Positions 1 to 64,000 of a stretch of DNA of 64,000 bases are shown here, piece after piece. The notes beneath the pieces are model-generated. The model was not told the DNA's origin, did not search any database, and saw nothing but the letters and a program-made list of their open reading frames with translations. A program made the translations under genes and the position numbers. The DNA comes from a virus, in the IMG/VR virus record IMGVR_UViG_3300009130_001466, positions 48,802 through 112,801 of that record, one strand, 5' to 3'. Numbering within the stretch: position 1 is the first letter of the stretch; each line of letters starts with the position of its first letter.

Positions 1-2210
1 TTTATTAAAGTATTACTTGATCCCGCTGTAACCGAGGAGTCTTGAGAATTTGTAAACGTATTATCTTTGCCCGCACCAACGTGGGACCTTTGAGAATTTT
101 GCATAAAATTCCCAGTTCCCGCTCCGATTGAAGAATCGTCCGAAAGTTTTATGGAGTTTTCTCTACCAGCGACGACCGTGGAAGCCACGCCGCTCACCTT
201 ATTATTTTCGCCAGCGAAAAGCGTGACAAATTTTCCAGAAGCGGTATTGGACTCGCCGCCCATCAAAACGATTCCGTCGCCCACTAACTGATTTCCGCTA
301 CCCCCGACAAGAACGCTCTTATCTCCGTGAAGGGTATTATTGCTACCTCCGAGCAGAGAAGAGGAAGAGCCAGATACTACATTTTCTATCCCGCCGAGCA
401 AGGAAGAGTAGCTTCCAGTTCTCAATTCATTATCTCTGCCGCCTAAGATAGAAGCGGAAGAAGTGTTTTCTCCGACCAGATTGTTTCTGCCGCCGAGTAT
501 CGAAGAGTTGTTTCCGATAGCTTGATTTAAGAAACCCCCTCCAAGAATGGAGTCCTCTCCGCTCACAATATTTTGAAGCCCCGCCAATATCGCTGCGTTT
601 TCGACATAAACCTTGTTGCGGTTTCCTCCACCGATGAAAGAAGAATTTCCGCTTATGTAATTTTCGTCGCCAGCGGCAATGGAAGATCGGTTAGAGTTTT
701 GAATGTAGTTTCCAGTTCCAGCGGCAATCGAAGAATCGCTTGAGCCGCTAATTTTATTAAAACCGCCCCCTACAATTGCAGAATTAGCAGAACCACTCAG
801 TTTATTTTGATTGCCAGCCCCCAGGAAAGATTCATTTGAACTTATAATTCTATTTCCAGTTCCAGCAGAACTTGAAGAATTATTAGACCCTGATAAAACA
901 TTTTCTTCGCCAGCTAAAATAGAAGACCCAGTTGAATCAGTCAAAGAATGGCTATCACCAGCACCTATCCACGAACTACTAGAATTTAAAACATTATTTC
1001 CAGAGCCAGCTCCTATGAAAGAACTGGGAGAGTTAGAGAATATATTTTCAGACCCAGCACCTATGAAAGAATTATCCGACGTATTTAAATGATTTTGGGT
1101 TCCAGCCCCCAGTAAACTATCACTTGAACCAGAAATTATATTAGATAGCCCCGCACCTAAAGTTGATCTTGGTGAATTTTTTACTAAATTCAAATTACCA
1201 CCGACAAGAATAGCATTATCCGAAACTAAATTGTTTCCACTTCCTCCAACTATAACACTTTTTTGCCCAGAAATGTTGTTGTTTGATCCACCTACAAGAG
1301 AACTTAAAGATCCACTTATTTCGTTGTTTTCTCCGCCAAGAAGAGAAGAGTGGGTTGAATTTTTTACAATATTTTCCTTGCCTCCAACTATTGTAGAATA
1401 ATTTCCCGTTTTTATTTCATTATTATCTCCGCCTAAAATAGCAGATTTCTGACCGTCTATAGAATTTATATGACCACCAGCAATTACAGAACCTTCGCCA
1501 GTAATTGTGTTATTTGTACCCGCTATTATCCCACCTAAATTAGAATTTACTTGATTCCCATTGCCTCCAGCAATTGCAGATCGATCAGAATTTACTATAT
1601 TATTTTGTCCAGCACCTATGAAAGATTTATTGCCAGAAATTTGGTTTTGGCTGCCAGCCGATATAGAGGATTGATTACCTATCAAATCATTTCCAAGTCC
1701 ACCATTTACAGTAGATGAATTTCCAGTAATATGATTTCCAGCACCAGCGCCGATAAAAGAAAAGTTCCCACTTAGAGAGTTATGAGTGCCAGCGGAGATA
1801 AACGAGTCATCCCCTATTAAAGAATTATATGTGCCAACACCAATGGCGGAATAATCCCCACTTAGAAAATTATTATTGCCAGCTAATATAACAGAATAAT
1901 TCCCACTTAAAGTATTTACGTTTCCAGCAAATATAACAGATCCTTGCGAATTTTGAGCCATTTGAAGCTGACCCTCCCCCAAACCAGAAAGCGAATTATT
2001 TTTATAAACAAGCTCTAAACCTTGATAAGTTGGTATAGAATTGAAATTCTTAACTCCAGATATGTTCTGATCGCCAGTTTTTAATACTATTTTGTTTCCA
2101 TCCCAATCTATATCAGATCCATCTCCATTTGTGACTATCGCAGTGTTTGGATCTGAATTCAGTATATAGATATAACTAGAATCTATTCTTTTTCCGTAAA
2201 GGTCTGCCAT
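1..2210 (-). CDS. Repetitive beta-roll fibre/adhesin-like protein (3' part outside window)
   Basis: Open for about 736 codons from the ATG at 2210 to the window edge, with no stop. Residues about 35-45 carry the TGDQNISGVKNF-type motif common near the start of phage tail proteins. From about residue 70 the protein is made of roughly 14-residue repeats of the form GGxxNxIxGxxSxI (for example LAGNNNFLSGDYSAI), continuing to the edge. Such G/N/S repeats resemble the left-handed beta-roll of YadA-type adhesin heads, so a trimeric fibre or host-binding protein is inferred. The start is supported by a class II motif (GTGTAAAT, 2217-2224) six bases upstream, overlapping the stop of the preceding gene. 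The C-terminus and any receptor or chaperone domain are not visible. Confidence 0.75.
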   Translation of the reverse strand, partial: MADLYGKRIDSSYIYILNSDPNTAIVTNGDGSDIDWDGNKIVLKTGDQNISGVKNFNSIPTYQGLELVYKNNSLSGLGEGQLQMAQNSQGSVIFAGNVNTLSGNYSVILAGNNNFLSGDYSAIGVGTYNSLIGDDSFISAGTHNSLSGNFSFIGAGAGNHITGNSSTVNGGLGNDLIGNQSSISAGSQNQISGNKSFIGAGQNNIVNSDRSAIAGGNGNQVNSNLGGIIAGTNNTITGEGSVIAGGHINSIDGQKSAILGGDNNEIKTGNYSTIVGGKENIVKNSTHSSLLGGENNEISGSLSSLVGGSNNNISGQKSVIVGGSGNNLVSDNAILVGGNLNLVKNSPRSTLGAGLSNIISGSSDSLLGAGTQNHLNTSDNSFIGAGSENIFSNSPSSFIGAGSGNNVLNSSSSWIGAGDSHSLTDSTGSSILAGEENVLSGSNNSSSSAGTGNRIISSNESFLGAGNQNKLSGSANSAIVGGGFNKISGSSDSSIAAGTGNYIQNSNRSSIAAGDENYISGNSSFIGGGNRNKVYVENAAILAGLQNIVSGEDSILGGGFLNQAIGNNSSILGGRNNLVGENTSSASILGGRDNELRTGSYSSLLGGIENVVSGSSSSLLGGSNNTLHGDKSVLVGGSGNQLVGDGIVLMGGESNTASGKFVTLFAGENNKVSGVASTVVAGRENSIKLSDDSSIGAGTGNFMQNSQRSHVGAGKDNTFTNSQDSSVTAGSSNTLI

Positions 2211-2216
2211 AATCTT

Positions 2217-2224
2217 ATTTACAC
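2217..2224 (-). promoter_or_regulatory. Class II (late-type) promoter motif
   Basis: GTGTAAAT on the minus strand, six bases before the ATG at 2210. It overlaps the stop codon of the upstream gene. Confidence 0.5.
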
Positions 2225-3343
2225 AAAACTGTTCCAAATAAAGTCATTATGACTGAAAATAGTTCCGTTGTTCTTATTCCAAAGGTAAACAGAGGCGCCA
2301 GTTAATATATTTATATTATTTGCGCCAAAAATTAAATTTGCATCTTCTGATAATTCTGATGAAATAGAGTTACTGAAGTTTTTGGACTGTAAACTTGCTC
2401 CAGAAATATTGACCATGAAGTTTTTGCCATTTATCTTGCCACCACTTATGCTTATATAATAAGTTTCTGAATTTTTTAAAAAATTTAATAAAGAATGATC
2501 GGTTTCTATGTCTGAAACTTTATTTTTTAAAGAAATTTTTCCTAAAAACGGAGGAGTCGCCACCCTTCCCATTGGAAAATATTTATCTATAGAATTTATT
2601 CTTTTTCTGTTAAAATCGAGATTTATGTCGAAAGATTGAATATTATCTGGCTTAATCAAGAAAGAATCTTCTGTTCCTATCCCGCTTATTTTTACATAAG
2701 TATTGTATCCAGCAGTCCACTCTCCCATAAAGTTGGACTCAATTAATTCATCGTATATGCCAGTAAACACAAAATTACCAACTGGTTGTTGATCTCCAGT
2801 TAAATTAACAGATGGAGACTTGCCACTGCTTAATAAATACTGCCCATCGCTACCACTATATTCTTGCGCAATTATATTACTTCCGATGTATGAATAGTCA
2901 CTGGTTAAAATACCACCAACTTTTTGATTTATTTTTACAGAGTCAAGAAAACAATTTCCTATTGAAAGCGAACTCTCATATTGACTAAGAACAGTTCTTT
3001 CTTCGTCTCTACCAACAATAGAATAAAAGTTTTTCCCCCGATTTAAATCTTCACGAAGTTGCCCTCCAGTAAAAACATCTTCAAACAATGTTTCAAAATT
3101 TTCAAGTATAGATAAGTTTACATTGACATCTGGGGCTTGATTTGAATAAATAAAATTTTTCTTTTTTGATCCCACTGAACCCTTACTACTAACTAAATTA
3201 GATCCAAAATCAAAATCAAAACTTTGCACCCCTGGCAAGAAGAACATACCGCTTCCGTTATTCATTTCTTGCTGATGAAACTCATCCTCGCTATAAAACA
3301 AGCAAACATCCGCGTATCTATTTACAAATCTAGACGCACTCAT
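2219..3343 (-). CDS. Tail-tube-like structural protein, paralogue 1
   Basis: 374 residues, no signal peptide. The middle and C-terminal parts match the next gene upstream: VNLTGDQ, then an ISG-G-x-(E)-FLIK block, then LDFNRKR-SIDKYFP, and a C-terminal ISGxxL block. The plus-strand tube protein at 14868-16292 has the same order (SIPLSRSPIERLG-FPFAR). Duplicated tube, tail-tip or decoration proteins are inferred; the exact role is unknown. Start: the ATG overlaps the upstream stop (TAATG) and follows a purine-rich GGGAGG, so translation is probably coupled. Confidence 0.55.
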   Translation of the reverse strand: MSASRFVNRYADVCLFYSEDEFHQQEMNNGSGMFFLPGVQSFDFDFGSNLVSSKGSVGSKKKNFIYSNQAPDVNVNLSILENFETLFEDVFTGGQLREDLNRGKNFYSIVGRDEERTVLSQYESSLSIGNCFLDSVKINQKVGGILTSDYSYIGSNIIAQEYSGSDGQYLLSSGKSPSVNLTGDQQPVGNFVFTGIYDELIESNFMGEWTAGYNTYVKISGIGTEDSFLIKPDNIQSFDINLDFNRKRINSIDKYFPMGRVATPPFLGKISLKNKVSDIETDHSLLNFLKNSETYYISISGGKINGKNFMVNISGASLQSKNFSNSISSELSEDANLIFGANNINILTGASVYLWNKNNGTIFSHNDFIWNSFV

Positions 3344-4380
3344 TAAACCCTCCCAAAATCAAAAATATTAAAATTAAAAGAAAAAGAAGAGTTTAGATTT
3401 TGACCCAAAGAAATTGACTGGGAGTTAGAAGATAATCTTGCTCCAGATATCTGAAACTCTTGAGTCTCTGAATTTCCATTTTCAAAACTTAAATTCACTA
3501 CATAAGAATCGTTTGTCTCTAGAAAATCTTTTAGATTAGACTGGGACCCGCTTAAGTTAAATTCTGAAGATATAAAAGATGCAGAAAGTGACCCCTCCGT
3601 AGTATGTATGAACTTTCTTTTTATTGGGTATTTCTTTCCGATTGAAAATATTTTTTTTCTATTAAATGGCATAGATAAGGAAAAATCTTGAATCATGTCA
3701 GCTTTAATTAAAAATATATTTTCTGAGTTAACTCCAGATATCGACAAATTGGTTTTATAAGCTGGGAAAATATCATCTTGAAGATTTGTCTGAGCATTAA
3801 GTAGGCCTTGAACATTCGGAAGGGTTGTTGTAATGATTTGTGATTGATCTCCAGTTAAATTAACAGCTGGGTTATTTATCTCATTTGAGACTATGGTTTG
3901 AGCATTGATATTACTACAAGAATAAGTGTATTTTGATGTTAAAAACTGATTAATAGATTGCGTTAAAGTGAAATTTTCAAGGAAAGCATTGCCAAAATTT
4001 ATGGTTTCATCTGCATCAGAAAAGTCTGAGTAATATTTTTTTTTACCTATCAGAAAATAAAAACTAGCATCTTGATCTAAGTCTTCTAAAACGGCATTGC
4101 CGCTAAAAAATCCAGAGAACATATCTTCAAATGTCTCAAAAATGTTAACATCTAAATTTACATCAACGTCATATCTATTTACGCTTTTTGAATAGAATTT
4201 ATCACCAAGCGTTAGTATATCTTCGGTTTTTGTATTAAAATCAAATGAAAAATCCTGCACCAACGGGACTAGTTTTATAGATGATGCGTCATTAGACCCG
4301 CTTAAAAATGATCCAGCGCCACCCTTCAACAAACAAACATTTTCATATGTTATTGTTGGTCTATTTATATTAGTTGTCAT
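3343..4380 (-). CDS. Tail-tube-like structural protein, paralogue 2
   Basis: 345 residues from the ATG at 4380; an in-frame ATG at 4395 would add five residues and overlap the upstream gene further. It shares the VNLTGDQ, SGVNSENIFLIKADMIQDF and FNRKKIFSIGKKYP blocks with its downstream neighbour, indicating tandem duplication. It overlaps the end of the 4370-5413 gene by 11 bases, so coupling is likely. A virion role is inferred from position between tape measure and fibre. Confidence 0.55.
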   Translation of the reverse strand: MTTNINRPTITYENVCLLKGGAGSFLSGSNDASSIKLVPLVQDFSFDFNTKTEDILTLGDKFYSKSVNRYDVDVNLDVNIFETFEDMFSGFFSGNAVLEDLDQDASFYFLIGKKKYYSDFSDADETINFGNAFLENFTLTQSINQFLTSKYTYSCSNINAQTIVSNEINNPAVNLTGDQSQIITTTLPNVQGLLNAQTNLQDDIFPAYKTNLSISGVNSENIFLIKADMIQDFSLSMPFNRKKIFSIGKKYPIKRKFIHTTEGSLSASFISSEFNLSGSQSNLKDFLETNDSYVVNLSFENGNSETQEFQISGARLSSNSQSISLGQNLNSSFSFNFNIFDFGRV

Positions 4381-5413
4381 AATAATAATTATCAAACATT
4401 GCGTCGGATTTAAATTTAATTACTTCATCTAAATTTAATGTAATGTCGTTACAATCTTTATAAACAAATTTATGTTGCAGAGAATTACAAACAAAAAACT
4501 TTCTTTGGTTGTATAATTGAGGCAAGTTTAATTCAAAAGGTTTGTAATCTTCGTGTTTTTCTATAAAATGAATTATTGATCTAGTTTCTTTATTGCTCCT
4601 GTTTTTTAGTGTTAGGGTTAGCCCTTTTATTAATCCAGCATTTGCATCTGTTTTCGCAAAAGAAGAAAAAGAATCTTTTAATTTTACAATTTCAGATTTT
4701 TTGTCTGTAGAAATGGAAACGTTATCGTCCAAATCATAAAAAAATGATCTAGTCCATTTTGAGGCGGTTCCAGTTGGACTATTTGAAGTATTTGATGTAT
4801 GATCGCCGCTACAATAATAAAATCTTTCAATCCTATTGGCCGCTGTATCGAAATTGCTATGCCCTCCAGTATTGTATTGTGGAAAATAAATAACATCAAA
4901 TTTTTCATAATCACTTGAAGACGACCATCCAGTTTGAAAATTTCCAGTATTTAAATACGAAGATGTTGCCCAGTTCAAAAAAGAAGAATATCCATTTTTT
5001 GAAACAACCAAATCTATATCAAAAAGTCCGTCATGAAACCTAAAGTCGTAATTTTCTACATAAAGTTCATTTATTCTTTGATACACATCTCCAGTCGGGA
5101 AAGCTAATTCAACATTATTTATATCAAGTTGATTAAAATCAAAAAACCCCAAACTATTTCTACTAACGCCCTCCAAAAAACTCAAAAAAGATTTAGCCTC
5201 CTCTTCTGTTTTGTTAGAGAATTTTAAATTAAATTTTATTTCTGTCCCGTTTAAACCTTTAGAGAATTTTTTATAATGGTTGTCTGCTGTATAAAAATGC
5301 ACATTTTTATTTTCAAAAGACACGGTGGAGCCATATTCTGGGACAAACGAGTTAGCCTCGATAGTGCCCGTTACGTTATTGTCTCTATCGTAAGTTGCTA
5401 ATACTTCGCTCAT
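4370..5413 (-). CDS. Distal/minor tail protein with internal duplication and possible carbohydrate-binding insert
   Basis: 347 residues directly downstream of the tape measure. The N-terminal (about 45-115) and C-terminal (about 255-335) parts share a layout: KxFxxGLxxxxxxLxxxNxxxEEAxxxxxFLE, then a hydrophobic FDF/FELNLP segment and a KFVYKDCxD-like end. This resembles lambda gpM-like minor tail proteins in tandem. Between them, about residues 165-230 (DYEKFDVIYFPQYN...FYYCSGDHTS...SKW) look like a small CBM5/12-type chitin/sugar-binding module. A hub or tip protein with a surface-binding insert is inferred. Confidence 0.5.
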   Translation of the reverse strand: MSEVLATYDRDNNVTGTIEANSFVPEYGSTVSFENKNVHFYTADNHYKKFSKGLNGTEIKFNLKFSNKTEEEAKSFLSFLEGVSRNSLGFFDFNQLDINNVELAFPTGDVYQRINELYVENYDFRFHDGLFDIDLVVSKNGYSSFLNWATSSYLNTGNFQTGWSSSSDYEKFDVIYFPQYNTGGHSNFDTAANRIERFYYCSGDHTSNTSNSPTGTASKWTRSFFYDLDDNVSISTDKKSEIVKLKDSFSSFAKTDANAGLIKGLTLTLKNRSNKETRSIIHFIEKHEDYKPFELNLPQLYNQRKFFVCNSLQHKFVYKDCNDITLNLDEVIKFKSDAMFDNYYYDN

Positions 5414-5415
5414 TT

Positions 5416-8400
5416 TTATGACTTATATAAATAGTTTAGAGTTCCCCCACTTCTAGACTCTTCTTGTATCACTGTCGTGACTGCCGATCTGATTCTAGAA
5501 GCAAACTCTCTTTGGTTCTCTGAAGAGCCCTGGCCGCCTTCTTGACTAACTTTGCCATCTTGTATATTGAAAGTAAAATCTGAGTTATTTGTTATTTCGC
5601 CTCCGCCAAGTGCATTACTTCCAGCCTCTGAAGCAACAGGAGAAACTGCTCCTCCATTTTGAAATCCTTGCATTGGGAGCATACCTTTATTTAGGCTAGA
5701 CAGAAAGTCGGTTCCATATTTATCTACCGCAGATTTCTTAACTACAAATTCTCCAGGGGTTAGCATAGCTGGTACTGTATCTGTTCCTCTACCAACTGAT
5801 CCGCCAGCATTAAAGAAACTGAATAAACTACCCAAGCCACCACTCAAACCACCGAGAAGGCTGCTAAATATTCCACCAATTCCGCTCCCTATTCCACCTA
5901 GTCCGCCGAGAAGGCTACTAAATATTCCGCCGCCACCTGCGCCACCACCAAATAAACCTACGAGACTGTCTTTTAGTCCACCAAATATTCCACCAAGTTT
6001 ATCTTTTAAACCTCCGAATAAATCGCCAAATCCGCTTTTTATTTTACTGAAAAAGCCCTCCTGCCCTTCTCCTTCTTTTCCAGTTATACCCTCTAAAGCT
6101 TTTTCTGCTCCGCTAGTGGCTCCTCCACTTATGGCATTAGCTACATCTTGAACAAATAGTGGATTTGTTGGGCTGCTTCCTAGAGCGCCGCCACCTTTTT
6201 TACCTCCACCAAATAAGTCACCAAAAAACCCGCCAACTTTTGAGAAGAGTCCTCCGCCGCTAGCAGCTGCACCGCTAGCAGCTGCACCGCTAGCAGCTGC
6301 GCCGCCAGAAGCTGCGCCGCCAGCAGCGCCAGAAGCTCCCCCTCCGCCGAAAAGACCACCAATAGATGAAAATATATTTTTTTGACCACCGCCCCCAGCG
6401 CCGCCAAAAACTCCAGTTGGGCCTCCACTAAATAAAGTGTTTGTAAATTGATCTGCGGCTTGTTGTAGAAACGCATCCCTAATGAACCCTAAGAAATTTC
6501 TTCCAGCATCGGATAAAGCCTCATCTAAATCTTTGGCCCCGCTTACAGCATCTTTCATAGCGGAACCCAAATTATCACTAAATTGAAGTGGTATATTTTC
6601 ACCAAGCTCATCTTTAAAAAAATCTATATCGTCTTTAACTTGTCCCAATCCTTTGCTAAATCCATCGGCAAATCCTTGCGGTTTATTAAGGTTATTTATT
6701 TCTTGTTGTAATTTTATTTCTTCTAGCTTGTCGTCCAATACTCTTTGCTGAATTTCTGCCTTAGCTACAGCAAGGTCAAAATCGGTTTTGGCTTTTTTAG
6801 ATAGCTCTATACCAGCCTCGGCAAGCCCCTCTTCAATTGAAAGTAAGCTAGCCCCTGCCTTAACCTGGCCCTCTATAAACTCTTTCTGCTTTTCAGAAAA
6901 AACACTGGCATCTGTGATTGATTTTACGTATTCTTCTGTGATTTTGAATTCTTCTTTAGCTCTTTCTATGAGAAATTCCCCCATAGCTATCTCATTTTCT
7001 AGACCCACTTTCCTTACTGTTGTTACAGCTTTAGCTAAATCAAGTTCTTTGCCTCTTATCGCGGATAAAGCTCCTTCTTGAAATATAGTCGCTCCTATTT
7101 CTCCAGGCTTCGTAGGCTCTAACTGCTTTGTTGTGTCAAATCCACCAGCCGCAAATCTTCCTTCGCCTATGCTTTCTTTAAAGCTTTTTTTTGCTGCAGA
7201 TCCAATTACCCCTTTCTCTCCAAAACCAGATGCAGCTATTAATGCTGCATCGGCGGCTTTTTTGGCGGCGGCATCAATCTGCTCAATAGCTTTGATCATG
7301 TTTTCCGCAAACAAAACTGCATTAAACTCCTTCTCGACTGTAGTTCTTGTTGTCCCACGCCGTGGATTGAAAAATTCCTTCTCAACATCTGTGCTGCTCG
7401 CATCAATGATCTTTTGCAACTCGGTTGTGCTCCCAACTTTTGCCAAAGACGCACTCAATGTTTCTTTATCTTTTACTCCTCCAAAAAATCCTTTATTAAT
7501 TCCTTTTAATCCTTTTACTTGTTTTTCAAGTATATCACCTATATCTGCATCCGCTTCAACATTTAATTTTTTTGCAAGTTCAGCCTTTTCACTTGCTCTT
7601 TTTATCTCCGCAACGAAAGAAGACTTCAAAGCGGCGGAAGCTTCTATTGATCCAGCTGATAACTCTCCCAGATCAATATTTTTAAGTGATTCGTTTAGTT
7701 TTTCGAACCCTGTTTTTGTTTTTGTTAATTCTAGAACAAGCGGAGCCACCACTGCTCCCACAGCTACAGCAGTACCAATTCCAGGCAAAGCTCTACCAAC
7801 TCCAGCTATGCCTCTACCCAGGCCACCCCTAGCTCCCCTCAGTTTGCCCTCTGAACCCCTCATTATTCCACCTGTTCTCGGACTCCGAAAGGTAGCTAAC
7901 TCTGTTCCAAAACTAGACAACTTAGCCCCAACATTTTCAAGCGGCCCTTTCAATAAGCTTAATCCACTTAATAATGATGCGGCTAAACTCACCTCACTGA
8001 TAAACTTCCCAAGACCACTTTCGGCTCCACTAAAAGCAGAGCTTAAGAAAAATAAAGCAGTAGACGCTCCTAGTGCAGCATTCGAAAATTTATCTACAGA
8101 CTCTGTAGCTCCTGCCGTTCCTCTTTTTGCAAAATTAGGTATCCTGCCAGTTGGCTCATCTCTTGTATTAGTGACGGCAAGACCTTGTGGATTTTGAGAA
8201 TTGCGAAGCTTCCCGCTTTGATTTATTCTTATTTGATTGATTGGAAGGCCAGCAGCTTGCTCTCTTGCAACTGCTTCATCCAAAGCTCCACGAGCAAAAT
8301 TTGGGATATAACCTCCAGCACTTCTTCTGTTAAATTCTGCTGTAACGGCTTTTCTACTAGGTCCAGCAACTCTGCTTTTTTGTAGTTCCCCTAAACCAGT

Positions 8401-10836
8401 CTTGGAAACACCCTTGCCTCCAGCGCCAAATTTTTCCATCTTATTGGCCATACTGTTGTATATACGAGTATTACCAGAGATTTTAGCCTCTATAAATCTA
8501 GCCTGGTCAGAGATTCCAGGATATAATTTTGCTATATCGTTTCTGGCCGCACTACCAACAAAATCAAATGTAGCTGTTTGAGATAAATCATATTGCGGGC
8601 TTTTTAATATGGAGCTAATAGCGGCTTCATAAATTACACCAGCCAAAGACGATACAGATCCTCGGTTTCCCAGTTCGTTTATTTTCGTTGCGGCTGGTCT
8701 TCCTCCACTTATTTTTTTAGCTTCTAGATTAGCTAATCCTACACCAAATTTTCCGACAGATTTTACATAATCCTTCGTTTCTCTGCCTTTTATTTGCGCA
8801 TCATTATAGCCCAAAATTGGAAATTGATAACTTTTGCCAGTTTTTGATTTTCCTACAGCGAATTTGCCCAAATTTTTATCTGGAGTAATTAAAGCGAATC
8901 TACGGTCTTGTATTGGAGCTGCTTGCCTCTTTGCAAAATTAGGAATAAATCCACTAGCCGCATTTATCTTTTTCGCCCCACTTGGAAGGCCCATCGACCT
9001 AACCATGTCTTGGTTAAATATAGCATCTCCGCCTCCAGCATAATTAGGAACAAAATATTCACTAGTGTTTGCGACCATTGTGCCACGTTTGCCGCCACCA
9101 AAAGCAAAATTAGGAATTGAAACAACTTTGGAGCTAGACGGGGCGCCACCAACACCACGAGAAACGTCACGAGCTTCGGCAGCAACATAACCATCAGATG
9201 CTCTTCCTTTAGGGGTAACCCCTTTTGTCCCGCCACGCAGTCCAGCACCAAAAAGTCCAGGCGTTACAGTTGCAGCGGCTTTTTGAACCCTAGCGAGCGC
9301 GGCGGCTTGTTGGTTATAAATTTTTAGAAGTAATTGTTCTTGAGCTACCTTATTTCCTTCTAGGGCTAAAATCTCTCTTTGGATACTTTCATTTTGCAGC
9401 AGTGTCTGAAGGACGGACTGTTGAAGCGATTTTTGAGCCTCCGCAGCCTTGTTAATACCAAGCAGGCTTTTTAAGGAACTAGCTCCAAACTTTGCCAAGT
9501 CTACAAATAATTTTACAAATATAGCACTAATTAAAGCTAACCCTGGGCCAGTTAAAACGCCACCTATCCCCTTAACTATGCTTTGTGCGAATTTTGAACC
9601 TATTGAATCTCCCTGCAATAAATCAGTAATCCCACTAACTACAGAAGAAAACACCTTTAAAATATCTTTCGCTGCATCAGTAAAACCCAATTCTCCAACA
9701 ACAGAAGAGAGTTTTTGCGCCCCAACTGTCAAATTATTTATCAATGCTTCTAGCGTATCATTTAATTGGGCGTTTTTTCTATCTAAGGCGCCAGCAGCTC
9801 CAGCGGAAACTTGAAGAGATTTTGCAAACTGACTTTGGCTAGAATTTAAATCTTCGACCAAACTAATTAAAATATCACGCTGGCGAACGCCAGCAACTTT
9901 TTGGATAATCTCTCCAGCCTCAACACTTTTTAAACCAAGCTTGTTGAGCTCTACTGCGAGTTCCTGAAAAAGAGGTATAGCGCTTCTTACATTACCTTCC
10001 ACGTCTACAACATTTATTCCCAAGTCTTCAAGCGCGGCTAATGTATCAGTTCTGCCCAATCTAGCAAAAATGGTTTTAAAAGCATTACCAATAACAGCGC
10101 CGCCACGCTGAGTTCTTTCTTGCACGGTTGTAATGACACCTAAAAGCTCATCAAAAGATACGCCAGCTACACGAGCCGATGCGGAAGCTCGTTCAAGACC
10201 GTTAATCAAATCCTCCGTAGACACAGCGAACTTTGTATCAACTTCGGCTAATTTATCCGCTATTTGAGCTACATTTAAACCAGCGCCTTCAAAACCCTTT
10301 ATCGCTGCAGTCAAACCAGCTACAGCTTGTTGAGAATCAATACCAGCGACGCGAACTAATTTCAAAGAAGTTTCAACACGAGAAAGCGACTCTTCTACGC
10401 TTAAACCCTGACGAGCTAACTCTAAAGCGCCATCGGCCACCTGATCAAAAGATGTCGCTGTTTTTTGAGCTACAGCGAAAATACCATTACCAAATTGTTC
10501 TAATTCTTTTTGGGTCCCCCCTAAAATAGTATTAATTTTTGCAAAAGTAGCTTCTACTCTAATAGTGTTTTCTACTAGCGCCCCAAATGCTTGAGAAAGT
10601 TTATTAATAACAGCAACCGAAGCACCAAAAGCTAAAACACGAGCATTAGAAGCTTCTAATGATTTTTGGAATTCAGTGGCTTGCCCTGTTATTTTTCCAA
10701 GCGGGCGAGATAGCTTTTCAATGGATCGTGCCCCGCTTCCAAAATCAACTCCCTTAGCTTGAGTCTGTATTCTAGCTAAAGCCGCCTCAACCTTTCTTGT
10801 ATTTGGTTCTAAATTTACTCCTACATTTACCGCCAT
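5416..10836 (-). CDS. Tail tape measure protein with IPNFA motifs and embedded nuclease-like domain
   Basis: 1806 residues, the longest gene. Residues 1-450 are alanine-rich helical sequence typical of tape measures (TP901-type core: ELARQGLS, LxGVITTVQERTQRGG), followed by hydrophobic stretches near 430-460, 918-965 and 1020-1045. The C-terminus has glycine-rich GGLFGG repeats and a GRGTDTVPAMLTPGEFVV motif, common in these proteins. Unusual: five (I/V)PN(F/Y)A motifs at about 574, 596, 631, 844 and 899. Between the third and fourth lies a compact segment with E737, D758 and E783-A-K785, the spacing of a PD-(D/E)XK nuclease core. At about 0.15 nm per residue it predicts a tail near 270 nm. 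A class II motif lies seven bases before the ATG. Confidence 0.9.
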   Translation of the reverse strand: MAVNVGVNLEPNTRKVEAALARIQTQAKGVDFGSGARSIEKLSRPLGKITGQATEFQKSLEASNARVLAFGASVAVINKLSQAFGALVENTIRVEATFAKINTILGGTQKELEQFGNGIFAVAQKTATSFDQVADGALELARQGLSVEESLSRVETSLKLVRVAGIDSQQAVAGLTAAIKGFEGAGLNVAQIADKLAEVDTKFAVSTEDLINGLERASASARVAGVSFDELLGVITTVQERTQRGGAVIGNAFKTIFARLGRTDTLAALEDLGINVVDVEGNVRSAIPLFQELAVELNKLGLKSVEAGEIIQKVAGVRQRDILISLVEDLNSSQSQFAKSLQVSAGAAGALDRKNAQLNDTLEALINNLTVGAQKLSSVVGELGFTDAAKDILKVFSSVVSGITDLLQGDSIGSKFAQSIVKGIGGVLTGPGLALISAIFVKLFVDLAKFGASSLKSLLGINKAAEAQKSLQQSVLQTLLQNESIQREILALEGNKVAQEQLLLKIYNQQAAALARVQKAAATVTPGLFGAGLRGGTKGVTPKGRASDGYVAAEARDVSRGVGGAPSSSKVVSIPNFAFGGGKRGTMVANTSEYFVPNYAGGGDAIFNQDMVRSMGLPSGAKKINAASGFIPNFAKRQAAPIQDRRFALITPDKNLGKFAVGKSKTGKSYQFPILGYNDAQIKGRETKDYVKSVGKFGVGLANLEAKKISGGRPAATKINELGNRGSVSSLAGVIYEAAISSILKSPQYDLSQTATFDFVGSAARNDIAKLYPGISDQARFIEAKISGNTRIYNSMANKMEKFGAGGKGVSKTGLGELQKSRVAGPSRKAVTAEFNRRSAGGYIPNFARGALDEAVAREQAAGLPINQIRINQSGKLRNSQNPQGLAVTNTRDEPTGRIPNFAKRGTAGATESVDKFSNAALGASTALFFLSSAFSGAESGLGKFISEVSLAASLLSGLSLLKGPLENVGAKLSSFGTELATFRSPRTGGIMRGSEGKLRGARGGLGRGIAGVGRALPGIGTAVAVGAVVAPLVLELTKTKTGFEKLNESLKNIDLGELSAGSIEASAALKSSFVAEIKRASEKAELAKKLNVEADADIGDILEKQVKGLKGINKGFFGGVKDKETLSASLAKVGSTTELQKIIDASSTDVEKEFFNPRRGTTRTTVEKEFNAVLFAENMIKAIEQIDAAAKKAADAALIAASGFGEKGVIGSAAKKSFKESIGEGRFAAGGFDTTKQLEPTKPGEIGATIFQEGALSAIRGKELDLAKAVTTVRKVGLENEIAMGEFLIERAKEEFKITEEYVKSITDASVFSEKQKEFIEGQVKAGASLLSIEEGLAEAGIELSKKAKTDFDLAVAKAEIQQRVLDDKLEEIKLQQEINNLNKPQGFADGFSKGLGQVKDDIDFFKDELGENIPLQFSDNLGSAMKDAVSGAKDLDEALSDAGRNFLGFIRDAFLQQAADQFTNTLFSGGPTGVFGGAGGGGQKNIFSSIGGLFGGGGASGAAGGAASGGAAASGAAASGAAASGGGLFSKVGGFFGDLFGGGKKGGGALGSSPTNPLFVQDVANAISGGATSGAEKALEGITGKEGEGQEGFFSKIKSGFGDLFGGLKDKLGGIFGGLKDSLVGLFGGGAGGGGIFSSLLGGLGGIGSGIGGIFSSLLGGLSGGLGSLFSFFNAGGSVGRGTDTVPAMLTPGEFVVKKSAVDKYGTDFLSSLNKGMLPMQGFQNGGAVSPVASEAGSNALGGGEITNNSDFTFNIQDGKVSQEGGQGSSENQREFASRIRSAVTTVIQEESRSGGTLNYLYKS
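6241..6330 (-). repeat. Ala/Ser/Gly-rich in-frame tandem repeat in the tape measure gene
   Basis: Tandem copies of a roughly 15-base unit (gctgcaccgctagca and variants) encode repeated AASGA. They form a low-complexity linker in the C-terminal part and probably vary in copy number. Confidence 0.6.
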
Positions 10837-10843
10837 ACAGAAT

Positions 10844-10851
10844 ATTACACT
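10844..10851 (-). promoter_or_regulatory. Class II promoter motif for the tape measure gene
   Basis: AGTGTAAT on the minus strand, seven bases before the ATG at 10836. Confidence 0.5.
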
Positions 10852-11825
10852 TAAACTCCGTGCAACTTCATCATTTCTTGCATATTCAAAGATCCCCCTC
10901 TTTTCTTAACTTCTTCGCTTAAATTCACAGCCCGCTCATTGTCTGATTTTAAGCTTTCGAGATCCTCCTCATTGGCTCCAAAATAAGCTGAACCACCCTC
11001 CCCGTGCTGGGATTTTGTTTGAGTTCTTTCTGTTTTTTGGTTTTGGTGGAAATTTACCAATAATTCAGGGTCTTTAGCTACGTTTTCAGGTATTTCCTTG
11101 CTTGAGTTTTTAAAAATGTTTAAAAAATACCTCCCATAAGAAATCATCTTTAATTGGTATGCCGTTAAATTGACCAAGGGTTTTCCAAATAACCCCAAAA
11201 CATCTTCAGAAAATGGCAAATACATAGAAAAATAATCGCTCAATACTGCAACCGATATATTTTTATCATCAAATTTTTGAAAAAAATCTTTTTGCAGACT
11301 GTATATTTCCATTTCTTTGTCTTTTTCATTTATATACAAGCTGTCAAATATTGGATCTTTAAAAGCCTTATCAAAAAATACAATTTTTTCTATGGTAGTT
11401 TTTTGAATTTGATTATTTACAAATTTTTCGCAAGTTAAACCCATTAAAGATTCCTTGTCTGAATTTATTTTGAACAACTTTTTATTCAACCTCTCAATTG
11501 TTTTTTGTAGATTTTTTATCTTTGAAGGCAATATTTGAGCTTTCATTGAATTTGAGTTCAATTCAATTTCATTTTTGTATCGCTTTATTTCTTCTTCTTC
11601 TTCGTGCCCCCACATCCCCTGAGAGTACAGTTCATCCATTGCCTCTTTTTCGGTCATAAGGCCTTTAGATTTTGCTTCCTTTAGAAAAATGGAAGATTTA
11701 GAAAGTATTTCTCTCTGCTCTTCCTGAAGCAGGTGTTTGAAGTACAGAATCCCTAAATCGCTATCTACAATAGAGACACCCTGCAGTACTTCAGATACTA
11801 TTTGTAAATTTTGATCATTGTTCAT
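10851..11825 (-). CDS. Tail assembly chaperone-region protein
   Basis: 324 residues, charged and largely helical with a coiled-coil-like stretch at about 85-125. No family recognised. It lies between a putative tail assembly chaperone and the tape measure and overlaps the upstream gene by 11 bases, so it is probably co-translated. Position suggests chaperone or tape-measure-associated function. Confidence 0.45.
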   Translation of the reverse strand: MNNDQNLQIVSEVLQGVSIVDSDLGILYFKHLLQEEQREILSKSSIFLKEAKSKGLMTEKEAMDELYSQGMWGHEEEEEIKRYKNEIELNSNSMKAQILPSKIKNLQKTIERLNKKLFKINSDKESLMGLTCEKFVNNQIQKTTIEKIVFFDKAFKDPIFDSLYINEKDKEMEIYSLQKDFFQKFDDKNISVAVLSDYFSMYLPFSEDVLGLFGKPLVNLTAYQLKMISYGRYFLNIFKNSSKEIPENVAKDPELLVNFHQNQKTERTQTKSQHGEGGSAYFGANEEDLESLKSDNERAVNLSEEVKKRGGSLNMQEMMKLHGV

Positions 11826-12552
11826 CTCCGTCGACGAACTTATCTATATTTTCTTTACTAGAATCTTGGGCATAAAACCAATAGCCAATTATTTTAGATA
11901 ATTTTGCGACAACCTCAAAATCAAACCCTTCTTCAAGTTCGTATTTTGTATAAAAATCTTCTAACTTTTCTTCGTAATCAAAACCATTAAACCAGTCTTT
12001 TAATTCCCCATCTTCGCCTTCAACCTTTGACAAATTAATCACATACCACAACAAAGTCTCTCTTTCAGCTTTTGCGTCGGCAGTATGTTGATAGACGGAT
12101 TGTATAGAACTTTCTAGATTTATCATATCTCTTCTAAGGGTAGAGATTTCAAGCTCTAATTCTTTTTGTCTTTCTTCTTTCTTTTTGTCTTTTGTGGCAA
12201 CTACTAGCTTATATTCGTTTTCTAAGTCGTTTAATTTTTTCAAAGACTTTAAAAGATCTTTTGACTCTTCTTCAGATAAAGCTCCGCCATTGTCTGCATA
12301 CTTTTTAATAAGCATTGCCTTTGTAACAATACCCATTTTAATTGCTTTACTTAATTCAACGGAATAAAATACTTCGGCTTCATCAGCTAATCGGCGTGTC
12401 GGCTTTTTAACAACAAATTTGACTGGCGTCTTGACAGTTTTATTTTGAATAACTGTTTCTACCTCTCCAGTCTTCTTATTTTTTCTTTCTACCTCGATCT
12501 TTTTCTTCTCAGATTTATTAATCGTGAACTCGTAAATATTTTTCATAGCCAT
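11815..12552 (-). CDS. Putative tail assembly chaperone
   Basis: 245 residues. The N-terminal part is rich in Lys/Val strands (KKIEVERKNKKTGEV); the middle (about 105-150) is a coiled coil; the C-terminus is acidic. Two genes upstream of the tape measure, with a TAATG overlap to the preceding gene, it fits the position of chaperone G/GT pairs. No domain was recognised directly. The first ATG (12552) and a second at 12546 are both possible starts. Confidence 0.45.
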   Translation of the reverse strand: MAMKNIYEFTINKSEKKKIEVERKNKKTGEVETVIQNKTVKTPVKFVVKKPTRRLADEAEVFYSVELSKAIKMGIVTKAMLIKKYADNGGALSEEESKDLLKSLKKLNDLENEYKLVVATKDKKKEERQKELELEISTLRRDMINLESSIQSVYQHTADAKAERETLLWYVINLSKVEGEDGELKDWFNGFDYEEKLEDFYTKYELEEGFDFEVVAKLSKIIGYWFYAQDSSKENIDKFVDGDEQ

Positions 12553-12842
12553 TATTTTTTAAAAGTAAATTCTACTGTTAAGTTTTCCAACTCACTATTA
12601 TAATCTCTTAAAACACAATTTCCAATATCTAGAATTTTTTTTCTATATATTTCGTAATGATCTTCATCAAAATAATCAGCCATCTCAATTAAGTCGTGAT
12701 GTTCTTCTGGTAAGTTGTCGTAAAGTTTGCCGAAATTTATTTCATGCACCCTCTGCATCTCTTCTAACGTTTGTAAAAAAGATTTAAATAAATAACGAAT
12801 GTGATGATCAGATCGATCATACAGAAATTCTTTTGCAATCAT
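12552..12842 (-). CDS. Small protein upstream of chaperone gene; possible frameshift partner
   Basis: 96 residues from the ATG at 12842, which is preceded by an AAGGA-like Shine-Dalgarno; an upstream non-ATG start would add six residues. The gene ends with codons TTT AAA AAA TAA, and its stop overlaps the next ATG. A -1 slip on the A-run would fuse it to the 245-residue protein, as happens in some phage tail chaperones, but the heptamer is not canonical. Confidence 0.5.
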   Translation of the reverse strand: MIAKEFLYDRSDHHIRYLFKSFLQTLEEMQRVHEINFGKLYDNLPEEHHDLIEMADYFDEDHYEIYRKKILDIGNCVLRDYNSELENLTVEFTFKK

Positions 12843-12865
12843 AATAATCCTTATCCCCAATATAC

Positions 12866-12873
12866 GTTACACT
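12866..12873 (-). promoter_or_regulatory. Class II promoter motif (minus), divergent pair
   Basis: AGTGTAAC reading leftward toward the gene starting at 12842. This one has a leader of about 24 bases with a ribosome binding site. Confidence 0.4.
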
Positions 12874-12899
12874 TTTTTAAGAGGCTGGTTCTATTTTCT

Positions 12900-12907
12900 A
12901 GTGTAAT
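12900..12907 (+). promoter_or_regulatory. Class II promoter motif (plus), divergent pair
   Basis: AGTGTAAT followed by seven bases and the ATG at 12915. With the minus motif at 12866-12873 it forms a divergent promoter between two structural operons. Confidence 0.5.
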
Positions 12908-12914
12908 TATACAT

Positions 12915-13373
12915 ATGCCAAGCTCTTTAATTTCGGAATCTCAAAAAAACACAATCAAAACTATCATTGACGATATTCATGAAACCTTCGCTAGAAATAT
13001 TACTGTCTACGAAGAAGGAAGAAAAATATTAATTGCTGCTAGTTCTGAATACAATGGCATTTACGGCAAAACAAGTGGGGGAGAAACCTCTACCACTAAA
13101 ACGGTTGTTAGCCATATAATAAAAGCAAGAATCAAATATATAAATTCAAGAGAGGAAAATTTAGCTGGCGCAGGCATAGGCTCCCAATTGGATATAAATT
13201 TAATTGATGGCTCTGTAAGAATAACCGTAGATGAGGGCGGTTTTGAAATTTTAAAAGAAGCAAAGAGATGCGAATTTGAAGGTCGAAAATATACTATTGA
13301 CAGCAAAGGAAATCCAACTGGTATTTTTGGACCACAATATTATCATTTTTATCTATCGCCAATTGAAGAATAA
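12915..13373 (+). CDS. Putative head-tail connector/neck protein
   Basis: 152 residues. The ATG at 12915 is chosen because it sits seven bases after a class II motif; an upstream in-frame ATG would cross the divergent promoter. N-terminal helix, then beta-rich sequence (RITVDEGGFEIL, GPQYYHFYLSP). No family recognised. It is first in a plus-strand block that ends with the tail tube gene, and adjacency (the next gene starts at its last base) suggests a neck or tail completion role. Confidence 0.4.
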   Translation: MPSSLISESQKNTIKTIIDDIHETFARNITVYEEGRKILIAASSEYNGIYGKTSGGETSTTKTVVSHIIKARIKYINSREENLAGAGIGSQLDINLIDGSVRITVDEGGFEILKEAKRCEFEGRKYTIDSKGNPTGIFGPQYYHFYLSPIEE

Positions 13374-13954
13374 TGGCTACTTTAAATTTGCAGTCAGAAA
13401 TAAATAAAAAACTGGCTCCTCAAGTTAGGCCAGAAATCAGAAAATTATTTCAAAGGTCTTTTCAGAAAAAAAAGAATGAAATGATAGCTGAATTTTTAAA
13501 TCACCCAGTGACTATAGAAATAAAAGGAGGTGTTAATTCTACAAACATCAGTGGAACATTAGGCGGAGGAAGCGGGAATTTGTTTTCTTTTATAGGTTTC
13601 GATTCCAACGACGATCCGATAGAGCCTATTTTAAGAATACTTGAACAAATATCATTTGACTACCTAAACACGTCAACAAAAAGGATAAATTACAGAATTA
13701 ATCTACCATCGTCAAAAGAAATTTTCGCCGCGACCCCAATGCCGTGGGCTACTGGCCGTAGTTGGGCAAAAGGAATTGAGACTGGAATATCTGGACTTGG
13801 ATTTTATTTAAGAAAAGAAACCTCTAACAGTAGATCTGGATTAGGTATTCAGTCCCCAAGAAAAGTTAGAAAAAAATCAAAATTTAAAAATATAAAATAT
13901 ATATCTGATTTAATTAAAAGGTATGAAAAAGAATTTTCAAACCTGCAGATATAA
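13373..13954 (+). CDS. Putative neck/tail-completion protein
   Basis: 193 residues; the ATG overlaps the stop of the preceding gene (TAATG). Basic N- and C-termini (QKKKNEM; RKVRKKSKFKN) flank a glycine-rich middle (TLGGGSGNL) and PMPWATGRSWAKGIETGISGLG. Its small size, basic character and order resemble HK97 gp10-like completion proteins, but no diagnostic motif is visible. Confidence 0.4.
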   Translation: MATLNLQSEINKKLAPQVRPEIRKLFQRSFQKKKNEMIAEFLNHPVTIEIKGGVNSTNISGTLGGGSGNLFSFIGFDSNDDPIEPILRILEQISFDYLNTSTKRINYRINLPSSKEIFAATPMPWATGRSWAKGIETGISGLGFYLRKETSNSRSGLGIQSPRKVRKKSKFKNIKYISDLIKRYEKEFSNLQI

Positions 13955-13961
13955 GTGTAAA
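13954..13961 (+). promoter_or_regulatory. Class II promoter motif
   Basis: AGTGTAAA immediately after the stop of the upstream gene and eight bases before the ATG at 13970. Confidence 0.45.
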
Positions 13962-13969
13962 ATATCCTT

Positions 13970-14818
13970 ATGAAACCACAGTATCAACACGAACTCATGA
14001 CAAGTTTCATGCTTTGGTTCGATCACGAACTCCTTCAGAAAGGAGAGGCTTACTCTAACCAAACAGGCGCTTTTTATTATTCTAACGATACCAGACTGCC
14101 GAATGAGTACAAAGCTTATTCAAGCCCATATAAGCAATGGGTAAGCGATTCTTCAATAAACGGAGACACAAATCCAATAATACCATCATCTCTTATGGGT
14201 AGCGGCAGAAACGATGGAATTATATTTGATTTTGAAAACGGGAGAATCATTGAAACAGGCGGTAATTTTGGAATAAACAGCACTATTACTGGAAGCTTCG
14301 CCGTAAAAGATTTTAATGTTTATTTAACAAACGAAACTGAAGAAGATTTGATTCTAGAAAACAAATTTCAATTAAATAGCAGATACTCAAAAACAGAAAC
14401 TGGAGTTGAGCCATATGATCAAATGGCTCCAGCTATATTTTTAAATTGCGAATATATGAGGAATGAAGGTTTTGCCTTTGGCGGAGAAGAAAAAACAACA
14501 AATATCGTTAAAGCGGTCGTTTTGGCCGAAAATTCTTATCAACTTGATGGAGCTTTATCTATATTTGCAGATTCCTCTAGGAAGATTATCTCCAAAATAC
14601 CATTTTCCAAACACCCCTCGACCGAGTATGGTGATATTAAAAACGGTTTGTATAATTATGCAAATTTGGCAAATACTTACCTAAACGCAAATCCTTACTA
14701 TATAGAAGATGTGACGGTTTCTAAATTTTCAGAAAAAAACCAAAGTATAATACCTGGAAATTTAAAAATTGGATTTATAGATTTTGAGGTTTCTACAAAT
14801 AGGTTTCCTCGTTCTTGA
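13970..14818 (+). CDS. Structural protein in tail-tube operon
   Basis: 282 residues, no signal peptide, mixed alpha/beta with many aromatic and Asn residues. Not recognised. It lies directly upstream of the major tail tube gene and has its own class II motif, so it is probably a tail terminator, neck or tube-associated protein. Confidence 0.45.
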   Translation: MKPQYQHELMTSFMLWFDHELLQKGEAYSNQTGAFYYSNDTRLPNEYKAYSSPYKQWVSDSSINGDTNPIIPSSLMGSGRNDGIIFDFENGRIIETGGNFGINSTITGSFAVKDFNVYLTNETEEDLILENKFQLNSRYSKTETGVEPYDQMAPAIFLNCEYMRNEGFAFGGEEKTTNIVKAVVLAENSYQLDGALSIFADSSRKIISKIPFSKHPSTEYGDIKNGLYNYANLANTYLNANPYYIEDVTVSKFSEKNQSIIPGNLKIGFIDFEVSTNRFPRS

Positions 14819-14867
14819 TTTCACATTTCACATTTTAAATTTTTAACTGTAAATATAGACACAAATT

Positions 14868-16292
14868 ATGAGCAGAAATAGAGTCATTTATCAATCAGAA
14901 GCCCTCTTCGCGAGTAAAGAGATCAACTCTACAAGCAAGCAGGACCACATGCAACTTCGCAGAGTTCAATCAGCGAATTATTCCTTTAACGTTTCTCGCA
15001 CTGACATCAATCAGTTCGGACAATTATCCAGAATCGATTCGTTGATCCTTGAAGCACCAACAGTATCTGCTGATGTTTCTTACTATCTCACGGATGGATA
15101 CAACGAAGAAGCTTTGAATTTCTCGAACTCCAACCTTAATGTTGGTTTTGTTTCTGGACAAATCACTTCTTCCAGCGGTCAAAACCTTTATATTATGACC
15201 AGCCCAGAGGGTAAAGACGCTAATTTTAGTGCTGGATCCTTTGGTTCTATCGGAATTGGTAACGCATTCGTTACGGATTATTCGCTTGAAGCTTCTGTTG
15301 GAGGGTTCCCTACAATCACAGTTTCTTTTGAGGGTTCTAATATCAATGCATCAACAGATGTAACTGGAACTGATGATGGATTTTCTGGCAACTTTACTGG
15401 TGCTGGTATCGATCCAATTTCAGGTACGCCAATCGCGAATCAAACTGCTGGCAACGGCATCGAAATTAGACCAGCAGACCCTGGCACTGACGAAGGAACA
15501 GCTACAGCGCTGAGACCAGCAGATGTTATCTTTGATTTGTCTAATGCTAATAATGATACTATCGCAACGATCGATGGAACTGATGGCGCTCACGTTCAAA
15601 GTGTTTCTTTGAGTATCCCACTTAGCAGAAGCCCAATTGAAAGACTTGGTACTAGATTCCCATTTGCTAGAACCGTAGACTTCCCAATTACTCCAACTTT
15701 GTCTGTTTCCGCAATCGTCAATGAGACCGCGCAAAGATCTTTGACTGACATCATTGCAGAAGACAGCTTTATCCCTTCTGCACAGATTACAATCAAAGAC
15801 CCTGCTGGAGATAAATCTGCTATTTACAAACTCACAAATCTAAAGCTTGACTCTGAATCGTTTAGTTCTAGCGTAGGGCCTAACAAAACCGTAGACATGA
15901 CATTCAGTGTCTCTGTGGGTGGTCCAGACGACTTAGAAAACAACGTTTTCTTCTCTGGCAAGAATACCGATGAAAAATTTGCTCTTCAGCCTGTCGTGAT
16001 TAGTGATGGTGGCCTCACAGCAAGCGAAGCAGTTGTTATTAATGGAGTGAGCATCGCTTCTGGAGAATCTAAAACAGTTGGATATGTTCACGGGCAATCA
16101 AGTCGCACATTCGTTACTAGTTATACTGGTAGCGCAGACCTTGACTTAACCTCGATCGCTGGTGGAGCAATCACGGGCAATGCTGGAGCATTGGGTATCA
16201 CAGGCCTTAGTGGCCAAGCGACTTCTCTTGTGTTTTCTCCTGCTGACGCAAGTGCAAGCACTACAATCAGCGCCTCTGTAAGCTTGAGCTAA
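14868..16292 (+). CDS. Major tail tube protein candidate with C-terminal Ig-like domain
   Basis: 474 residues. Beta-rich throughout, with SLSIPLSRSPIERLGTRFPFARTVDFPITPTLS split over about 240-280, the block shared with the tube-like paralogues near 2.2-4.4 kb. Residues about 385-474 (ASGESKTVGYVHGQSSRTF..., ending STTISASVSLS) look like an Ig-like or decoration domain. Coding sequence is less AT-rich and codon use more biased than its neighbours, as expected of an abundant virion protein. It is followed by a strong terminator. A TGTAAAT-like class II element lies upstream. Confidence 0.65.
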   Translation: MSRNRVIYQSEALFASKEINSTSKQDHMQLRRVQSANYSFNVSRTDINQFGQLSRIDSLILEAPTVSADVSYYLTDGYNEEALNFSNSNLNVGFVSGQITSSSGQNLYIMTSPEGKDANFSAGSFGSIGIGNAFVTDYSLEASVGGFPTITVSFEGSNINASTDVTGTDDGFSGNFTGAGIDPISGTPIANQTAGNGIEIRPADPGTDEGTATALRPADVIFDLSNANNDTIATIDGTDGAHVQSVSLSIPLSRSPIERLGTRFPFARTVDFPITPTLSVSAIVNETAQRSLTDIIAEDSFIPSAQITIKDPAGDKSAIYKLTNLKLDSESFSSSVGPNKTVDMTFSVSVGGPDDLENNVFFSGKNTDEKFALQPVVISDGGLTASEAVVINGVSIASGESKTVGYVHGQSSRTFVTSYTGSADLDLTSIAGGAITGNAGALGITGLSGQATSLVFSPADASASTTISASVSLS

Positions 16293-16344
16293 TAAAACCT
16301 TAGGGTGGAGCTAACAGCTAAAAAGCCCTTCAACATTTAAAACT

Positions 16345-16373
16345 AACCCCGTCGAGTTCGACGGGGTTTTTTT
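16345..16373 (+). terminator. Intrinsic terminator after tail tube gene
   Basis: Perfect AACCCCGTCGA/TCGACGGGGTT stem-loop followed by a T run. It ends the plus-strand tube operon just before the converging minus-strand genes. Confidence 0.85.
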
Positions 16374-16444
16374 ATGCCCATAAAAAAGCGCAACCCCCGC
16401 TATGCAGTGGTCACGCTATCAGAGACATGCTCTGGGGTAAATCA

Positions 16445-16906
16445 TTAAGCTTCGCCCGCTTGAGCGCTTGACTCAACTCCTCCTACTTGCCTTGGGCTAG
16501 CTTGGTAGCTATTATATCTAGAGACCAAATCCATAAGCTTCGCATTTGCGTCCTGAGCTAGGTTTTTATACACCTTGGACACTTCGTTCTTATTCACAAA
16601 AGTAATGGCGTTGTCGCCATCTCTAACGCTCAGAATGTTGCCATTTGTATCGTTGGCGATCCCACGAATCGTATTTCTTGTTTGCTTGGTATAATAATGG
16701 TACAAATACATCTCTTTTAAGATGCTTTGCTCTTCAAGATTTAATCCATCAACGCTGCCACTAACTCCAGAAAAACTGGTGTAGATTGTATTATTCAGTT
16801 GGCCAATATTGTTTTCAATCCACCCAGAAATAGATTCAACTGTCACTCCAGAAGAATCAAATTCATTAATGTAAATAGAGTTAGCTAAATCCCCAATATT
16901 GCTCAT
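16445..16906 (-). CDS. Uncharacterised head-region protein
   Basis: 153 residues, mostly helical, with no recognised domain (contains ESISGWIENNIGQLN and LYHYYTKQTRNTIRG). Last of three small minus-strand genes downstream of the capsid; head completion or connector role possible. Confidence 0.5.
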   Translation of the reverse strand: MSNIGDLANSIYINEFDSSGVTVESISGWIENNIGQLNNTIYTSFSGVSGSVDGLNLEEQSILKEMYLYHYYTKQTRNTIRGIANDTNGNILSVRDGDNAITFVNKNEVSKVYKNLAQDANAKLMDLVSRYNSYQASPRQVGGVESSAQAGEA

Positions 16907-16907
16907 A

Positions 16908-17165
16908 TTAATTTTTATCTAAAATATTTTTAATAACTTGAATCTTATTAAATTTCTCTACTAAAATATTTAATTCTTTACATATTGCCTCAAGCTGGTG
17001 CGGCTTTTTGTTCTTCAATTCTTCGTAAGAATACTTTGTTTTTTTGATGGATTTTTTGGTCGCTTTCTTGGCTGCTTTTTTCTTTGGAGCAGCGACTTCT
17101 TCAACTTCCTCTTTCCCGTTGGCGAGAGTCAGACCATCTAAAATATTTTCTGATTCGTTTTTCAT
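16908..17165 (-). CDS. Small lysine-rich protein with SAP/Rho-N-like C-terminus
   Basis: 85 residues. An alanine/lysine-rich run (KKKAAKKATKKS) is followed by YSYEELKNKKPHQLEAICKELNI, which has the helix-turn-helix spacing of SAP or Rho N-terminal DNA/RNA-binding modules. Possibly a nucleic-acid-binding head protein. A class II motif is seven bases upstream. Confidence 0.5.
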   Translation of the reverse strand: MKNESENILDGLTLANGKEEVEEVAAPKKKAAKKATKKSIKKTKYSYEELKNKKPHQLEAICKELNILVEKFNKIQVIKNILDKN

Positions 17166-17172
17166 ACATTAT

Positions 17173-17180
17173 ATTACACT
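17173..17180 (-). promoter_or_regulatory. Class II promoter motif
   Basis: AGTGTAAT on the minus strand, seven bases before the ATG at 17165. Confidence 0.5.
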
Positions 17181-17186
17181 AAAAAA

Positions 17187-17849
17187 TTAACCTCTCTTAA
17201 GATATTCCTGCCTTAAGGCGGATATTAGTCTAGTCCTATCAAAACTAGGAGTAAAACCCAACTTCATTGCCATTTCTTGAAGTTCGGATAAGGTTTTTCT
17301 TTTAAGTTTTTGTTCAAAGTCTCGAACCGAATCGGACGCAAGCACCTTCGCTTTAGCCTCAGTCTTGCTCCCAGTCGAGCCCCAATTGCTCCCCCTCCAC
17401 TCGTGAAAAGCTTTAATTAGAGCTTCGTCCTGCATTTCTTCGTCCGCAAAAACCCTTGTTCCTGTTTTTTCTGCGAGTGTTGATTTTCTAACATGCCCCA
17501 TGGATTCTAGCTTTCTTTTAAAAACTTTGGGATTACTTGTACCAAATGGAGAAATGACATCTACACCCATTAACTTTTCTTTAGCTTCGATTGCGTCAAT
17601 TTCATCTCTTTGCTTACCATCTGCGTAGTTCAAGCTGTCTAAAGTCTTAGTCCCAACATCTTTCTGCATTTCCTCATTATTGGGTTCGTCGTTTTCAACT
17701 GCGGTCGTAATATACCTCTCGTCTCTATTAATTGTTTCCTGGACTTTCTTCATGAACTGCTTCACCTCTTCTTCATTTGTTGGAATGGCTTCAGGCAACT
17801 CTTCGTACTTGCCTCCCTCTTTATTGATTTTTTCTGATATATCATTCAT
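17187..17849 (-). CDS. Uncharacterised capsid-operon protein with SAP-like tail
   Basis: 220 residues from the ATG at 17849. A longer in-frame reading would run through the capsid terminator into the capsid gene and is rejected. The body is charged and helical; the last about 35 residues (LSELQEMAMKLGFTPSFDRTRLISALRQEYLK, broken here over its middle) look like a SAP module, as in the next gene. Function unknown. Confidence 0.5.
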   Translation of the reverse strand: MNDISEKINKEGGKYEELPEAIPTNEEEVKQFMKKVQETINRDERYITTAVENDEPNNEEMQKDVGTKTLDSLNYADGKQRDEIDAIEAKEKLMGVDVISPFGTSNPKVFKRKLESMGHVRKSTLAEKTGTRVFADEEMQDEALIKAFHEWRGSNWGSTGSKTEAKAKVLASDSVRDFEQKLKRKTLSELQEMAMKLGFTPSFDRTRLISALRQEYLKRG

Positions 17850-17883
17850 ATTAATATAATAAAACAAAAACCTGGATATTACA

Positions 17884-17914
17884 CAAAAAAAGCCGCCCCT
17901 TTCGGGACGGCTTA
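17884..17914 (-). terminator. Intrinsic terminator of the major capsid gene
   Basis: AGCCGTCCC gaaa GGGGCGGCT hairpin on the minus strand followed by seven T, about 20 bases after the capsid stop. Confidence 0.85.
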
Positions 17915-17934
17915 GTTTTAAGTGTTTTGTTCGA

Positions 17935-19026
17935 TTAAACGATGCAACCAACAAGAGCGCGGTCATCAAGAACGATACGACCCTCTTCAAGAGAACCGAA
18001 GTATCCGATCTTGCTTTGGCGAATGCTGTACTGGTCGTCAGCGATAAGGCTAAACTCACCACCGTTTTCAGCGTCAACAGCAACTGGACGAACCAATGCT
18101 TCGCGGCTACGATCGATACCAACAACAATCTGTTCACTAGCAGGAGTGAAAGAACCAGCGTAGCTGTTATCGAAAGTAGTGTTGAACTTCTGACCATCAC
18201 CGAACTCATTAAGTTCGATAACATTGATGCCGTAGAACTCAGGAGCGCCAGCAGCGTTATAAGCTTGTTCAGCGATAACGTCAGCAGTACGAACCGAATC
18301 AGTACCAGCGCCAGCAGGAGCTACCTTGGTGTTGATTGGGTTATAAGCGATTGCGCGAAGCTCTTCAACGATTTCAGGAGAAACGATGATGTCTGTAAGG
18401 CCACGACCTTGACGAGCATCAGGAGTACCACCTGTGAACGAAGTGACGATTCTCTTTGAGCGAGTCATGAGAGCATTCAAGTCGGCAAGAGTAAAACGAT
18501 CCGCGGTGTCTGCACCAATAACGTGAGAAAGGCCGTTAGTAGAAGCAGAACCAAGTGCCTTCATAATAACGTTAGCAGAGATTGTATTTTGCTTAAGAAG
18601 AATTTCTTGTGCAACACGAGTCATTGTCTTAGCGACAACGTCCATGCGGCTCTTAGCAGCATAACGACGATCAAAGCTTACAGCCGAATCAAGGCTGTAT
18701 GTAGCGATCTTAAGCTCGGCAGATGTTGGAAGAACTTCCGAAGTTGGGAGGCCACCAGCACGGCTTTGGCTATAAACTTGTACGTAATCTTCATCAGAAA
18801 CGTCGAAGTATAGATCCAAAGGAATCGAAGGATTGTCATCAGCATTGTACTGAAGAGTGGTGAAGAGGTTAGACAAAGCAGGTGCATTGTTAATAACTTC
18901 AGCGAGGACAGGTCCGATGAACTCAGCAAGAGCAGTTTGAGCTTCGTAAGCAACATCACGGTTGCGAGAAGCCATTGCTTTTACCAGTTCGACTTGTTCG
19001 GGAGTATTTTTTAAAGTAATTTTCAT
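17935..19026 (-). CDS. Major capsid protein
   Basis: 363 residues. The pattern fits an HK97-fold capsid: helical N-terminus, FDVSDEDYVQVYSQS segment, spine-helix region (AKTMTRVAQEILLKQNTISANVIMK, split), and a beta-rich C-terminus (LIADDQYSIRQSKIGYFGSLEEGRIVLDDRA). It is less AT-rich than its neighbours, lies between decoration protein and a strong terminator, and has an AAAGGA Shine-Dalgarno. Sequence identity to a named family was not checked. Confidence 0.85.
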   Translation of the reverse strand: MKITLKNTPEQVELVKAMASRNRDVAYEAQTALAEFIGPVLAEVINNAPALSNLFTTLQYNADDNPSIPLDLYFDVSDEDYVQVYSQSRAGGLPTSEVLPTSAELKIATYSLDSAVSFDRRYAAKSRMDVVAKTMTRVAQEILLKQNTISANVIMKALGSASTNGLSHVIGADTADRFTLADLNALMTRSKRIVTSFTGGTPDARQGRGLTDIIVSPEIVEELRAIAYNPINTKVAPAGAGTDSVRTADVIAEQAYNAAGAPEFYGINVIELNEFGDGQKFNTTFDNSYAGSFTPASEQIVVGIDRSREALVRPVAVDAENGGEFSLIADDQYSIRQSKIGYFGSLEEGRIVLDDRALVGCIV

Positions 19027-19046
19027 ATTATAAAGTTCCTTTCTTA

Positions 19047-19664
19047 TTAACCAAGTTTAACGATGACGTAGTCACCAGCGAACTGATCAGTAACAGTGTT
19101 AGAAGTACGCGAGCCAGTTCCAAGAACCATGCCAAGCGAATCGGCAGAACCTGCAGTAGCAGGACCAATTGTTCCGTCACCAGCAACTTCGAAACCGTCG
19201 CCAACTGTAAATACAGAAGCTGCGCCACCTTCGATAGCATTTGCACTCAAGGTAAAGATACCCTTAGTTGCAACTGGAACACTTTGACCAGGAAGAACAG
19301 CTTGAAGCTCTTCTTTCTTAGTTGTGTTATAAATAAGTTTTTCACCGTTCTCATCAGTTTGAGCTGTTTGATTCAGGGTCAATCCAAGAGGGATTTCACC
19401 AGAAGCAGCAGCAGCAACTTCAAGAGGATTAGTGGGATACATGTCGCTACCGACGTGAGGGTAATCTGTCTTACCAAGATAGCTGTTAGAACCGTAAGTA
19501 ATAACATCTTGGTCGAAGTTACCGTCAGTAACCTTTACGAAAACACCGTTTGAGCCCTTGCCGTCACCAGTGGTAGACGAAAGTACATCGGCGTTTTGCA
19601 GAGCGAAAATGTTAACAACATCTTGCTCGTCATACTGTCTGAATGGAAGTAATCTTAGTGCCAT
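19047..19664 (-). CDS. Capsid decoration/stabilisation protein
   Basis: 205 residues, Gly/Thr/Val-rich beta sequence with no signal peptide. The C-terminal FAGDYVIVKLG ending is typical of head decoration proteins. Position between protease-scaffold and major capsid supports this. It reads as a single domain with a long loop (about 85-120). Confidence 0.7.
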   Translation of the reverse strand: MALRLLPFRQYDEQDVVNIFALQNADVLSSTTGDGKGSNGVFVKVTDGNFDQDVITYGSNSYLGKTDYPHVGSDMYPTNPLEVAAAASGEIPLGLTLNQTAQTDENGEKLIYNTTKKEELQAVLPGQSVPVATKGIFTLSANAIEGGAASVFTVGDGFEVAGDGTIGPATAGSADSLGMVLGTGSRTSNTVTDQFAGDYVIVKLG

Positions 19665-19697
19665 AATTTTTTTTAGTTAAATTTAGTTTTTTTTATT

Positions 19698-21224
19698 TTA
19701 TCCAAGGATATTTTCGCGACTAAAAGCAGCAGCGAACTTATCCTTCAAAGTTTTTCCAGAAGCTTGGGCTTCGTTATTGTTGGGAATTTCTTCGTTGGTT
19801 TGCTCTGCATTTGCAAGAGCTTCTTCAACGTCGACTCCTTCTTCTGTTTCTTCTGCTTCTTCGGAAGCTTGAGAAGTAAGGCGTTTTTCGATTTCTGCAT
19901 CAACACGAGCTTTAACTTCTTCTTCGAATTTAGCTTTAGCTTCTTTATTTTTGGATGACCAAAAAACTTCAAGCTCGCTCTTAAACGAAGCGAAAGATTC
20001 TTCAGTGTCGTCAAGACCTTTAATCTTTTCGGCGATGAAAGCGCTGTCACTTTCTTCGAGGTCGTAAAGAGAATCGATTTCTTCCATGCGAGCGTTGAAA
20101 CGAGCGACTGCTTCTTCAGCAGTTTTTGCAGCTTCAAATTCAGCAATGCGTTGTTGAGCAGCCCCAAGCTCTTCCTTGATAGATTCTACGGAAGCTTGAA
20201 GCTCTTCTTTCGCAGAAGCGATTTCGGCCTTTTCTTGTTCCGCAGCCTCAAGAGAAGCCTTGTACTCATCATCTTTTTGTTTAATGGCGTCCGCAAAAGT
20301 TGCAGTCATTCCAGCGATGGCTTCTTCGGAGAATTTCTTCTCAGTAAGAGACGCCTTTATTTCTGATAGTAGAGTTTCTAAGTCCATGATTTTTGTATTG
20401 TTTACAGTATTTTTTAAATTTTGTGAAATTTTGTCAGATATTTTTTCTAAATGTGCTGATTGAGACTCATTAGATTCATCTGGAGTCTCTTCTCTTTCTT
20501 TGTACTCGTTGCTGATTACGCCTTTGACATTTGCAGCTGGCTTCATGGTGAAGCCAATGCCAAGCGGGTAAACGTTACCAGTAATCAATCGATAAACAGG
20601 TCGACCATCTTCAGTCGTTCCTTTGCCACCAAAAGCCCTCAACATTCCTTTCATTTCTGTGATTTGTTGTGGGTCAGAAATAATCTCTGCGTCTTTTAAA
20701 TTTTTGCTACCAACAGCGATCTTGTATTCGCTAAAACCAATTTCCCAACTTGCAGAAACAGTTTGGTGTGTTTTGCTTTTTGGATCAGTGCTTCTTCTTA
20801 AGGTTTCAAAAAACTCTTTATCTACAGTTTTGTAAACAACCGAACCCAAAGCAATATTAAAAGGGCTTTGTTCGTTTTCGTCTACATTAACCAAAATAGT
20901 GCTGTCAGAATAGTCACTAAATCCAGCATTTACAATATGTCCTACAATCTTTTTCTTATCGTGCTCTATATTTGTAGGTTTATGAACGAACTGCTGAACA
21001 GAATCGATAGCAGTTTTTGTACTCATGCCATCTCCGTTTTTATTAAACTCATTGACGACTGCCGCATTAAAAGCCACACCCATCAAGTCAATATTTTTAT
21101 CTAAATCTACAGAGCTTGGAATTAGACTTCTTAAATTTTCTACGTTAGCTTTTGAAATATCAATACCGCCAATTTCCTGGCAGGCTGTAACCTCAAAATC
21201 AAAGGTTGTTGTATACTTATGCAT
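19698..21224 (-). CDS. Prohead protease-scaffold fusion
   Basis: 508 residues from the ATG at 21224 (an ATG at 21242 is also in frame; both overlap the upstream gene). N-terminal about 1-190 looks like a prohead serine protease: AFNAAVVNEFNKNGDGMS, HKPTNIEHDKKKIVGHIVNA with a candidate catalytic His88, and TVSASWEIGF with a candidate Ser near 147-149. Residues about 290-440 are an acidic coiled coil with the Ala/Glu composition of scaffolds, and the tail is Glu-rich. A single polypeptide with protease then scaffold is seen in several phages. An internal ATG (MDLETLLSEI) could make free scaffold, but has no clear ribosome site. Confidence 0.75.
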   Translation of the reverse strand: MHKYTTTFDFEVTACQEIGGIDISKANVENLRSLIPSSVDLDKNIDLMGVAFNAAVVNEFNKNGDGMSTKTAIDSVQQFVHKPTNIEHDKKKIVGHIVNAGFSDYSDSTILVNVDENEQSPFNIALGSVVYKTVDKEFFETLRRSTDPKSKTHQTVSASWEIGFSEYKIAVGSKNLKDAEIISDPQQITEMKGMLRAFGGKGTTEDGRPVYRLITGNVYPLGIGFTMKPAANVKGVISNEYKEREETPDESNESQSAHLEKISDKISQNLKNTVNNTKIMDLETLLSEIKASLTEKKFSEEAIAGMTATFADAIKQKDDEYKASLEAAEQEKAEIASAKEELQASVESIKEELGAAQQRIAEFEAAKTAEEAVARFNARMEEIDSLYDLEESDSAFIAEKIKGLDDTEESFASFKSELEVFWSSKNKEAKAKFEEEVKARVDAEIEKRLTSQASEEAEETEEGVDVEEALANAEQTNEEIPNNNEAQASGKTLKDKFAAAFSRENILG

Positions 21225-21690
21225 CTTTTTTAGGATTCTCATGGGTATATCCCATTTTTTTCATTTTGAGATGATCCTCATAAGTTTTCGCTTCATAGCT
21301 TTTGCCAGTTTTTGGATCATACATCATGTGTGGTTTGAAGTCTTTTTCTGCCGCTTCAGATTTAACATTCTTTCCTTCTTTTTTCATTTTTTCAAGGATT
21401 GCTTTTTGCAAGGGCTTTGGAAGTTTCTTTTGGCTGTCTGTTAGTCCTGCTTCTCCCACCTCGTTCATCATAGCTCTCATCTTGTCATACTGCATTGAGC
21501 AGGCTGCGTATGTTTCTTTATCTCCCATTTCTGCTGTATCAATGAGAGCTTTATCATCCATAGCGCAAACACTCATGTATGATTTATACATAGCTTCCTC
21601 TATTTTACTATATTTTTTAGCAATCGAGATTTCTATATCTCCGTTAGAGCGATCTATATTCGCTACAAGTGGATTTTTAATTTCTTTCAT
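21217..21690 (-). CDS. Uncharacterised head-operon protein
   Basis: 157 residues, charged, Met- and Lys-rich with a conserved-looking PKTGKSYEAKTYEDHLKMKK end. It overlaps the portal stop by 14 bases and the protease start by eight, so it is tightly coupled to both. No function assigned. Confidence 0.55.
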   Translation of the reverse strand: MKEIKNPLVANIDRSNGDIEISIAKKYSKIEEAMYKSYMSVCAMDDKALIDTAEMGDKETYAACSMQYDKMRAMMNEVGEAGLTDSQKKLPKPLQKAILEKMKKEGKNVKSEAAEKDFKPHMMYDPKTGKSYEAKTYEDHLKMKKMGYTHENPKKDA

Positions 21691-23629
21691 TTGAGTGGTA
21701 TAAAATTGCTGATGGATAAAATTCTAATTTATGTGCATTTGAAACCTCAAAAACACCATCAAGCGTTCCTAATTTTTCAATCTCGGCAAAATTATTTACA
21801 CAAGAAATCATAACTTCTTGCCAATTTTCTTTTTCCGAAGAGGAAACAACAGATTCGCAGAGCTTGCTTAACATTTTGCTCTGATCTTCATTTAAGGATT
21901 CTACCCCAAGTTTTTCTAACATTTTTTCTTTTGCAATAGAATTCAATGCTTCGATTTCATAAATAGTTCCCTGAATACTTTCCCTAGAAAACTTATCCCC
22001 AGAACCTTCTGGGCGGCCAGGCATCGCCTTTGTTGGTTTTTCTCCTGACTGTTCTCCTTCTTCGGGTTCTATCATTGGCACACCACCAACAACTGGATTA
22101 AAATACCCCTTTTCTCTTTGTTCTACGAATTTTTCTTGAGCGCTCTCCAACTCTTCAGCGAGAGGAAATCTGCCAGTATGAAAAAGCGTCATACCTTGTT
22201 CTGCCGTCACAATACCAAGTTCCATAAGCCTGGTGGCTATGCGCATAAGTTGTGTTTCATCGCGGAGATCGATGTCCTTAAATTTAACAGTTGGGTATTG
22301 TCTGAATCCCAAATCTTTTGCAATACGACGAATTTCTGGTTGAAGAAAGTCATGAATAAAAGCTTCGCGAGCTTCTTTAAGTCTATCAAGAAAAACGCGA
22401 GCCTTAATTTGGGCGCCACTATACTTATCTTCATTAAGAATAATATTTTGTAAACCTTCTTTAATATCTTTATTGATTACTTCGTATTTTCCTGGACCAA
22501 CAACCTTGTTGATGTCTGGTATAATGAAATCCGCCTTAGTTGTATAGTCTGACACGAGAACGCGTCCAACAGATTCATTCTGAAAGAGCGTTTGCATAGC
22601 CTTAACATTATTTGCATTGATGCCTCCTTTATCTGGCTCCGCCCCCATGGTGATCATAAGAATTACATTTTCGACGGTTCTCATGATTGCTTGATCCATT
22701 TTTTTCATTTCCATTTTTGCATTAATGTCCTCAAGAACAGGATAACCAAAAGGAATGGCAAATGGTTCATAATCTTGCTTTTTGTAGAAGCTGTATGCAA
22801 GCCTATTATTCTCTAGATTAATCTGAAGTCCGTCCTTAAAATATGATCCATCTTTAATGGCTTTCTGATCTTCTGGGTCTAGCGCCTCAAAAACTGCTTT
22901 ATCGTAATCATTTTTAGGATTGGCGAGCCTTTCCATATCAAACTCGGAAAGAATTTTTGCGTAAGCTCCATCTTTTGTATTAAATACAGCACTACGCTTT
23001 GCCACAATCTCAAAGGGATTTAAAACAATGTATTTTAGCGGGAATTTATTTTCTTTGGGTGAACCCTCTACAATTTTAGAAAATTTCTTAAAATCATTAA
23101 GGTCAAATTTGCCATCTAATCTATAAAGAAAAATATTTCCACTTCTATAGTATTCTCTAAAATACTGATCCTTTAAATCCCACAGCTTTATTCTGTCGAA
23201 AAGTTTCATGAAGAAGTCCCTAGATGTCGCATTTCCGCCCTCAAGATAAACTTCAGCATTTGCAAATTCTGACATCATATCAATTGTATTTCTAAAAATA
23301 GGAACATTAGCGTAAGCTTTTTGGCAAAGTTCAATTGCTTCTCTTACATTGATTCCATCAGACGATATCTCGTAAGGTAAAAGTCCAGCACGAATTTGAC
23401 TAAATTTATTAAGCGGGGCCGTAACAGAAGATCTATTTATTCTTGTGCTGGTATTAGACGATGAGAGGTTACTCACAGAACCAGACCGACTGTACGACCC
23501 CAGGGAAGTATGATAAGATTCGCCAGCAGTTGCTGGCTCAACAGCCTCTTGCGCTTGCGATACTTGCGGGGCAGCTTTTTGAAATTTATTCCAATAATCC
23601 GATTTTTTATTGTATTTTCTTTTGGACAT
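21677..23629 (-). CDS. Portal protein
   Basis: 650 residues, in the order terminase-portal-protease-capsid. Features match large portals: a wing/stem region (DMMSEFANAEVYLEGG; FDRIKLWDLKDQYFREYYRSGN), a long helical segment around 330-430 (ANNVKAMQTLFQNES; VGPGKYEVINKDI; LFLDRLKEAREAF-like), and a C-terminal tail with DIDLRDETQLMRIATRLMELG. The first about 90 residues are Ser/Thr-rich and probably disordered. A class II motif lies 17 bases upstream of the ATG. Confidence 0.8.
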   Translation of the reverse strand: MSKRKYNKKSDYWNKFQKAAPQVSQAQEAVEPATAGESYHTSLGSYSRSGSVSNLSSSNTSTRINRSSVTAPLNKFSQIRAGLLPYEISSDGINVREAIELCQKAYANVPIFRNTIDMMSEFANAEVYLEGGNATSRDFFMKLFDRIKLWDLKDQYFREYYRSGNIFLYRLDGKFDLNDFKKFSKIVEGSPKENKFPLKYIVLNPFEIVAKRSAVFNTKDGAYAKILSEFDMERLANPKNDYDKAVFEALDPEDQKAIKDGSYFKDGLQINLENNRLAYSFYKKQDYEPFAIPFGYPVLEDINAKMEMKKMDQAIMRTVENVILMITMGAEPDKGGINANNVKAMQTLFQNESVGRVLVSDYTTKADFIIPDINKVVGPGKYEVINKDIKEGLQNIILNEDKYSGAQIKARVFLDRLKEAREAFIHDFLQPEIRRIAKDLGFRQYPTVKFKDIDLRDETQLMRIATRLMELGIVTAEQGMTLFHTGRFPLAEELESAQEKFVEQREKGYFNPVVGGVPMIEPEEGEQSGEKPTKAMPGRPEGSGDKFSRESIQGTIYEIEALNSIAKEKMLEKLGVESLNEDQSKMLSKLCESVVSSSEKENWQEVMISCVNNFAEIEKLGTLDGVFEVSNAHKLEFYPSAILYHSNERN

Positions 23630-23646
23630 AACTTATTATAAAGTTG

Positions 23647-23654
23647 TTTACACT
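23647..23654 (-). promoter_or_regulatory. Class II promoter motif for the portal gene
   Basis: AGTGTAAA on the minus strand, here 17 bases before the ATG at 23629. Confidence 0.4.
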
Positions 23655-23679
23655 TTTTAAAAGTTACTTTTAAACTTTT

Positions 23680-25530
23680 TTAAATAAACATTGGAGTAAA
23701 ACCCGAATGAGATTCTTCTGGTATATTGATCATATCGTAATAAATATTCATTCCCCAATTCCCCAAAACCAAAGCAGAGTAAGAGTCTTTTCTTGGTCTA
23801 TCTACACCCTTTTGCCTTTTAAGGTTACTTGGTAGGTCAAAGCTCTGAGTGCCTCCAGCCGAGCTAGTTACTTGGATTAAAGCGCATTCTGCTTTTGTTA
23901 AATCAATCATATCTTTCTGGTGCTCGATAAATTCAATCATTTTTGCGCCGTTATTTTTTTCGTCTTCATATTTAGAAAACTTTAATTCCTTTATTGGTAT
24001 TTTTTTAGCTTTTTGTATAGAATAATTGTCGTCCATAGCTGTTGCTGCAAAGTACAATTTCTTTCTATCGAAAGCTGTTTGTAACATTTCGTTACCATTT
24101 CTAATCCAAACCGATGTTGGTTTTCTTAAATAACAGATGGTTTTATTAGAAACATTATAGCTTCTTCTAGCTTCTTTGAGATCTTTAATGTAATCGTGAG
24201 GGTTGTCCAATCCTGCATCAAATACACCTATCTCCAGCTTGTCTCTTTTAAATAAATCACTCTCGTTGCATGAATTTATAAACTGGACACCGCCATTATA
24301 GTCTCCCACGATCATAATAACATTAAAATGATCCATAAGATACTTAAAATAAGTCATGTGTTTCTTTAAGTTTGTCCCAGGCAGAGCATAACTATGTACA
24401 ATAACACCTTTCTTTTCTTCTGGTATTAACTTTATTAATTGTATAGCAAAATCATCAGAAGCTTCAGATTCAGACCACGATGGGTCAAAGGCTAGTATAT
24501 ATTCCGAACCCTCTTCTCCAGCAACCTCAACCGCTGGAGATTCGCCATCCTCGATTGTGCATTCAGCCATCTTGCTAATCTTAAAATAACCAGCACTGTC
24601 ATCGGTAAATTGAGCATTAAACTCTCTATCGATTTGAGACTGGCTCATAGTACCTCTTGCTTGAGAAATCAAATTTTCATCATATAAGGCTTTGGGCGCA
24701 CAATCATAACTAAACTGCATTATGCATCTCCTGCCTTCGTTTTTTGCTCCAGGATTAAAGACCATATTTTCGTATGCTTGATACATTTTGTATAGGTATT
24801 CAAATTTATATGAAGCAGAAGATAAGCCAATCATTTTATTTGAAGGCCACTCTGTTCTTTCTTCTTCTGTCATTTTGCCAGCCTCAATCATGGCGTCTTC
24901 GGCGTCTTTAATTTTTTGCCTTTCCGTTGGGTTTTCAACAACGGCAAGGAACGGCATAATAACTTCGTTTAAAACCTTTTCTGGCATAAGTAGAAGCTCA
25001 TCAATAATGATTCGTTGAAAACGAAAACCACGAAGTTTTTCACCGTCACCAAGAGGTAAAGCAGTAATACGACTCTTGCCAATCTGCATAGACCATTCAT
25101 CGTTAGACTTACTTACCTTGCCTATACATTGTTTAAACAGCTCAGCTTTAGCGTCTTGCGATATATCTTCTATCTTACGGAAGATCATTTTAGACTGCCT
25201 AAATGATTTTGAAATGATCCCAATATGAACGCCTTGGTTCATCATTGCGTCCAGCAATGCGAAAATACCAGTCGAGAATGATTTCGACATACCACGAGAC
25301 CAGATGCCCAAAAAGTAATCATTCTCCATCATAGCTTTTACCGCCATGTGCTGAAACGGAAATAACTCTATACCAGTGAGCAATTCTGTCGTGAAGGTCA
25401 CATTTTCTTTGAGGAATTTATACAACCAGATTTTTGCTTGCGTATCCTCTAGATAACCCTCAAGATCCATAACTTGTTGATTGATCGGTTCTTTTTTTAA
25501 GCGTTTTTGATTCCCTATGTCCCAACTCAT
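23680..25530 (-). CDS. Terminase large subunit
   Basis: 616 residues. ATPase: Walker A-like WSRGMSKS at 77-84, Walker B IIIDE at 174-178, coupling LSSAS near 236. RNase H-like nuclease: LAFDPSWSE (D349), IVGDYNGG (D410) and a late Asp in DSYSALVLGNWG near 595. It drives DNA packaging into proheads through the portal and cuts concatemers. It overlaps the ERCC4 nuclease gene by four bases and is followed by portal. Confidence 0.92.
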   Translation of the reverse strand: MSWDIGNQKRLKKEPINQQVMDLEGYLEDTQAKIWLYKFLKENVTFTTELLTGIELFPFQHMAVKAMMENDYFLGIWSRGMSKSFSTGIFALLDAMMNQGVHIGIISKSFRQSKMIFRKIEDISQDAKAELFKQCIGKVSKSNDEWSMQIGKSRITALPLGDGEKLRGFRFQRIIIDELLLMPEKVLNEVIMPFLAVVENPTERQKIKDAEDAMIEAGKMTEEERTEWPSNKMIGLSSASYKFEYLYKMYQAYENMVFNPGAKNEGRRCIMQFSYDCAPKALYDENLISQARGTMSQSQIDREFNAQFTDDSAGYFKISKMAECTIEDGESPAVEVAGEEGSEYILAFDPSWSESEASDDFAIQLIKLIPEEKKGVIVHSYALPGTNLKKHMTYFKYLMDHFNVIMIVGDYNGGVQFINSCNESDLFKRDKLEIGVFDAGLDNPHDYIKDLKEARRSYNVSNKTICYLRKPTSVWIRNGNEMLQTAFDRKKLYFAATAMDDNYSIQKAKKIPIKELKFSKYEDEKNNGAKMIEFIEHQKDMIDLTKAECALIQVTSSAGGTQSFDLPSNLKRQKGVDRPRKDSYSALVLGNWGMNIYYDMINIPEESHSGFTPMFI

Positions 25531-26444
25531 TTTTCTTCCTTATCTAAAAAATATTGCACGTCTACGTTCCACAACTTATTACCCAAAGAAAGTATTTTAG
25601 GTATTAATTCTTCACTATGTTTTCTGCTGTTTGTAAAAATAAATTGACAATGTCCAGCGAATTCGTGTTGAACAGAAATTAAATTAGAGAAGACCCAGCC
25701 CAGTTTTGGGGCCCGCCTTCCTTTAGTAAAGATAGCTTCTTTTTCTATGGCTTTAATTGATTTTTCTACAACAATATACATATAACTATCAAGCTCCACA
25801 CATCTCTGCATTTCTCTTCTGAATCTATCTACTTGACCCCCAAACGTTGATAAAAAATCTCCAGCACTTTTTCTGTCTACAAATGTATTGGAAAAATCAT
25901 TTCCGCCCAGCGTATAATCTCCAAAATCTAATTTTAAAATTTGAGACTTAGGAAATTCTAATGGTTGTTGTTCTCTTGTGTCTACCAAAACCTCGACATC
26001 TACATCTTGTTCAAATTCCTTTGGCATACCCTTGTAAAAAATTGGCTTAGCGCCCATAAGCTCGCAGGCTTTTGTGTATGTCCCAAAGTGTTTTTTGTAT
26101 AGATCTAAGTCAGGTAATTGCCTTTTAGTTAGTTCTAAATAAAATGGAGCATGAGTATATTTTTTTTGTTTTATCCTTCTTTTTGCCAACTCTAATATAT
26201 AATCCCTTACTTCTGAATCTGGCGCAGATAGACACCACTTTACAAGCTGCGATCGGTTGATAAAATCATTTTCGAAGTATTCATCTTTTTTCTTAAAGGG
26301 CAACGGGTTGCCATTTAACTTATTAAATCGCGGATAATGTTTCACATAGTAGTCAGCCACGTACATCTTATGCGCTTTAAGATGCGCATGAAGACTTTTC
26401 TCCGTTTCGAACTCAACCCCGCATTCTTTGCATTTATAAGACAT
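25527..26444 (-). CDS. Zinc-finger/ERCC4-type nuclease in packaging cluster
   Basis: 305 residues from the ATG at 26444. Residues about 3-24 are a C2H2-like zinc finger (CKECGVEFETEKSLHAHLKAH). Residues about 158-285 carry the ERCC4/XPF nuclease signature: VLVDTREQQPLEF, LDFGDYTLGG, FVDRKS (equivalent to the ERKxxxD core) and a downstream helical part. The middle resembles a homing-enzyme-like linker (FGTYTKACELMGAKP). A structure-specific endonuclease acting near packaging or recombination is inferred. Its place between the putative small subunit and the large terminase is unusual. Confidence 0.75.
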   Translation of the reverse strand: MSYKCKECGVEFETEKSLHAHLKAHKMYVADYYVKHYPRFNKLNGNPLPFKKKDEYFENDFINRSQLVKWCLSAPDSEVRDYILELAKRRIKQKKYTHAPFYLELTKRQLPDLDLYKKHFGTYTKACELMGAKPIFYKGMPKEFEQDVDVEVLVDTREQQPLEFPKSQILKLDFGDYTLGGNDFSNTFVDRKSAGDFLSTFGGQVDRFRREMQRCVELDSYMYIVVEKSIKAIEKEAIFTKGRRAPKLGWVFSNLISVQHEFAGHCQFIFTNSRKHSEELIPKILSLGNKLWNVDVQYFLDKEEK

Positions 26445-27480
26445 CTTCAATACCAATCCCCAGGACTCTAGCTTTCCAGGCAGCCATGCCTTCTAAGCGC
26501 TCTGCCTCTTTCTTAATAACTTGCTTCTGCATATCTGCTATACGCACCATATTTTTTCTTTCCTCTTCTTCTTGAAATAATTGCACAATAGCCAAGAAGG
26601 ACGCCGTATCCTTCTGCTTGCTGGCTAGTCTAGCTCCTCGGTCACCCTGAAGCTTTTTTGTGAGATTCTCAATTCGCGTTTCGCACTGATGGTACTCAGA
26701 GCTTTTAGCCTTTATAATCTCGGCTAGACGAACAGTCATTTCATCTTGGTCGTCTGCGCTTTCAAACATATCGTTTAGTTTCTGCAGGTGCCCAGTAATC
26801 AATTCAAGATTAATAATCTCTTTGGCGACGTTCATGTATAGATTAAGTTCATCTGCCGTAAGATCTGGTTTGTCCCAAGTTAACCTAATAAATTCTTGCT
26901 CAAACAACTCCTTGTCTCTTGGGCTAGTATAGTTATTTACAATAGCTACGAATCGTGAATTGGACAAGTTGATTCTTAATTTGTCACAACAAGCGTGCTG
27001 GTTTCGCGACATCTTAGCTTCTTCTAGACCATATCCAGTTGAGTCGTTGATTTTTTTGATTATTCTAGAAATCGCCTGAGGAGCAATATAATTTCCAGCA
27101 GAATCCTGCCCTTTATCCTTTTCCTCTTCTTTATCTTGGTTGATTATCTCATTTACAGAGCGCCATTCTTTGGATAATCTGGTTATTTTAGTCTCAAATA
27201 TAATATCAGCTATTTCTGAAGTATTTAATTTGTCTTTTTTTAATTCTTCGATTTTTTCTAACTGCTCTTCAGAAAAAGATATTTCTTTTATCTTTTCGCG
27301 TTTTGTTGTTTTTGCCTTTAGACCATTTTTGGCTAAAAATTTACTAACACTACGTCCTTCTTTTGATCTCCCATCAAGCTCGTCATCATTAAATACCTTT
27401 TTTGTAATGTTGATTATATTCGGATCGTCTTCGAACATATTTAGGATAAATTCTTTTTGATCGTCTGTTAATTGAATCAT
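26434..27480 (-). CDS. Putative terminase small subunit/DNA-binding protein
   Basis: 348 residues. Two N-terminal repeated helix-turn-helix-like segments with the shared core (E)GRSV and EWRSVNEII at about 40-48 and 105-115, and a long helical C-terminus. Position just before the nuclease and large terminase suggests the small subunit that recognises phage DNA, but no signature is certain. It starts four bases inside the upstream gene. Confidence 0.45.
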   Translation of the reverse strand: MIQLTDDQKEFILNMFEDDPNIINITKKVFNDDELDGRSKEGRSVSKFLAKNGLKAKTTKREKIKEISFSEEQLEKIEELKKDKLNTSEIADIIFETKITRLSKEWRSVNEIINQDKEEEKDKGQDSAGNYIAPQAISRIIKKINDSTGYGLEEAKMSRNQHACCDKLRINLSNSRFVAIVNNYTSPRDKELFEQEFIRLTWDKPDLTADELNLYMNVAKEIINLELITGHLQKLNDMFESADDQDEMTVRLAEIIKAKSSEYHQCETRIENLTKKLQGDRGARLASKQKDTASFLAIVQLFQEEEERKNMVRIADMQKQVIKKEAERLEGMAAWKARVLGIGIEDVL

Positions 27481-28148
27481 ATAATATCCTTATTTTTAAT
27501 AATTTTCTTAGCTTTGTCTTGAAAAATTTTTTTCAAATTTTTGATTTGCTTATATCCCGCCGACCTCTTTTTTTCTGTTGTTTTGAAGCCTAAAAATTTT
27601 GCGACATCTTCTTCAGATTTGTTTTGAATAAAGAGCATCTTAAAAGCTGTAAACTGCCTTGGCGTAAGCTCTTCCTCGATTTCACTCGAAAGCTTGCGCG
27701 TCGCTAACTCTAGATCAAGAAATTCATCTTTTCTTTCATAAACCTCGTGAGTGTGATGCTCTATTGTAACGGCGAGCTTAATATCATAAGCAGCTTTTTT
27801 CTTTCGCTCCCAGTCTTTATATTCTGTGCAATGGTTATCCTGCATTCCGCTTTTTGTTTTACTGCAGCCATCTCCTCCAAGATTATACTTGCACCTCAAA
27901 CATGGTCTGGCATAATTGCCGTAATGATTTCGGAGCAAGTTTTTAAATTGATTCGATACAACTCTACTTAACCAAGGTTCGATTGGTTTCGATTGATTCC
28001 ATAAATGCCACTTTTTATGTATATGACACATAATAGTTTGCTTGATGTCGTCGTAATCAATATAAGCTAAGGCATCTAAATCCCATTTTGATCTCTTACG
28101 TTCTAAGGCTGTTTCTATTTCCTTGAGCTTGTCTTCGAAACTGTACAT
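27477..28148 (-). CDS. Sigma-70-like RNA polymerase factor with cysteine insert
   Basis: 223 residues. About 30-75 fit sigma region 2 (DYDDIKQTIMCHIHKKWHLW, then EPWLSRVVSNQFKNLLRN, the -10 binding helix). About 160-205 fit region 4 (LTPRQFTAFKMLFIQ-KSEEDVAKFLGF). Between them a cluster C83, C86, C95, C107 may bind zinc. It probably directs host polymerase to phage promoters, like T4 gp55. The class II AGTGTAAT promoters that lack a clear -35 are its natural candidates. Its stop is separated from the next gene by a four-base overlap. Confidence 0.65.
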   Translation of the reverse strand: MYSFEDKLKEIETALERKRSKWDLDALAYIDYDDIKQTIMCHIHKKWHLWNQSKPIEPWLSRVVSNQFKNLLRNHYGNYARPCLRCKYNLGGDGCSKTKSGMQDNHCTEYKDWERKKKAAYDIKLAVTIEHHTHEVYERKDEFLDLELATRKLSSEIEEELTPRQFTAFKMLFIQNKSEEDVAKFLGFKTTEKKRSAGYKQIKNLKKIFQDKAKKIIKNKDII

Positions 28149-28462
28149 TATAAATCATTAATGTCTCTAACTATTCTCCTCTTTCTGCTTAAGGGGCGTT
28201 TGCCAGCAAGAGAACCCATTGTTTGTTGCGCGTCTGCGCCAAAAGTATCGATTTCGTATTCAAGCTTTGTGATACGAGGTACAGATTCTGCATCTGTCTC
28301 ATCTTCACTTAGAGCTTCAATTTTTTTCACTTTTCTGTTGATTGGTAAATCTTCGTTTGCATAAGATGAGCCAAACGGACTTCCACAATCAGAACAAAAC
28401 TTGGGCGGGCTGAATTTATATTCAACCTTCTTACCGCAATCTGTACAAAACTTAATAGCCAT
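28148..28462 (-). CDS. Zinc-ribbon protein
   Basis: 104 residues. N-terminal zinc ribbon with two CxxC knuckles (FCTDCGKK and KFCSDCGS, about residues 6-26) and a charged tail. It may bind nucleic acid or protein. It sits directly upstream of the sigma-like gene with overlapping stop and start, so a transcription-related role is possible. Confidence 0.6.
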   Translation of the reverse strand: MAIKFCTDCGKKVEYKFSPPKFCSDCGSPFGSSYANEDLPINRKVKKIEALSEDETDAESVPRITKLEYEIDTFGADAQQTMGSLAGKRPLSRKRRIVRDINDL

Positions 28463-28481
28463 AAATTATTATAAATTTATT

Positions 28482-29174
28482 TTAATTATTCTCAAGTTTA
28501 GATACGATAAATTTTACAATTTTACTTCTCTTTATGTCTTCTGTGGTGAATTGTTTGCATATGACTCCATTTTCCACAGAGTCTTCGTTGTCAAACGTTT
28601 TGAAAATTTCAGTAAAGCCACTATTATTAATATCGCTTTGCATAATGTCTCCGCATATAATTATTTTTGAATCCTCTCCTATTCTTGTTAAAACAGTCAC
28701 TAATTCACCATAAGAGAAGTTTTGAGCCTCATCAATTATTACAATTGTATCGTCCCAGTTCGCGCCCCTTACATAATTAACAGGTATGCAATCAAACATA
28801 TTTTTTTCTCTTAAAATTTTAATGTCAGAAGTATCAAGCATTTCATCGAGCTTATCATAAAATGGACCCGCAAAAACTGCAAACTTTTCTTCTAAAGACC
28901 CTGGCAGCGCACCCATGCTTCTCTGCGCGCTCTCAGCTATGCTTCTGATATATAGAATACCTTTTTCAAGGTTAGAGTCCATCATGACCTGTAAAGCCGA
29001 ATATACAGCCATATAGGTCTTTGCGGTGCCAGCGGGACCAGATAAAAACAATAATTTTGAATCTGGGTCAAGTGCTGTTTTTAGAAAATCAATTTGATTT
29101 TCAGTAAATTTAAATTTACGCTCTTTGAATCTTAGTTTATGATTCAATTGTTTGAATTCAAGCTTGTTAGACAT
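28482..29174 (-). CDS. phoH: PhoH-like ATPase
   Basis: 230 residues. Walker A GPAGTAKT (46-53), YIRS sensor-like stretch, GSLEEKF, Walker B IVIIDEAQNF, and ICGDIMQSD, all hallmarks of PhoH-family P-loop NTPases. Very common in marine and other large phages; the biochemical role is uncertain (RNA-related ATPase). A class II motif lies nine bases upstream. Confidence 0.85.
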   Translation of the reverse strand: MSNKLEFKQLNHKLRFKERKFKFTENQIDFLKTALDPDSKLLFLSGPAGTAKTYMAVYSALQVMMDSNLEKGILYIRSIAESAQRSMGALPGSLEEKFAVFAGPFYDKLDEMLDTSDIKILREKNMFDCIPVNYVRGANWDDTIVIIDEAQNFSYGELVTVLTRIGEDSKIIICGDIMQSDINNSGFTEIFKTFDNEDSVENGVICKQFTTEDIKRSKIVKFIVSKLENN

Positions 29175-29183
29175 TCAAAACTT

Positions 29184-29191
29184 ATTACACT
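29184..29191 (-). promoter_or_regulatory. Class II promoter motif for phoH
   Basis: AGTGTAAT on the minus strand, nine bases before the ATG at 29174. Confidence 0.45.
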
Positions 29192-30073
29192 TTAAGATAT
29201 CTTTTTTACCGCCCAAGCGTGAATTCTTGGTCTTAAAGATTGGAATGCATTGTAAAAAAATAAAGAATCTGGCAAAGCTAAAGCGCTTGCATCTTTGTTC
29301 CAAACAAATCCTGTTGATGTATTATAGTGTAAATCTGGGTATTGATATTCTCCTATACCATTTATTATATTTTTTAAATTTTCTATACTTGGATCCTCTA
29401 TTCTATTATATAGCAAGCTGTTTCTAGAACCAGGCACAGAAGATATATCATACTGTGAGGCTTTAAAACTGATCAACTGATCGCTCTGTCCTTTATTTAA
29501 AACCTTATAGTTAAGACCCCAATAGGAGCAAAAATAATCTTCTTTATGTGGATATGCGAAGGTGGTAGAAGTTCCTGTTGTTCCTACTATATTAAAATTT
29601 CCTTGACTTTCAGTTATTTCTCTCTCCTCTAACTCTTGACCCTGGTAACTTGAAAAAAATTTATTATCACCTAGGGTGGAGCCGCCATAATCAGGGTGCG
29701 TCATTTTATTGTAGGCATAGGTACTAGTATTGTTTAAAAACGCATATCTAGATTGAGTACCAATAAAGCCGCTATTATTTGTAGATAATGGCAAAGAGTT
29801 TTGATCTTGCTCTTTAATTAATCCTAAATAAGTAAAAGTATCATTTGTTGTCCCGCCAGCGTCAATCGTGGTTGAGGTTGGAGTACCTTTATTTTCGTTT
29901 CCTACTCCTGTTTGCACAAAACTAACAAACATACCTATTTTTATTTCTTCCCAATCGCTACCAAATGTAAATGGGACTTGGTAAGCATAATTCGGTTCAA
30001 TAAGTAAGCTTTTGTCCGTGCCTCCCTGAAAAGCACTATCTATTGTTTTTTCGTATATAAATCCACCAGCCAT
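29192..30073 (-). CDS. Uncharacterised virion-type protein
   Basis: 293 residues, rich in Gly, Ser, Thr, Tyr and Asn, few charged runs, ending PRIHAWAVKKIS. Composition fits a beta-rich structural protein. It has its own class II motif and is followed closely by phoH. Confidence 0.5.
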   Translation of the reverse strand: MAGGFIYEKTIDSAFQGGTDKSLLIEPNYAYQVPFTFGSDWEEIKIGMFVSFVQTGVGNENKGTPTSTTIDAGGTTNDTFTYLGLIKEQDQNSLPLSTNNSGFIGTQSRYAFLNNTSTYAYNKMTHPDYGGSTLGDNKFFSSYQGQELEEREITESQGNFNIVGTTGTSTTFAYPHKEDYFCSYWGLNYKVLNKGQSDQLISFKASQYDISSVPGSRNSLLYNRIEDPSIENLKNIINGIGEYQYPDLHYNTSTGFVWNKDASALALPDSLFFYNAFQSLRPRIHAWAVKKIS

Positions 30074-30080
30074 AATACTT

Positions 30081-30088
30081 ATTACACT
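30081..30088 (-). promoter_or_regulatory. Class II promoter motif
   Basis: AGTGTAAT on the minus strand, seven bases before the ATG at 30073. Confidence 0.5.
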
Positions 30089-30090
30089 TT

Positions 30091-31401
30091 TTAAAATTGA
30101 TTTAAATCTTGATTTGTTTCTCCAGTGCTTATATTTTCGAAATCGACTTCGTTTTCGTAATAAATATCAATAAAACTTAATAATTCTTCATCTGTTTGTC
30201 CAGTATTTTCGTTTTCAAAATCAGTTTGACTTTCATAGTATGTGTCAATATGGGCTTTTATGTTTGCAGCATATGTACCTAGAATCTTAAGCTCAAAATC
30301 TTCTCCAGTTTTTGGTTCTCTTGTTACTATTTCACGTAGCCATAAATTGAAATTAGTTTGACCTGCTTCTCTATCTTCAAAGTCAACTTGGTTTGCATAA
30401 AAAGTGCCATTTAATCTAAATAAAGCAGTATTAAGATTTTCTTCTAATTGGGATAAATGTTCTGCACAAGTATTGAATTCCGATGGGGTTGGTAGAGAGC
30501 CAGTTACTTTTTTAATTGTTGAATAGGCGCTGTACTCATTAGATAGTTGAACAACTTCTCCAGCTCTAGAATCTAATGTTTGATTTGTTAGTGCACTTTT
30601 TTCAAATTGAAAAGAATTTAATGCACAAGTACCCATCGAAAAATCTAAGTCATCTAAAGTTATGCCGCTAGATTTTATATCCTTTATTATTGATTGTATT
30701 TCAGAAATTCTATTGATGCTTGATTCGTTTTCTTTTGGAGAAAAGATTATATCTATTTTTTTATTAAATTTATCTTCCTCAATTAACCCTGTGACATCTT
30801 CTACTTCTTGCTCCAGCATTTCTATATTAGCATTTATTTTATGAACTACTGGAGAAAATATATTGACATTTGAATAATTTATGCTGCCAATATTGTTTGT
30901 GGGTTTTACATCAAATGAAGCTTCATAATTTAAAGATTTTATAGCAGAATTTTTACCATCTAGATTAAGAGAAAAAATAGAAGGGGTCATATCTAACGCC
31001 TCGAAATCAGCAGAGGCTGTTAAAAGTTTTAAATTGGTAGTGGGTTTCATGTCTCCAAAAATTTGAAGTGTCACGTTTATTTCCCCAAAACCATTTGAAT
31101 CTAAATTCAAACCATAACTAGAAATAGCCGCATTAGTGAAATCTATTGCATTATTTTTGTATACAAATTGCCCAGATAAGTTAGTCGCCCCAGTTAATGA
31201 TTGCAGATAGTCCTTGCCATTATAAGGTTTAGAAAAACTACAAGTCGTTGTCGGCGGCTTATAAATTTTTCTGTTTATTCCTTTGTTTGCGAGTAGCTTT
31301 GTAGCCCCTTCCTGATTGGTCGATTGGAAAGATATGTTACTTATTCCAGTTAGTAATACATCTTGCAGTATTACATAGCTCTCTTCTGATCCATTAAACA
31401 T
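30091..31401 (-). CDS. Tube-like structural protein, paralogue of the next gene, with C-terminal repeats
   Basis: 436 residues. The first about 280 residues align by eye with the gene at 31394-32182: MFxGSE start, (A/L)TG(I/V)-(D/N)ISF, LQ-(F/L)TG-T(D/N)LSGQFVY, ISSY, IFGD-KPTTN, EDVTGLI. The C-terminal about 140 residues carry four DFE(N/D)-x-x-x-G(Q/E)TN units spaced about 25-40 residues apart (QVDFEDREAGQTN and three like it), a short repeat absent from the paralogue. Virion role inferred; it overlaps the paralogue by eight bases. Confidence 0.55.
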   Translation of the reverse strand: MFNGSEESYVILQDVLLTGISNISFQSTNQEGATKLLANKGINRKIYKPPTTTCSFSKPYNGKDYLQSLTGATNLSGQFVYKNNAIDFTNAAISSYGLNLDSNGFGEINVTLQIFGDMKPTTNLKLLTASADFEALDMTPSIFSLNLDGKNSAIKSLNYEASFDVKPTNNIGSINYSNVNIFSPVVHKINANIEMLEQEVEDVTGLIEEDKFNKKIDIIFSPKENESSINRISEIQSIIKDIKSSGITLDDLDFSMGTCALNSFQFEKSALTNQTLDSRAGEVVQLSNEYSAYSTIKKVTGSLPTPSEFNTCAEHLSQLEENLNTALFRLNGTFYANQVDFEDREAGQTNFNLWLREIVTREPKTGEDFELKILGTYAANIKAHIDTYYESQTDFENENTGQTDEELLSFIDIYYENEVDFENISTGETNQDLNQF

Positions 31402-32182
31402 TTAATTGCAATCCCTGATATTGTATTGAAAACTGAACCAAATCTCCAGCCGCAACACTAACTTCTTGGGAACTTATGCTTGCGTTTGGAATATTATAAG
31501 TATTTAAAACAGAGTTCCCTGTATCTCGTATATCAAATGTTATATTTCTGTTAAATGTTTCTGATTGAATTAACCCCGTAACATCTTCAAATTCTTGTTC
31601 GTCCATTAACATTTTGGCGGATGTGCTATATTTTATTGGAGATAATATTTTGGCGCTGGAAGATTTTATAGAATCTATTTCGTATGTAGGCTTTACATCA
31701 AAATTTACACTATATGAAAAATCTGTTAAAATTGAATTGCGCCCTTCAACATCCACTGAAACCGAATCTGGACCCAACTCCTCGAAAGAATAATCGCTCT
31801 GCGTGGCTGCAATATTTGTTGTTGGTTTAAAATCTCCAAATATTTTCATATCTATTGATATTTTCGGAGAACTGTTGGTATCTACAGATACGGAATATGA
31901 AGAAATAGTCGCCTCATTAAATTCTACGGCATTTGCGCCATATACAAATTGGCCAGAAAGATCGGTCATTCCTGTAAATTCTTGCAGTCTATCTCTTCCC
32001 AAATAAGGTTTTGAAATTTTGCATTGTATTGTGTGCCCTTTATTGATCTTTCTGGTTATTCCTCTTTCAGCAAGTAACACAACCGCATCTTCTTCAACAT
32101 TAGAAGTGAATGATATATCTGTGACACCAGTGATGGCATAACCTTGCATAATTACCTTTGTATCTTCCGAACCTACAAACAT
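31394..32182 (-). CDS. Tube-like structural protein
   Basis: 262 residues from the ATG at 32182, chosen because a class II motif lies seven bases upstream and because MFVGSED matches MFNGSEE of its paralogue; longer starts are rejected. Beta-rich, with LSGQFVYGANAVEF, IFGDFKPTTN and FEDVTGLIQSETFN blocks. Probably a tail tube/initiator or decoration protein. Confidence 0.55.
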   Translation of the reverse strand: MFVGSEDTKVIMQGYAITGVTDISFTSNVEEDAVVLLAERGITRKINKGHTIQCKISKPYLGRDRLQEFTGMTDLSGQFVYGANAVEFNEATISSYSVSVDTNSSPKISIDMKIFGDFKPTTNIAATQSDYSFEELGPDSVSVDVEGRNSILTDFSYSVNFDVKPTYEIDSIKSSSAKILSPIKYSTSAKMLMDEQEFEDVTGLIQSETFNRNITFDIRDTGNSVLNTYNIPNASISSQEVSVAAGDLVQFSIQYQGLQLNV

Positions 32183-32189
32183 AAATTCA

Positions 32190-32197
32190 TTTACACT
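32190..32197 (-). promoter_or_regulatory. Class II promoter motif
   Basis: AGTGTAAA on the minus strand, seven bases before the ATG at 32182. Confidence 0.5.
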
Positions 32198-32237
32198 TTT
32201 TCTTTTTAAAATTTTTTTTCTTTTTTCTTTGTTTTTA

Positions 32238-32245
32238 AGTGTAAC
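32238..32245 (+). promoter_or_regulatory. Class II-like motif, divergent, for a short transcript
   Basis: AGTGTAAC on the plus strand, about 40 bases from the oppositely oriented motif at 32190-32197. No ATG follows at the usual distance. Confidence 0.35.
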
Positions 32246-32251
32246 ACTACT

Positions 32252-32347
32252 CGCCCCCATCTGCTTAATCGCGTGGTGTGTTTTTGCTATCGGTCGTAAC
32301 AAATTTAAGCCCCATTTTCTTGGTTCTCAAGATTATGGGGCTTTTTA
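32252..32347 (+). ncRNA. Candidate small RNA ending in an intrinsic terminator
   Basis: Between a class II-like motif (32238) and a hairpin AAGCCCCAT/ATGGGGCTT (about 32307-32342, followed by T5) are about 95 bases with no usable ORF. A short transcript is inferred from promoter and terminator only. Confidence 0.3.
32307..32347 (+). terminator. Intrinsic terminator
   Basis: AAGCCCCAT stem, long loop, ATGGGGCTT, then TTTTT. The next class II motif starts just after it. Confidence 0.7.
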
Positions 32348-32348
32348 T

Positions 32349-32356
32349 GTGTAAAA
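32349..32356 (+). promoter_or_regulatory. Class II-like promoter motif
   Basis: GTGTAAAA, ten bases before the ATG at 32367. Confidence 0.35.
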
Positions 32357-32366
32357 GAATTAGTAC

Positions 32367-32729
32367 ATGAGCATAGAAAATATCCATCTTTTAGAAAAAG
32401 AAATACACCAAACATTTAATTGGGATAACGACACCATTAACTCCCTAACAAGTCGGATAGGCTCTCTTTTAGTTTTCTATCCAATCAGCGAATCTCAAAA
32501 CCTCCATATGTTTACGCATCTTTTACAAGAGTTAAACAGAAAATTAGACAAATTTGGATTTAGTGAAAATATTTCTAGGCCTGTAGATGCTGGGTTCAGA
32601 CCCTTGAATATCGAAGATTTTTTTGGTAATTCGCCTACTCCAGGTGCTAACGATTACCTAAAGCTAGAAGATAGTTCGTATCTATTCCAAGAAAATGCAT
32701 TCAAATTGATCCTAGAGCAGGATATTTAG
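32367..32729 (+). CDS. Uncharacterised 120-residue protein
   Basis: 120 residues, acidic, no transmembrane segment, with NIEDFFGNSPTPGANDYL in its second half. No family recognised. First gene after the strand switch that leads into the tRNA cluster; a class II-like element upstream suggests late expression and perhaps a virion role. Confidence 0.5.
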   Translation: MSIENIHLLEKEIHQTFNWDNDTINSLTSRIGSLLVFYPISESQNLHMFTHLLQELNRKLDKFGFSENISRPVDAGFRPLNIEDFFGNSPTPGANDYLKLEDSSYLFQENAFKLILEQDI

Positions 32730-32735
32730 TGTAAT
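32728..32735 (+). promoter_or_regulatory. Class II promoter motif overlapping the preceding stop
   Basis: AGTGTAAT beginning at the end of the 32367-32729 gene, 11 bases before the ATG at 32747. Confidence 0.4.
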
Positions 32736-32746
32736 ATAACACGCAG

Positions 32747-32812
32747 ATGCTTATAAAGACAACAGAAACGAATAATAGACCACAATCAAGTATTGGGGCT
32801 TTCGTTGTGTAG
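32747..32812 (+). CDS. Possible 21-residue peptide
   Basis: ATG to TAG of 22 codons (MLIKTTETN, ending GAFVV), between a class II motif and a terminator. Could equally be a non-coding transcript. Confidence 0.25.
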   Translation: MLIKTTETNNRPQSSIGAFVV

Positions 32813-32840
32813 TTTTTTATAACTCTCCGAATCAACGTAG

Positions 32841-32871
32841 CCCCGACTTGTAAAAAAGTTGGGGTTTTTTG
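32841..32871 (+). terminator. Intrinsic terminator before the tRNA array
   Basis: CCCCGACTT/AAGTTGGGG hairpin followed by T6 and more T-rich sequence. Confidence 0.8.
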
Positions 32872-32880
32872 TTTTTAGGG

Positions 32881-32908
32881 TTGACATTTTATTTTTTATG
32901 TACATAGT
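32881..32908 (+). promoter_or_regulatory. Class I promoter for the tRNA array
   Basis: TTGACA, 16 bases, CATAGT, followed by an AT-rich leader to the first tRNA at 32951. Same spacing as the cassette-gene promoters. Confidence 0.55.
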
Positions 32909-32950
32909 GTTTGTTATTGATCTTTGATAGTTTATTTTTTGAAATTTTTA

Positions 32951-33022
32951 TGTAGGGAGGTTAGGTAGCCAACGGAGTCTCATAAGCTTCGTGAGCAGGT
33001 TCAATTCCTGCCCCTGCAACCA
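32951..33022 (+). tRNA. tRNA with CAT anticodon (Met or lysidine-Ile)
   Basis: Acceptor TGTAGGG/CCCTGCA, anticodon loop CTCATAA, T arm GCAGG-TTCAATT-CCTGC, encoded CCA end. Short D arm (72 bases). It lacks the GGG/CCC anticodon stem of initiators. Confidence 0.85.
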
Positions 33023-33027
33023 TTTAA

Positions 33028-33102
33028 GCCCCTATCGTCTAGCCAGGTCTAGGACACTTGGTTTTCATCCAAGCGACTGCGGTTCGAATCCGCATAGGGG
33101 TA
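33028..33102 (+). tRNA. tRNA-Glu (TTC)
   Basis: Acceptor GCCCCTA/TAGGGGT, anticodon stem CTTGG/CCAAG with loop TTTTCAT, T arm TGCGG-TTCGAAT-CCGCA. CCA not encoded. Confidence 0.9.
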
Positions 33103-33106
33103 CTTA

Positions 33107-33182
33107 GGTCGCATAGTTTTAATTGGCAAAACAGCTGATTTGTAATCAGCCTTTCTCGGTTCAAATCCGAGTGTGACCTCCA
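33107..33182 (+). tRNA. tRNA-Thr (TGT)
   Basis: Acceptor GGTCGCA/TGTGACC, anticodon stem GCTGA/TCAGC with loop TTTGTAA, T arm CTCGG/CCGAG, CCA encoded. Confidence 0.9.
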
Positions 33183-33189
33183 TTTTTAT

Positions 33190-33264
<75 letters not shown>

Positions 33265-33270
33265 TTTTAA

Positions 33271-33524
33271 CACACCCAGTGATCCTCTTCTTCATTGAAT
33301 GATCATAAAGGCTGGGTACATTTTACACAGGCGGTGTTGAAAGTAGAAACACTGCGTGGGCCAGCGTCCGAGGAAGGCGGAATATCGACTCGGTTAATTC
33401 TATGGCATTTTCGTGACCGTAACTGCAAAACGCGAAGCGCATAGAAGCATGGTGATCGATTGGTAATCGTAAGCCTAGTTCCACAAAGACCGTAATAGGA
33501 GTAACGACCTATCCTGTGTATTAA
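33271..33524 (+). ncRNA. Structured non-coding segment between tRNA-Asn and tRNA-Lys
   Basis: About 250 bases with no gene. Stems visible: CCCAGTGATC (33275-33284) with GATCA and CTGGG (33301-33305, 33312-33316); GTGTT/AACAC (33334-33352). Density of complementary blocks is like an RNA, not a spacer. It may be the 5' part of one large RNA that continues after the two intervening tRNAs. Confidence 0.45.
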
Positions 33525-33600
33525 GCACCTTTAGCTCAATCGGTAGAGCAGTTGACTTTTAATCAATTGGTTCTGGGTTCAAGTCCCAGAGGGTGTACCA
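33525..33600 (+). tRNA. tRNA-Lys (TTT)
   Basis: Acceptor GCACCTT/AGGGTGT, anticodon loop CTTTTAA, T arm CTGGG/CCCAG, CCA encoded. Confidence 0.92.
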
Positions 33601-33607
33601 ATTTTAT

Positions 33608-33684
33608 TGGTTCGTGGTGAAGTGGCCTAACACAACTGGTTTTGATCCAGTCATTCGCAGGTTCAAATCCTGCCGAACCTACCA
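33608..33684 (+). tRNA. tRNA-Gln (TTG)
   Basis: Acceptor GGTTCG/CGAACC with an unpaired first position as is usual for Gln, anticodon stem ACTGG/CCAGT with loop TTTTGAT, CCA encoded. Confidence 0.88.
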
Positions 33685-34272
33685 CCTTGACCCCTAATGC
33701 CTCTCATCTAAGTAGCCTTGATGATATGATGCACACTATAGGTAAAAAAAGCAGAGAACGTACCGCTCTGTCATAGGTCGTCAAATCGGTATCGTGAGGA
33801 GCAAACACGTTAACGTATCCAGCAGTGCAAGTGATGTAGGCTATTGCTCACTGCTGATCAATTTAATAGTTCTGATACTTTTCAAGAAGTATTGGGTAAT
33901 GATCCACCATTCCAAATAGGGGGAAACTAAAAAAGTAGTGTAGAACGTACTAGGATATGAGGCTTGTGGAATAGGCGTTGATTGAGCGGTATGCTGTTAG
34001 ATCGATCATTTGTCATACAAGGTAACTTCTCTACGTCATCTATTGGGTTAACTATTATCAAAGTAGACCTGCCATGCCTCTGAATGACGAAATTCGGACC
34101 TCAAGTGCCGTGAGAGTCGAAAGACTCCTATATCATTCAAGCATAATTTGGCGAAAAAGTATAAGAATCTGATCAAATCTTATATTGGTGTTTAGATTGA
34201 GTTTGTAATTTCTCTGCGACGGCGGGGGTTGATAATGAGGATAAGGACTGCGTAGCGGTCGACTCCCTCACA
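33685..34272 (+). ncRNA. Large structured RNA candidate in tRNA cluster (GOLLD/ROOL-like by context)
   Basis: Nearly 590 bases between tRNA-Gln and the next tRNA with no plausible ORF. Clear helices: CAGAG/CTCTG (33752-33770), CAGCAGTG/CACTGCTG (33820-33856), ATACTT/AAGTAT (33875-33892), GAGTC-GAAA-GACTC (34114-34127), TATAAGA/TCTTATA (34160-34184), GAGG/CCTC closing a GC-rich stem (34237-34269). GNRA-type and purine-rich loops are present. Phage GOLLD and ROOL RNAs are this size and lie beside tRNAs. Assignment to either is by context only; it could be a new class. Confidence 0.5.
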
Positions 34273-34278
34273 CTTTTA

Positions 34279-34355
34279 GGGCCTGTAGCTTAATTGGTGA
34301 AAGCAGCGAACTCATAATTCGTTGAGTCTCGGTTCAAGTCCGAGCGGGCCCACCA
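34279..34355 (+). tRNA. tRNA with CAT anticodon (second copy; resembles Ile2)
   Basis: Acceptor GGGCCTG/CGGGCCC, anticodon stem GCGAA/TTCGT with loop CTCATAA, T arm CTCGG/CCGAG, CCA encoded. Two CAT tRNAs in one array suggest one is elongator Met and the other the lysidine-modified Ile type. Confidence 0.88.
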
Positions 34356-34361
34356 TTTTAT

Positions 34362-34433
34362 GTCGCAGTGTTTAAGGTAAACAAGTGGTCTCCAAAACCG
34401 CCAAAGGGGATTCGATTTCTCCCTGCGGCGCCA
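34362..34433 (+). tRNA. tRNA-Trp (CCA)
   Basis: Acceptor GTCGCAG/CTGCGGC, anticodon stem GTGGT/ACCGC with loop CTCCAAA, T arm GGGGA/TCTCC, CCA encoded. Confidence 0.82.
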
Positions 34434-34441
34434 TTTTTAGC

Positions 34442-34469
34442 TTGACTTTTATTTTTGGGGCAATAGTAT
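34442..34469 (+). promoter_or_regulatory. Class I promoter
   Basis: TTGACT, 16 bases, TAGTAT, then eight bases to the ATG at 34478. Confidence 0.55.
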
Positions 34470-34477
34470 ACACACTC

Positions 34478-35017
34478 ATGGTAGAAGTTGAAGTTACAAA
34501 ATTCATGCTTGATGAAGCAAATCAAAGAAATAAAAAATTCTATGAAATGTTCGGACATACAGGCACTCACAGATCAAACAAACACAGACAAAGAATAACT
34601 GGTTATCTAGCCGAAGCAGCAATTAGCAACGCTTATGCAGATATAGTTTATGCGGAAGGTCATTCTGTTGATTTTGTTTTAAAAAACTCAGACACAATAG
34701 ATTCCAAAGCTCAAGGGTGCAATGGCAAACCAATGTCTAATTATAGTGCCACCTTATATGAAGAGCAAAAAAATAGAGCCACCGATTACTATATTTTCAG
34801 TAGAGTCAAGAACGATTTTAGCGTTGTTTGGATATGCGGCATTATATCCAAAAAAAAGTTTTTCAAAATAGCTGACTTAAAGAAAGCTGGAACCAAAACC
34901 AATAATTTCACTTATGATCAAAGTAGATATGAAATCGAATATAATCAATTAGCAGATATTGACACTTTTTTGAACTGGCACAAAAAAACAAACGCTCCGA
35001 TAGTTAAAGGGATATAA
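34478..35017 (+). CDS. PD-(D/E)XK-type nuclease inside the tRNA cluster
   Basis: 179 residues. The ATG at 34478 is chosen from the promoter geometry; a longer reading would run through tRNA-Trp. Core motif: E46 in GYLAEAAI, D65 in SVDFVL, D75-S-K77 in IDSKAQG, then a YEEQKNRATDYYIF region like restriction-type PD-(D/E)XK folds. The last 24 bases overlap the 5' end of tRNA-Arg, and the stop codon lies within the tRNA. A DNA endonuclease, perhaps selfish or acting against competing phages, is inferred. Confidence 0.6.
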   Translation: MVEVEVTKFMLDEANQRNKKFYEMFGHTGTHRSNKHRQRITGYLAEAAISNAYADIVYAEGHSVDFVLKNSDTIDSKAQGCNGKPMSNYSATLYEEQKNRATDYYIFSRVKNDFSVVWICGIISKKKFFKIADLKKAGTKTNNFTYDQSRYEIEYNQLADIDTFLNWHKKTNAPIVKGI

Positions 35018-35068
35018 CCGCTGATTTCTAATCTGCTATTCCAGGTTCGAATCCTGGTCGGAGTACCA
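34994..35068 (+). tRNA. tRNA-Arg (TCT)
   Basis: Acceptor GCTCCGA/TCGGAGT, anticodon loop TTTCTAA, one mismatch in the anticodon stem, T arm CCAGG/CCTGG, CCA encoded. Its 5' end overlaps the nuclease CDS. Confidence 0.85.
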
Positions 35069-35070
35069 AT

Positions 35071-35151
35071 TTTAAAAAAGAACTGCAAAACTGTATTTTG
35101 TTATGCGCTAATTGCCATAAGGAAGAACATGAAAGGCTTAGGCAAAAATAG
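35071..35151 (+). pseudogene. C-terminal remnant of an HNH endonuclease
   Basis: Starting two bases after tRNA-Arg, an open frame without start encodes CILLCANCHKEEHERLRQK then stop, the ending of HNH proteins (CxxCH...H). The rest of the gene is missing. A decayed mobile endonuclease or a deletion scar at the tRNA is inferred. Confidence 0.65.
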
Positions 35152-35329
35152 GTCTCGTATTTTTTTGGTTTTTTCTATATGTGGTTCATAGCAGGTGCGC
35201 CGATTCTACCACAAAGGTAGGGGGGTACTTGCGCGAACGTTTCGCCGTTGTTTCAAATCGTGAAAATGTGTTTGGAGATTGAGGAAACTCTCCCCCCCGC
35301 TTGTTCTGTGTTTCTCTGGACACGTTTTT

Positions 35330-35358
35330 TTGACAATGGGGTAGGGTGTCTGTATAAA
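35330..35358 (+). promoter_or_regulatory. Near-consensus sigma70-type promoter
   Basis: TTGACA, 17 bases, TATAAA. It has no ATG at the leaderless distance and lies just upstream of a second promoter. Confidence 0.5.
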
Positions 35359-35383
35359 ACTTTTATTTTTTTTCTATTAGGGG

Positions 35384-35411
35384 TTGACAACCGCAATGGA
35401 TTCCACATACT
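35384..35411 (+). promoter_or_regulatory. Class I promoter
   Basis: TTGACA, 16 bases, CATACT, seven bases to the ATG at 35419. Confidence 0.65.
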
Positions 35412-35418
35412 GTAAGAC

Positions 35419-35598
35419 ATGATAAGCAATAAAGAAATCGACAACGTCATTGACCACCTCACGCAAGCGAGCTACAACACTCAGCGCAAGCTGTACCCTG
35501 AGATCAAAGCTAGTCGTTGGGGCAAAGTTTACGGCGAGGGCGTAGCAAAAAAACTTGAAAGTAATTTTCAAAAACACTTGACAATCGCACAAAAATAA
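35419..35598 (+). CDS. Small cassette protein, paralogue of 37123-37305
   Basis: 59 residues. VIDHLT-x-(A/S)SY, RKL-PEI-(A/P)SRWGK(V/I)YGE and a TxA(Q/K)K end are shared with the gene at 37123. Its 3' end contains the TTGACA of the next gene's promoter. Function unknown; leaderless start predicted. Confidence 0.65.
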   Translation: MISNKEIDNVIDHLTQASYNTQRKLYPEIKASRWGKVYGEGVAKKLESNFQKHLTIAQK

Positions 35599-35605
35599 CC
35601 ATACT
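35578..35605 (+). promoter_or_regulatory. Class I promoter overlapping a coding 3' end
   Basis: TTGACA (inside the previous gene), 16 bases, CATACT, seven bases to the ATG at 35613. Confidence 0.65.
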
Positions 35606-35612
35606 ATAAATC

Positions 35613-35798
35613 ATGAGTAAAATTGAATCAATAATTGAAGCTGAGTGCTACGATTGGAAGCCTTCCGATATTGAATGGTCTCTGCGAAAAGAAGATGTAC
35701 CAGAAATTGCAAGAAACATTAAGAAGCTTCTCATTGAAGAGATTAAAAACTACGCAGAACATATTGACGATGCGGTTCGATTTATAGACGATTTTTAG
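35613..35798 (+). CDS. Small acidic cassette protein
   Basis: 61 residues, helical (IEAECYDWKPSDIEWSL, then VPEIARNIKKLLIEEIK). No family recognised. Leaderless start predicted. Confidence 0.6.
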   Translation: MSKIESIIEAECYDWKPSDIEWSLRKEDVPEIARNIKKLLIEEIKNYAEHIDDAVRFIDDF

Positions 35799-35824
35799 GG
35801 ACTCTAATATCACACAAAAATAAC

Positions 35825-35830
35825 CATACT
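35825..35830 (+). promoter_or_regulatory. Class I -10 element with degenerate -35
   Basis: CATACT seven bases before the ATG at 35838, in sequence otherwise identical to the preceding promoter, but the -35 position reads TCTAAT. Probably a weakened duplicate. Confidence 0.4.
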
Positions 35831-35837
35831 ATATAAC

Positions 35838-35996
35838 ATGAAAACTAAGATTACATACGAAGAATACGACATGATGTGGTTTGATCTCCGCGAAGGAAAG
35901 ATCAGCGAAGAAGAATGGAGAGCGTTCTGCGATGAGCTTTTCGAGCAAGAGCTTGAGCGTAACAAGGGCGTAATGATTCGCCTAAAGAATCGTTAA
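35838..35996 (+). CDS. Small cassette protein
   Basis: 52 residues, strongly acidic helix (YEEYDMMWFDLREGKISEEEW). Unknown; similar in character to other cassette products that could bind host proteins. Confidence 0.55.
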   Translation: MKTKITYEEYDMMWFDLREGKISEEEWRAFCDELFEQELERNKGVMIRLKNR

Positions 35997-36024
35997 AAAA
36001 AATTAAAAAAAGTTTACGATAAGC

Positions 36025-36052
36025 TTGACATCACCCCTTGAATCCCTATTGT
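36025..36052 (+). promoter_or_regulatory. Class I promoter
   Basis: TTGACA, 16 bases, TATTGT, six bases to the ATG at 36059. Confidence 0.6.
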
Positions 36053-36058
36053 ATACAT

Positions 36059-36268
36059 ATGATAACAAATAAAACATACACAGTCACCACAGTCGAATTC
36101 TCTAACACAGGCGAGATGCGCGAGCAAGTGCGCGACTTCCCTAAGTCTCGTGAGGGTCTCGCCGAAGCTTACGCTTTCGCTAATCCTTGCGACGAGTGGG
36201 CGATCTGGTTCGGCGACGAGCTGGTAGACGACAGCTGCTGCACCCCTGCTCACCTAGTGGTAGCGTAA
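36059..36268 (+). CDS. Small cassette protein
   Basis: 69 residues from the ATG at 36059, placed by the promoter. Beta strand start (YTVTTVEFSNTGE) then acidic helices, ending DDSCCTPAHLVVA. Unknown. Confidence 0.55.
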   Translation: MITNKTYTVTTVEFSNTGEMREQVRDFPKSREGLAEAYAFANPCDEWAIWFGDELVDDSCCTPAHLVVA

Positions 36269-36277
36269 CACCGAAGC

Positions 36278-36357
36278 CCCTAAGTCGCTGACAGTCAACG
36301 ACTTACGGGGCCGAGGCCGCCCCGCGCGCGTAAGTGCTTGATACTCAACGACTTACG
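36278..36357 (+). repeat. Composite palindrome R1
   Basis: Hairpin TAAGT-loop-ACTTA, then about 22 bases of pure G/C, then hairpin CGTAAGT-loop-ACTTACG. The left stem is extended by GCCCC/GGGGC. Confidence 0.85.
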
Positions 36358-36402
36358 ACACGAAAAAAACTTTAAAAAACTTAAAAAAACTTTGCGATAA
36401 GC

Positions 36403-36430
36403 TTGACTTGCCACTTCTTTAACCTATACT
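36403..36430 (+). promoter_or_regulatory. Class I promoter
   Basis: TTGACT, 16 bases, TATACT, six bases to the ATG at 36437, preceded by A/T-rich tracts that could act as an UP element. Confidence 0.7.
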
Positions 36431-36436
36431 GTAAGC

Positions 36437-36616
36437 ATGATTAAATATAACGAATTGCACGACCTCTCTTGCCAATACTGGGATGCTCTTGACCGCCAAG
36501 ATTATGACTGGGCTGACTTCATCGACTCATGCCTTGAGCGTGAAGGCGTGGAGCGTCTTCCTCGCGAAGATTGCGAAGAGCCCATCCTTGACCTTTCTCC
36601 TCTCGAAGTAAACTAA
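36437..36616 (+). CDS. Small acidic cassette protein
   Basis: 59 residues, very acidic (DLSCQYWDALDRQDYDWADF). Unknown. Followed five bases later by the next gene, so likely a two-gene unit. Confidence 0.6.
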   Translation: MIKYNELHDLSCQYWDALDRQDYDWADFIDSCLEREGVERLPREDCEEPILDLSPLEVN

Positions 36617-36620
36617 CCAA

Positions 36621-36956
36621 ATGACGATTATGACAAAAGCAATACTAGTAGACCCTTTTCTCCCCGCGATCTCAACTGTTGAGGTTGACGGGTTCGAAGA
36701 TATCCAACGCATGATCGATTGCCGCTGCTTTACTTGTGTGAGGTTTCCCGATGGCAAGCATGTCGCATACATTGACGACGAAGGATTAATCAATGGTACG
36801 CAAAGAGGCGTTAGGTTTATCGACAAGATTTACCCCGATGCCTTAGCTGGTCGCGTTCTTATCCTTGCCGACGACGGGCAAGGTGGCGACGCTGACTGCG
36901 AGCTGACAGGCGCTGATATCCAAGCGATGATAAAAGGAATCGTGGAATTCGGATAA
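36621..36956 (+). CDS. DUF3846-like protein
   Basis: 111 residues. The AYIDDEGLING core and the late VLILADDGQGGDAD segment resemble the DUF3846 family found in phages and plasmids; function unknown. Second gene of the unit starting at 36437. Another ATG three codons downstream is possible. Confidence 0.45.
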   Translation: MTIMTKAILVDPFLPAISTVEVDGFEDIQRMIDCRCFTCVRFPDGKHVAYIDDEGLINGTQRGVRFIDKIYPDALAGRVLILADDGQGGDADCELTGADIQAMIKGIVEFG

Positions 36957-36970
36957 AAAAGCTTGACACC

Positions 36971-37049
36971 CGTAAGTTGCTGATTATCAACGACTTACGG
37001 GCCCAGGGCCGCCCGCGCCGCGCAAGTGCTTGATAACCAAGGACTTGCG
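36971..37049 (+). repeat. Composite palindrome R2
   Basis: Left hairpin CCCGTAAGT/ACTTACGGG; G/C centre starting GGGCCC; right hairpin CGCAAGT/ACTTGCG, in which both stem arms changed together relative to other copies. Confidence 0.85.
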
Positions 37050-37086
37050 TAATCTAAAATAAAAAACAAAAAAGTTTCCAAAACGC

Positions 37087-37114
37087 TTGACAACCACACA
37101 AAATTTCCTATTCT
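37087..37114 (+). promoter_or_regulatory. Class I promoter
   Basis: TTGACA, 16 bases, TATTCT, eight bases to the ATG at 37123. Confidence 0.65.
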
Positions 37115-37122
37115 ATAAGATA

Positions 37123-37305
37123 ATGAAAGACACAAACAAATTAATCACCGAAGTAATCGACCACCTAACTTTTTCTAGCTATGCTCACAACCGCAAGCTA
37201 AATCCCGAAATCTCACCTTCTCGTTGGGGCAAGATCTACGGAGAAAAAGAAGTTGTTTTAATGGAAAAAACTTTCCAAAATACCTTGACAACCGCAAAAA
37301 AATAA
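37123..37305 (+). CDS. Small cassette protein, paralogue of 35419-35598
   Basis: 60 residues; shares VIDHLTxxSY and SRWGKIYGE with the 35419 gene. Its 3' end also carries the TTGACA of the following promoter, so the gene-plus-promoter unit was duplicated as a block. Confidence 0.65.
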   Translation: MKDTNKLITEVIDHLTFSSYAHNRKLNPEISPSRWGKIYGEKEVVLMEKTFQNTLTTAKK

Positions 37306-37312
37306 TCATACT
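37285..37312 (+). promoter_or_regulatory. Class I promoter overlapping a coding 3' end
   Basis: TTGACA, 16 bases, CATACT, seven bases to the ATG at 37320. Confidence 0.65.
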
Positions 37313-37319
37313 GTATAAC

Positions 37320-37478
37320 ATGAACATTAGAAAAGAAATTAAAGTCTCATCAATTCTAACCGACGAAGTATTGCGTCAACAAAAAGAGTTAATCTCTAAA
37401 GGCTTTCAGCACGTCAATAACATTAAAAATGGTCGTCTTTCGGATGGTTACACAATGATTTTTGTTAAACAAGGGTAA
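37320..37478 (+). CDS. Small cassette protein
   Basis: 52 residues (VSSILTDEVLRQQKELISKG ... YTMIFVKQG), basic/helical. Unknown. First of three closely spaced genes. Confidence 0.6.
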   Translation: MNIRKEIKVSSILTDEVLRQQKELISKGFQHVNNIKNGRLSDGYTMIFVKQG

Positions 37479-37482
37479 TAAT

Positions 37483-37632
37483 ATGAAAATTTGGGAACTT
37501 TTAACTCTGGTGCTTTTTGGACTCATTCTTGGGTTGGCAATGTTTGTCGGGCTTAAGCTCGACGACAAAGCTCAACAAACGAAAGAAGCGACATGGGAAC
37601 GCTTCGAGGAAATCGACAACGCAATCAAATAA
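37483..37632 (+). CDS. Small membrane protein
   Basis: 49 residues with one N-terminal transmembrane helix (LLTLVLFGLILGLAMFVGL) and a charged tail. Four bases after the previous gene. Confidence 0.5.
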   Translation: MKIWELLTLVLFGLILGLAMFVGLKLDDKAQQTKEATWERFEEIDNAIK

Positions 37633-37633
37633 A

Positions 37634-37771
37634 ATGAAAATAACTATTGACAAAACAACTGCAATTTGCTTGACAGTCGCGGCTTGCACTTACTTCATCG
37701 CAAATAAAATTAGCTGGTTTCAAAAAATGTTTGACACTGTCTCAGGGGTTGCGATAAACTCAATCATGTAA
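37634..37771 (+). CDS. Small membrane protein
   Basis: 45 residues, one hydrophobic segment (AICLTVAACTYFIAN). The stop codon is built into the left arm of palindrome R3. Confidence 0.45.
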   Translation: MKITIDKTTAICLTVAACTYFIANKISWFQKMFDTVSGVAINSIM

Positions 37772-37845
37772 GTGCTTGAATATCAACGACTTACGGGGCC
37801 AGGGCCGCCCGCGCCGCGCAAACCCTTGATAAACAACGACTTACG
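37768..37845 (+). repeat. Composite palindrome R3
   Basis: Two TAAGT/ACTTA-type hairpins around a G/C centre; the right copy has diverged on its 5' arm (CGCAAAC). Confidence 0.8.
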
Positions 37846-37869
37846 CAACTAAAAAAAAGAAAAAGACTC

Positions 37870-37897
37870 TTGACAACCGCACAAAAATAACCATCAT
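37870..37897 (+). promoter_or_regulatory. Class I promoter
   Basis: TTGACA, 16 bases, CATCAT, seven bases to the ATG at 37905. Confidence 0.6.
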
Positions 37898-37904
37898 ACA
37901 AACT

Positions 37905-38237
37905 ATGAAACCACTAAGCAAAACACTGACAGAACTAGGGATTGCATTTAGCTTTCCTATTGAGATTAAAGACGCTAATGGCAAGCCGACTTACCGAGAG
38001 TACAGCGATGGCTACTGGTATAAGTTTGAGTATGATGACAATAATAAAATAACTTACTGCAAGAATAGTCATAACTACTCGTATAGGTGTCAGTATGATG
38101 ACAATGGCAACAGGAATTACTTCGAGGACAGCAATGGTCTCCGAGAAGGTGCGCCACGTCCAGCCAAATCAACTAATACCTGCGAAGGCAAGGTTGTCGA
38201 AGTGGACGGGATCAAATATAAATTAACAGCACTATGA
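37905..38237 (+). CDS. YD-repeat-like small protein
   Basis: 110 residues with aromatic-acidic repeats YSDGYWYKFEYDDNN, YSYRCQYDDNGN and FEDSNG, similar in style to RHS/YD repeats in some phage and bacterial small proteins. C-terminal EVDGIKYKLTAL strand. Function unknown. It overlaps the next start by four bases. Confidence 0.5.
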   Translation: MKPLSKTLTELGIAFSFPIEIKDANGKPTYREYSDGYWYKFEYDDNNKITYCKNSHNYSYRCQYDDNGNRNYFEDSNGLREGAPRPAKSTNTCEGKVVEVDGIKYKLTAL

Positions 38238-38665
38238 AAAAATTAATCTTACTAACATTCGCCATCTGCGCATCAATAGCACAAGGCGCGACATTAACTG
38301 ATTTAATTGTTGCTTTAGAAAAAGTGGAAAGCAATTGCAATCCTTCCGCTTATAACGAAAGCGAAAAAGCGTTAGGCTCTCTTCAGATTAGACCTATCAT
38401 GTTGGCTGATTATAATCGCATCTATGGCACGAATATAAAGCACAAGCAAATGTCAAACCGCTTGACTTCCCATAATATCGCAATCGGAATCTTTCGTCAC
38501 TATGAAAAGTATATCAAACGTAATGGCGAAAAGTTAAATGCAAAACATCTTGCCTTCGTTTGGAATGGAGGAGGATCAGCTTGGAAACGGGTTGCAAATC
38601 CGAAAAGCGACAAAAAGCAAAAAAATCTAGAAATTTACTGGACAAAGGTCTCAAAGCATCTGTAA
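38234..38665 (+). CDS. Exported SLT-type lytic transglycosylase-like protein
   Basis: 143 residues. Signal peptide at 1-18 (MKKLILLTFAICASIAQG). ALEKVESNCNPSAYN with candidate catalytic Glu32, then ALGSLQI and LAFVWNGG match the lysozyme-like SLT fold. Probably cleaves peptidoglycan in the periplasm, aiding lysis or cell modification during infection. Coupled to the upstream gene by an ATGA overlap. Confidence 0.65.
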   Translation: MKKLILLTFAICASIAQGATLTDLIVALEKVESNCNPSAYNESEKALGSLQIRPIMLADYNRIYGTNIKHKQMSNRLTSHNIAIGIFRHYEKYIKRNGEKLNAKHLAFVWNGGGSAWKRVANPKSDKKQKNLEIYWTKVSKHL

Positions 38666-38689
38666 GTTACTGGTATTCAACGACTTACG
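38661..38689 (+). repeat. Single hairpin R4 of the composite family
   Basis: One TGTAAGT-loop-ACTTACG hairpin whose left arm contains the stop codon of the transglycosylase-like gene; no G/C centre. Confidence 0.75.
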
Positions 38690-38723
38690 CAACAAAAAAA
38701 CTTTAATCTTTTTTCAAAATCGC

Positions 38724-38751
38724 TTGACAGCCTAACCTTTTTTCTTATTCT
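38724..38751 (+). promoter_or_regulatory. Class I promoter with short leader
   Basis: TTGACA, 16 bases, TATTCT; the ATG at 38778 is 26 bases further, so this one is not leaderless. Confidence 0.55.
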
Positions 38752-38777
38752 TTTTTAAGCATTAACAACATCACTTT

Positions 38778-38972
38778 ATGATTGATAAACGAACAGAAAA
38801 ACAAATCAAGAGGCTCTTCTCGGTGGTAGTAGACGACTCACTCATGGACGCTGACTTTGAATATGTCCAAGCAGCTATTGCTTGCGTTCGTAAAGAGTGT
38901 GATCAAGTTGAAGAATACATGAAGGAGATGGATAGACTTGCTGATGAAGATTCTATATCTAACACAATATGA
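38778..38972 (+). CDS. Small acidic cassette protein
   Basis: 64 residues, helical (TEKQIKRLFSVVVDDSLM). Unknown. The stop overlaps the next ATG (ATGA). Confidence 0.55.
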   Translation: MIDKRTEKQIKRLFSVVVDDSLMDADFEYVQAAIACVRKECDQVEEYMKEMDRLADEDSISNTI

Positions 38973-39061
38973 GACAATTCACCAACGGCGACACGGGCGA
39001 GGTCAAGACTATAGCTGAGGTCTTTGCCCTAATCCGCGAAGAGAGAGAAGGAGAGCCGTAA
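38969..39061 (+). CDS. Very small protein
   Basis: 30 residues (MRQFTNGDTGEVKTIAEVFA...), overlapping the upstream stop. Its stop codon lies in the left hairpin of R5, as for other cassettes, which supports it being real. Confidence 0.4.
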   Translation: MRQFTNGDTGEVKTIAEVFALIREEREGEP

Positions 39062-39135
39062 GTCTCTGACAGTCAACGACTTACGGGCCCAGGGCCGCGC
39101 CCGCCGCGCAAGTGCTTGATATACAACGACTTACG
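39058..39135 (+). repeat. Composite palindrome R5
   Basis: Left hairpin CCGTAAGT/ACTTACGG, G/C centre, right hairpin CGCAAGT/ACTTACG (one mismatch). Confidence 0.8.
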
Positions 39136-39169
39136 CAACAAAAAAACTTTAATCTTTTTTCAAAATCGC

Positions 39170-39197
39170 TTGACAACCTCACCAAAATTCTTATTGT
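39170..39197 (+). promoter_or_regulatory. Class I promoter
   Basis: TTGACA, 16 bases, TATTGT, seven bases to the ATG at 39205. Confidence 0.65.
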
Positions 39198-39204
39198 TTT
39201 AATT

Positions 39205-39387
39205 ATGACTACTACTGATTCCTTCTCTGATTCTTCTTTTGACCCTTGGGCTGACTTGTCCGAGGCCGAGTTCGCTGAGTTCGAAGCCGATATGTTGCGC
39301 GAGCAACAGGAGCGTGAAAGCGCCGAGGCGATGGCTCACGAAGCTCAGCTTGAGCGCGAGCTTATGGAAAGAGCCGACTTCCGCTAA
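39205..39387 (+). CDS. Very acidic small protein
   Basis: 60 residues. The ATG at 39205 is placed by the promoter, rejecting a longer start inside palindrome R5. Glu/Asp/Ala-rich (WADLSEAEFAEFEADML). It could be a DNA mimic or a protein-binding inhibitor, but nothing specific is visible. Confidence 0.6.
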   Translation: MTTTDSFSDSSFDPWADLSEAEFAEFEADMLREQQERESAEAMAHEAQLERELMERADFR

Positions 39388-39393
39388 GGGGTT

Positions 39394-39472
39394 GCGCAAG
39401 CCCTTGACAGTCAACGACTTACGGGGCCGAGGCCGCCCCGCGCGCGTAAGTCCTTGATACTCAGCAACTTAC
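39394..39472 (+). repeat. Composite palindrome R6
   Basis: Two hairpins around GGGGCCGAGGCCGCCCC-type centre, seven bases after the preceding stop. Confidence 0.8.
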
Positions 39473-39476
39473 AGAG

Positions 39477-39500
39477 GTTCCCGAAATTCATTTCGGGAAC
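39477..39500 (+). terminator. Perfect hairpin, possible terminator
   Basis: GTTCCCGAAA/TTTCGGGAAC with a 4-base loop, directly after R6. No T tract, so termination is uncertain. Confidence 0.5.
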
Positions 39501-39601
39501 ATACATAACTGCTTGATCATTAGATATATACGCTATTTGTCTTGTATTTGCGTTCGATTTGCGTTCGATTTGATTTGGCGCTATTTTTTTTCAAAAAAGG
39601 G

Positions 39602-39629
39602 TTGACTAATGCCCAAAACAATACATAAT
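39602..39629 (+). promoter_or_regulatory. Class I promoter of the structured RNA
   Basis: TTGACT, 16 bases, CATAAT. No ATG follows; predicted start near 39636. Confidence 0.6.
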
Positions 39630-39635
39630 GTAAAA

Positions 39636-40060
39636 CATAATCGTTCTTTAACATTTTACAATTTAGACAAGCGAGTCCTAGAAGCTGGTAGATGAAATTG
39701 CTTTAGTAGGCTACCAAGGTTAAGCAAATCGTTTGTCTCTTATCTAACTCGAAGAAAGCCAGGTAAACAGCCGAGCATGGGGATCTGCTGGCAATGCGTC
39801 GAGGACAGCGTGGGGGTGCGTTGATAAGATTGATTAGTTAAACACCCTCAAGATTTAACCTCGCTTGGATGACGTCTGCCTTAGAAGGGCATCCCCAAGC
39901 CAACTGGATTCGCAAATAGCGAAGAGGGAGTTGCCACTGCTCTGAGGTTTTAACATTTTAAGCGGAGAATTTGAACGCTCGACCTAAACGCCTAAAGGGT
40001 TCACCCAAGCGGAAATGAGTCGAAAGACCGAGAGCGCCAACCAATTGAAACAGGTTATAT
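39636..40060 (+). ncRNA. Large structured non-coding RNA candidate
   Basis: About 425 bases with a strong promoter and no ORF. Helices: AGACAAGCGA/TCGTTTGTCT (39665-39674 with 39729-39738) enclosing an H-type pseudoknot formed by GGTAG/CTACC (39687, 39711) interleaved with TTGCTT/AAGCAA (39698, 39722); CTTATC/GATAAG (39739, 39823); GGGGAT/ATCCCC (39779, 39891); TTCGC/GCGAA (39909-39923). It is not tmRNA (no CCA-ended tRNA-like domain) and has no RNase P signature. Identity unknown. The end is not marked by a clear terminator. Confidence 0.55.
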
Positions 40061-40082
40061 CCGCACCAATCTAAAAAAACTA

Positions 40083-40111
40083 TTGACAAAGCTCAACTTT
40101 TGTGATTTAAT
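40083..40111 (+). promoter_or_regulatory. Class I-like promoter with leader
   Basis: TTGACA, 17 bases, TTTAAT (TATAAT also overlaps at longer spacing). The gene has a leader of about 35 bases. Confidence 0.45.
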
Positions 40112-40153
40112 ATAATCTTAACAATCGAAAATCCAAAACGGAGAAAAGAAAAC

Positions 40154-40405
40154 ATGAAAAACCTAAAACTAAATCCAATCCAAAAAACTCGCCTTGCTAT
40201 TCGTCGCGCTTTCGCTAAGAATAATATGGCTCAAATCACCTACAAGAAAAAGTCTGATGAGACTGTTGGCTCTTATGTCATTGACATGAATTTCATTGAA
40301 GACTTGGGCGATATGTTCAACACCTATTCTTACGCCACTGGCGCGAAGCACAGCGGCATCCGCTCCTTCTATAAAAACCGAATCGAAAAAATTAAACTTG
40401 TGTAG
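40154..40405 (+). CDS. Small basic protein with true ribosome binding site
   Basis: 83 residues, basic (RLAIRRAFAKNN; YKNRIEKIKL) with a QITYKKKSDETVGSYVIDM strand pair resembling WYL/SH3-like ligand modules. Unlike neighbours it has an ordinary leader and GGAGAA site. Followed by two terminators. Unknown function. Confidence 0.6.
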   Translation: MKNLKLNPIQKTRLAIRRAFAKNNMAQITYKKKSDETVGSYVIDMNFIEDLGDMFNTYSYATGAKHSGIRSFYKNRIEKIKLV

Positions 40406-40428
40406 CGTGATTGGTTAACGTGTGTGTG

Positions 40429-40468
40429 CCGCCTCGTCTTGTGGTTAGGGCGAGGCGGCTTAAATTTC
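40429..40468 (+). terminator. Intrinsic terminator, first of twin pair
   Basis: GCCGCCTCG/CGAGGCGGC stem-loop with T-rich tail, preceded by AACGTGTGTGTGCCG. Confidence 0.75.
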
Positions 40469-40498
40469 TTTTGTTGTAGTCGTGTGCAACGTGTGTGT

Positions 40499-40536
40499 GC
40501 CGTCTTACCTTTTGTGTATGGGGTAAGGCGGCTTTT
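40499..40536 (+). terminator. Intrinsic terminator, second of twin pair
   Basis: GCCGTCTTACC/GGTAAGGCGGC stem-loop followed by TTTT, preceded by the same AACGTGTGTGTGCCG as the first. Confidence 0.75.
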
Positions 40537-40567
40537 CGCTATATGGATCAAGAGTTCTGTAAGTCCT

Positions 40568-40646
40568 TGATGGTCAACGATTTACGCGGCGGGGGCCAGC
40601 GCAGACCCGCAAGTGCTTGATAATCAACAACTTACGAATTCAAATA
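40568..40646 (+). repeat. Composite palindrome R7
   Basis: Two TAAGT-type hairpins around a G/C centre (GGCGGGGGCCAGCGC), following the twin terminators. Confidence 0.8.
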
Positions 40647-40671
40647 AATTTAAATAAATTTTTAAAAAGGG

Positions 40672-40700
40672 TTGACTCGTCGAATTAAATAATACATTAT
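40672..40700 (+). promoter_or_regulatory. Class I promoter
   Basis: TTGACT, 17 bases, CATTAT, six bases to the ATG at 40707. Confidence 0.6.
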
Positions 40701-40706
40701 ACTAAT

Positions 40707-40997
40707 ATGAAAATGACAAAAACAACTACAGAAAACCTCACCCTTGAAAACTCATTCGGAACAATCCGCGAAGAAAATGGAGTCCAGATGAATATATCCG
40801 TGCATGTCCAGCCAAACAAAAATTATGGTTCGTTTGAAATGTATGACGAAGAAACTGGAGGTGAAGAATGGTATGCCGAAGGAGGTCTTTGGTTTGAGGG
40901 CAAGGAACTGGTTGACTACGATGGAGTTTTTGCTCTATCTCCGTCAATTATTCAAATCTTAGAAGACAAAGGTTATGATGCTTCTTATGCAAAGTAA
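40707..40997 (+). CDS. Cassette protein
   Basis: 96 residues, acidic, beta-rich (MNISVHVQPNKNYGSFEMYDE; GGLWFEGKELVDYDG). Unknown family. Leaderless start predicted. Confidence 0.6.
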   Translation: MKMTKTTTENLTLENSFGTIREENGVQMNISVHVQPNKNYGSFEMYDEETGGEEWYAEGGLWFEGKELVDYDGVFALSPSIIQILEDKGYDASYAK

Positions 40998-41000
40998 TAC

Positions 41001-41029
41001 TTGACTAATCACAAAAAATAATACATCAT
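41001..41029 (+). promoter_or_regulatory. Class I promoter
   Basis: TTGACT beginning just after the previous stop, 17 bases, CATCAT, six bases to the ATG at 41036. Confidence 0.6.
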
Positions 41030-41035
41030 ATCAAC

Positions 41036-41377
41036 ATGAAGAAAATAACCTTATCACTACACCGCAGCGAAGATGAACCTTTTGTTCAGAAATGGGAGGT
41101 CGCTCGCAAATGTGTTTTTGCTGTTCGGCTGAACGTAGAGCATATCGAATATCCACATATTCCGTCAAAGCTTGCTGAGCTTTTGTTTCACGTTACTAAC
41201 GCGCCGACCGAGCTTATCACTAAAACACACGAAAAAATTCTTTTGGCTCTGTGGGAAAACTGCTCGGACAAGAGAACCTTTCACTCTACAAGTGTCGGAG
41301 ATGTCGTTAAGATCTGTGATTGTAACGGACACCCAACAACTTTAATGTGCAAATCAGTTGGATGGGAGGAGCTATAA
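41036..41377 (+). CDS. Cassette protein
   Basis: 113 residues, Cys/His-containing helical protein (KWEVARKCVFAVRLNVEHI; CSDKRTFHSTSVGDVVKIC). Unknown. First of a three-gene unit; its end overlaps the next start. Confidence 0.6.
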   Translation: MKKITLSLHRSEDEPFVQKWEVARKCVFAVRLNVEHIEYPHIPSKLAELLFHVTNAPTELITKTHEKILLALWENCSDKRTFHSTSVGDVVKICDCNGHPTTLMCKSVGWEEL

Positions 41378-41556
41378 TGACAATCGATCAAATAAATTCA
41401 TACTGCTACGAACATTACGAAGACGGCGGCGATATTGTAGTAGAGTGCATGGAAGATGAAGAGAAGCTCAAACGTTTTGAAACTTTGGAAGACCTCAGAC
41501 AATACATTGAGATACGCCAAGAGCATCGCCGAGAAATTGAATCAACCATTTGGTAA
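41377..41556 (+). CDS. Small acidic protein
   Basis: 59 residues from the ATG at 41377, which overlaps the previous stop and follows GGGAGGAG. Acidic helices (EDGGDIVVECMEDEEKLKRF). Unknown. Confidence 0.6.
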   Translation: MTIDQINSYCYEHYEDGGDIVVECMEDEEKLKRFETLEDLRQYIEIRQEHRREIESTIW

Positions 41557-41557
41557 T

Positions 41558-41905
41558 ATGAAAGTAAGAGTATACAGAAACCTGCACAAAAAATGTTTTT
41601 CGGTTCAAGAGAAGACAGAAAAAGGCTGGCGAGTCAAACGCCACGCCACTTCTATCGTGCTTAAAAACGCCTCGTTTCGTGTTTCTGAAGCTGGACGCAA
41701 AAGAGTGTTAAAAGAAAAAAGAAAAAATGTTCACGCTTTTATAGAGGGCTATGAAATAAAAAACAGCACACAAAAACACAAGTGCGAAGTTTGTGTTAGC
41801 TACAATCCTTACAAGTGTGACCACTTTGAAACTAACTCCCACGATCCAGTTTTTTTTGCTCGACTCGCTCATGTTAATCTCTCAGGGTGCAAAATCCATA
41901 AGTAG
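41558..41905 (+). CDS. Conserved-looking phage protein with Cys/His cluster
   Basis: 115 residues from the ATG at 41558. Begins VRVYRNLHKKCFSVQ and contains SFRVSEAGRKRVL-KKNVHAFIEGY, a pattern seen in small phage proteins of unknown role; then CEVC-x8-CDHFE, a possible metal site. Third gene of the unit starting at 41036. Confidence 0.6.
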   Translation: MKVRVYRNLHKKCFSVQEKTEKGWRVKRHATSIVLKNASFRVSEAGRKRVLKEKRKNVHAFIEGYEIKNSTQKHKCEVCVSYNPYKCDHFETNSHDPVFFARLAHVNLSGCKIHK

Positions 41906-41975
41906 TTGATATTCAACGACTTACGCGGCCGCGGCCGCCCCCGCGTCGTAAGTCCTTGATATTCAACGACTTACG
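41897..41975 (+). repeat. Composite palindrome R8
   Basis: Left hairpin overlaps the preceding stop region; centre CGGCCGCGGCCG is a perfect palindrome; right hairpin CGTAAGT/ACTTACG. Confidence 0.85.
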
Positions 41976-42051
41976 CAACTTTGACTGCTCTGGGGCTCAA
42001 GTTCCGTGCCAACTTTTTTTCTAATTATTTTTTTATTTTTTTGGTAAACGC

Positions 42052-42080
42052 TTGACACCACATTGATTTTCTCATATGAT
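42052..42080 (+). promoter_or_regulatory. Class I promoter with leader
   Basis: TTGACA, 17 bases, TATGAT; about 43 bases of AU-rich leader before the ATG at 42124. Confidence 0.55.
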
Positions 42081-42123
42081 GTAATCTCACAATTAAATAA
42101 TAATACTATATAAAGTTAATACT

Positions 42124-42924
42124 ATGAACATCGAAAATACACACCCTGCAAATCAAGAACTCCTTCGCCTTAACGTGTGCGAATCAAAACAGTGCGACTT
42201 CTCTAAGGTTCAAGCTGTCTCTACTCCCGACGCTTCTGATCGTTGGACTCCTATCGCTCACGATGCTTTGGTTGGTCAATTCCGCGAGTCTATCGGCAAC
42301 ACTGATCTTGAGATCGTGAATGAGCATCACGCGTTGCACCGCTATGGTCAACGCTACTTTGGCTTGTTCCAAGTCAAGGGCGTAGGTCGCAAGCATGGCG
42401 ATGACGTTGGCACTGTTATGTGTCTTCGCAATTCTCACGATAAGGCTTTCCGCGCTGGCATCTCTGCTGGTGATGCGCCTTTCGTTTGCTCCAACTTGAT
42501 CTTCTCTAACGAGATCGTGCTTGGTCGCCGCCATACTACTCACATCATGCGCGACTTACCGCAAATCATTTCACGTGCGATTGGTCAACTTATGGAGTCT
42601 TGGATTACTACGGACAACCGCATTGACTCCTACAAGTCAACCGAGATTGATGATCGTGTGGCTCACGACTTAATCCTGCGCGGCTTTCAAGCTGGCGCGT
42701 GTGGCAAGACGCAAATTGCTGACATCTTCACACAGTGGCACAAGCCCGAACATGAGAACTTTGAGGGTCGCGACCTTTGGAGTCTTCAAAACGCCTTCAC
42801 GAACGTGTGGAGGGGCAACACGCTCAACACGGCGAACCGCTCAAGCTCGCTCTACTCCGTGCTTGACACCTTCGCGGCTCACGCCAAACCAGTTGAGGGC
42901 GAATTAGTTCTCAACGCTTCCTAA
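42124..42924 (+). CDS. DUF932-like protein
   Basis: 266 residues. LRNSHDKAFRAGISAGDAPF with CSNLIFSNE is the core of DUF932/phage-plasmid-like proteins; function unknown. It is less AT-rich than its neighbours, suggesting high expression, and is the largest cassette gene. It has its own promoter with leader and a good terminator. Confidence 0.6.
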   Translation: MNIENTHPANQELLRLNVCESKQCDFSKVQAVSTPDASDRWTPIAHDALVGQFRESIGNTDLEIVNEHHALHRYGQRYFGLFQVKGVGRKHGDDVGTVMCLRNSHDKAFRAGISAGDAPFVCSNLIFSNEIVLGRRHTTHIMRDLPQIISRAIGQLMESWITTDNRIDSYKSTEIDDRVAHDLILRGFQAGACGKTQIADIFTQWHKPEHENFEGRDLWSLQNAFTNVWRGNTLNTANRSSSLYSVLDTFAAHAKPVEGELVLNAS

Positions 42925-42932
42925 CGGCTCTC

Positions 42933-42960
42933 GCCTCACCCTTCGGGGTGGGGCTTTTCT
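42933..42960 (+). terminator. Intrinsic terminator
   Basis: GCCTCACCC-TTC-GGGGTGGGGC stem-loop followed by TTTTCTTTTT, just after the DUF932-like gene. Confidence 0.85.
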
Positions 42961-42976
42961 TTTTCTGCTTGACATT

Positions 42977-43055
42977 CGTAAGTGCTTGATAATCAACGAC
43001 TTACGCGGCCGCGGCCGCCCCCGCGTCGCAAGTCCTTGGTATTCAACGACTTACG
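42977..43055 (+). repeat. Composite palindrome R9
   Basis: Near-identical to R8: CGTAAGT hairpins around CGGCCGCGGCCGCCCCCGCG. It follows an independent intrinsic terminator. Confidence 0.85.
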
Positions 43056-43145
43056 CAACTTCTTTCACGCGCTGGTCGCTGAGCTTGTCAAGTCTTTTCT
43101 TTAGGTTTTTTTTGAAAAGTTTTTTTAATTTATTTTAAATATCGC

Positions 43146-43174
43146 TTGACTTGCGCGACAAATTCTCAGATAAT
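43146..43174 (+). promoter_or_regulatory. Class I promoter
   Basis: TTGACT, 17 bases, GATAAT, six bases to the ATG at 43181. Confidence 0.65.
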
Positions 43175-43180
43175 GCTTTT

Positions 43181-43888
43181 ATGACTAAACTACTAAACAA
43201 CGGAAACTCGAAAACAATCAAAGGCGAAAAACTTGGATGGACTACTTTTGGTCTACACCTTGCGCCTTTTAACTTGGCTGGCAAAAATGTTTGCGCCCAT
43301 GCTTCGGCTGGATGCGCTGCTGCTTGTCTCAACACTGCTGGACGCGGCGCGATGTCGAATGTGCAAAAATCTCGCATTGCAAAAACACAAAAATTCTTTG
43401 CCGATAAAAATGCTTTCGTATGGCAACTTGCTAAAGAGATTAGCAACGCTGTTAAACTTTCCGCAAAAAAAGACATGAAGCCATGCTTTCGTCTCAATCT
43501 TACAAGCGATCTGCCTTGGGAAAACATAAAAGTTGAATCGCACGGAAAAAAGCTTTCGCTTATGGAGATGTATCCCGATGTGCAGTTTTACGATTATACC
43601 AAGTCTTTTCCGCGTATGCAAAAATATCTAAAAGGTGAAATGCCAAGCAACTATCATCTTACCTTTTCGCGTAGTGAATGTAATGACAACTTAGTTGACT
43701 TGGTTCTCAAGCTTGGCGGAAATGTCGCGGCAGTCTTTCGCAATGAGTTTCCTAAGTCTTGGAAGTCTGTGGAAGTTGTCAACGGTGACGAAACAGACTT
43801 GCGTTTTTTAGATGCGCAAAATAAAATTGTTGGACTTGTGCAAAAAGGACTTGCCAAGAAGGACGAAACAGGCTTTGTTATAGGCTAG
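43181..43888 (+). CDS. GP88-family-like protein
   Basis: 235 residues from the ATG at 43181 (leaderless geometry). Begins LLNNGNSKT and continues FNLAGKNVCAHASAGCAAACL, then LNLTSDLPWENI, VQFYDYTKS, matching the phage gene-product-88 family, which carries a conserved Cys cluster and an N-terminal NGNSK. Function unknown. Followed by small overlapping genes. Confidence 0.6.
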   Translation: MTKLLNNGNSKTIKGEKLGWTTFGLHLAPFNLAGKNVCAHASAGCAAACLNTAGRGAMSNVQKSRIAKTQKFFADKNAFVWQLAKEISNAVKLSAKKDMKPCFRLNLTSDLPWENIKVESHGKKLSLMEMYPDVQFYDYTKSFPRMQKYLKGEMPSNYHLTFSRSECNDNLVDLVLKLGGNVAAVFRNEFPKSWKSVEVVNGDETDLRFLDAQNKIVGLVQKGLAKKDETGFVIG

Positions 43889-43891
43889 TAA

Positions 43892-43954
43892 ATGATAATA
43901 ATTCTAACCCTCTTAATCTTCTTAATGATAACACTCAACCATGAATCCTACTGA
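43892..43954 (+). CDS. Possible 20-residue membrane peptide
   Basis: MIIILTLLIFLMITLN then HESY; entirely hydrophobic, starts four bases after the GP88-like stop and overlaps the next start. Could be chance. Confidence 0.25.
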   Translation: MIIILTLLIFLMITLNHESY

Positions 43955-44147
43955 ACGATATAATCTAATCAAAAAAATCTGTGAAAGCAAAAATCAAATC
44001 AACTCGCACGGGCAACTGCCCACGACCGAAACCGACTTGCAAGACGAATTCTTACGCTTCCAAACTAGCGTCGAACCTCTTGCAACTAAACAAGACTCAA
44101 GGCTATGGCAAAAAAGTTTCTTCCAAAACTTAGTCTTCGGCAGTTAG
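43941..44147 (+). CDS. Small cassette protein
   Basis: 68 residues, mixed charge (NPTERYNLIKKICESKNQI). Unknown. Last 43 bases overlap the next gene in another frame. Confidence 0.45.
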   Translation: MNPTERYNLIKKICESKNQINSHGQLPTTETDLQDEFLRFQTSVEPLATKQDSRLWQKSFFQNLVFGS

Positions 44148-44248
44148 AAAAAACCGTTAGGAAAGGGTTAGGCTTAATGCCTTCCCGCCCCTTTCGCGAC
44201 CGCTCGAAATACAACCGCAAAAACAAACACAAAAAAACGTTAGACTAA
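44105..44248 (+). CDS. Small very basic protein
   Basis: 47 residues, about one third Lys/Arg (KKFLPKLSLRQLEKTVRKG; RDRSKYNRKNKHKK). Possibly nucleic-acid or ribosome binding. It overlaps the previous gene, which lowers certainty. Confidence 0.45.
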   Translation: MAKKFLPKLSLRQLEKTVRKGLGLMPSRPFRDRSKYNRKNKHKKTLD

Positions 44249-44249
44249 A

Positions 44250-44426
44250 ATGAACTACAGTAAAAAATTCGGCTTCTATAATCCTAAAACTAAAATTGCT
44301 CAAGTGTATGACGGCTCCAAGCGCACTCCAACTAATACCGTTGTAAATGGTAAGGTTGGCTTTAGCATACCAAAAATTTTTGTCGGTAAATGCTCGCGAG
44401 CGCAGTTTGATAAACTGATCTCATAA
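44250..44426 (+). CDS. Small basic protein
   Basis: 58 residues (KKFGFYNPKTKIAQVYDGS ... GKCSRAQFDKLIS). Two bases after the preceding gene; stop lies in the first hairpin of R10. Confidence 0.5.
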   Translation: MNYSKKFGFYNPKTKIAQVYDGSKRTPTNTVVNGKVGFSIPKIFVGKCSRAQFDKLIS

Positions 44427-44544
44427 GCGCTTGAGCTTCAACGACTTAGGGATCGGCTAGAATTCCCTAAGTCGCTGGTAGTCAACGACTTACGCGGCGG
44501 GGGCCGCCCCCGCGTCGTAAGTGCTTGATATAGAACGACTTACG
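44421..44544 (+). repeat. Composite palindrome R10 with an extra hairpin
   Basis: Three TAAGT/ACTTA hairpins in tandem, the last two flanking GGCGGGGGCCGCCCCCGCG. Longest member of the family. Confidence 0.85.
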
Positions 44545-44590
44545 CAACTTGCTCGCAGGAGACAGAGCGGGCTTTTTTTAAAAATAATAG

Positions 44591-44618
44591 TTGACAGAAC
44601 CATTTTTTTCGTTAGACT
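44591..44618 (+). promoter_or_regulatory. Class I promoter
   Basis: TTGACA, 16 bases, TAGACT, six bases to the ATG at 44625. Confidence 0.65.
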
Positions 44619-44624
44619 GTAGTC

Positions 44625-44819
44625 ATGATAATCAAAAAAGATGACCTCCTCCGCCCCACTCGCAACCACGCTCGCACCGTCAAGGTAATGTTTACCTACT
44701 CTTGTGGGAAACTCGCCATGATCTACTGCCCTACTGTTGGGCGTGGCGATGTCAGGCACATCGACCTCTACGAAGGTTGGGCTATCGAGCGTGACGGGAA
44801 TCACGTCGGGACTGTGTAA
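44625..44819 (+). CDS. Small cassette protein
   Basis: 64 residues, beta-rich (ARTVKVMFTYSCGKLAMIYC). Unknown; its stop is inside palindrome R11. Last gene of the plus-strand array. Confidence 0.6.
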   Translation: MIIKKDDLLRPTRNHARTVKVMFTYSCGKLAMIYCPTVGRGDVRHIDLYEGWAIERDGNHVGTV

Positions 44820-44892
44820 GTCCTTGCTAGCCAACGACTTGTGGGGCGGGGGCCGCCCGCGACGCGCAACTCCTTGATATACAACAACTTAC
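44815..44892 (+). repeat. Composite palindrome R11
   Basis: Two hairpins with G/C centre (GGGGCGGGGGCCGCCCGCG); end of the array. Confidence 0.8.
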
Positions 44893-44925
44893 AAAACTTC
44901 AGTCTCAATATAGTCTCATTTAATT

Positions 44926-45023
44926 TTTTTGGTTTGGTATATTATTAAGTCTTTATTTGGTTTGGTATAGATTCCCACTCATATTTGGTATAATACAAAT
45001 TGTCAAGCTTATTTGGTTACTAT
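44926..45023 (+). repeat. Iteron-like direct repeats
   Basis: Copies of ATTTGGTTTGGTATA or shortened ATTTGGTATA near 44929, 44955, 44981 and 45009 in an AT-rich, gene-free stretch at the strand switch. Could be binding sites for a replication or regulatory protein. Confidence 0.45.
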
Positions 45024-45035
45024 ATAATTCGGCAC

Positions 45036-45068
45036 GAAAAAGCCGCCACTCCCGAAGGAATGACGGCT
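45036..45068 (-). terminator. Intrinsic terminator of the RuvB-like gene
   Basis: On the minus strand AGCCGTCA-loop-TGGCGGCT followed by TTTTT. Confidence 0.75.
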
Positions 45069-45092
45069 CAACACACAACACGCTATGAAATA

Positions 45093-46025
45093 CTACATAT
45101 CTTTTAATATGTTTACACCTTTGCCGCTTATCTCACGCTGACCATTGATCTTCATTAGACCACGCTTGAGAAGATAGAGTTCTGCTTCTTTCTGGATTGC
45201 TGTGCGACTCATACCTGTAACGGCTGAGAGCATCTGAAGTGAGCAGTTGCCACGCTCCTTGAGGATGCTGAGAATCTCAAGCTCAATGTTGGACAACCCA
45301 AGAGGCTTGATACCCAAGGTGTGAGACATCTTCTCCCAATCCTTTTTGGAATAGTCCTTGTTATTCACAGACTCGCAGTAGAGCATGATCTCTTTGGAAC
45401 GCTTGACTGCTGAACGAGCGTTGCCCCTTGTAGTCTCAGCAATCTCTGTGAGAATCCCATCCTCAAACTCAATCTCGCCACAAACCAAATCAATAATTTC
45501 AGATAGCTCGTCAACTGTATAAGGCTTGAAGTCTACGATAGTGAGGCGATCCTTGAAGGGAGCAAACAACTTATCCATCTCAGTAGTAGCGAAGATGAAA
45601 TTTTGTTGGGCAAAATCAAAAGCAAAAATCTGTTCGCCATGATGATACTCTTTGAAGTTGCTCTTCTCTGTGTTGAATACAGTAAGGAAGGCGTTAACCA
45701 AATCCTTGGGAAGCATGTGCGCCTCGTCCAATAGGATGGTAATCTCGTTGTGCATCACAATGGGCAAGAAGATTTGCTCAAAGAAAGCATTAGCATTTTT
45801 AATAGTGGAGCAGTTGATCTCAAGGAATGGACGTTGACTGCCATCCTTGTTCTTGAGATTGGAAGCATACTCCTTAGCGAACTCAGTCTTACCCAAGCCC
45901 TTTGCCCCACTCAACATAAGAAATGGTGCGACTCCAGTAGAATTTTGTGCTTTAGCGTAAAAGGAAAGCTGACGCTTTACCTCGTCTTGACCGATTAGGT
46001 TTTTGAACATAGTTTTAGTAATCAT
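45093..46025 (-). CDS. RuvB-like AAA+ ATPase
   Basis: 310 residues. IGQDEVKRQL start, Walker A SGAKGLGKTE (39-48), Walker B ITILLDEAH (95-103), sensor-1 FIFATTE, arginine-containing GNARSAVKRS sensor-2 region, and C-terminal winged helix (GLSNIELEILSILKERG; TAIQKEAELYLLKRGLM). This is the layout of RuvB, the Holliday junction branch-migration motor; RuvA and RuvC were not seen. A clamp-loader-like role is an alternative. Class I promoter nine bases upstream. Confidence 0.75.
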   Translation of the reverse strand: MITKTMFKNLIGQDEVKRQLSFYAKAQNSTGVAPFLMLSGAKGLGKTEFAKEYASNLKNKDGSQRPFLEINCSTIKNANAFFEQIFLPIVMHNEITILLDEAHMLPKDLVNAFLTVFNTEKSNFKEYHHGEQIFAFDFAQQNFIFATTEMDKLFAPFKDRLTIVDFKPYTVDELSEIIDLVCGEIEFEDGILTEIAETTRGNARSAVKRSKEIMLYCESVNNKDYSKKDWEKMSHTLGIKPLGLSNIELEILSILKERGNCSLQMLSAVTGMSRTAIQKEAELYLLKRGLMKINGQREISGKGVNILKDM

Positions 46026-46034
46026 AGGACTTTC

Positions 46035-46062
46035 AGTATGTGGATTTTTGTGGTTGTGTCAA
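46035..46062 (-). promoter_or_regulatory. Class I promoter (minus)
   Basis: TTGACA, 16 bases, CATACT, nine bases to the ATG at 46025. Confidence 0.6.
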
Positions 46063-46113
46063 TCCTTTTGTGCAAAGTTTTTTAAAATTAGTTTCTCTGT
46101 GTTTCCCATGATA

Positions 46114-46368
46114 TTACTTATGTAGAGTGAATGAGATTTTTTGTTCGGCTTCTGGCTCTGGGGCTACTGTTGATACAGGAGCAGGTACAGTGTCCTCAAT
46201 TGATGCACCCATACGCTCAAGCCACACACGACTTACTGGAATACCTGTTGCTGAACCGCAAAACTTTTCTAGTTCGGTTAAGGTGATGTTGACGAAGGAA
46301 GTTGCACCCTTCTTGCGACCACTACCTGTCTTACGAGGAGTGCCATCTTTGTTTAATGTTTTTTTCAT
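46114..46368 (-). CDS. Small basic protein, possible DNA binding
   Basis: 84 residues. KDGTPRKTGSGRKKGATSF is AT-hook-like, followed by a helical NITLTELEKFC segment and a Pro-rich acidic tail. Unknown. Own class I promoter ten bases upstream. Confidence 0.5.
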   Translation of the reverse strand: MKKTLNKDGTPRKTGSGRKKGATSFVNITLTELEKFCGSATGIPVSRVWLERMGASIEDTVPAPVSTVAPEPEAEQKISFTLHK

Positions 46369-46378
46369 GATGTAAACC

Positions 46379-46406
46379 AGTATGTCTTAATATTCCAATA
46401 TGTCAA
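46379..46406 (-). promoter_or_regulatory. Class I promoter (minus)
   Basis: TTGACA, 16 bases, CATACT, ten bases to the ATG at 46368. Confidence 0.6.
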
Positions 46407-46547
46407 ACATAATTTAAATAAATTTAAAAAAACTTAGGCAGGAATCATATTGGGATCGGGACACTATTCTAGAACTAGCTGATTCGTCTGTCGTTTAATT
46501 TGTGCCGACCGAGCGACGCACAAAACCTAAGCTAAATTTTTGTTTGA

Positions 46548-46709
46548 TTACTTTTGCTGAAGAAATGGTTGCATGGCTCTAGCTTGCTCAATCATAGCCT
46601 CACCAAATTTTTCGTGCGATTCTGGGTCTTGCTCATTCAGTTCTTGCAACGCTCCCAGTAATCGAAAGGTTTTTTCTGTTAGGTTGTCGATGGGTGTTTT
46701 AGTTTCCAT
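46548..46709 (-). CDS. Small protein
   Basis: 53 residues, helical and acidic (DNLTEKTFRLLGALQELNEQ). The ATG overlaps the upstream stop (TAATG). Unknown. Confidence 0.5.
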   Translation of the reverse strand: METKTPIDNLTEKTFRLLGALQELNEQDPESHEKFGEAMIEQARAMQPFLQQK

Positions 46710-46957
46710 TATGTAAATTTATCGTGATGATGTTTTTTTAGTATATCTATTAAGATGTTTATTTTTTTGTTTTGTATTTTTATTTGCTCCTCCACAGACT
46801 CAGTTAATCGTTCTTGTTTTTCTATGCGGTTTTCCAACTCTATAATATCAGAACCTAAGCAATAAAATGATGCGATTAAAAGACCTGCCAATATTCCCAC
46901 AACTATAATCGAAAAAGTTTTTGGCTTTGGTTTGTGGGGGTCAATATTTGGCTTCAT
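46709..46957 (-). CDS. Small membrane protein with coiled coil
   Basis: 82 residues: one transmembrane helix (about 16-36, SIIVVGILAGLLIASFYCLG) then a coiled coil (IIELENRIEKQERLTESVEE). Bitopic topology like Rz-type inner-membrane spanins or superinfection proteins; no specific call. Confidence 0.5.
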   Translation of the reverse strand: MKPNIDPHKPKPKTFSIIVVGILAGLLIASFYCLGSDIIELENRIEKQERLTESVEEQIKIQNKKINILIDILKKHHHDKFT

Positions 46958-46959
46958 AA

Positions 46960-47175
46960 TTATTTGGCGACAGATTCTATATTGATACCATTATTCATGA
47001 GGTCTTGTTCAGTTGTAATGTCATGCCCCTCATCTTTAAATAATTTAAAAATATCTTCCATGCTTTCAAATTCGGCGGGTTCATTGTTATTCTCTACATC
47101 CAGTAGATACTCTTTCCCATCTGGGAATTTGTCTCTCTGGCTTCCTTGTATATTTCTAAAGATTCTGAGTTTCAT
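46960..47175 (-). CDS. Small acidic protein
   Basis: 71 residues, beta start (LRIFRNIQGSQRDKF) and acidic helices. Unknown. In the operon from 47367. Confidence 0.5.
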   Translation of the reverse strand: MKLRIFRNIQGSQRDKFPDGKEYLLDVENNNEPAEFESMEDIFKLFKDEGHDITTEQDLMNNGINIESVAK

Positions 47176-47178
47176 TGT

Positions 47179-47367
47179 TTACTTTGCCTCCTTGCTAAAA
47201 TCATATTTTATGCCATTAATGAGGTCGTCCATCAAGAAAGATGAGACAATGGCACAGGCATCTGCCTCTCCGTAGTCGCGATCTTTGGCATAGTCTGCCG
47301 CATGTTCATTTAACTCTTGTGCCATATTTTTTAAATATTTAATTAATTCCCTTTTCTTGATTTTCAT
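47179..47367 (-). CDS. Small protein, leaderless start
   Basis: 62 residues from the ATG at 47367, exactly six bases after a strong class I promoter; a longer start upstream is rejected. Helical, charged. Unknown. Confidence 0.6.
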   Translation of the reverse strand: MKIKKRELIKYLKNMAQELNEHAADYAKDRDYGEADACAIVSSFLMDDLINGIKYDFSKEAK

Positions 47368-47373
47368 AGTAGT

Positions 47374-47402
47374 AGTATATTTGAAGTTGGCGCAAATGTC
47401 AA
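47374..47402 (-). promoter_or_regulatory. Class I promoter (minus)
   Basis: TTGACA, 17 bases, TATACT, six bases to the ATG at 47367. Confidence 0.7.
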
Positions 47403-47449
47403 GCAATATTTGGATTTTTTTTGATTCCCAGTGGAATTTTTATTTCTCT

Positions 47450-47690
47450 AGTGTAATATGATATGTCAACGTGCGAAGGGTCGCACAATAATCCGCCCAA
47501 TTTTTTTAAATTTTTTTAAATTCTGCTTTAAGGAAAACCTAGTAGTAGTCTCGAAACAACCAATAAAATTGTTTTGTAAACTTAACAAGCACTCGATTTA
47601 AACCAAGACAGTCAAGCAGTATATTTGGTCGAGTTATAATTCGGCAACAGATCCTATTGAAATTACGATTTCACCATAGGAATTTTTTGT
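47450..47690 (+). ncRNA. Possible small transcript in a gene-free 330-base region
   Basis: No convincing gene between 47403 and 47737. On the plus strand: AGTGTAAT (47450-47457), hairpin GTGCGA-AGGG-TCGCAC (47471-47486), and a terminator-like CCTAT-GAAAT/ATTTC-ATAGG followed by T6 (47653-47687). A tiny 18-codon frame also starts at 47463. Weak evidence. Confidence 0.25.
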
Positions 47691-47736
47691 TTATGGCTAT
47701 AATGCGATATTTGAAATAATTTCTATTCCCACCAGA

Positions 47737-47964
47737 TTAGTTTAGATTGTTGTTTTTTTGTTTTAATCCTTCTACTTTCAGCCAAAAGTTATAGTGAAAT
47801 GCACTAGCCATTGTTGGAATGAAAAAGAACGTGTCGTACGCTATGCCGCCTACGCAGTAGGCTAGACGCACAGCGGTAATAAAAACCCCATAGAATGGAG
47901 TAATAATTGCGCCTATGATAAAGCATAGTACCATGCCTAAATAATATTGTGTTTTTGTCGTCAT
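47737..47964 (-). CDS. Small membrane protein
   Basis: 75 residues, two hydrophobic segments (MVLCFIIGAIITPFYGVFIT; YDTFFFIPTMASAF). Envelope-located; unknown. Confidence 0.5.
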   Translation of the reverse strand: MTTKTQYYLGMVLCFIIGAIITPFYGVFITAVRLAYCVGGIAYDTFFFIPTMASAFHYNFWLKVEGLKQKNNNLN

Positions 47965-48260
47965 ATTTTAATCGAATAATATTTTTTGTTGTTTTATAGA
48001 GAGAAAAGGGAGAATACCCATCCCATCTTTTTAACCATTTTATATAATATAATTATCTTTCTCTTTTACTTATACTATATCCTTTATTCTATAAGGGTTG
48101 GGGAAGGATAGGAGGGTAGGGAAAGCGAGGGAATTTGGGGTGTAAAAGGGCTAAAGTAAGGGGTAAAAAGGGGTAAACGTACTGCAAACGCAAACAGAAT
48201 TTAAATAAATTTTAAAATAAAACATAATACGTTGTAGTTATAGTTTTTTGTAGTTTGTAA
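47965..48260. other. Gene-free G-rich/purine-rich stretch
   Basis: About 295 bases without a gene. Plus strand 48090-48178 is a purine tract with runs of G (GGG-TT-GGGG, later GGG-TA-GGG, GGGG repeats), unusual in this AT-rich genome and able to form a G-quadruplex or to be a strand-asymmetric signal. Confidence 0.4.
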
Positions 48261-48461
48261 TCAATTTGTTTTTTTTACTGCTCCATTTGCAACTATGCTC
48301 TGTAAATCGCCCTCAAGGTTATTATAAGCATAACAAGGGCTATGTTCACCTGCTTCCTCTCTAAAGAGTTCTAGGAGGTCTTGTGCCTCATTCTGGAGCA
48401 ATACTTTGTTGTCGATAGCTTTACGGATAATTCGGATTGCTTGTGTTTCGTATGCGTCCAT
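48261..48461 (-). CDS. Small protein
   Basis: 66 residues, helical (AYETQAIRIIRKAIDNKVLL; ELFREEAGEHSPCYAYNN). Unknown. Two bases after the preceding gene. Confidence 0.5.
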   Translation of the reverse strand: MDAYETQAIRIIRKAIDNKVLLQNEAQDLLELFREEAGEHSPCYAYNNLEGDLQSIVANGAVKKTN

Positions 48462-48463
48462 TA

Positions 48464-48619
48464 TTAGGAATTTGTTTCTGACTTTTTGAGAGCGTGATAC
48501 ATTACTTCTTCAGTTACTTCATCTTCAAACTCTGCGGCAGAAGATGGATCAATAGAATTGAGTTTTGCCAAAATCTTGACCAAGACTTGTTCTGATAGTG
48601 TTAGTTTTTCTAGTTTCAT
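48464..48619 (-). CDS. Small acidic protein
   Basis: 51 residues (LEKLTLSEQVLVKILAKLN ... SSAAEFEDEVTEEV). Unknown; tightly spaced in an operon with the macro-domain gene. Confidence 0.5.
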   Translation of the reverse strand: MKLEKLTLSEQVLVKILAKLNSIDPSSAAEFEDEVTEEVMYHALKKSETNS

Positions 48620-48622
48620 ATT

Positions 48623-49114
48623 TTATACTTTATACTTTATAATAAATCCTTTTAGGTTAAATTCTTCTAGGGCTTCTTTAATAATACTCTCTACGATTTT
48701 CCAATCTCCACCTCCTAGTCCACACCCCATTCCGTAGGGAAAACCACAAATTGCATCATCACAGTATCCAGAGAACGTAGTATGGTCATCTAAGCAACGC
48801 CTCAAAGCGTCCCTTAAAGCAAAATAATCAGTCGGAATACCCCAAACACTATCCTCACCCAATCTTTGACCATAGAGATTCACCACCAATTTATAATCTT
48901 TAGAGTCTCCACTTACAAGTGCTTGAGTATAATGCCCCAATCTTTCTTTTCCTTTTGGCACGAAATAATCCTTGTCTGCTTTATGTGCTTGTGGATAACG
49001 CTTACGAATTTGTGATGCGATTCCTGCACCCATAACATTTTCTGTATTAGCTTGATGGAATATCATGTTAATCCCATTTGGGAAGTCTAATAGATTTCCT
49101 TGTATTGTCTGCAT
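48623..49114 (-). CDS. Macro-domain (ADP-ribose-binding) protein
   Basis: 163 residues. IQGNLLDF, then MIFHQANTENVMGAGIASQI (split), RYPQA, LGHYTQA, VVNLYGQ and GFPYGMGCGLGGGDW match the TARG1/Appr-1''-p-processing macro subfamily. It should bind or hydrolyse ADP-ribose derivatives; in phages it could reverse ADP-ribosylation or act against NAD-based defences. Starts after an A/T-rich leader without Shine-Dalgarno. Confidence 0.75.
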   Translation of the reverse strand: MQTIQGNLLDFPNGINMIFHQANTENVMGAGIASQIRKRYPQAHKADKDYFVPKGKERLGHYTQALVSGDSKDYKLVVNLYGQRLGEDSVWGIPTDYFALRDALRRCLDDHTTFSGYCDDAICGFPYGMGCGLGGGDWKIVESIIKEALEEFNLKGFIIKYKV

Positions 49115-49131
49115 ATTTTTTTTAAATTTTT

Positions 49132-49677
49132 TTAAATTGTTGTGGCGATGATTTTTTCTACTGAGTAGTCATACCAATGAGGTTTGTTTGCTTTCCAGTT
49201 TGCTAGGTGAGCCTTGTCAATCTTGTAATACAGTCTATATTGTAAGACAGGGTGCAGATCGCCAAAATTCTTTATCTTGCGACATTCTGAATCTTCTGAT
49301 ATGGCGATGGCAAAATCTTCTTGCTTTCCATCTGGGATATAATCAATCAAAGAAAATAGTTTGGTAATAACGCCTTCGCAAAAATGAGTTTTGTTGTAGC
49401 GTTCTGTATATTCTTTAGCTAAGGATAAACCATGATGACATAACCACTCGAAATTTCCTTTGGTATTACCTGCCCAAATTGAGCTAGGATGATGATGATA
49501 CCCACCCTTGACTGGTGTGCCTTTCTTAGATAGGGGTAAAAGGTGAGTTGGAGTCTTGTGTCGAATCACAGCACAGGATAGACATTGCATGATCTCTGTA
49601 ACCATTTTGACACAATGTTTGTCGTTGTGCCACTTTGCGGCTACTTCGTGATCTGTTGATAAAGCAAAAATGTTCAT
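49132..49677 (-). CDS. Phage protein distantly like pyrimidine-dimer glycosylases
   Basis: 181 residues. Pattern MNIFALSTDHEVAAKWHNDK, HHPSSIWAG, WLCHHGLSLAKEYTERY, and a late KPHWYDY recall a phage family sometimes annotated as pyrimidine dimer DNA glycosylase-like; T4 denV ends in a similar PxWYKYY motif. Catalysis is not established. A class I-like promoter (TTGACA...TATACT, short spacing) lies upstream. Confidence 0.5.
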   Translation of the reverse strand: MNIFALSTDHEVAAKWHNDKHCVKMVTEIMQCLSCAVIRHKTPTHLLPLSKKGTPVKGGYHHHPSSIWAGNTKGNFEWLCHHGLSLAKEYTERYNKTHFCEGVITKLFSLIDYIPDGKQEDFAIAISEDSECRKIKNFGDLHPVLQYRLYYKIDKAHLANWKANKPHWYDYSVEKIIATTI

Positions 49678-49825
49678 AATGTTACAGTATATATGTTAGT
49701 TTGTTTGTCAATAAAAAAGTATCGAGCTTTTATGTAGTTACTCGAAAGGTGATGAAAGTGACCACAGAAGTAATCAAAACTGCGCTACAATACCCCACAA
49801 TGCAAATAGAGTTTTTTTAAATTTT

Positions 49826-50056
49826 TTAAAATTCTATTGATCCGCCATATATGTCAGCAAACTGCATGAAGTCTTCTGCAAGTGATTGGATGCAATTCCA
49901 AGTTTCATCTGGAGGAGAAGTTTCTAAAGCTTCCCAAGCATTATCTAACAGAAAGTTGATAATGTCATCTTCCGACATTTCTTCCCAATTGTTTGGCAAC
50001 GGCTCAGTTAAGAAATGAGACGATGCGTATACATAAGATGCTGTTTTTACTTTCAT
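49826..50056 (-). CDS. Small acidic protein, paralogue of 50580-50939
   Basis: 76 residues. ASSHFLTEPLPNNWEEMS and ALAEDFMQF-like segments match ASSNFLNIEFPDNYGDM and ALAQDLIWFN in the gene at 50580. Unknown function. Confidence 0.55.
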   Translation of the reverse strand: MKVKTASYVYASSHFLTEPLPNNWEEMSEDDIINFLLDNAWEALETSPPDETWNCIQSLAEDFMQFADIYGGSIEF

Positions 50057-50068
50057 AATTTGTTTTTC

Positions 50069-50242
50069 TTAATAATCGGTTGATTCCATAACGGAGCAGA
50101 TTGTAGCTACATAGGTTGTAGAATCATCTAACAACTCTTTGTACGTTAAAATAGCGTCTTCGTAATCTTCAAAGAACTCCCAATGATCTTGAGGCTCTTG
50201 CTCTTTTGTTTTCTGTGTACAGTATGCCACTATATATCCCAT
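50069..50242 (-). CDS. Small acidic protein
   Basis: 57 residues (GYIVAYCTQKTKEQEPQDHW; AILTYKELLDDSTTYV), with a YIVAY-start typical of small phage-host interaction proteins. Unknown. Confidence 0.45.
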   Translation of the reverse strand: MGYIVAYCTQKTKEQEPQDHWEFFEDYEDAILTYKELLDDSTTYVATICSVMESTDY

Positions 50243-50245
50243 AAT

Positions 50246-50521
50246 TTATAAGCTTTCCTTTGGATAAACGATTGTCCAGTTTCCGTTGCCATCAAGACCA
50301 ACGACATTAAAATCAGCAAATTCAATTGCTTCATCTACATCCATGCCATGAGGCTCTTTAGTAAACACTTCAACAATAGCATCGTAATCGTACACCAAAT
50401 ATCCTTTGGTATCAACACCGATAATAGCATCGTTGAGTCCGTCTAGTTTTAAACAATCTTCTGCGATGATGTTTTGCAGTTCGATTGGTAGTTCATCATT
50501 TGTTTTGTTTTCTGTATCCAT
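50246..50521 (-). CDS. Small acidic protein
   Basis: 91 residues, Asp/Glu-rich; VDTKGYLVYDYDAIVEVF and VDEAIEFADFNVVG. Unknown. Three bases upstream of the next gene. Confidence 0.5.
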   Translation of the reverse strand: MDTENKTNDELPIELQNIIAEDCLKLDGLNDAIIGVDTKGYLVYDYDAIVEVFTKEPHGMDVDEAIEFADFNVVGLDGNGNWTIVYPKESL

Positions 50522-50579
50522 GCCGCAATTATAAGGTATAAATCAAATAACGTCAACACAAAAGAGGAATTAATGATGT

Positions 50580-50939
50580 TTAATTCTTGTTAGGATTCTC
50601 TCCACCTTCGCTGTCTTTGCAGGTCAAAAATTCTTCGTAGAACTCAGAGCTTTCTGCCTCAGTTATCAAGTTGGACGCTACCATCCTCTCTAGGTATTCC
50701 TTGGTTACATCTGTCGATTTCGACTCCTCGACGATGCGATTGAACCAAATCAAGTCTTGTGCCAGAGCTTCGATGAGTTCCGCAACAGCCAGAGGATGGC
50801 TATCTTCAAGGAAATACTTTTTGTTCTCGTTAATGAATTGCAACAGCTCTTCTCTATCCATGTCTCCGTAATTATCTGGAAACTCAATGTTGAGAAAATT
50901 AGATGATGCGAGAATGTTTGCTTCAGTTTCGATGTTCAT
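50580..50939 (-). CDS. Acidic protein, paralogue of 49826-50056
   Basis: 119 residues; N-terminal two-thirds match the 76-residue protein downstream, with an added acidic tail ending GGENPNKN. Tandem duplication with divergence. Confidence 0.55.
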   Translation of the reverse strand: MNIETEANILASSNFLNIEFPDNYGDMDREELLQFINENKKYFLEDSHPLAVAELIEALAQDLIWFNRIVEESKSTDVTKEYLERMVASNLITEAESSEFYEEFLTCKDSEGGENPNKN

Positions 50940-50942
50940 GAT

Positions 50943-51113
50943 TTAATGATGTTTAATTCTTGTTAAGATTTTAAGCACTTCTTTTTTGTGTGCTACTTCT
51001 TTTTTGTGCAGAAGGTCATCCATATCCATTGTAGGTAGGAACGCTTGACCTTCGTTTAATTCTAGCCAATTTTTGACTTCTTTAATTTGTTTTTCCACCC
51101 AAGGTATTTTCAT
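50943..51113 (-). CDS. Small charged protein
   Basis: 56 residues (IPWVEKQIKEVKNWLELN ... LHKKEVAHKKEVLKIL). Start overlaps the end of the upstream gene by about 30 bases. Unknown. Confidence 0.4.
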   Translation of the reverse strand: MKIPWVEKQIKEVKNWLELNEGQAFLPTMDMDDLLHKKEVAHKKEVLKILTRIKHH

Positions 51114-51306
51114 AATCTTTTAATTGGATTAGCTCTTGTTTACCTTCAACCTTGACTAGAACTTCATAGTTTTTGCCACTCATTGATTTCATGTGTCTTG
51201 CACAATCTTTCGCCCAAGCTAATGATTGAGGTAGTTTTGTTGAGTAGAAGTTTGAAACACTTTTGCTTTCATCTTCTACTACGACATAATTTGCGTTTAC
51301 TTGCAT
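51082..51306 (-). CDS. Small protein
   Basis: 74 residues (VNANYVVVEDESKSVSNFY; YEVLVKVEGKQELIQL), alpha/beta. Starts after an A/T-rich leader. Unknown. Confidence 0.5.
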   Translation of the reverse strand: MQVNANYVVVEDESKSVSNFYSTKLPQSLAWAKDCARHMKSMSGKNYEVLVKVEGKQELIQLKDYENTLGGKTN

Positions 51307-51400
51307 ATTTTTTTAAATTTTTAAAAATTTTAGATAGGTTGTTTTTTTGTAAGGGGACAGGTAGATGTCTTCGCTACCTGCCCCCAAGCTTTTTGTTTTT

Positions 51401-51598
51401 TTAATCGAGTGCTACTGCATCTACGATGTCTAGGGAGTTTACCATTGGATCAATATTAAAGTGTGTAGATAACACATCTTCAAAAGCTCCCATAGTTGTT
51501 TCTAGCTTTTCAGCTTCGTCTCCTTCTAGGTTGTAAGTGATAATTTCGCTTTTGTTCGACGTTACCGCTTGGATTATGATTTTCTTTAATTTACTCAT
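51401..51598 (-). CDS. Small protein
   Basis: 65 residues, acidic C-terminus (LETTMGAFEDVLSTHFNIDP). Unknown. Confidence 0.5.
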   Translation of the reverse strand: MSKLKKIIIQAVTSNKSEIITYNLEGDEAEKLETTMGAFEDVLSTHFNIDPMVNSLDIVDAVALD

Positions 51599-51649
51599 TT
51601 GGAAAGCTGTGAAGCCAAATTAAAAAGATAATAAAATATATAAATACCA

Positions 51650-52510
51650 CTAATACTGTTCATTTTCGTATTCTTCGTCACTATAATCTTCATTATAATC
51701 GTTATCTTCTTCGGTATTACCATTTGTATAAACCCCATAAAAAGGTTTGGTAATCTCAGCATCGTCTTGAATCTCGATTTCTTCGATGATCTCATACATT
51801 GATACACGGAGCTTTTGGCAATTACAATCTTGAGGAACGCTTACTGCATCAGCAGGATTAAAGCGAACCATGAGAAGCTTGCCGCCACCCGCCCAAGACT
51901 TAGCATAATCGAACGAACCAACGTGCAGACCATGAGAGCAGTTGTTGCGACGATCATCATCAACGCATCGACGCATCACTTCTATAGTGTCACCGACACG
52001 ATTCATAATTTGACCGCGCTCATTGACTTCTCCCTGTAGTACTGTTGTTTGGGTGTTGCCAGACTTTGACCAACCATCAACAGCTACACCCTTGTAGGCA
52101 ATAACATAGCCCTCATCATCAATCGGTAGAGACTTGTAAGATAAGAAGTCATACAGTTCATCGACAGACGACTTGCTTGGGTTGTCTAGCAAATTTTTAA
52201 TAAATTTAATAAAAGGTGCAGACGTTGACATTCCAGACTCAAGCAATTCAAGAAGCTTATCTACAACTGCTCCATGCAAACGCTCGGAGTAATAGTAAAC
52301 TGCTCCATCCTTGATAGACAATTCGCCATCGGAAAATTCCTTAATAGAAGTTTTAATGTCGAGGTAATTGATTGCGGCTTCAAAGTCTGCACTCATTAAC
52401 GCCTTTTTGAATGGCGCGAAGTTTGGCTGACTTGCTGACAGGGTGTAAGGCTTGCCCTCATAAATGAGAGTTGCGCTTTCATCTGACACGATATATGGTA
52501 TATTTTCCAT
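51650..52510 (-). CDS. rIIB: rIIB-like protein
   Basis: 286 residues (T4 rIIB is 312). The C-terminal half has the conserved series FLSYKSLPIDDEGYVIAYKG, VGDTIEVMRRCVDDDRRNNC, SHGLHVGSFDYAKSW, KLLMVRFNPADAVSVPQDCN and LRVSMYEII, with a Glu/Asp/Tyr-rich tail. In T4, rIIA and rIIB protect the infected cell from prophage-encoded exclusion. A class II motif lies 38 bases upstream. Confidence 0.8.
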   Translation of the reverse strand: MENIPYIVSDESATLIYEGKPYTLSASQPNFAPFKKALMSADFEAAINYLDIKTSIKEFSDGELSIKDGAVYYYSERLHGAVVDKLLELLESGMSTSAPFIKFIKNLLDNPSKSSVDELYDFLSYKSLPIDDEGYVIAYKGVAVDGWSKSGNTQTTVLQGEVNERGQIMNRVGDTIEVMRRCVDDDRRNNCSHGLHVGSFDYAKSWAGGGKLLMVRFNPADAVSVPQDCNCQKLRVSMYEIIEEIEIQDDAEITKPFYGVYTNGNTEEDNDYNEDYSDEEYENEQY

Positions 52511-52548
52511 GTTTTTTCTTTAGTTTGGTTTTGGTTTTTACGATTAAA

Positions 52549-52556
52549 TTTACACT
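52549..52556 (-). promoter_or_regulatory. Class II-like promoter motif for rIIB
   Basis: AGTGTAAA on the minus strand, 38 bases before the ATG at 52510, leaving a real leader. Confidence 0.35.
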
Positions 52557-52568
52557 ACTTATAATAAA

Positions 52569-53324
52569 TTACTTGGCACTATTGTCAAGGGTAGAAGCCC
52601 AATACCAACAGTTTGGTTGATTCTTTTTTCTGTTCCAGTATATTGCCCTCGAAATTGCAGGTGATACGTTGTACATATTAGACATATCTATCCAGTGTTG
52701 CTCGATCTCGCGATACTTATCGCTATGCTTTGATTGGTCGTAACCATAAGCTTGAAATAAATGTGTATCAGCGCAAAACACTTGAACATCAAAGGTATAA
52801 ATCATTTCCAAAGCGAAGGACACCTTTGCCATACCTAGTCCGAGAATCTCTTTTACTAGACCATCACGGAAGCTCGCCCAAGACTGATCTTTTTTAAATT
52901 TAAATAAATTTGGATTCTGCCAAAATTTTGTGGCGAACTGACTGATAAATTTAGTGCGGTTGTTATACATACCAACTCCACTTTCGATCAGCTTCTCCTT
53001 TAGCACATCGCAACGATTAAACCATTCGGTAAAGTCTTTGATGGCAAGGTAGCCTCGCATATTCGATTCATAAGAAGTGTGGACTGAACAAAAAGCAAAG
53101 AGCCACTTTTGGAACACTTCCATATCGTTTGTGCATTTTAGTTTTTCCCATACCACGCCATGCTCGATAATTTCATCTTCTGTTATTGACTCAAAGAAAC
53201 GCTCAACGTCTCGCTTGTCGCACTTTTGAACATGGACGCGGTTGCGATCATCCAAGAAGGAAAGTTGTTGTGCCTCTTGTTTTTTAATGTGAGGAAGGAA
53301 GTCTAGTTGGGTTTCTGTTATCAT
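52569..53324 (-). CDS. HhH-GPD-like DNA glycosylase candidate
   Basis: 251 residues from the ATG at 53324, placed by a class I promoter seven bases upstream. LVKEILGLGMAKVSFALEMI, then FDVQVFCADTHLFQAYG, follows the helix-hairpin-helix plus catalytic Asp pattern of HhH-GPD base-excision enzymes (G-x-G-x-AK ... D-T-H). Might remove modified or damaged bases. It lies between rIIA and rIIB genes. Confidence 0.55.
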   Translation of the reverse strand: MITETQLDFLPHIKKQEAQQLSFLDDRNRVHVQKCDKRDVERFFESITEDEIIEHGVVWEKLKCTNDMEVFQKWLFAFCSVHTSYESNMRGYLAIKDFTEWFNRCDVLKEKLIESGVGMYNNRTKFISQFATKFWQNPNLFKFKKDQSWASFRDGLVKEILGLGMAKVSFALEMIYTFDVQVFCADTHLFQAYGYDQSKHSDKYREIEQHWIDMSNMYNVSPAISRAIYWNRKKNQPNCWYWASTLDNSAK

Positions 53325-53331
53325 ATTGCTT

Positions 53332-53359
53332 ACTATAGTGATTTTTGTAGTTATGTCAA
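53332..53359 (-). promoter_or_regulatory. Class I promoter (minus)
   Basis: TTGACA, 16 bases, TATAGT, seven bases to the ATG at 53324. Confidence 0.65.
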
Positions 53360-53426
53360 TGCTTTTTTTGAAAAAATGCCTATCCGTGAAGAAACCACTC
53401 TCCACGGATAGGACTTTCTATGATAA

Positions 53427-55520
53427 CTACCAGTTTTTGACGTAATTGATAACGTCAGATAGATCTTGATCTCCTCGACGCAAGCTTGTGCAGTTGGCAA
53501 GGCGTTTGATTAAAGGATATTTTTCGTTAAACTCTTTCACGGCTTCCTGCTCTTTTGTAATCTTTGGCTTAACTAAATCTAGGTCAGCTAGAACTCTTAA
53601 TTCTCCTTGAGCAGTATGTATATTGCTTCTTTTCCCAAAAACCTTTTTTAAATTTTTAATAATTTGATTAGAGGGCAATTCTTCAGAGGCTTTATCAACA
53701 AGATTAGAAACCGCTTTCCAATCATGCCCAAATTCATTATAAAGGTCGCGGTCTATCGCATTAAAATCAATCTTGTTTTGAATTGAGTTAGATTTTTTAA
53801 TCCAATCAGCATAAACATTTTCAAGTGGAATCCAGTTGGCTTTCTTTTCTACCTTCTTTAAAGCAGAAGAACGAATACCATATACTTCTTTAAAGTCGGG
53901 ATTGATGTCTTTTAATTCACTAATAAATCCCCTAGCTTTAGAAGGGCAATCTGATTCTAAAAACGCACTACCATCAATTTTTTGGAATTTGTTTGCGTAA
54001 TACCGAACGTAATAATACGTTTCGTTATCTGAAAAATCTTCGTTTTTAGCTTCCCAGAAATCGGCTTGCGAGTAATGATACGCATTGCCAAAAGAACCAA
54101 ATAACATCACATCACTACCTGCAAGTGGAGAACCAGATGACTTTTTTTGTGTTGTTTTCTTTGTTATCGTTCGCTCACATTCAGAGAGAAGTTTGACTTT
54201 GGTAGACTTCATCATTTTAAAACGATTGAGTGCATTATTTTTAGCCTCATCTGTTTCTGCGACAAGAACAACAGCCTCTTCGTTGTCAGCTAAGAAAGAC
54301 AAACGATTTGCGAGTGATCGAGGTGATACACCATCATCAATAATAAAAAATTTATCTTTTTTCGGGTAAAACATATCAGAATAAGAATAGCGGGGATTTC
54401 TAAATCCCAATTTACCATTACGATTATAAGAAACATTTGTTACTTTATAATTTTTCTTAAACAATGCAGAACTAACGAATTCGCCGCCAAATTTATTTTC
54501 GTCAAAATCCGCAGATACAGCTTTCTTAGAAAAATGTCTAGCATAAGTAGATATGACTGATAAATGTATTTTGGACGCTTCGTACAGACAATCGCAAGAA
54601 TCAAATTTTAATTTTAGTTGCGCTTTTAGAGCATTTGCGATTTTATCGGAAGCTTCTTTTAGCTTTTCAACAGTTTGATTGTTGTACTCTAAGGATTCAC
54701 GACTATGGTGCAATTTAAACTCACCAATTTCTGCTTTATATACTACCCCACGTACAAAGTTTTCGGGAGCATGATCGGTAACAGGGTACATTATGCCACC
54801 CATCAGAACGTAAGCTTTGTTACACTCTTCATTTTGAGACGAACGCCTCCAGTAATCCGTGTTTTCGTCAGTGAAATAATCAAAGGTGTCACAAGATATT
54901 TCCGCTTCGATATACTCAAAGGAGTCATTTTTAATGTTTAGATTGCCTTGTAGGTATCGAGAGAAATTTTTAAATTTTTTATTAAAATCTTCAATGTGTT
55001 GGTTTTCAATAGGCACTTGTATATAAATACCATTAGGTTCTTCAGAATTTTTCTCAGAGCAAAGGCGGCTTACAACTGTATCATCGTTTTCATCAACACG
55101 GATTGAATAAGATGTTTTAAAACCTTCGTTTACAGATATAACAATAAAAGAATCTGTGTACGATAAAGGAGCAAAACGTCCAATGCCAAAACCTCCAATT
55201 GAGTTGTTGCTACCACGTTTGGTTGATTTGCCATACTTGGTGTATAGACCCATCATATCTTCTTCGCTCAGACCTGTGCCGTAATCACGCACAATAAAGT
55301 TTGGCTCAATTTTTGTAGGTAATTGAATATCTATCTTCTTACCATTACTAACGTCAATAGCATTTGCGACGATCTCACGCATTGTTGCGAGAATAGTGTC
55401 GGAATAATTGTTGCGAAGCAGACTCGCGATATAACGCATATCTTCTGCATCAATAGAGCAAGATGCTGATTTAAGATTTGCGGATTGAGTGATGTTTTTG
55501 GTTTGGTTTGTAATTATCAT
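53427..55520 (-). CDS. rIIA: rIIA-like GHKL ATPase
   Basis: 697 residues (T4 rIIA 725). N-terminal GHKL ATPase: MREIVANAIDVSNG (N box), VRDYGTGLSEEDM (G1), GGFGIGRFAPLSYTD (G2). The long C-terminal part is mixed alpha/beta. In T4 it acts with rIIB at the membrane/nucleoid. Two ATGs are close together; the class I promoter spacing favours the second (55520). Confidence 0.85.
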   Translation of the reverse strand: MIITNQTKNITQSANLKSASCSIDAEDMRYIASLLRNNYSDTILATMREIVANAIDVSNGKKIDIQLPTKIEPNFIVRDYGTGLSEEDMMGLYTKYGKSTKRGSNNSIGGFGIGRFAPLSYTDSFIVISVNEGFKTSYSIRVDENDDTVVSRLCSEKNSEEPNGIYIQVPIENQHIEDFNKKFKNFSRYLQGNLNIKNDSFEYIEAEISCDTFDYFTDENTDYWRRSSQNEECNKAYVLMGGIMYPVTDHAPENFVRGVVYKAEIGEFKLHHSRESLEYNNQTVEKLKEASDKIANALKAQLKLKFDSCDCLYEASKIHLSVISTYARHFSKKAVSADFDENKFGGEFVSSALFKKNYKVTNVSYNRNGKLGFRNPRYSYSDMFYPKKDKFFIIDDGVSPRSLANRLSFLADNEEAVVLVAETDEAKNNALNRFKMMKSTKVKLLSECERTITKKTTQKKSSGSPLAGSDVMLFGSFGNAYHYSQADFWEAKNEDFSDNETYYYVRYYANKFQKIDGSAFLESDCPSKARGFISELKDINPDFKEVYGIRSSALKKVEKKANWIPLENVYADWIKKSNSIQNKIDFNAIDRDLYNEFGHDWKAVSNLVDKASEELPSNQIIKNLKKVFGKRSNIHTAQGELRVLADLDLVKPKITKEQEAVKEFNEKYPLIKRLANCTSLRRGDQDLSDVINYVKNW

Positions 55521-55527
55521 GCTCATT

Positions 55528-55555
55528 AATATGGCATAATTTTATCAAAAGTCAA
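55528..55555 (-). promoter_or_regulatory. Class I promoter of rIIA (minus)
   Basis: TTGACT, 16 bases, CATATT, seven bases to the ATG at 55520. Confidence 0.65.
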
Positions 55556-55570
55556 TACCTAAAACAAAAA

Positions 55571-55597
55571 AAAGTGATCACAATCTGTGACCACTTT
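55571..55597 (-). terminator. Intrinsic terminator of the membrane-protein operon
   Basis: On the minus strand AAAGTGGTCACA-loop-TGTGATCACTTT followed by a long T run. Confidence 0.75.
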
Positions 55598-55626
55598 GTA
55601 AGTCCTTGAAAAAGAACTACTTATGT
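55597..55626 (+). repeat. Stray single hairpin R12 of the composite family
   Basis: TGTAAGTCCTTGA-loop-ACTACTTATG, a diverged copy in the same orientation as the array, although neighbouring genes are on the minus strand. Confidence 0.6.
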
Positions 55627-55637
55627 AAGAAAAAAGT

Positions 55638-55757
55638 TTACTTTTTGCCAATAAGTTTCTTGCCGAAACTGACAACAGACTCAACTACGCCCGTATGCTT
55701 TCTTCCAACAAGTATGCCAACTACAAAGCCAACTAGAAAAATGATAATTGTTTCCAT
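55638..55757 (-). CDS. Small membrane protein
   Basis: 39 residues with one transmembrane helix (IIIFLVGFVVGILVG) and a basic tail. Last of a run of five membrane proteins. Confidence 0.5.
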   Translation of the reverse strand: METIIIFLVGFVVGILVGRKHTGVVESVVSFGKKLIGKK

Positions 55758-55779
55758 GTTTTTTTAAATTTTAAAAATT

Positions 55780-56112
55780 TTACTTTCCACCCTTTTTAGG
55801 AGCGCGTTTCTTGACTGCTTTTTTCGTCGCTGTCTTTTTCTTGGCTTTTTTCTTAGGGGCTTTGCCTCCCTCCCACGCTTCGTTTTTGTTGGGAGTAGTT
55901 GGGTCATCCGCTAGATACTTACCCTTCTTACCTCTAGCTCGCTTTGGCTTACTAGGTGATGATGTTTTATTTGCCTTGTAATAGTTCGGTGACGATTTAC
56001 CTTTTTTAAGTCCGACAATAGTCAGAACGATAATCAACAAGACAATATATGTCGTTGGGCTTGAAACCAAAACTTGAAAAAGAGTTGGTTCGTTAATGAT
56101 TGTTTCTTCCAT
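55780..56112 (-). CDS. Membrane-anchored lysine-rich protein
   Basis: 110 residues: one transmembrane helix (about 20-38, TYIVLLIIVLTIVGL), then a tail that is nearly half Lys/Ala/Pro (KKKAKKKTATKKAVKKRAP). Histone-H1-like tail on a membrane anchor; might tether DNA or bind the negatively charged envelope. Confidence 0.6.
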   Translation of the reverse strand: MEETIINEPTLFQVLVSSPTTYIVLLIIVLTIVGLKKGKSSPNYYKANKTSSPSKPKRARGKKGKYLADDPTTPNKNEAWEGGKAPKKKAKKKTATKKAVKKRAPKKGGK

Positions 56113-56152
56113 AATATATATTTATTTGCGTTTTTTAAAATTTGTGAGCGAT

Positions 56153-56428
56153 TTATTTTTCTTCCGTCTTATGCTTGTCGGAGATATGGCGTTCTTCAAT
56201 TAGAATTTTTAACTTCGTATTAAGTCTAATCATATCTTTGTCGAGGGTTTGCACCTGCTTCTTGAGTTTACCTAATGAAGCCCCTACTTGACCCAATGCA
56301 GGGTTTACTTTTGTAGTAACCCATTTCCAAATGTGCCATACAAAAAATCCTAGTCCGATAATCGCAATTAGCGAAAATCCAAATTTACCGATTACATCAG
56401 CCCAATGTTGAAATTCATGTCCACTCAT
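56153..56428 (-). CDS. Holin-like membrane protein 1
   Basis: 91 residues, one transmembrane helix (about 15-35, FSLIAIIGLGFFVWHIWKWV) and a coiled-coil tail. Same architecture as the next gene, suggesting duplication. Holin or pinholin possible. Confidence 0.45.
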   Translation of the reverse strand: MSGHEFQHWADVIGKFGFSLIAIIGLGFFVWHIWKWVTTKVNPALGQVGASLGKLKKQVQTLDKDMIRLNTKLKILIEERHISDKHKTEEK

Positions 56429-56472
56429 AATGTCTTATTTGCATTATTATAAATCGAAAAGCCGTTTTTCAA

Positions 56473-56757
56473 CTAATCGTCTCTGCAATCTTCTTTTCCT
56501 TCACTTGCGGCGATTCTATTTATATTTGGCTGACAACCAAAAGCACAAGAAAACTGAGCATCAATCTTAACGATGTCATTGTTCATTGTATCTATTTGGT
56601 TTTCTATAGAAAGTAAAGATTTTGCTATACCGCTAATTCTATCAGTTACTTGAGCTAAAAGAAATTTTAAGATGATAAAAAGAAACCAACCAACAGTTAA
56701 AGCGGCTGTGATTGGAACACCTACTCTTTCTATAAAATTTAATATATCTCCTACCAT
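56473..56757 (-). CDS. Holin-like membrane protein 2
   Basis: 94 residues, transmembrane helix (ITAALTVGWFLFIILKFLL) then a coiled coil (LSIENQIDTMNNDIVKID) and a Cys-containing tail. Sister of the 56153 gene. Confidence 0.45.
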   Translation of the reverse strand: MVGDILNFIERVGVPITAALTVGWFLFIILKFLLAQVTDRISGIAKSLLSIENQIDTMNNDIVKIDAQFSCAFGCQPNINRIAASEGKEDCRDD

Positions 56758-56818
56758 AATGCCTTATTTGCGTTTTTTTAAATTAGCGAGCGATTTCGCT
56801 AATATATTTACACATTAT

Positions 56819-57304
56819 TTAGCCTTTTCTCCCACCAGGAGTGAAGTAGAACCCGATGATTGCTCCCAAAGTGGTGATTGCGACCAGAGAGATGTGCCCT
56901 GTCGTAATTGTTGAGGTGATTTCACTCCCACTTGGGAATTTAATAAACCCCCATAGGATTGTTGTGGCTTCTTTGCTTTCTGGTGGAGTGAAGGTGACAA
57001 GCGTGGTGTTTGGGTAGATTGTACAGAGGATGGATATGATTGCGAAGTTGAGCATCCCCATAAAAGCAATAAGGCGACGAGTAGCCCTAGTGAACATACC
57101 AGTATCCTTATCCGTTTCGCCGACCAATATTTTTTGAAAATCGTTGTCCATTTCACGGATTTGCATATCCCTAATAAGCTCTCTGCGTTCTTTTGCAGCT
57201 TTAGCTTCTGAAATGCCTTGAAAAATGCCACCAATAATCTTAAGCATACTGCCCATACCAGTCGCCCCCAGTGTCGATAATAACATCGTGATAAGTCCAA
57301 ACAT
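56819..57304 (-). CDS. Membrane protein, putative holin
   Basis: 161 residues with an amphipathic N-terminus, a charged middle (EAKAAKERRELIRDMQI), and two transmembrane helices near 85-105 and 135-155, ending FYFTPGGRKG. Class II motif seven bases upstream. With the neighbouring small membrane proteins it probably forms a lysis cassette. Confidence 0.5.
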   Translation of the reverse strand: MFGLITMLLSTLGATGMGSMLKIIGGIFQGISEAKAAKERRELIRDMQIREMDNDFQKILVGETDKDTGMFTRATRRLIAFMGMLNFAIISILCTIYPNTTLVTFTPPESKEATTILWGFIKFPSGSEITSTITTGHISLVAITTLGAIIGFYFTPGGRKG

Positions 57305-57311
57305 ACCTTCA

Positions 57312-57319
57312 TTTACACT
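57312..57319 (-). promoter_or_regulatory. Class II promoter motif
   Basis: AGTGTAAA, seven bases before the ATG at 57304. Confidence 0.5.
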
Positions 57320-57342
57320 ATAATACGTTTTTTTTGTAAAAA

Positions 57343-57597
57343 TTAAATTATATAATTTGTTGGGCTGTATTTTATACCTATTCGCCCTACATTAGACTCT
57401 TGGTCAATACACCAACCCTCATATTCGATGTGATCTTCGGCATGAATTGTTCTATATATTTGATAAAACAGTTTTTCTTCGCCTAGCATTAAGCAATGAT
57501 ACTCTTTATCCACAGACAAAAGAGAGCCTTCTCCTTTGAATTCCTCAAGCCTTTTTAGAGCTTTATTTGTTCCTAATACTTCTATTTGTCCTTTCAT
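57343..57597 (-). CDS. Small protein
   Basis: 84 residues from the ATG at 57597 (a longer start would read through the promoter motif). Mixed alpha/beta (LLSVDKEYHCLMLGEEKLFY). Unknown. Confidence 0.55.
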   Translation of the reverse strand: MKGQIEVLGTNKALKRLEEFKGEGSLLSVDKEYHCLMLGEEKLFYQIYRTIHAEDHIEYEGWCIDQESNVGRIGIKYSPTNYII

Positions 57598-57604
57598 AAT
57601 TCGA

Positions 57605-57612
57605 TTTACACT
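57605..57612 (-). promoter_or_regulatory. Class II promoter motif
   Basis: AGTGTAAA, seven bases before the ATG at 57597; overlaps the end of the upstream gene. Confidence 0.5.
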
Positions 57613-58100
57613 TATATTTTTTTCCATCGTTGGTGAGGTAATTCTAAGACATCACTCATCTTAATAATAGAGATTAAATCTTTGCGACCTTCTCTTTGGT
57701 AGCCTTTGTATAACGCATCTTTACTATTTGTTACTTTCTTAGTCAAATCGCATTTTACTTGACACATACCTAAAAGATAATTGCGTTTGATTAAAACAAA
57801 GTCATCATCACGCTCAAAAGCAATCACATCTGTCTGACCACGAAGCCAGCCTTCACGACCTTGGACATTTAAGAACTCAACCCAAAGAAGCTGATCTTGT
57901 TCCTGTGAATCTGAGCGACTAATCTTCTTTTTAGCTTTTACATCAATAGTGCCAAAATTACTAAAGTAATCAATATGGAGAAATTGCTCTTCTCTATTTG
58001 CCTTCCGATAGTTCGGATCGCGTTGACGCAGAAGCGGAGCGAACTCTTTTTCAATTCGTTGCCCACGATTCCAGCTACTACTGTTTTTCCATTTACTCAT
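57612..58100 (-). CDS. PD-(D/E)XK-like nuclease-fold protein
   Basis: 162 residues. RGQRIEKEFAPLL, HIDYFSNFG (D44) and TIDVKAKKK (D53-V-K55) match the E-D-(D/E)xK core of small phage PD-(D/E)XK proteins. A DNA endonuclease is inferred; the motif is clear but the fold is unconfirmed. Confidence 0.55.
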   Translation of the reverse strand: MSKWKNSSSWNRGQRIEKEFAPLLRQRDPNYRKANREEQFLHIDYFSNFGTIDVKAKKKISRSDSQEQDQLLWVEFLNVQGREGWLRGQTDVIAFERDDDFVLIKRNYLLGMCQVKCDLTKKVTNSKDALYKGYQREGRKDLISIIKMSDVLELPHQRWKKI

Positions 58101-58111
58101 TATCTTTTATC

Positions 58112-58735
58112 TTATTTGATTTTTTTTGAATTGTCAAGGGTTTTTATATGAGATAGGTTTAAATTTATTTTAGATTTTAAATCTTTTACTGTTTTGTCCC
58201 AATTATCAAAACAGCCTATATAATCATAGTCATCTGAATATTTTAATAAATCTTTTCTAAACCTATACTTTATACCTAAATTTTCTACTAAAATATCATC
58301 TTCGCTGTTAAAAATATCAATTAAACATTGGTCTGTTTTTTTGTTAAGTTCACTCATTATTTGATATAAAAAAACATCATAGTCATCTTCTATATTTTTT
58401 TTTAAAAATTTATAAGACCCAAAATACCTTACGCCCTTTAAATATTCTTTTATTAAGTTTGTTTTGTCAACCCTTATCGTAAACCAAAAATCTCCTTGAT
58501 TTTTTTTAATTTTTTTTGAATCAAAAATTCCATGTATAACCTCGCATCTAGGAAAGTTATGATTTTTAGGAGTTATATTTAACTTATTATTTGGAGAGTT
58601 GTATTGCGAATCGTCAACTAATTCAAAAACTTCATGTATATGTAAGCTTTCTGAAAATTGTTTTTTTATTGAGTCTACAATTTTAGGATACAGTGTGCAT
58701 GGATGAGATTGATAAACTATCATTTTTTTATCCAA
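58112..58735 (-). CDS. Sulfotransferase-like protein (weak)
   Basis: 207 residues. FWFTIRVDKTNLIKEYLKGV and a late SDDYDYIGCFDNWDKTVKDL recall the ending of some sulfotransferase-family proteins, but a PAPS-binding P-loop is not visible. It is the last gene of the polyamine operon and overlaps speE by 16 bases, so a role in modifying a small product is possible. Confidence 0.35.
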   Translation of the reverse strand: MDKKMIVYQSHPCTLYPKIVDSIKKQFSESLHIHEVFELVDDSQYNSPNNKLNITPKNHNFPRCEVIHGIFDSKKIKKNQGDFWFTIRVDKTNLIKEYLKGVRYFGSYKFLKKNIEDDYDVFLYQIMSELNKKTDQCLIDIFNSEDDILVENLGIKYRFRKDLLKYSDDYDYIGCFDNWDKTVKDLKSKINLNLSHIKTLDNSKKIK

Positions 58736-59499
58736 TTTACCTTATTTAAAAAAGCTTTAGTTTTTTGGTACTCTTTTGAATTCAAGCGAAAATATTCAAT
58801 AAATTTTTCGGGTATATTAATTTGTTTATTTGCAGATAACGAAAAAAGCGTATTTTCTTTATAACCATCCCTGAGATAAGTGCAAAAGAAAAAATTTAAA
58901 TAATCGAAAACTTCATAAAGCGAGTTATAAACTTCATTAGCTACTCTATAATTTACAGCAGGCGTTTGGACTTGACAAGATAACAACCCATCATCTTTTA
59001 AAATATTTTTTAAATCTTTGTAAAACTCCTTTTTAAAAAGAGGCTTAGATCGATTTATGGGATCTGTCGAATCAACTAAAATTATGTCGTATTTTTTATC
59101 TATTGATTTAACAAATTCTTTAGCATCATCAAATGTCAAATTTACTCTAGGGTTATTAAAAGATGAAGCCATTTGTGGAAAATATTCTCTGCACACAGAT
59201 ACCACTTCTTTGTCTATTTCGCATTGGTCGATAGATTCAATAGTATCATATTTCAAACATTCTCTTGCAATTCCCCCGTCCCCTCCTCCAATAATTAACA
59301 CATTATTTGGTTTGCCATGAATAGAAAAGGGGATTTTAGTCATTGTATCATGGTATTCGATTTCATCAAATTCAGAAAATTGCTCTACATCATCAAGAAA
59401 TAAAGATTTGCCGAAATTTGTTTCATAGACTTCTATTTTTTGGAAATCAGAATTTTTAAAAAACAATCTTTTTTTGAGTTTAGTTGATGTTATTTTCAT
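58720..59499 (-). CDS. speE: Spermidine synthase
   Basis: 259 residues. GGGDGGIAREC (71-81), an Asp-ending VLIIGG strand, IDQCEID (SAM-binding acidic residue), FDDAKEFV and YDIILVDSTDP (137-147) are the signature of aminopropyltransferases, which make spermidine from putrescine and decarboxylated SAM. It overlaps speD by 20 bases, matching pathway order. Confidence 0.85.
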   Translation of the reverse strand: MKITSTKLKKRLFFKNSDFQKIEVYETNFGKSLFLDDVEQFSEFDEIEYHDTMTKIPFSIHGKPNNVLIIGGGDGGIARECLKYDTIESIDQCEIDKEVVSVCREYFPQMASSFNNPRVNLTFDDAKEFVKSIDKKYDIILVDSTDPINRSKPLFKKEFYKDLKNILKDDGLLSCQVQTPAVNYRVANEVYNSLYEVFDYLNFFFCTYLRDGYKENTLFSLSANKQINIPEKFIEYFRLNSKEYQKTKAFLNKVNWIKK

Positions 59500-59836
59500 T
59501 AATTTTTCCTCTATCGTTAATTTTTATTGATTTCTTTTTTGCTTTAAAGTTTTTGCATAAATATTCAACAGACTTATCTGTACCTTCTTTACAACAAAAT
59601 ATATCAATCGCACAATACTTATGTTCAGGCCAAGTATGTATTGAGAAATGAGACTCACAAACACAAATCACTCCTGTAACACCCTGCGGAGAAAATTTAT
59701 GAAAATATTTATTTAATATTTTGCATCCAGATATTTCTACAGCTTTTGTTAAAACTGATTCTACGAATTCTACGGAATTAATCAAATTAGAATCGCAATC
59801 ATGCAAATCGATGAGAATATGTTTGGCTAGATTCAT
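59480..59836 (-). CDS. speD: S-adenosylmethionine decarboxylase proenzyme
   Basis: 118 residues. CESHFSIHTWPEHKYCAIDIFCC holds the autocleavage/pyruvoyl Ser62 (E-S-H), the catalytic His and Cys of bacterial SpeD. It produces the aminopropyl donor for speE. The ATG overlaps the upstream stop (TAATG). Confidence 0.85.
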   Translation of the reverse strand: MNLAKHILIDLHDCDSNLINSVEFVESVLTKAVEISGCKILNKYFHKFSPQGVTGVICVCESHFSIHTWPEHKYCAIDIFCCKEGTDKSVEYLCKNFKAKKKSIKINDRGKINENNIN

Positions 59837-60582
59837 TATTTTATAGTGAAACCATAAGTAATGGCTATGCCCTGTTCTAGATTTTCAATTTTATGCCACC
59901 AAAACATAGGAATGTTTAAAGATTCGCCTTCGTTCAAGATTACGGTATCGTATTCTATATTTTTGTTATCTAAAATATCTTTTGTAGTCTCCATGCACCA
60001 AGCGGCTCCGTTTTGTAAAGTTAGGTCGTATTTTAAATATTTAGAATATTTAGGATGTATTAAATAGACTCTTTTTTTACCCTCTATAACTGTTAATATA
60101 GAATGTTCGTAAGGTTTTTTGTAATAATTTTCTCCATGTAAAGATTTTATAAGCTTATCTTGCTTAAATCCATAAGAATCATAATGAAATGGAGTTATTG
60201 TGTCTTTATTGCCCCACCAAAAAGACAATCTACCACTTTCTCCAAATCCGTATTTATTTAAAATATCATTCTTTAAGTCTAATTCATGTAAGAAATCATA
60301 CGCATCCTCGGTTTTAAAATAATATAGACTTTGGGGTGTTTTTAAAAAATTTTCAGCATACTCTTTAATTGTGATATCTATTGCTGGGAAATCACTCCTT
60401 GTCATTAAATCAAAATCTTCGTTGCTTTTTTGAACCCGAATGGGGAAATCAGGAAAATTTTTAAGCAACAGCTCTTTATTTAGAATCTCATTAATACCAA
60501 AATCAGTATTAATCTTGAATGGTTTATTTATAACTAATTGGTTAAACAGCTCTTCCTCTACAATTTCCTGAACTAAACTCAT
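59836..60582 (-). CDS. JmjC/cupin-type Fe(II)/2-oxoglutarate-dependent oxygenase
   Basis: 248 residues. FHYDSYGF gives HxD (H133, D135), WWHKIE gives the second His (H230), within a cupin-8/JmjC layout including SILTVIEGKKRVYLIHP and NEGESLNIP. Probable hydroxylase of a protein or small molecule. First gene of the polyamine operon. Confidence 0.65.
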   Translation of the reverse strand: MSLVQEIVEEELFNQLVINKPFKINTDFGINEILNKELLLKNFPDFPIRVQKSNEDFDLMTRSDFPAIDITIKEYAENFLKTPQSLYYFKTEDAYDFLHELDLKNDILNKYGFGESGRLSFWWGNKDTITPFHYDSYGFKQDKLIKSLHGENYYKKPYEHSILTVIEGKKRVYLIHPKYSKYLKYDLTLQNGAAWCMETTKDILDNKNIEYDTVILNEGESLNIPMFWWHKIENLEQGIAITYGFTIK

Positions 60583-60591
60583 TTTGTTGTT

Positions 60592-60876
60592 TTAATCTTC
60601 TGTCTCTATAATAGTCCCTTTTTGGACATAAGTGCCTAACTCTCCATGATCGATCAAAACTTCAATAATTTTTTCATAAAGCTCGTCATAATCATCGCCA
60701 CTGTATTCAGTACCAATATTGTATCTGCGATCTTCGTCATATTCGTGAAGGGTGTGGTCGCCATGATTATCGTCTTCATCAACAACAATCATATATTTCT
60801 TTCCATCGTATTCGACTGGAACGTGCCAACAGGTGCGTTGGTAATGAATATTTGCGTCTTCTAATATTGTAATCAT
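60592..60876 (-). CDS. Small acidic protein, paralogue of 62360-62644
   Basis: 94 residues. I-EDAxIxYQRxCWxVxxEY, DEDDNxGDxxLxEYD and YNIGxE match the gene at 62360 throughout; highly Asp/Glu-rich. Unknown. Confidence 0.6.
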   Translation of the reverse strand: MITILEDANIHYQRTCWHVPVEYDGKKYMIVVDEDDNHGDHTLHEYDEDRRYNIGTEYSGDDYDELYEKIIEVLIDHGELGTYVQKGTIIETED

Positions 60877-60877
60877 A

Positions 60878-61246
60878 TTATTTCTCTTTTACAAATAAAC
60901 CATTAACCATCTTACCCTTACGATCCTTGATTTCATCATAAGCGTCAGCCAAGCAATCAACAGAGTCTAAGCCAACCATTTTTGCAAGCAAAATAATTGT
61001 AACTATCATATCACCAATGCCATCGGCAACTTCTAGGATAGCCTCTTCACCTTTCCCAAGTCGCGTAAGAGCGTCGAGTGTTTCGTCAAGTTCTTCTTGT
61101 GTTTTACTTATTTGCTTGATTGCATTTGAATTCTCGAAAATATTTCGATCATTCGCCCACTTCACAACTTTTTCTTGTAGTTCTTCGTATTTCATATTTT
61201 TTTTCATTCTATTTCTGTTAGAGTATGAGAAAGTTCCTTTGCACAT
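60878..61246 (-). CDS. MazG-like nucleotide pyrophosphohydrolase
   Basis: 122 residues from the ATG at 61246, which follows a strong AAGGAGG; shorter in-frame starts (61207, 61195) give the usual MazG length. Helical ISKTQEELDETLDAL and EVADGIGDMIVTIILLAKMV carry the Exx(E/D)...D metal residues of the MazG-like all-alpha NTP-PPase fold. Probably hydrolyses NTPs or (p)ppGpp-like nucleotides. Confidence 0.65.
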   Translation of the reverse strand: MCKGTFSYSNRNRMKKNMKYEELQEKVVKWANDRNIFENSNAIKQISKTQEELDETLDALTRLGKGEEAILEVADGIGDMIVTIILLAKMVGLDSVDCLADAYDEIKDRKGKMVNGLFVKEK

Positions 61247-61247
61247 A

Positions 61248-61871
61248 TTATAATTCCTCCTTGTAATAACTCCAGCATTCTTTTGCCGACTCTTCATTAA
61301 AAGTTTCTTTGTTTTCGTGCCATTCTGGGTTGATCCATCCGACTTTAGCAGTAAAAGATTTCTCTCTGGTGTCTACGCAGTCGGAATCTATTTCGAGAAG
61401 TTGCCCATCGTAATAAAGATCTTGAACAAAGCCACCAACATCTGTTTCCACTTCGCTGATTACTAATTTTTGTAGATCTAAATCTTCTCCATCAGTCTCA
61501 ACCTCCCAACTTGCAAATATACCTTTTTCTGATCCGTGGAAAAGCAAGACGGGGACTGAACCATTTCCCGAATCTGTTATATACGCCTCGCGTGACATAA
61601 AAGTCGAAATAGATAAATCGTCACGAATTTCTTCTTCTTCTCCATCTTTTATTTCGCAAAGTGTAAAAAGTCCATCGGAGTACATCCCGTAACCATGTTC
61701 AAGGTCAGCTTCGTCATAAAAAGTATCTTGAACTTCTTGAACTAAATCATGCTCGCTAGAATCGCCATTTTCAATCATTTCTGACCAGTCATCAACAAAA
61801 TCCACATCTTTCGTGCAGATTGCATATTCGCCGCCATAACCAACAGCTGTAATTTTGAATTTTCTTTTCAT
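61248..61871 (-). CDS. Acidic protein
   Basis: 207 residues, pI very low; DLVQEVQDTFYDEADLEHGY and EVETDVGGFVQDLYYDGQLL. Unknown; stop lies just before the MazG start. Confidence 0.55.
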   Translation of the reverse strand: MKRKFKITAVGYGGEYAICTKDVDFVDDWSEMIENGDSSEHDLVQEVQDTFYDEADLEHGYGMYSDGLFTLCEIKDGEEEEIRDDLSISTFMSREAYITDSGNGSVPVLLFHGSEKGIFASWEVETDGEDLDLQKLVISEVETDVGGFVQDLYYDGQLLEIDSDCVDTREKSFTAKVGWINPEWHENKETFNEESAKECWSYYKEEL

Positions 61872-61915
61872 TATTTATATACTTTATTTGAAATTTTTAA
61901 TATTGTCAAGCGTTT

Positions 61916-62206
61916 TCATTGTTTTTCTTCAAATTCAAATTGAGTGTTAAGAATTTTCATTGCGTATTTGGTCACATGATTTAACGCTTCCATATCTTTA
62001 TACTCGACATATCGATCACCGACAGTTTCCATATAGTAACCTTCTTTACCTCTCTTTAACCAGCAAATAGTGATACAAGTTTCCTCACCTAAACTCTCAC
62101 TATAAATCCAAGCAATGATCTCGCTTGGTCTATCCTCATCAATAGTATATCCATGAGAATCTTTTACGCCATTCTGTCTAAACTCTACATTATTGTATCT
62201 CATCAT
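61916..62206 (-). CDS. Small protein
   Basis: 96 residues, alpha/beta (IIAWIYSESLGEETCITICW; MEALNHVTKYAMKIL). Overlaps the upstream gene by about 17 bases. Unknown. Confidence 0.5.
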   Translation of the reverse strand: MMRYNNVEFRQNGVKDSHGYTIDEDRPSEIIAWIYSESLGEETCITICWLKRGKEGYYMETVGDRYVEYKDMEALNHVTKYAMKILNTQFEFEEKQ

Positions 62207-62375
62207 AACTGTTTATCGTTTTCCATACCTTCTGCTTATTATCAATATCACTCGAAAGGATCATGATATTTCTATAAGGTTTATACAAATACCACGCTAA
62301 AAAATCAAACCTTAGAAATAATTTAGCGATTAAATCACCTATCCAAAATAGTATTAGTGCTAATATTGTTCGCAT
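62190..62375 (-). CDS. Small membrane protein
   Basis: 61 residues with an N-terminal hydrophobic helix (ILALILFWIGDLIAKLFL). Overlaps both neighbours by 16-17 bases. Unknown. Confidence 0.45.
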   Translation of the reverse strand: MRTILALILFWIGDLIAKLFLRFDFLAWYLYKPYRNIMILSSDIDNKQKVWKTINSYDEIQ

Positions 62376-62644
62376 TCGATAATCAATCCTTTCTTCATTC
62401 CCGAACTCATTTCACCTGATTCCCATAGTGTTTCAACGACTTCATCATATAGATCAGACATATTACTAATTTCATTTCCTATATTATACGGTTTTGATGA
62501 ATCATATTCATATAGAGAAACATCTCCACCGTTATCATCTTCATCAGATAAGACAATATATTTATTATCTTTGTATTCTATAGCCACATTCCAACAAACT
62601 CGTTGATATGTGATCTGCGCATCTTCTATTATTTTTATATCCAT
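62360..62644 (-). CDS. Small acidic protein, paralogue of 60592-60876
   Basis: 94 residues, colinear similarity to the 60592 gene; unknown function. Duplicated genes 1.8 kb apart with intervening unrelated genes. Confidence 0.6.
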   Translation of the reverse strand: MDIKIIEDAQITYQRVCWNVAIEYKDNKYIVLSDEDDNGGDVSLYEYDSSKPYNIGNEISNMSDLYDEVVETLWESGEMSSGMKKGLIIECEQY

Positions 62645-62648
62645 AATT

Positions 62649-63026
62649 TTAATTTCCGTGTCCCTTTAATCTATAAACTCTATTTTCAGCATAAGCAATC
62701 ATACCGTCAATATATGCGCTGTGCTGACTTACAATACTTTCTGGAATATTTTCTTGCTCGTATTCTAAATGATAATAGAATCTCAAACTATTAAACTTTT
62801 CTTTAACTTGATCTGCTACTACTTGAGGAAAATTGACGCCGCCTTTCACTCCATTACAGTATTGAACATATCCACAATTAGTCATAGCATCACACAATTC
62901 ATCAATGATTGGAAGCCAATCAGTTGGCACTTCAAGTCCCCAACACATACAAGTCTCAGTCATTGGCTTATCTTTATCTCCAAAGATTTTTGGATACTTT
63001 TCAAATATTTCTTTTTGAGTTATCAT
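62649..63026 (-). CDS. Uncharacterised protein
   Basis: 125 residues from the ATG at 63026. ETCMCWGLEVPTDWLPII and YVQYCNGVKGGVNF; pattern of a small phage protein family sometimes found in T4-like phages, unnamed here. Confidence 0.5.
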   Translation of the reverse strand: MITQKEIFEKYPKIFGDKDKPMTETCMCWGLEVPTDWLPIIDELCDAMTNCGYVQYCNGVKGGVNFPQVVADQVKEKFNSLRFYYHLEYEQENIPESIVSQHSAYIDGMIAYAENRVYRLKGHGN

Positions 63027-63028
63027 AA

Positions 63029-63577
63029 TTATACCCACATAAAGTCTTTATTAGCTACAATCCAAGTCATATAGCGTTTATCTAATTTACTAATCTCTGC
63101 TTCTAAGCGATGTACCTCAGCATATTTTTCTTTATAGCTTCTTAGATCGGGTTCTTCTTTAGTCAGATTACTAAACTTTGGATAAGCTTCATCAATCTGT
63201 TTTTCGAGATCGTCACGACCATTCTTTGCATACTCATAGCACTTCTTCAATCCGTTTGCAAACTTCTTATGTTCTGGCGAATCATCCCAATTAATACGCT
63301 CAAAACACTTTTCTTCATCAACATAGTGAATAACACAACCAAAGAGAAACTTCGGAATAAGTTCAACCTTATCACACCAACGATTATATTCGATGTGCTT
63401 CTTAATCCATCGCTGACGAGGCTTAAAGAATTCACTCACCTTATCTAATAAGCCATAATGATATCTTGGAAAAGCCCAATTCCAAAGATCACCAATATAG
63501 CTAAAGGGTTTCGGCGCAAAGTAACGCAGCCAATCTCTAAAACCCCAGAGTTTAATTTGTTCTATTGTAAGTTTCAT
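63029..63577 (-). CDS. Uncharacterised protein
   Basis: 182 residues, aromatic/charged, N-terminal WGFRDWLRYFAPKPFSYIGD then a helical coiled C-terminus. Unknown. Confidence 0.5.
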   Translation of the reverse strand: MKLTIEQIKLWGFRDWLRYFAPKPFSYIGDLWNWAFPRYHYGLLDKVSEFFKPRQRWIKKHIEYNRWCDKVELIPKFLFGCVIHYVDEEKCFERINWDDSPEHKKFANGLKKCYEYAKNGRDDLEKQIDEAYPKFSNLTKEEPDLRSYKEKYAEVHRLEAEISKLDKRYMTWIVANKDFMWV

Positions 63578-63580
63578 AAT

Positions 63581-63718
63581 CTATAATACTAATGTGATAA
63601 GTGCTACGGTCGCTATACCTAAAATAATTCCTGCTGCTGGATTACCAAAAGCATATCCGATACATCCACAAATTGTGATAAGAGATAGGGGTTTAATATT
63701 TTGTTGTAATAATTTCAT
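63581..63718 (-). CDS. Small membrane protein
   Basis: 45 residues, nearly all hydrophobic with Gly (LITICGCIGYAFGNPAAGII). Three bases upstream of the 63577 gene. Confidence 0.45.
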   Translation of the reverse strand: MKLLQQNIKPLSLITICGCIGYAFGNPAAGIILGIATVALITLVL

Positions 63719-63730
63719 AATACGATTATA

Positions 63731-63889
63731 TCATAGTTCCTCAAATTCTTTACCCCATCTCTCACCTCTCCACCATAGATCATATAACTCATCACTCGTC
63801 TTTCGTATCTCTCTGAGATCGACATTCTTAGAGGTTGATGTACACCCTGATAAGAATATAAAAATGAAAAGTAATAAGATGTTTTTCAT
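63731..63889 (-). CDS. Small lipoprotein
   Basis: 52 residues. Lipobox FIFLSGC (Cys16) follows a hydrophobic signal, so it is an outer-membrane-type lipoprotein, 36 residues when mature, like an o-spanin. The start overlaps the preceding stop. Confidence 0.55.
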   Translation of the reverse strand: MKNILLLFIFIFLSGCTSTSKNVDLREIRKTSDELYDLWWRGERWGKEFEEL

Positions 63890-64000
63890 ACCAATTTCAT
63901 CCAATCTGTCTCTTCAGGCATTAATTCACAGCCAAGTTCTTTCAACTGTTTCACTTGCGCTCCGATATTCATTTTTACTGCATAACCTTCTTTATGGCAC
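63886..64000 (-). CDS. C-terminal part of a gene running off the window
   Basis: Open frame to the window edge, ending GAQVKQLKELGCELMPEETDW...V, overlapping the lipoprotein start (ATGA). Start and function not visible. Confidence 0.45.
   Translation of the reverse strand, partial: CHKEGYAVKMNIGAQVKQLKELGCELMPEETDWMKLV

Follow-up and report, generated by a model that had tools for sequence, protein, structure and literature searches.

Promoter spacing suggests leaderless or near-leaderless messages for most promoter-led genes of a marine phage

The late promoters of T4-type phages consist of an extended -10 element without a -35 and are read with a phage sigma factor, gp55, together with gp33 and the sliding clamp. 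In the Thermus phage phiYS40, most middle and late mRNAs are reported to be leaderless (review, PMC3594737). Cappable-seq in Akkermansia muciniphila found 10% of transcription start sites (TSS) to be leaderless (PMC4782308), and in leaderless bacterial genes a TA-like signal lies some 10 bp ahead of the start codon (Zheng et al. 2011, PMC3160421).

We analyzed a window of 64,000 nucleotides, bases 48802-112801 of a virus record 112,801 bases long (IMGVR_UViG_3300009130_001466). At the nucleotide level, the phage and plasmid records searched gave no match to the window. It encodes a tape measure protein, the terminase large subunit (TerL), rIIA and rIIB homologues and a clamp-loader-like ATPase; primase, helicase, DNA polymerase and recombinase are encoded in the rest of the contig. 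An IMG/VR search with TerL yielded 142 stretches encoding terminase relatives. The phage and its relatives form a marine phage family, which by this number appears common in aquatic metagenomes.

It is quite probable that most promoter-led genes of this phage give rise to leaderless or near-leaderless mRNAs (0-3 nt), from a housekeeping-type promoter (class I) and from a second motif, AGTGTAA. Like phiYS40 it would be a phage with leaderless mRNAs, here predicted from sequence; unlike in phiYS40, the host-type and presumably early class is also placed leaderless. The genes surveyed by Zheng et al. (2011, PMC3160421) bear the same sign, a Pribnow box whose end is only a few nt away from the start codon, and the genes described below likewise combine a TA-like box about 10 bp upstream with the absence of a Shine-Dalgarno (SD) sequence. 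That study was a genome survey of cells, whereas here a phage has a second, non-housekeeping motif. A. muciniphila starts some of its messages at the start codon, but it is a gut cell with no link to the phage shown (PMC4782308). Heavy use of leaderless messages was called unusual in the original prediction; phiYS40 and Akkermansia are precedents.

Class I promoters and their distance to the ATG

A systematic scan of positions 34442-55555 recovered 20 sites with TTGAC, a 16-17 nt spacer and a -10 element. The -10 ended 6-8 nt before the ATG in 18 of them, 9 nt in one and 10 nt in one, which bears out the earlier estimate of about 15 genes at 6-8 bases and two at 9-10. The four example -10 elements given at that time were also correctly placed (35406-35411 CATACT, 36425-36430 TATACT, 47374-47379 TATACT and 53332-53337 TATAGT). 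Two further sites lie outside this region, at 58137 (8 nt) and 61909 (9 nt), and an alternative -10 register exists for the class I site of 49132. The sites have the composition of sigma70 class I promoters (TTGACA-like -35, 16-18 bp spacer, TATAAT-like -10). Spacings of 6-10 nt are compatible with leaders of 1-4 nt. The sites are listed from promoter to ATG, with the -10, its distance to the ATG and the source of the assignment.

34442..34480, plus strand, class I, TAGTAT, 8 nt; L018 has the same element
35384..35421, plus strand, class I, CATACT, 7 nt; scan and relatives
35578..35615, plus strand, class I, CATACT, 7 nt; scan
36025..36061, plus strand, class I, TATTGT, 6 nt; scan and relatives
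36403..36439, plus strand, class I, TATACT, 6 nt; scan and relatives
37087..37125, plus strand, class I, TATTCT, 8 nt; scan and relatives
37285..37322, plus strand, class I, CATACT, 7 nt; scan
37870..37907, plus strand, class I, CATCAT, 7 nt; scan
39170..39207, plus strand, class I, TATTGT, 7 nt; scan and relatives
40672..40709, plus strand, class I, CATTAT, 6 nt; scan
41001..41038, plus strand, class I, CATCAT, 6 nt; 7 nt kept in orthologues with other spacers
43146..43183, plus strand, class I, Gp88-family gene, GATAAT, 6 nt; 6-9 nt kept in four orthologues with unrelated spacers
44591..44627, plus strand, class I, 64-aa ORF, TAGACT, 6 nt; scan
46023..46062, minus strand, class I, AAA ATPase (clamp-loader-like), CATACT, 9 nt
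46366..46406, minus strand, class I, CATACT, 10 nt; ATG at 7 nt in relatives
47365..47402, minus strand, class I, TATACT, 6 nt; scan
49675..49711, minus strand, class I, Pyr_excise domain gene, TACTGT, 6 nt; alternative register possible
50519..50556, minus strand, class I, TATAAT, 6 nt; scan
53322..53359, minus strand, class I, TATAGT, 7 nt; scan and relatives
55518..55555, minus strand, class I, rIIA homologue, second ATG (55520, the probable true start), CATATT, 7 nt
58098..58137, minus strand, class I, TAAGAT, 8 nt; scan
61869..61909, minus strand, class I, TAAAGT, 9 nt; scan

Across the whole contig (112.8 kb), a class I element preceded 26 of the 146 called genes when the scan required TTGAC, a spacer of 16-18 and a -10 whose end lay 5-10 nt from the ATG. 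In dinucleotide shuffles of the same upstream sequences the number of such genes averaged 0.46 and never exceeded 3; two of the 26 sites (L005 12822 and 16442, within upstream coding sequence) may be due to chance. Only 9 genes in the contig had a class I site at 11-60 nt before the ATG. In unrelated viral contigs, an ORF began 5-10 nt after a promoter-like site in 26 cases, 23-28 nt after it in 149 and 29-34 nt after it in 87, where the contigs had been fetched by a 26-nt-gap pattern, so that the 23-28 bin is inflated and the exact peak biased, with the 5-10 bin still small.

An AT-rich sequence with duplicated promoter cassettes could in principle mimic such a rule through chance and inheritance. 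About five early promoters are indeed near copies with a near-identical spacer (CACAAAAATAACCATACT), and they have to be regarded as duplicates rather than independent events. The probability that this accounts for the pattern is nevertheless negligible, as it is refuted by the shuffles, by the distance kept in diverged orthologues and by a second, unrelated motif obeying the same rule. Among 54 distinct orthologue upstream sequences, clearly diverged from those of the window, a class I promoter was present in 38 and absent from 16. With 4-12 nt allowed between -10 and ATG, the retained promoters were found at 6 nt (n = 11), 7 nt (n = 22), 8 nt (n = 1), 9 nt (n = 3) and 10 nt (n = 1). Upstream of 41036 and 43181 the spacers of relatives can hardly be aligned; the -35, the -10 and the distance to the ATG are kept. 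In relatives of rIIA (43-44% identity) 6-7 nt separate the promoter from the second ATG, and the probable true start of rIIA is therefore 55520, not 55526. In this gene the relatives thus back the proposal that promoter position fixes the true start.

A second, late-type motif

Leaderless placement had been attributed to early genes; it extends beyond them, for a second motif class that the original prediction missed has the same design. AGTGTAA has no -35 and precedes genes for tail, structural and other proteins, nearly always at a distance of exactly 8 nt from the ATG, and is probably a promoter-like, late element; for the class I genes we infer early timing. Of its 30 occurrences in the contig, 17 lead to an ATG that begins 8-10 nt on, mostly exactly 8. 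In relatives, 64 cases at 8 nt compare with 0-4 at most other offsets, with minor peaks at 0, 9, 10 and 18; these counts include partly orthologous copies, and the 18-nt peak is largely one gene (21677-23629). Forty-seven distinct cases with dissimilar upstream sequences lacked a -35 signal and had an A/T-rich flank; in 41 of them a T stood directly before the ATG. More distant relatives from three MAGs also have the arrangement. One candidate example, W32367, was dropped, its motif being 12 nt from the ATG.

2208..2225, minus strand, late-type TGTGTAA, large ORF, 8 nt before the ATG
10834..10851, minus strand, late-type AGTGTAA, tape measure protein, 8 nt before the ATG
12900..12917, plus strand, late-type motif, 8 nt before the ATG; half of a divergent pair
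13954..13972, plus strand, late-type motif, 9 nt before the ATG
17163..17180, minus strand, late-type motif, Rho_N-like protein, 8 nt before the ATG
29172..29191, minus strand, late-type motif, 10 nt before the ATG
30071..30088, minus strand, late-type motif, 8 nt; homologues (26-45% protein identity) have the motif at 8 nt or a few nt farther off
32180..32197, minus strand, late-type motif, 8 nt from ATG 32182, where 31394-32302 probably begins
57302..57319, minus strand, late-type motif, 8 nt before ATG 57304
57595..57612, minus strand, late-type motif, 8 nt before ATG 57597

As in T4-type late promoters, a -35-less, extended -10 motif stands before probably late genes. The T4-type consensus is TATAAATA, whereas this phage has AGTGTAA, and a further difference is that T4 late genes have leaders with an SD. 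No gp55 family match was found for this phage. The product of L007 2587-3144 matches phage sigma factors of a PHROG family other than gp55's (phrog_351, 1.9e-7); its Pfam region 2 match is weak (0.029, below the cut-off), and the best PDB matches of its predicted structure are sigma factors (mean pLDDT 72.9, moderate confidence). The gene occupies the third place of an operon that opens with a gene under a class I leaderless-type promoter (L007 1734). This sigma-like protein may be the reader of AGTGTAA.

Transcription start and translation signals

RNA polymerase usually initiates 7-8 bases past the -10, at a purine after a pyrimidine. In pooled distinct class I sites, a pyrimidine directly preceded the ATG in 20 of 21 cases at 6 nt and in 33 of 37 at 7 nt. 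Together these 53/58 differ from the 40/72 of operon-internal genes (Fisher p = 4.6e-6), the sites being pooled over related viruses and so partly non-independent. The canonical step from pyrimidine at -1 to purine at +1 is thus found at the ATG in class I at 6-7 nt, as it is with the T of the late motif (41/47).

At 8 nt the -1 base is mostly A, in keeping with transcription that begins one base before the ATG. The promoters could accordingly be real and yet produce short leaders of about 1-6 nt, with SD-less short-leader translation that is not strictly leaderless. Start selection varies by one or two bases, and the A often found at -1 at 8-10 nt would allow a start 1-3 nt upstream there; at 6-7 nt, however, which is the large majority, the Y-A step lies exactly on the ATG, and we consider short leaders unlikely as the general explanation. 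Terminator-like hairpins bear on the same question. One hairpin with a T-run ends right at the late motif (L005 15008), and another leads into TATAAT, 5 nt and the ATG at L007 5161. If these hairpins terminate upstream transcription, a new start would have to be no more than about 15 nt away from the ATG. A putative start at or next to the ATG, as first proposed, has in this way passed three tests on the DNA (distance in relatives, -1 pyrimidine, hairpins adjoining the element).

A fixed distance of 8 nt would be equally expected of a ribosome-binding motif, and the late motif, lacking a -35, often occupies the 8-30-nt gaps that separate tandem genes. AGTGTAA, and perhaps the -10-like element too, might then be a fixed-distance translation signal and not a promoter. 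This is improbable, given that AGTGTAA lacks complementarity to the core of the anti-SD, that the T at -1 fits a transcription start, that the terminator-motif fusions and the divergent pair 12867/12900 require a promoter, and that no translation signal would need the class I -35 at 16-17 nt. Leaderless or near-leaderless expression is very probably the best explanation for class I and is reasonably likely for the late motif genes; the leaderless reading is well supported by sequence.

An SD 4-mer was found in 0/40 promoter-led genes, the 26 class I genes included (0/26), versus 16/72 operon-internal genes, and by chance precedes 14% of ATGs inside genes. The original statement that class I genes have no SD therefore stands, with the reservation that the absence is partly forced, because the -10 fills the SD window. 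The 4-mer count alone differs: SD energy was not significantly different between promoter-led and internal genes (p = 0.09). Where the promoter is farther away an SD can be present, as at 40154 (42 nt, CGGAG) and 12842 (24 nt from the late motif, AAGGA). The pairing of leader and SD is imperfect, because the long-distance promoters of 42124, 51650 and L007 3235 give leaders without an SD. The first 45 nt of leaderless-placed genes showed no deficit of structure relative to those of internal genes (p = 0.31). A phage initiator tRNA as an aid to leaderless translation was rejected, as the two tRNA-Met(CAT) genes, with 1:72 paired and no GGG/CCC anticodon stem, were judged by eye to be non-initiator.

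Host, proposed scheme and meaning

TerL relatives were found in three MAGs, including one Flavobacteriaceae and one Verrucomicrobiales. These sequences are probably binned phage contigs, and host assignment through TerL was rejected because the MAGs conflict. In 387 Verrucomicrobiales genomes, DNA shared beyond the TerL contig consisted only of 29-48-nt matches, with no clear spacers; these cluster at query positions ~17040-17090 and 19820-19865. A group of small Verrucomicrobiales genomes contains TTGACA-N17-TANNAT-N6-ATG up to 10 times per genome (reversed control about 0). The class I arrangement was missing from most Verrucomicrobiae genomes examined and likewise from Flavobacteriales.

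The host itself may start many genes leaderless, the phage merely conforming with no peculiarity of its own. The small genomes rich in the arrangement, of the same order as one TerL-relative MAG, point that way, as does A. muciniphila, which is SD-scarce in addition to its leaderless TSS. The conflict among the MAGs and the lack of the pattern in most Verrucomicrobiae and in Flavobacteriales speak against it, and we regard the matter as almost evenly balanced, leaning slightly to the negative. If the host is leaderless-rich, the design of the phage would be an adaptation, not an oddity.

In the scheme that we infer (start sites, temporal order, sigma-motif pairing and leaderless translation alike), the host housekeeping holoenzyme would read class I TTGAC/N16-17/-10, with +1 at the A of the ATG. 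The -35-less AGTGTAA, its likely reader being the phage-encoded sigma-like protein, would set +1 at the A of the ATG for a second set that includes structural and tail genes. Promoter-led messages would be translated by a start-codon-first leaderless route, and operon-internal genes would depend on coupling or, in a minority, on an SD.

It is plausible, though with the balance modestly against it, that nearly all promoter-led expression in the whole marine phage family is leaderless, with two temporal classes that each use their own sigma factor and with spacing tuned to the A of the AUG. If so, infection would depend on start-codon-first initiation or shift the host towards it. Two unrelated promoter types would converge on leaderless messages, and gene starts could be corrected simply from promoter position (rIIA 55520, 32182, 57304 and 57597). 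The position of a promoter would set the start of transcription and of translation alike in an apparently common aquatic phage family, and the family would offer a non-thermophilic system in which to ask why and when leaderless translation is favoured.

tRNA genes and inverted repeats

Rfam placed an additional tRNA at window 34362-34430 (36.7 bits), absent from the ARAGORN list, and the 3' end of the ORF at 34478-35017 is overlapped by a tRNA-Arg (34994-35068). An inverted repeat, GTAAGTnnTTGATAnTCAACGACTTACG, recurs across window 36270-44550 (e.g. 42975-43060) immediately upstream of class I promoters, its copies often paired and flanking the GC-rich core GGCCnnGGCCGCCCCGCG. A search of plasmids for GTAAGTnnTTGATAnTCAACGACTTACG gave 0 matches.

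Further motifs at gene starts

Three neighbouring genes (window 55780-56757) share GCAAATAA a short distance before the ATG; it is retained there in several relatives and is possibly a third start-linked motif. Additional TATAAT-like boxes, lacking a clear -35, lie 5-7 nt before the ATG at these window positions:

upstream of 21677-23629
upstream of 28148
upstream of 17187

One of these boxes follows the late-type motif AGTGTAA at its 18-nt offset. Divergent gene pairs carry back-to-back start motifs at window 12867/12900 and at 1805/1846 of L005, a stretch of the same contig with its own coordinates.

The class I arrangement in Verrucomicrobiales

TTGACA-N17-TANNAT-N6-ATG is abundant in small genomes of 2.1-2.7 Mb (G004, G033, G041, G053, G076, G115, G118 and others) from Verrucomicrobiales, the order of MAG G003; their larger relatives are not rich in it. 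In the small genomes the pattern represents clade-specific, predicted leaderless class I promoters in cells.

Follow-up and report, generated by a model that had tools for sequence, protein, structure and literature searches.

The locus raises the question of whether a repeated, hairpin-like sequence lying between small phage genes acts as an RNA structure at gene ends or as a site in the DNA itself. The window, the 64,000-nucleotide stretch of the IMG/VR virus record IMGVR_UViG_3300009130_001466 that we analysed, holds an array of elements and genes spanning 8.6 kb, in which elements and lone palindromes lie between the genes. The ten full elements and the single lone palindrome reported in the first-pass annotation were confirmed, the ten full elements forming an ungapped alignment of 79 columns. 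Each full copy in the window consists of a 29-bp palindrome (H1), a 21-bp G/C spacer, and a second 29-bp palindrome (H2), as in R1 (36279–36357), and the layout recurs in R2 (36971–37049), R3 (37767–37845), R5 (39057–39135), R6 (39395–39473), R7 (40558–40636), R8 (41897–41975), R9 (42977–43055), R10 (44466–44544), and R11 (44815–44893), with which the array ends. The lone palindrome R4 (38661–38689) probably reflects the collapse of a full element across its two direct-repeat halves, because the orthologous junction in the relative L270 holds a full element (4917–4995). An extra lone palindrome (44422–44450) lies 15 bp upstream of R10 and makes a three-palindrome array there. We also observed a degenerate lone palindrome at 39504, after R6.

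The 29-bp palindrome has the consensus CGTAASTCGTTGA-N3-TCAACGASTTACG, so that each palindrome carries two inverted half-sites. The inner arms, which occur in variants such as ACTTGCG and ACTTACG, are more conserved than the outer arms, and the central three bases, the least conserved part of the palindromes, differ even among the copies of one genome. Across the lineage, the double palindrome measures 70–87 bp, with palindromes of constant length and a quantised spacing, the G/C-rich spacer being mostly 13, 19 or 21 bp long. The G/C centre had been described as self-complementary, which it is only weakly beyond what its composition gives.

We trained a position-weight model on the window palindromes and used reversed sequence as the control. 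The model identified about 870 palindromes in related loci; at the training threshold, reversed sequence gave none, and the pattern is therefore far beyond chance. The element occurs in related phages: more than 100 IMG/VR contigs carry elements, and an unbiased sample of loci around a shared gene contained at least one element in 67 of 80 cases, with none in reversed sequence. In the large records that we profiled, the elements are confined to one GC-richer, small-gene array of 5.5–15 kb per genome, with 9–30 palindromes per genome, at gene junctions of that one region. The element was not found in the approximately 50,700 isolate phage records searched, and the four regions scanned in the nearest isolates by GP88 protein gave just isolated weak matches. 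The element is a trait of a whole uncultured phage lineage, found in none of the searched isolates. A cellular origin was considered and rejected, as six of the seven genome matches had neither paired elements nor a nearby tRNA. The seventh match is a short contig with six elements in a Flavobacteriaceae MAG, which we take to be phage DNA. A CRISPR mimic, suggested by the repeat spacing, was set aside because the copies diverge too much and show no RNA signatures.

The appearance of the element invites a reading as RNA hairpins working as terminators, RNase III sites or 3'-end protectors, and protection of 3' ends had been proposed initially. Hairpin-forming sequence does lie at gene ends: 220 of 544 oriented elements (about 40%) are less than 25 bp from the upstream stop, and about half of the convergent junctions (63/120) carry an element. 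However, the H1 and H2 stems of the lineage elements are 72% paired against 70–71% expected, without compensatory covariation, and the strongest column couplings are all between adjacent bases. Among the ten window copies, pairing (80.4%) equals that of shuffles (80.2 ± 0.4%), as does the covariation score; the claim that both arms of a stem in R2 had changed together holds for one pair (columns 53/77), but the ten copies as a set behave as shuffles. In 543 gene-oriented elements, G·T and A·C mismatches each stand at 0.98–0.99 of independent expectation, with the same result whether the element is close to a stop or distant from it. In contrast, terminator-like hairpins taken from these loci as the positive control show 157 G·T against 52 A·C (3:1). 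A long nested hairpin pairing H1L with H2R and H1R with H2L, which RNA folding favours for several copies, was also ruled out, since the outer arms have no excess pairing and one inner pair shows anti-pairing. An Rfam search of the element returned no matching family.

The placement of terminators points in the same direction. The elements contain no T tract, as the first-pass annotation had stated, and R9 indeed follows a separate intrinsic terminator of the DUF932 gene (42933–42964, plus strand; GCCTCACCC-TTC-GGGGTGGGGC followed by a T tract). Among elements lying 25–350 bp from the stop, 52% have an upstream terminator, compared with 6% in shuffled sequence and 5% downstream, and a terminator precedes the element at 39 of 44 orthologous DUF932–GP88 junctions. 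The early doubt about simple termination is therefore upheld by the missing T tract and the separate upstream terminators. With neither covariation nor a G·T preference in the stems, and with separate terminators upstream, the element is neither a terminator nor a 3'-end protector at the RNA level; RNase III sites were rejected on the same covariation and mismatch tests with their positive control, and the RNA reading as a whole is highly improbable. By these tests, all made on sequence, the element evolves like a DNA-level recognition site and unlike the RNA hairpin it resembles.

Gene context was counted with a purpose-made hexamer-based gene caller, an ORF-based count having been discarded because it included shadow ORFs. 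The elements avoid genes, with 13 intragenic clusters among about 1,000, and only 5% of them come closer than 45 bp to a downstream start, against 31% expected. The left arms had been said often to include the preceding stop codon; arms near or into the stop are found in the roughly 40% of elements noted above. A leaderless sigma70-type promoter often lies downstream of the element, for example at 36400–36439 on the plus strand (TTGACT ... TATACT, with the ATG 6 nt past the -10 box). The proposed association of elements with a promoter and a small gene stands insofar as such promoters were found in the window, but promoter-like sequences follow elements (38%) no more often than they occur in element-free gaps (40%). 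The element-to-promoter distance is variable, from 4 to 90 bp and more.

Could the elements instead be recombination sites that let cassettes be cut out, inserted and reordered, either through a host Xer-type or other recombinase or as homology patches for the phage RecA, as proposed for PeSLs? Cassettes have moved among relatives: W11 (44545–44814) has an 89% identical counterpart, measured from one element to the next, at another place in L270, and in L275 and L191 the DUF932 and GP88 cassettes stand in exchanged positions. When L275 is compared with L270, the ends of an inserted cassette fall inside elements, each element half tends to be shared together with the flank that is homologous, and the phage encodes a RecA-family protein and a RuvB-like ATPase; a search of the records for RuvC gave nothing. 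Against this, elements show only a modest surplus of one-sided homology (39%, with flanks at least 90% identical) over element-free junctions (18–32%). Phage_integrase (PF00589) was absent from 34 element-bearing records and present in 14 of 14 control genomes, though a host enzyme might take its place, and neither Resolvase nor Y1_Tnp (PF01797) was detected in 31 element-bearing records. The palindrome centre, where an exchange of strands would require identity, is the least conserved part and varies within one genome. The two conserved cassettes of the array, the DUF932 gene (42124–42924, plus strand; Pfam PF06067; in 8 of 10 genomes) and the GP88 gene (43181–43888, plus strand; PF17338, phrog_1617), flank R9, a junction at which an element is retained throughout the lineage. 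They form the commonest pair, whose order is kept in 70 of 74 loci and whose relative orientation is never inverted (74/74), and a palindrome is retained between them in 72 of 74. A solved-structure search for these two proteins yielded nothing useful. The dedicated shuffling role suggested earlier is weakly supported: there are clear cases of moved cassettes, but the breakpoint enrichment is modest, recombinases of the three families were not found in the records searched and the commonest pair keeps a stable order. We regard a recombination site as unlikely.

The covariation that we detected is weak, symmetric and centred exactly on the dyad of the whole element, with dyad-centred pairing of 0.61 versus 0.43 for 13-bp spacers and 0.50 versus 0.46 for 21-bp spacers. 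This weak signal, the coupling of the inner arms and the deep predicted folds might fit a cruciform or other DNA-structure element, in which the inner arms and the G/C spacer extrude a hairpin for replication, packaging or junction-processing enzymes. However, covariation is absent from the palindromes, which are the best conserved part, self-complementarity is almost nil in 19-bp spacers, and the many palindromes at the junctions of a single region would be odd for an origin or a packaging site, making this reading improbable. A functionless selfish or MITE-like repeat spreading within phage genomes could account for spacers being more alike within than between loci (0.85 versus 0.57 for 13-bp spacers, 0.69 versus 0.53 for 21-bp spacers) and for palindrome numbers that vary by whole units. 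Such a repeat is nevertheless the least probable of the readings, given the restriction to a single region, the exclusion from genes, the retention of elements at orthologous junctions over large divergence, and the lack of a clean empty site with target duplication among the cases shown.

The explanation that we find best, with belief evenly divided for and against it, is a composite DNA site of dyad symmetry to which a protein probably binds, and which might mark early transcription units or serve as their operator or insulator. Because two palindromes with inverted half-sites stand at a preferred spacing, the element as a whole has dyad symmetry, and a protein acting as a dimer or tetramer, encoded by either phage or host, might bind it. 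Like an operator, the element is an intergenic duplex site conserved column by column. The symmetry carried by columns and not by compensated pairs, the constant palindrome length and quantised spacing, the better conserved inner arms, the weak dyad-centred covariation, the avoidance of genes and of starts, the upstream terminators, the single array per genome and the palindrome retained between DUF932 and GP88 all speak for this reading. The element lies past the 3' end of one presumably early gene, often past its terminator, and before the leaderless sigma70-type promoter of the next gene, where it would most likely separate and coordinate neighbouring early transcription units. As repeated homology, the element might also permit cassette exchange via the phage's own RecA-type recombination, shuffling being a by-product. 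Some observations speak against an operator or insulator: convergent genes, where no promoter is expected, flank some elements, promoter-like sequences are just as frequent in element-free gaps, and an operator pair alone leaves the G/C-only spacer unaccounted for. The variable distance to the promoter would fit a boundary better than a classical operator.

Known systems share parts of this arrangement. Promoter-early stem-loop (PeSL) cassettes were reportedly described in T4-like phages by Arbiol et al. in 2010 and Comeau et al. in 2014 (cited here via PMC4503421). The PeSL-like layout recognised in the first-pass annotation was borne out as gene, element, host-type promoter and gene. The likeness extends to small genes that have early promoters of the host type, to junctions marked by a recurring palindromic element, and to density in a variable region and modules rearranged among relatives. 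The PeSL stem-loop is described as a terminator, whereas here two palindromes are paired around a G/C spacer, T tract and RNA-structure signature are missing, and a separate terminator often lies upstream. The stoperators of Cluster A mycobacteriophages are short asymmetric sites, distributed genome-wide and bound by a monomeric repressor (PMC9283540); they resemble the element as many copies of a duplex-recognised DNA site in short intergenic gaps, binding being presumed here, but our elements are paired palindromes in a single array. In the Xer/pdif modules of Acinetobacter plasmids (PMC13141974), 28–29-bp inverted-arm sites likewise flank small modules of variable order, although here the sites are paired, the centre is variable, conserved cassettes show no relative inversion, and the exchange region differs among copies of one genome. 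Integron attC arrays also consist of small genes, each ending in a long imperfect palindrome; in contrast, no tyrosine recombinase was found here, the cassettes carry their own promoters, and the covariation expected of a folded attC site is absent. The element sequence is presumably unrelated to the usual REP foot. REP/BIME sequences with RAYT (PMC8266576) are repeated intergenic palindromes in composite units as well, but the records here hold no Y1 transposase and the elements are not genome-wide.

With doubt slightly outweighing belief, we suggest from the sequence comparisons that the element might represent a novel class of DNA boundary element with a putative dedicated duplex-binding protein, by which the early region of a family-level lineage would be split into insulated, exchangeable leaderless gene units. 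Hairpin-looking intergenic phage repeats need a mismatch and covariation test before they are called terminators. The concrete question posed by the element is which protein reads the site. Because it delimits the region of accessory small genes in a large uncultured lineage, the element offers a handle for locating that region, and possible host-takeover genes, in metagenomes.

Within the source IMG/VR virus record of 112,801 bases, of which the window covers bases 48802-112801, the array at window positions 36279-44893 holds ten 79-bp elements that align without gaps. Each consists of a 29-bp palindrome (H1), 21 bp of almost exclusively G/C and a second 29-bp palindrome (H2); the array also has lone palindromes, at 38661 and 44422. 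We trained a position-weight model of the palindrome on the window and refined it with relatives; it matched about 870 palindromes in the window and the first 108 fetched related loci, and none in the reversed sequence of this set at the training threshold. The majority are paired, with spacers of 13, 19 and 21 bp accounting for 82, 68 and 178 of 392 pairs, and clusters of three to five palindromes also occur. In a subgroup including loci L159 and L126, 29-bp spacers carry a clear central palindrome (GACCCC-TAC-GGGGTC), and palindromes stand two, three or more in a row, with whole units gained or lost.

Selection on a stem at the RNA level would be expected to produce compensated changes and to tolerate G·U where A·C is not tolerated. 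The element stems displayed neither compensation nor a preference for G·U over A·C. Watson-Crick pairing in the H1 and H2 stems reached 72%, against 70-71% from column composition alone, and a dedicated pair count on the window copies gave the same outcome (80.4 versus 80.2 ± 0.4 expected). Across 543 elements given the orientation of their gene strand, mismatches of the G·T and A·C types both stood at 0.98-0.99 of expectation, a parity also found in elements that immediately follow a stop codon. By contrast, 201 terminator-like hairpins taken from these loci contained 157 G·T and 52 A·C mismatches. The uncompensated stems and this parity contradict an RNA stem selected as such. The strongest couplings link neighbouring bases, as in protein-DNA recognition; a weak covariation is symmetric about the midpoint of the complete element, and conservation is higher in the inner half-sites than in the outer. 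On these sequence patterns, we read the element as a composite dyad-symmetric DNA site; a possible alternative is a cruciform in which the inner arms and spacer take part.

Nine fully profiled records each carry a single element array of 5.5-15 kb, with a few stray matches elsewhere at most; in a tenth (G010), the palindromes lie between positions 84 and 99 kb. Arrays are GC-richer than the remaining genome (for example, 0.39 versus 0.29 and 0.47 versus 0.34), and their genes are smaller than those elsewhere in the record. Elements are intergenic: among about 1,000 clusters, overlap with a called gene is limited to 13, of which 11 are single palindromes. The elements also avoid the final 45 bp ahead of the next start codon (5% observed versus 31% expected). 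Where an element lies 25-350 bp away from the stop codon, an intrinsic terminator intervenes between the two in 52% of cases (6% when shuffled) and lies downstream in only 5%; at the orthologous junction between the conserved DUF932 (42124-42924, plus strand) and GP88 (43181-43888, plus strand) genes, it lies upstream of the element in 39/44. Junctions thus run from one gene, often through a terminator, to the element, a promoter and the next gene. Many of these downstream promoters place the -10 hexamer 6-8 bp ahead of the start codon, which implies leaderless transcripts. Array genes have a TTGAC-type -35 and a TATNNT-like -10 ending about 5-9 nt before the ATG, a gap too short for a ribosome-binding site, so that those at 36059, 36437, 37123, 37905, 39205, 41036 and 43181, and others in relatives' arrays, look leaderless. 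Because the promoters are of host type, we infer that array genes are early. Two sigma-factor-like proteins, with regions 2 and 4 recognised by eye (27477-28148, minus strand; L283:2686-3144 in a related locus), belong to families present in 10/10 and 8/10 genomes, which suggests phage-encoded sigma factors.

An eight-tRNA gene cluster (32951-35068) immediately precedes the array; tRNA clusters also occur in relatives, not always next to the array. Between R6, one of the full elements, and the gene at 40154, about 400 nt (39655-40070) contain no evident gene, match no Rfam family and fold unremarkably (z 0.19); a 140-base part is 98% identical in L265, in a contig stretch without paired elements.

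Cassette rearrangement, with which the first-pass annotation had tentatively connected the element, is real. The cassette at 44545-44814 has different neighbours in L270; L275 and L191 carry DUF932 and GP88 in swapped positions; and comparing L275 with L270 reveals an inserted cassette, both of whose boundaries fall within elements. R4, a single palindrome, seems to have arisen from a full element by collapse between the two direct-repeat halves. Where flanks are at least 90% identical, one-sided homology occurred at 39% of elements versus 18% of wide and 32% of tight element-free junctions, the pairs being non-independent. We found no Phage_integrase in 34 records, no Resolvase or Y1_Tnp in 31 and no RuvC in 23. 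Cassette exchange thus occurs, probably via general recombination. A RuvB-like AAA+ ATPase with a RuvB_C winged-helix domain (45093-46025, minus strand; labelled clamp loader by PHROGs) directly adjoins the array, and PF05491 occurs in 17 of 23 element-bearing records, mostly away from it. Among 74 loci, the orientation of DUF932 and GP88 is the same in all, their order is kept in 70 and a palindrome lies between them in 72; persistence of the element at a single junction despite large divergence points to a local function.

In viral contigs, two scans for the pattern yielded 101 and 91 stretches. When loci were sampled through the array protein GP88, to avoid choosing by the element itself, 67/80 had at least one element pair and the reversed controls had none. 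Isolate phages gave no convincing DNA match, and scanning the regions of four isolates among those closest in GP88 gave isolated weak matches only. Among seven genome-collection matches, full elements were confined to a 4.7-kb contig of a Flavobacteriaceae MAG (L116). This contig, which has six, is probably a phage contig binned together with its host and might be a lead to the host. The ten large records, about nine independent genomes because G005 and G007 are near relatives with the same array, have terminase, capsid-region and replication genes in common, so that the carriers form a single lineage, with a terminase only remotely related to those of isolates. L271, L272 and L276, with a 72% identical DUF932 protein and no palindromes in the available stretch, are useful for asking what stands in place of the element.

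Judged by titles and abstracts, the open-licence literature on palindromic intergenic phage repeats does not describe the element. The promoter-early stem-loop (PeSL) cassettes of T4-like phages, treated in a citing paper (PMC4503421), have the most similar layout, but the terminator feature that defines them is, as judged from sequence, absent from the element. Stoperators (PMC9283540) are likewise dispersed phage sites recognised in duplex, whereas the element consists of paired palindromes. The data directly support a repeat family, its position and its DNA-like evolution, and the DNA-level part of the mechanism is very probably correct. A dimer or tetramer would bind the site, and this putative binder would in turn act on the transcription units. 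The best-supported reading of the whole, for and against which we find the balance about even, is that the element might be an operator- or insulator-like site which, when bound, separates the early transcription units of these phages.

Follow-up and report, generated by a model that had tools for sequence, protein, structure and literature searches.

A marine phage locus in which exchangeable small RNAs may follow a borrowed ribosomal boxA leader

A leader-trailer helix longer than 17 bp is described as critical for precursor 16S rRNA (PMC10250234), and the boxA consensus of rRNA operons is given as GYTCTTTAANA for gamma-proteobacteria (PMC5725501). A boxA also precedes CRISPR arrays (Stringer et al. 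2020, as cited in PMC7862264). Among phages, the non-coding RNAs GOLLD and ROOL are often found near tRNA islands (PMC12286853). We found no paper in the open-licence literature that links boxA to operons of phage tRNAs or other phage RNAs, and the boxA target list in PMC5725501, as stated there, did not consider non-coding RNAs.

Here, we analyzed an untranslated stretch of a marine phage, located at 39602-40064 of the window (the whole 64,000-nt stretch of DNA under study) and carrying its own sigma-70-type promoter sequence. We propose, with a probability of roughly two in three, that it is an operon of small stable RNAs which phages exchange, led by an rRNA antitermination signal borrowed from the host.

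The locus and its leader

The virus record spans 112.8 kb and includes tape measure, terminase, RIIA, and clamp-loader genes as well as a tRNA cluster. The best matches of the terminase among named proteins are only ~25% identical, so the host cannot be inferred. The RNA unit is present in a single copy in the whole record. An ORF search found no frame of more than 44 aa overlapping the region from 39602 up to 40154, in line with the original prediction, which had described a large, ORF-less, structured RNA with its own promoter. BLAST of the stretch against phage records returned three weak matches, each covering at most 9%. Rfam covariance models, the search proposed in that prediction, gave no match at gathering or permissive thresholds, including those for GOLLD, ROOL, tmRNA, RNase P, group I introns, and tRNA; by covariance model, the stretch is therefore not a tmRNA, RNase P, or group I intron, in agreement with the original prediction. 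An Rfam search of the L201 unit likewise gave no match. The features of the locus are as follows.

39602..39629, + strand: promoter-like sequence TTGACT-16-CATAAT, conserved in L201 and L222
39642..39653, + strand: boxA CGTTCTTTAACA, an exact GYTCTTTAANA match, at the same place in all four family members
39666..39737, + strand: module A1, a 9-bp closing helix around an H-type pseudoknot, with no independent homologue
39739..39828, + strand: module A2, with closing helix CTTATC/GATAAG (39739/39823), defined by sequence and fold, with no independent homologue
39857..39949, + strand: module A3, a 28-bp three-way junction, alone behind the leader in L222, with 28/28 pairs kept
39949..39960, + strand: second copy of TTTAACATTTTA, where the L201 junction between leader and module B falls
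39962..40064, + strand: module B, with closing helix GCGGA/TCCGC, alone behind the leader in L201 and 97.7% identical there
40154..40405, + strand: downstream ORF of 83 aa, which transcription from the RNA unit may reach; kept in L231 without the RNA
40428..40459, + strand: terminator-like hairpin of 14 pairs

The predicted promoter is present, and its match alone is not significant, because the region holds 2 promoter-like sites and shuffles give 2.5. The boxA, which the original prediction had missed together with the module boundaries, starts 12 nt past the -10 box, and the RNA behind it is free of ORFs longer than 44 aa. Its core, GTTCTTTAACA (start at 39643), fits GYTCTTTAANA. This is the only exact boxA match in the 64-kb window, where 1.2 are expected by chance, so that the match by itself proves little; its position and recurrence do more. 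There is no exact boxA in the tRNA cluster of the window. The first copy of TTTAACATTTTA (39647-39658) overlaps the boxA.

The leader is kept twice in L201 and once in L222, each time ahead of different RNAs. Across the screened loci, once duplicates and sites under open frames of at least 90 aa were left out, the motif [CT]G[CT]TCTTTAA[ACT]A had seven non-coding sites: four lie at RNA-unit promoters of the window's family, two are rRNA leaders included for comparison, and one is a stray. With up to three mismatches allowed, the leader pattern was detected in 3 of 46 related records, all of them RNA bearing, and a reversed-pattern control gave 0. An extended leader pattern matched only twice in a bacterial genome collection, both times in rRNA leaders of Lonepinella koalarum ~230 nt upstream of 16S rRNA; this test leans towards rRNA leaders because the pattern contains AGACAA, which is present in the window and also occurs in rRNA leaders. 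An exact 19-mer of the leader had no match in bacterial genomes.

Several other sequences in or shared with the window were noted. A 93-nt repeat that consists of two imperfect palindromes of 28 bp (TAAGT...CAACGACTTACG), 50 nt apart, occurs in 10 or more copies within 36272-44900; the copies sit between small-gene cassettes and flank the RNA unit on both sides (39388-39480 and 40551-40643). The tRNA cluster has two long tRNA-free gaps (33265-33524 and 33685-34278) with no listed ORF of at least 60 aa and no Rfam match at gathering thresholds. A tRNA-like Rfam match at 34362-34430 (36.7 bits), not called by ARAGORN, is perhaps an eroded tRNA gene. The sequence ATCGTTCTTTAACATTTTA recurs in another phage (L220 and L221, 225-243), ahead of an ORF whose product, judged by eye, resembles a capsid protein.

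RNA modules and their exchange among relatives

One relative, L169, is 100% identical to the window over the stretch. In L201, the leader is joined to window position 39948 onward, so that module B comes directly after it; farther on, another promoter and boxA leader precedes a different RNA (module C). In L222, which is one contig with L204, L215, and L230, the leader is joined to window position 39850, making it leader plus A3 only. The near relative L231 keeps the ORF at 40154 and the bases just before it, and small protein genes replace the RNA unit. The RNA unit is thus replaceable, which bears out the earlier idea of a cassette, and it is itself built of replaceable parts. Given that modules are gained, lost, and swapped behind the same leader, we regard the leader as the fixed element and the RNAs as its exchangeable cargo.

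The same relatives bear on the reading of the stretch as a structured 5' leader that regulates a downstream protein gene, through a riboswitch or through boxA-mediated repression of the suhB type. The ability of boxA to repress a downstream gene is reported for suhB (PMC5725501), and A3 of L222 is closely followed by an ORF with no visible promoter of its own. However, the genes behind the unit differ among the window, L201, and L222, and L231 has the downstream gene of the window without the RNA, so we consider such regulation unlikely.

Comparison of A3 between the window and L222 revealed 16 substitutions, 6 of them in paired columns, and all 28 of the 28 pairs stay standard. In two of these, both partners differ (columns 10/47, G-C to A-T, and columns 26/36, C-G to T-A). 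When the same number of changes was placed at random, 0.14% of 20,000 trials broke no pair and 4.8% contained two double changes, figures that are optimistic because the structure was drawn by eye from the same two sequences and then scored. The covariation that the original prediction had put forward as its check is present in this one module, from two sequences; in module B it says little because the copies differ at few positions (97.7% identity). Models of A3 and B, run against 74 and 59 loci, matched only their own source sequences. A pattern scan with the A3 tail found, beyond L169 and L222, three other matches without the rest of the module, and matches to a 15-mer of the A1 pseudoknot shared little beyond the 15-mer, except in L169. 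The module families appear to be new.

Preservation of the A3 pairs between relatives that differ at 16 sites also counts against a decaying tRNA operon, in which the leader would be intact and the tRNA genes eroded to functionless RNA. This reading draws on the fact that the same leader heads tRNA operons elsewhere and on module C of L201, in which one hairpin (GCAGTTCGATTCTGC) resembles a T arm and another an anticodon arm. Yet there is no tRNA match in the stretch, or in the L201 unit, even at a permissive threshold, and we judge decay to be quite improbable.

Modules A1 and A2 are set apart solely by their own closing helices. In A1, the helix GACAAGCGA/TCGTTTGTC (39666/39729) encloses a pseudoknot in which GGTAG/CTACC (39687/39711) is combined with TTGCTT/AAGCAA (39698/39722). 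Among 3,000 mononucleotide shuffles of this 73-nt piece, a closing helix of at least 9 pairs arose in 0.43%, such a pseudoknot in 4.3%, and the two together in 0.03% (1/3,000; a post-hoc test). The pseudoknot-bearing helix of the original prediction is therefore found, as is its CTTATC/GATAAG pairing, which closes A2. Folding energies are ordinary both for the whole stretch (z, 0.38, equalled or bettered by 69 of 100 shuffles) and for single modules (z, -1.5 to +1.1).

That the stretch is one large ornate RNA of ~425 nt folding as a unit, like GOLLD or ROOL, is very improbable: a single promoter, the lack of an ORF, and the lack of an obvious terminator between modules agree with it, but A3 and B each occur without the remainder behind the same leader, no Rfam family matches, the energy of the whole is ordinary, and the predicted pair GGGGAT/ATCCCC (39779/39891), which would join two modules found apart in a relative, is not conserved, because ATCCCC reads GTTCCC in a relative. 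From the large structured RNA first proposed, the promoter-like site and the ORF-less stretch remain, and the single 425-nt molecule gives way to a leader with separable modules.

boxA leaders in other viral contigs

A scan of viral contigs for a promoter followed by boxA returned at least 119 stretches and at least 89 distinct sites followed by 300 nt or more of sequence. Among the matches listed, 60 of the 89 distinct sites have a same-strand tRNA gene within 1.5 kb; for 57 the distance is at most 150 nt, and for 48 at most 40 nt. For random positions drawn from these loci, the proportions are 20.7% (1.5 kb) and 7.4% (150 nt), and for those in other loci 1.3% and 0.2%. A complete scan with a reversed boxA gave 44 stretches and 12 distinct sites, none of the 12 with a tRNA. 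The promoter and boxA leader thus heads many phage tRNA operons. In rRNA leaders, boxA is followed by AATTT, and this sequence is mostly kept at the 63 distinct tRNA-near sites among the matches listed (A at the first base in 60/63 and T at the third in 57/63); it lies outside the scan pattern, and the 63 sites were counted without the 300-nt filter. Contigs with this leader come mostly from metagenomes.

The 89 listed sites include 4 of the window's family, none with a tRNA. Many of the 29 listed tRNA-less sites are probably chance matches, because they look like coding sequence. Five of the 29 (L396, L404, L412, L368, and L389) have helices of 19 to 22 bp that close units of ~115 to 300 nt and start between 4 nt before and 5 nt after the end of boxA; these loci score 18 to 21, against a maximum of 12.3 among 15 shuffles per locus. 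L396 (4662, - strand) and L404 (9560) hold boxA-led untranslated arrays, in which units closed by ~19-bp helices carry T-arm-like hairpins; a permuted tmRNA match occurs elsewhere in L404 and in L425. In L412 (1280), L368, and L389 (- strand), boxA is followed at once by a near-perfect helix of 22 positions, which closes an untranslated RNA of ~190 and 295 nt, like a small pre-rRNA.

We saw no promoter and boxA leader in tRNA-bearing stretches of seven named phages, and the device is thus not universal; two of the seven stretches (L429 and L430) begin inside or beside the tRNA cluster, so that the operon start may lie outside. L436 has three matches to the boxA motif, none in the promoter and boxA form; one lies between genes, ~270 nt ahead of a tRNA. 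Similarity searches for named phages with the tRNA-operon leader matched mostly tRNA genes and not leaders. Proteus phage PM135 (L435; Demerecviridae) has five exact boxA motifs in ~1.4 kb (4798-6195), some behind promoter-like sites, that adjoin the genes for its A2 and A1 proteins and do not precede annotated RNA genes.

A broader proposition, for which we see the balance as even, is that many phage lineages have adopted the antitermination signal of host rRNA as an all-purpose leader for untranslated transcripts, behind which they exchange cassettes, including tRNAs, small folded RNAs, and, at some loci, units that a long leader-trailer helix closes as in rRNA; the window would then be one node of a large and largely undescribed set. 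If true, this would account for how phages spare long untranslated RNA operons from Rho termination, phage tRNA expression would depend on host NusB and SuhB, and promoter plus boxA would serve as a sequence handle for unannotated phage RNAs.

Proposed mechanism and known systems

For the exchangeable operon of small stable RNAs, we envisage that host RNA polymerase would start just downstream of 39629 and that the nascent RNA would expose boxA (39642-39653) almost immediately. If it acts as in rRNA, boxA would bind NusB and S10 (NusE) and load an antitermination complex, which would shield the untranslated transcript from Rho. The modules would then fold, and the transcript would be cut at or near the closing helices to yield separate, presumably stable RNAs A1, A2, A3, and B. 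What would follow promoter and boxA is inferred from rRNA and, as described in PMC7862264, from the boxA that precedes CRISPR arrays. Judged from sequence, the leader would be a new use of a known host element, and the RNAs seem to fit none of the families tested. To assign them to host takeover or counter-defence would be a guess.

GOLLD and ROOL differ from the modules in being much larger single RNAs, and neither matches the stretch in Rfam. The T4 RNAs rnaC and rnaD are, like the proposed products, small phage RNAs, and lie at the end of the T4 tRNA operon; the T4 stretch differs in having no boxA, and the models of A3 and B, the two modules modeled, did not match it. The boxA of CRISPR arrays likewise stands on a long untranslated transcript other than rRNA, whereas the window is phage rather than host and has no CRISPR repeats or spacers. 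The five other boxA-led phage loci resemble pre-16S rRNA in layout. The window's family does not: its best score for a leader-trailer helix is 7.6 to 9.6, within shuffles, and a helix exceeding 17 bp is absent. With rRNA operons, the window shares an exact boxA consensus just past the promoter of an untranslated transcript, and, over its full length, the leader has its closest bacterial-genome matches in rRNA leaders; the difference lies in the payload, which in the window consists of small phage RNAs.
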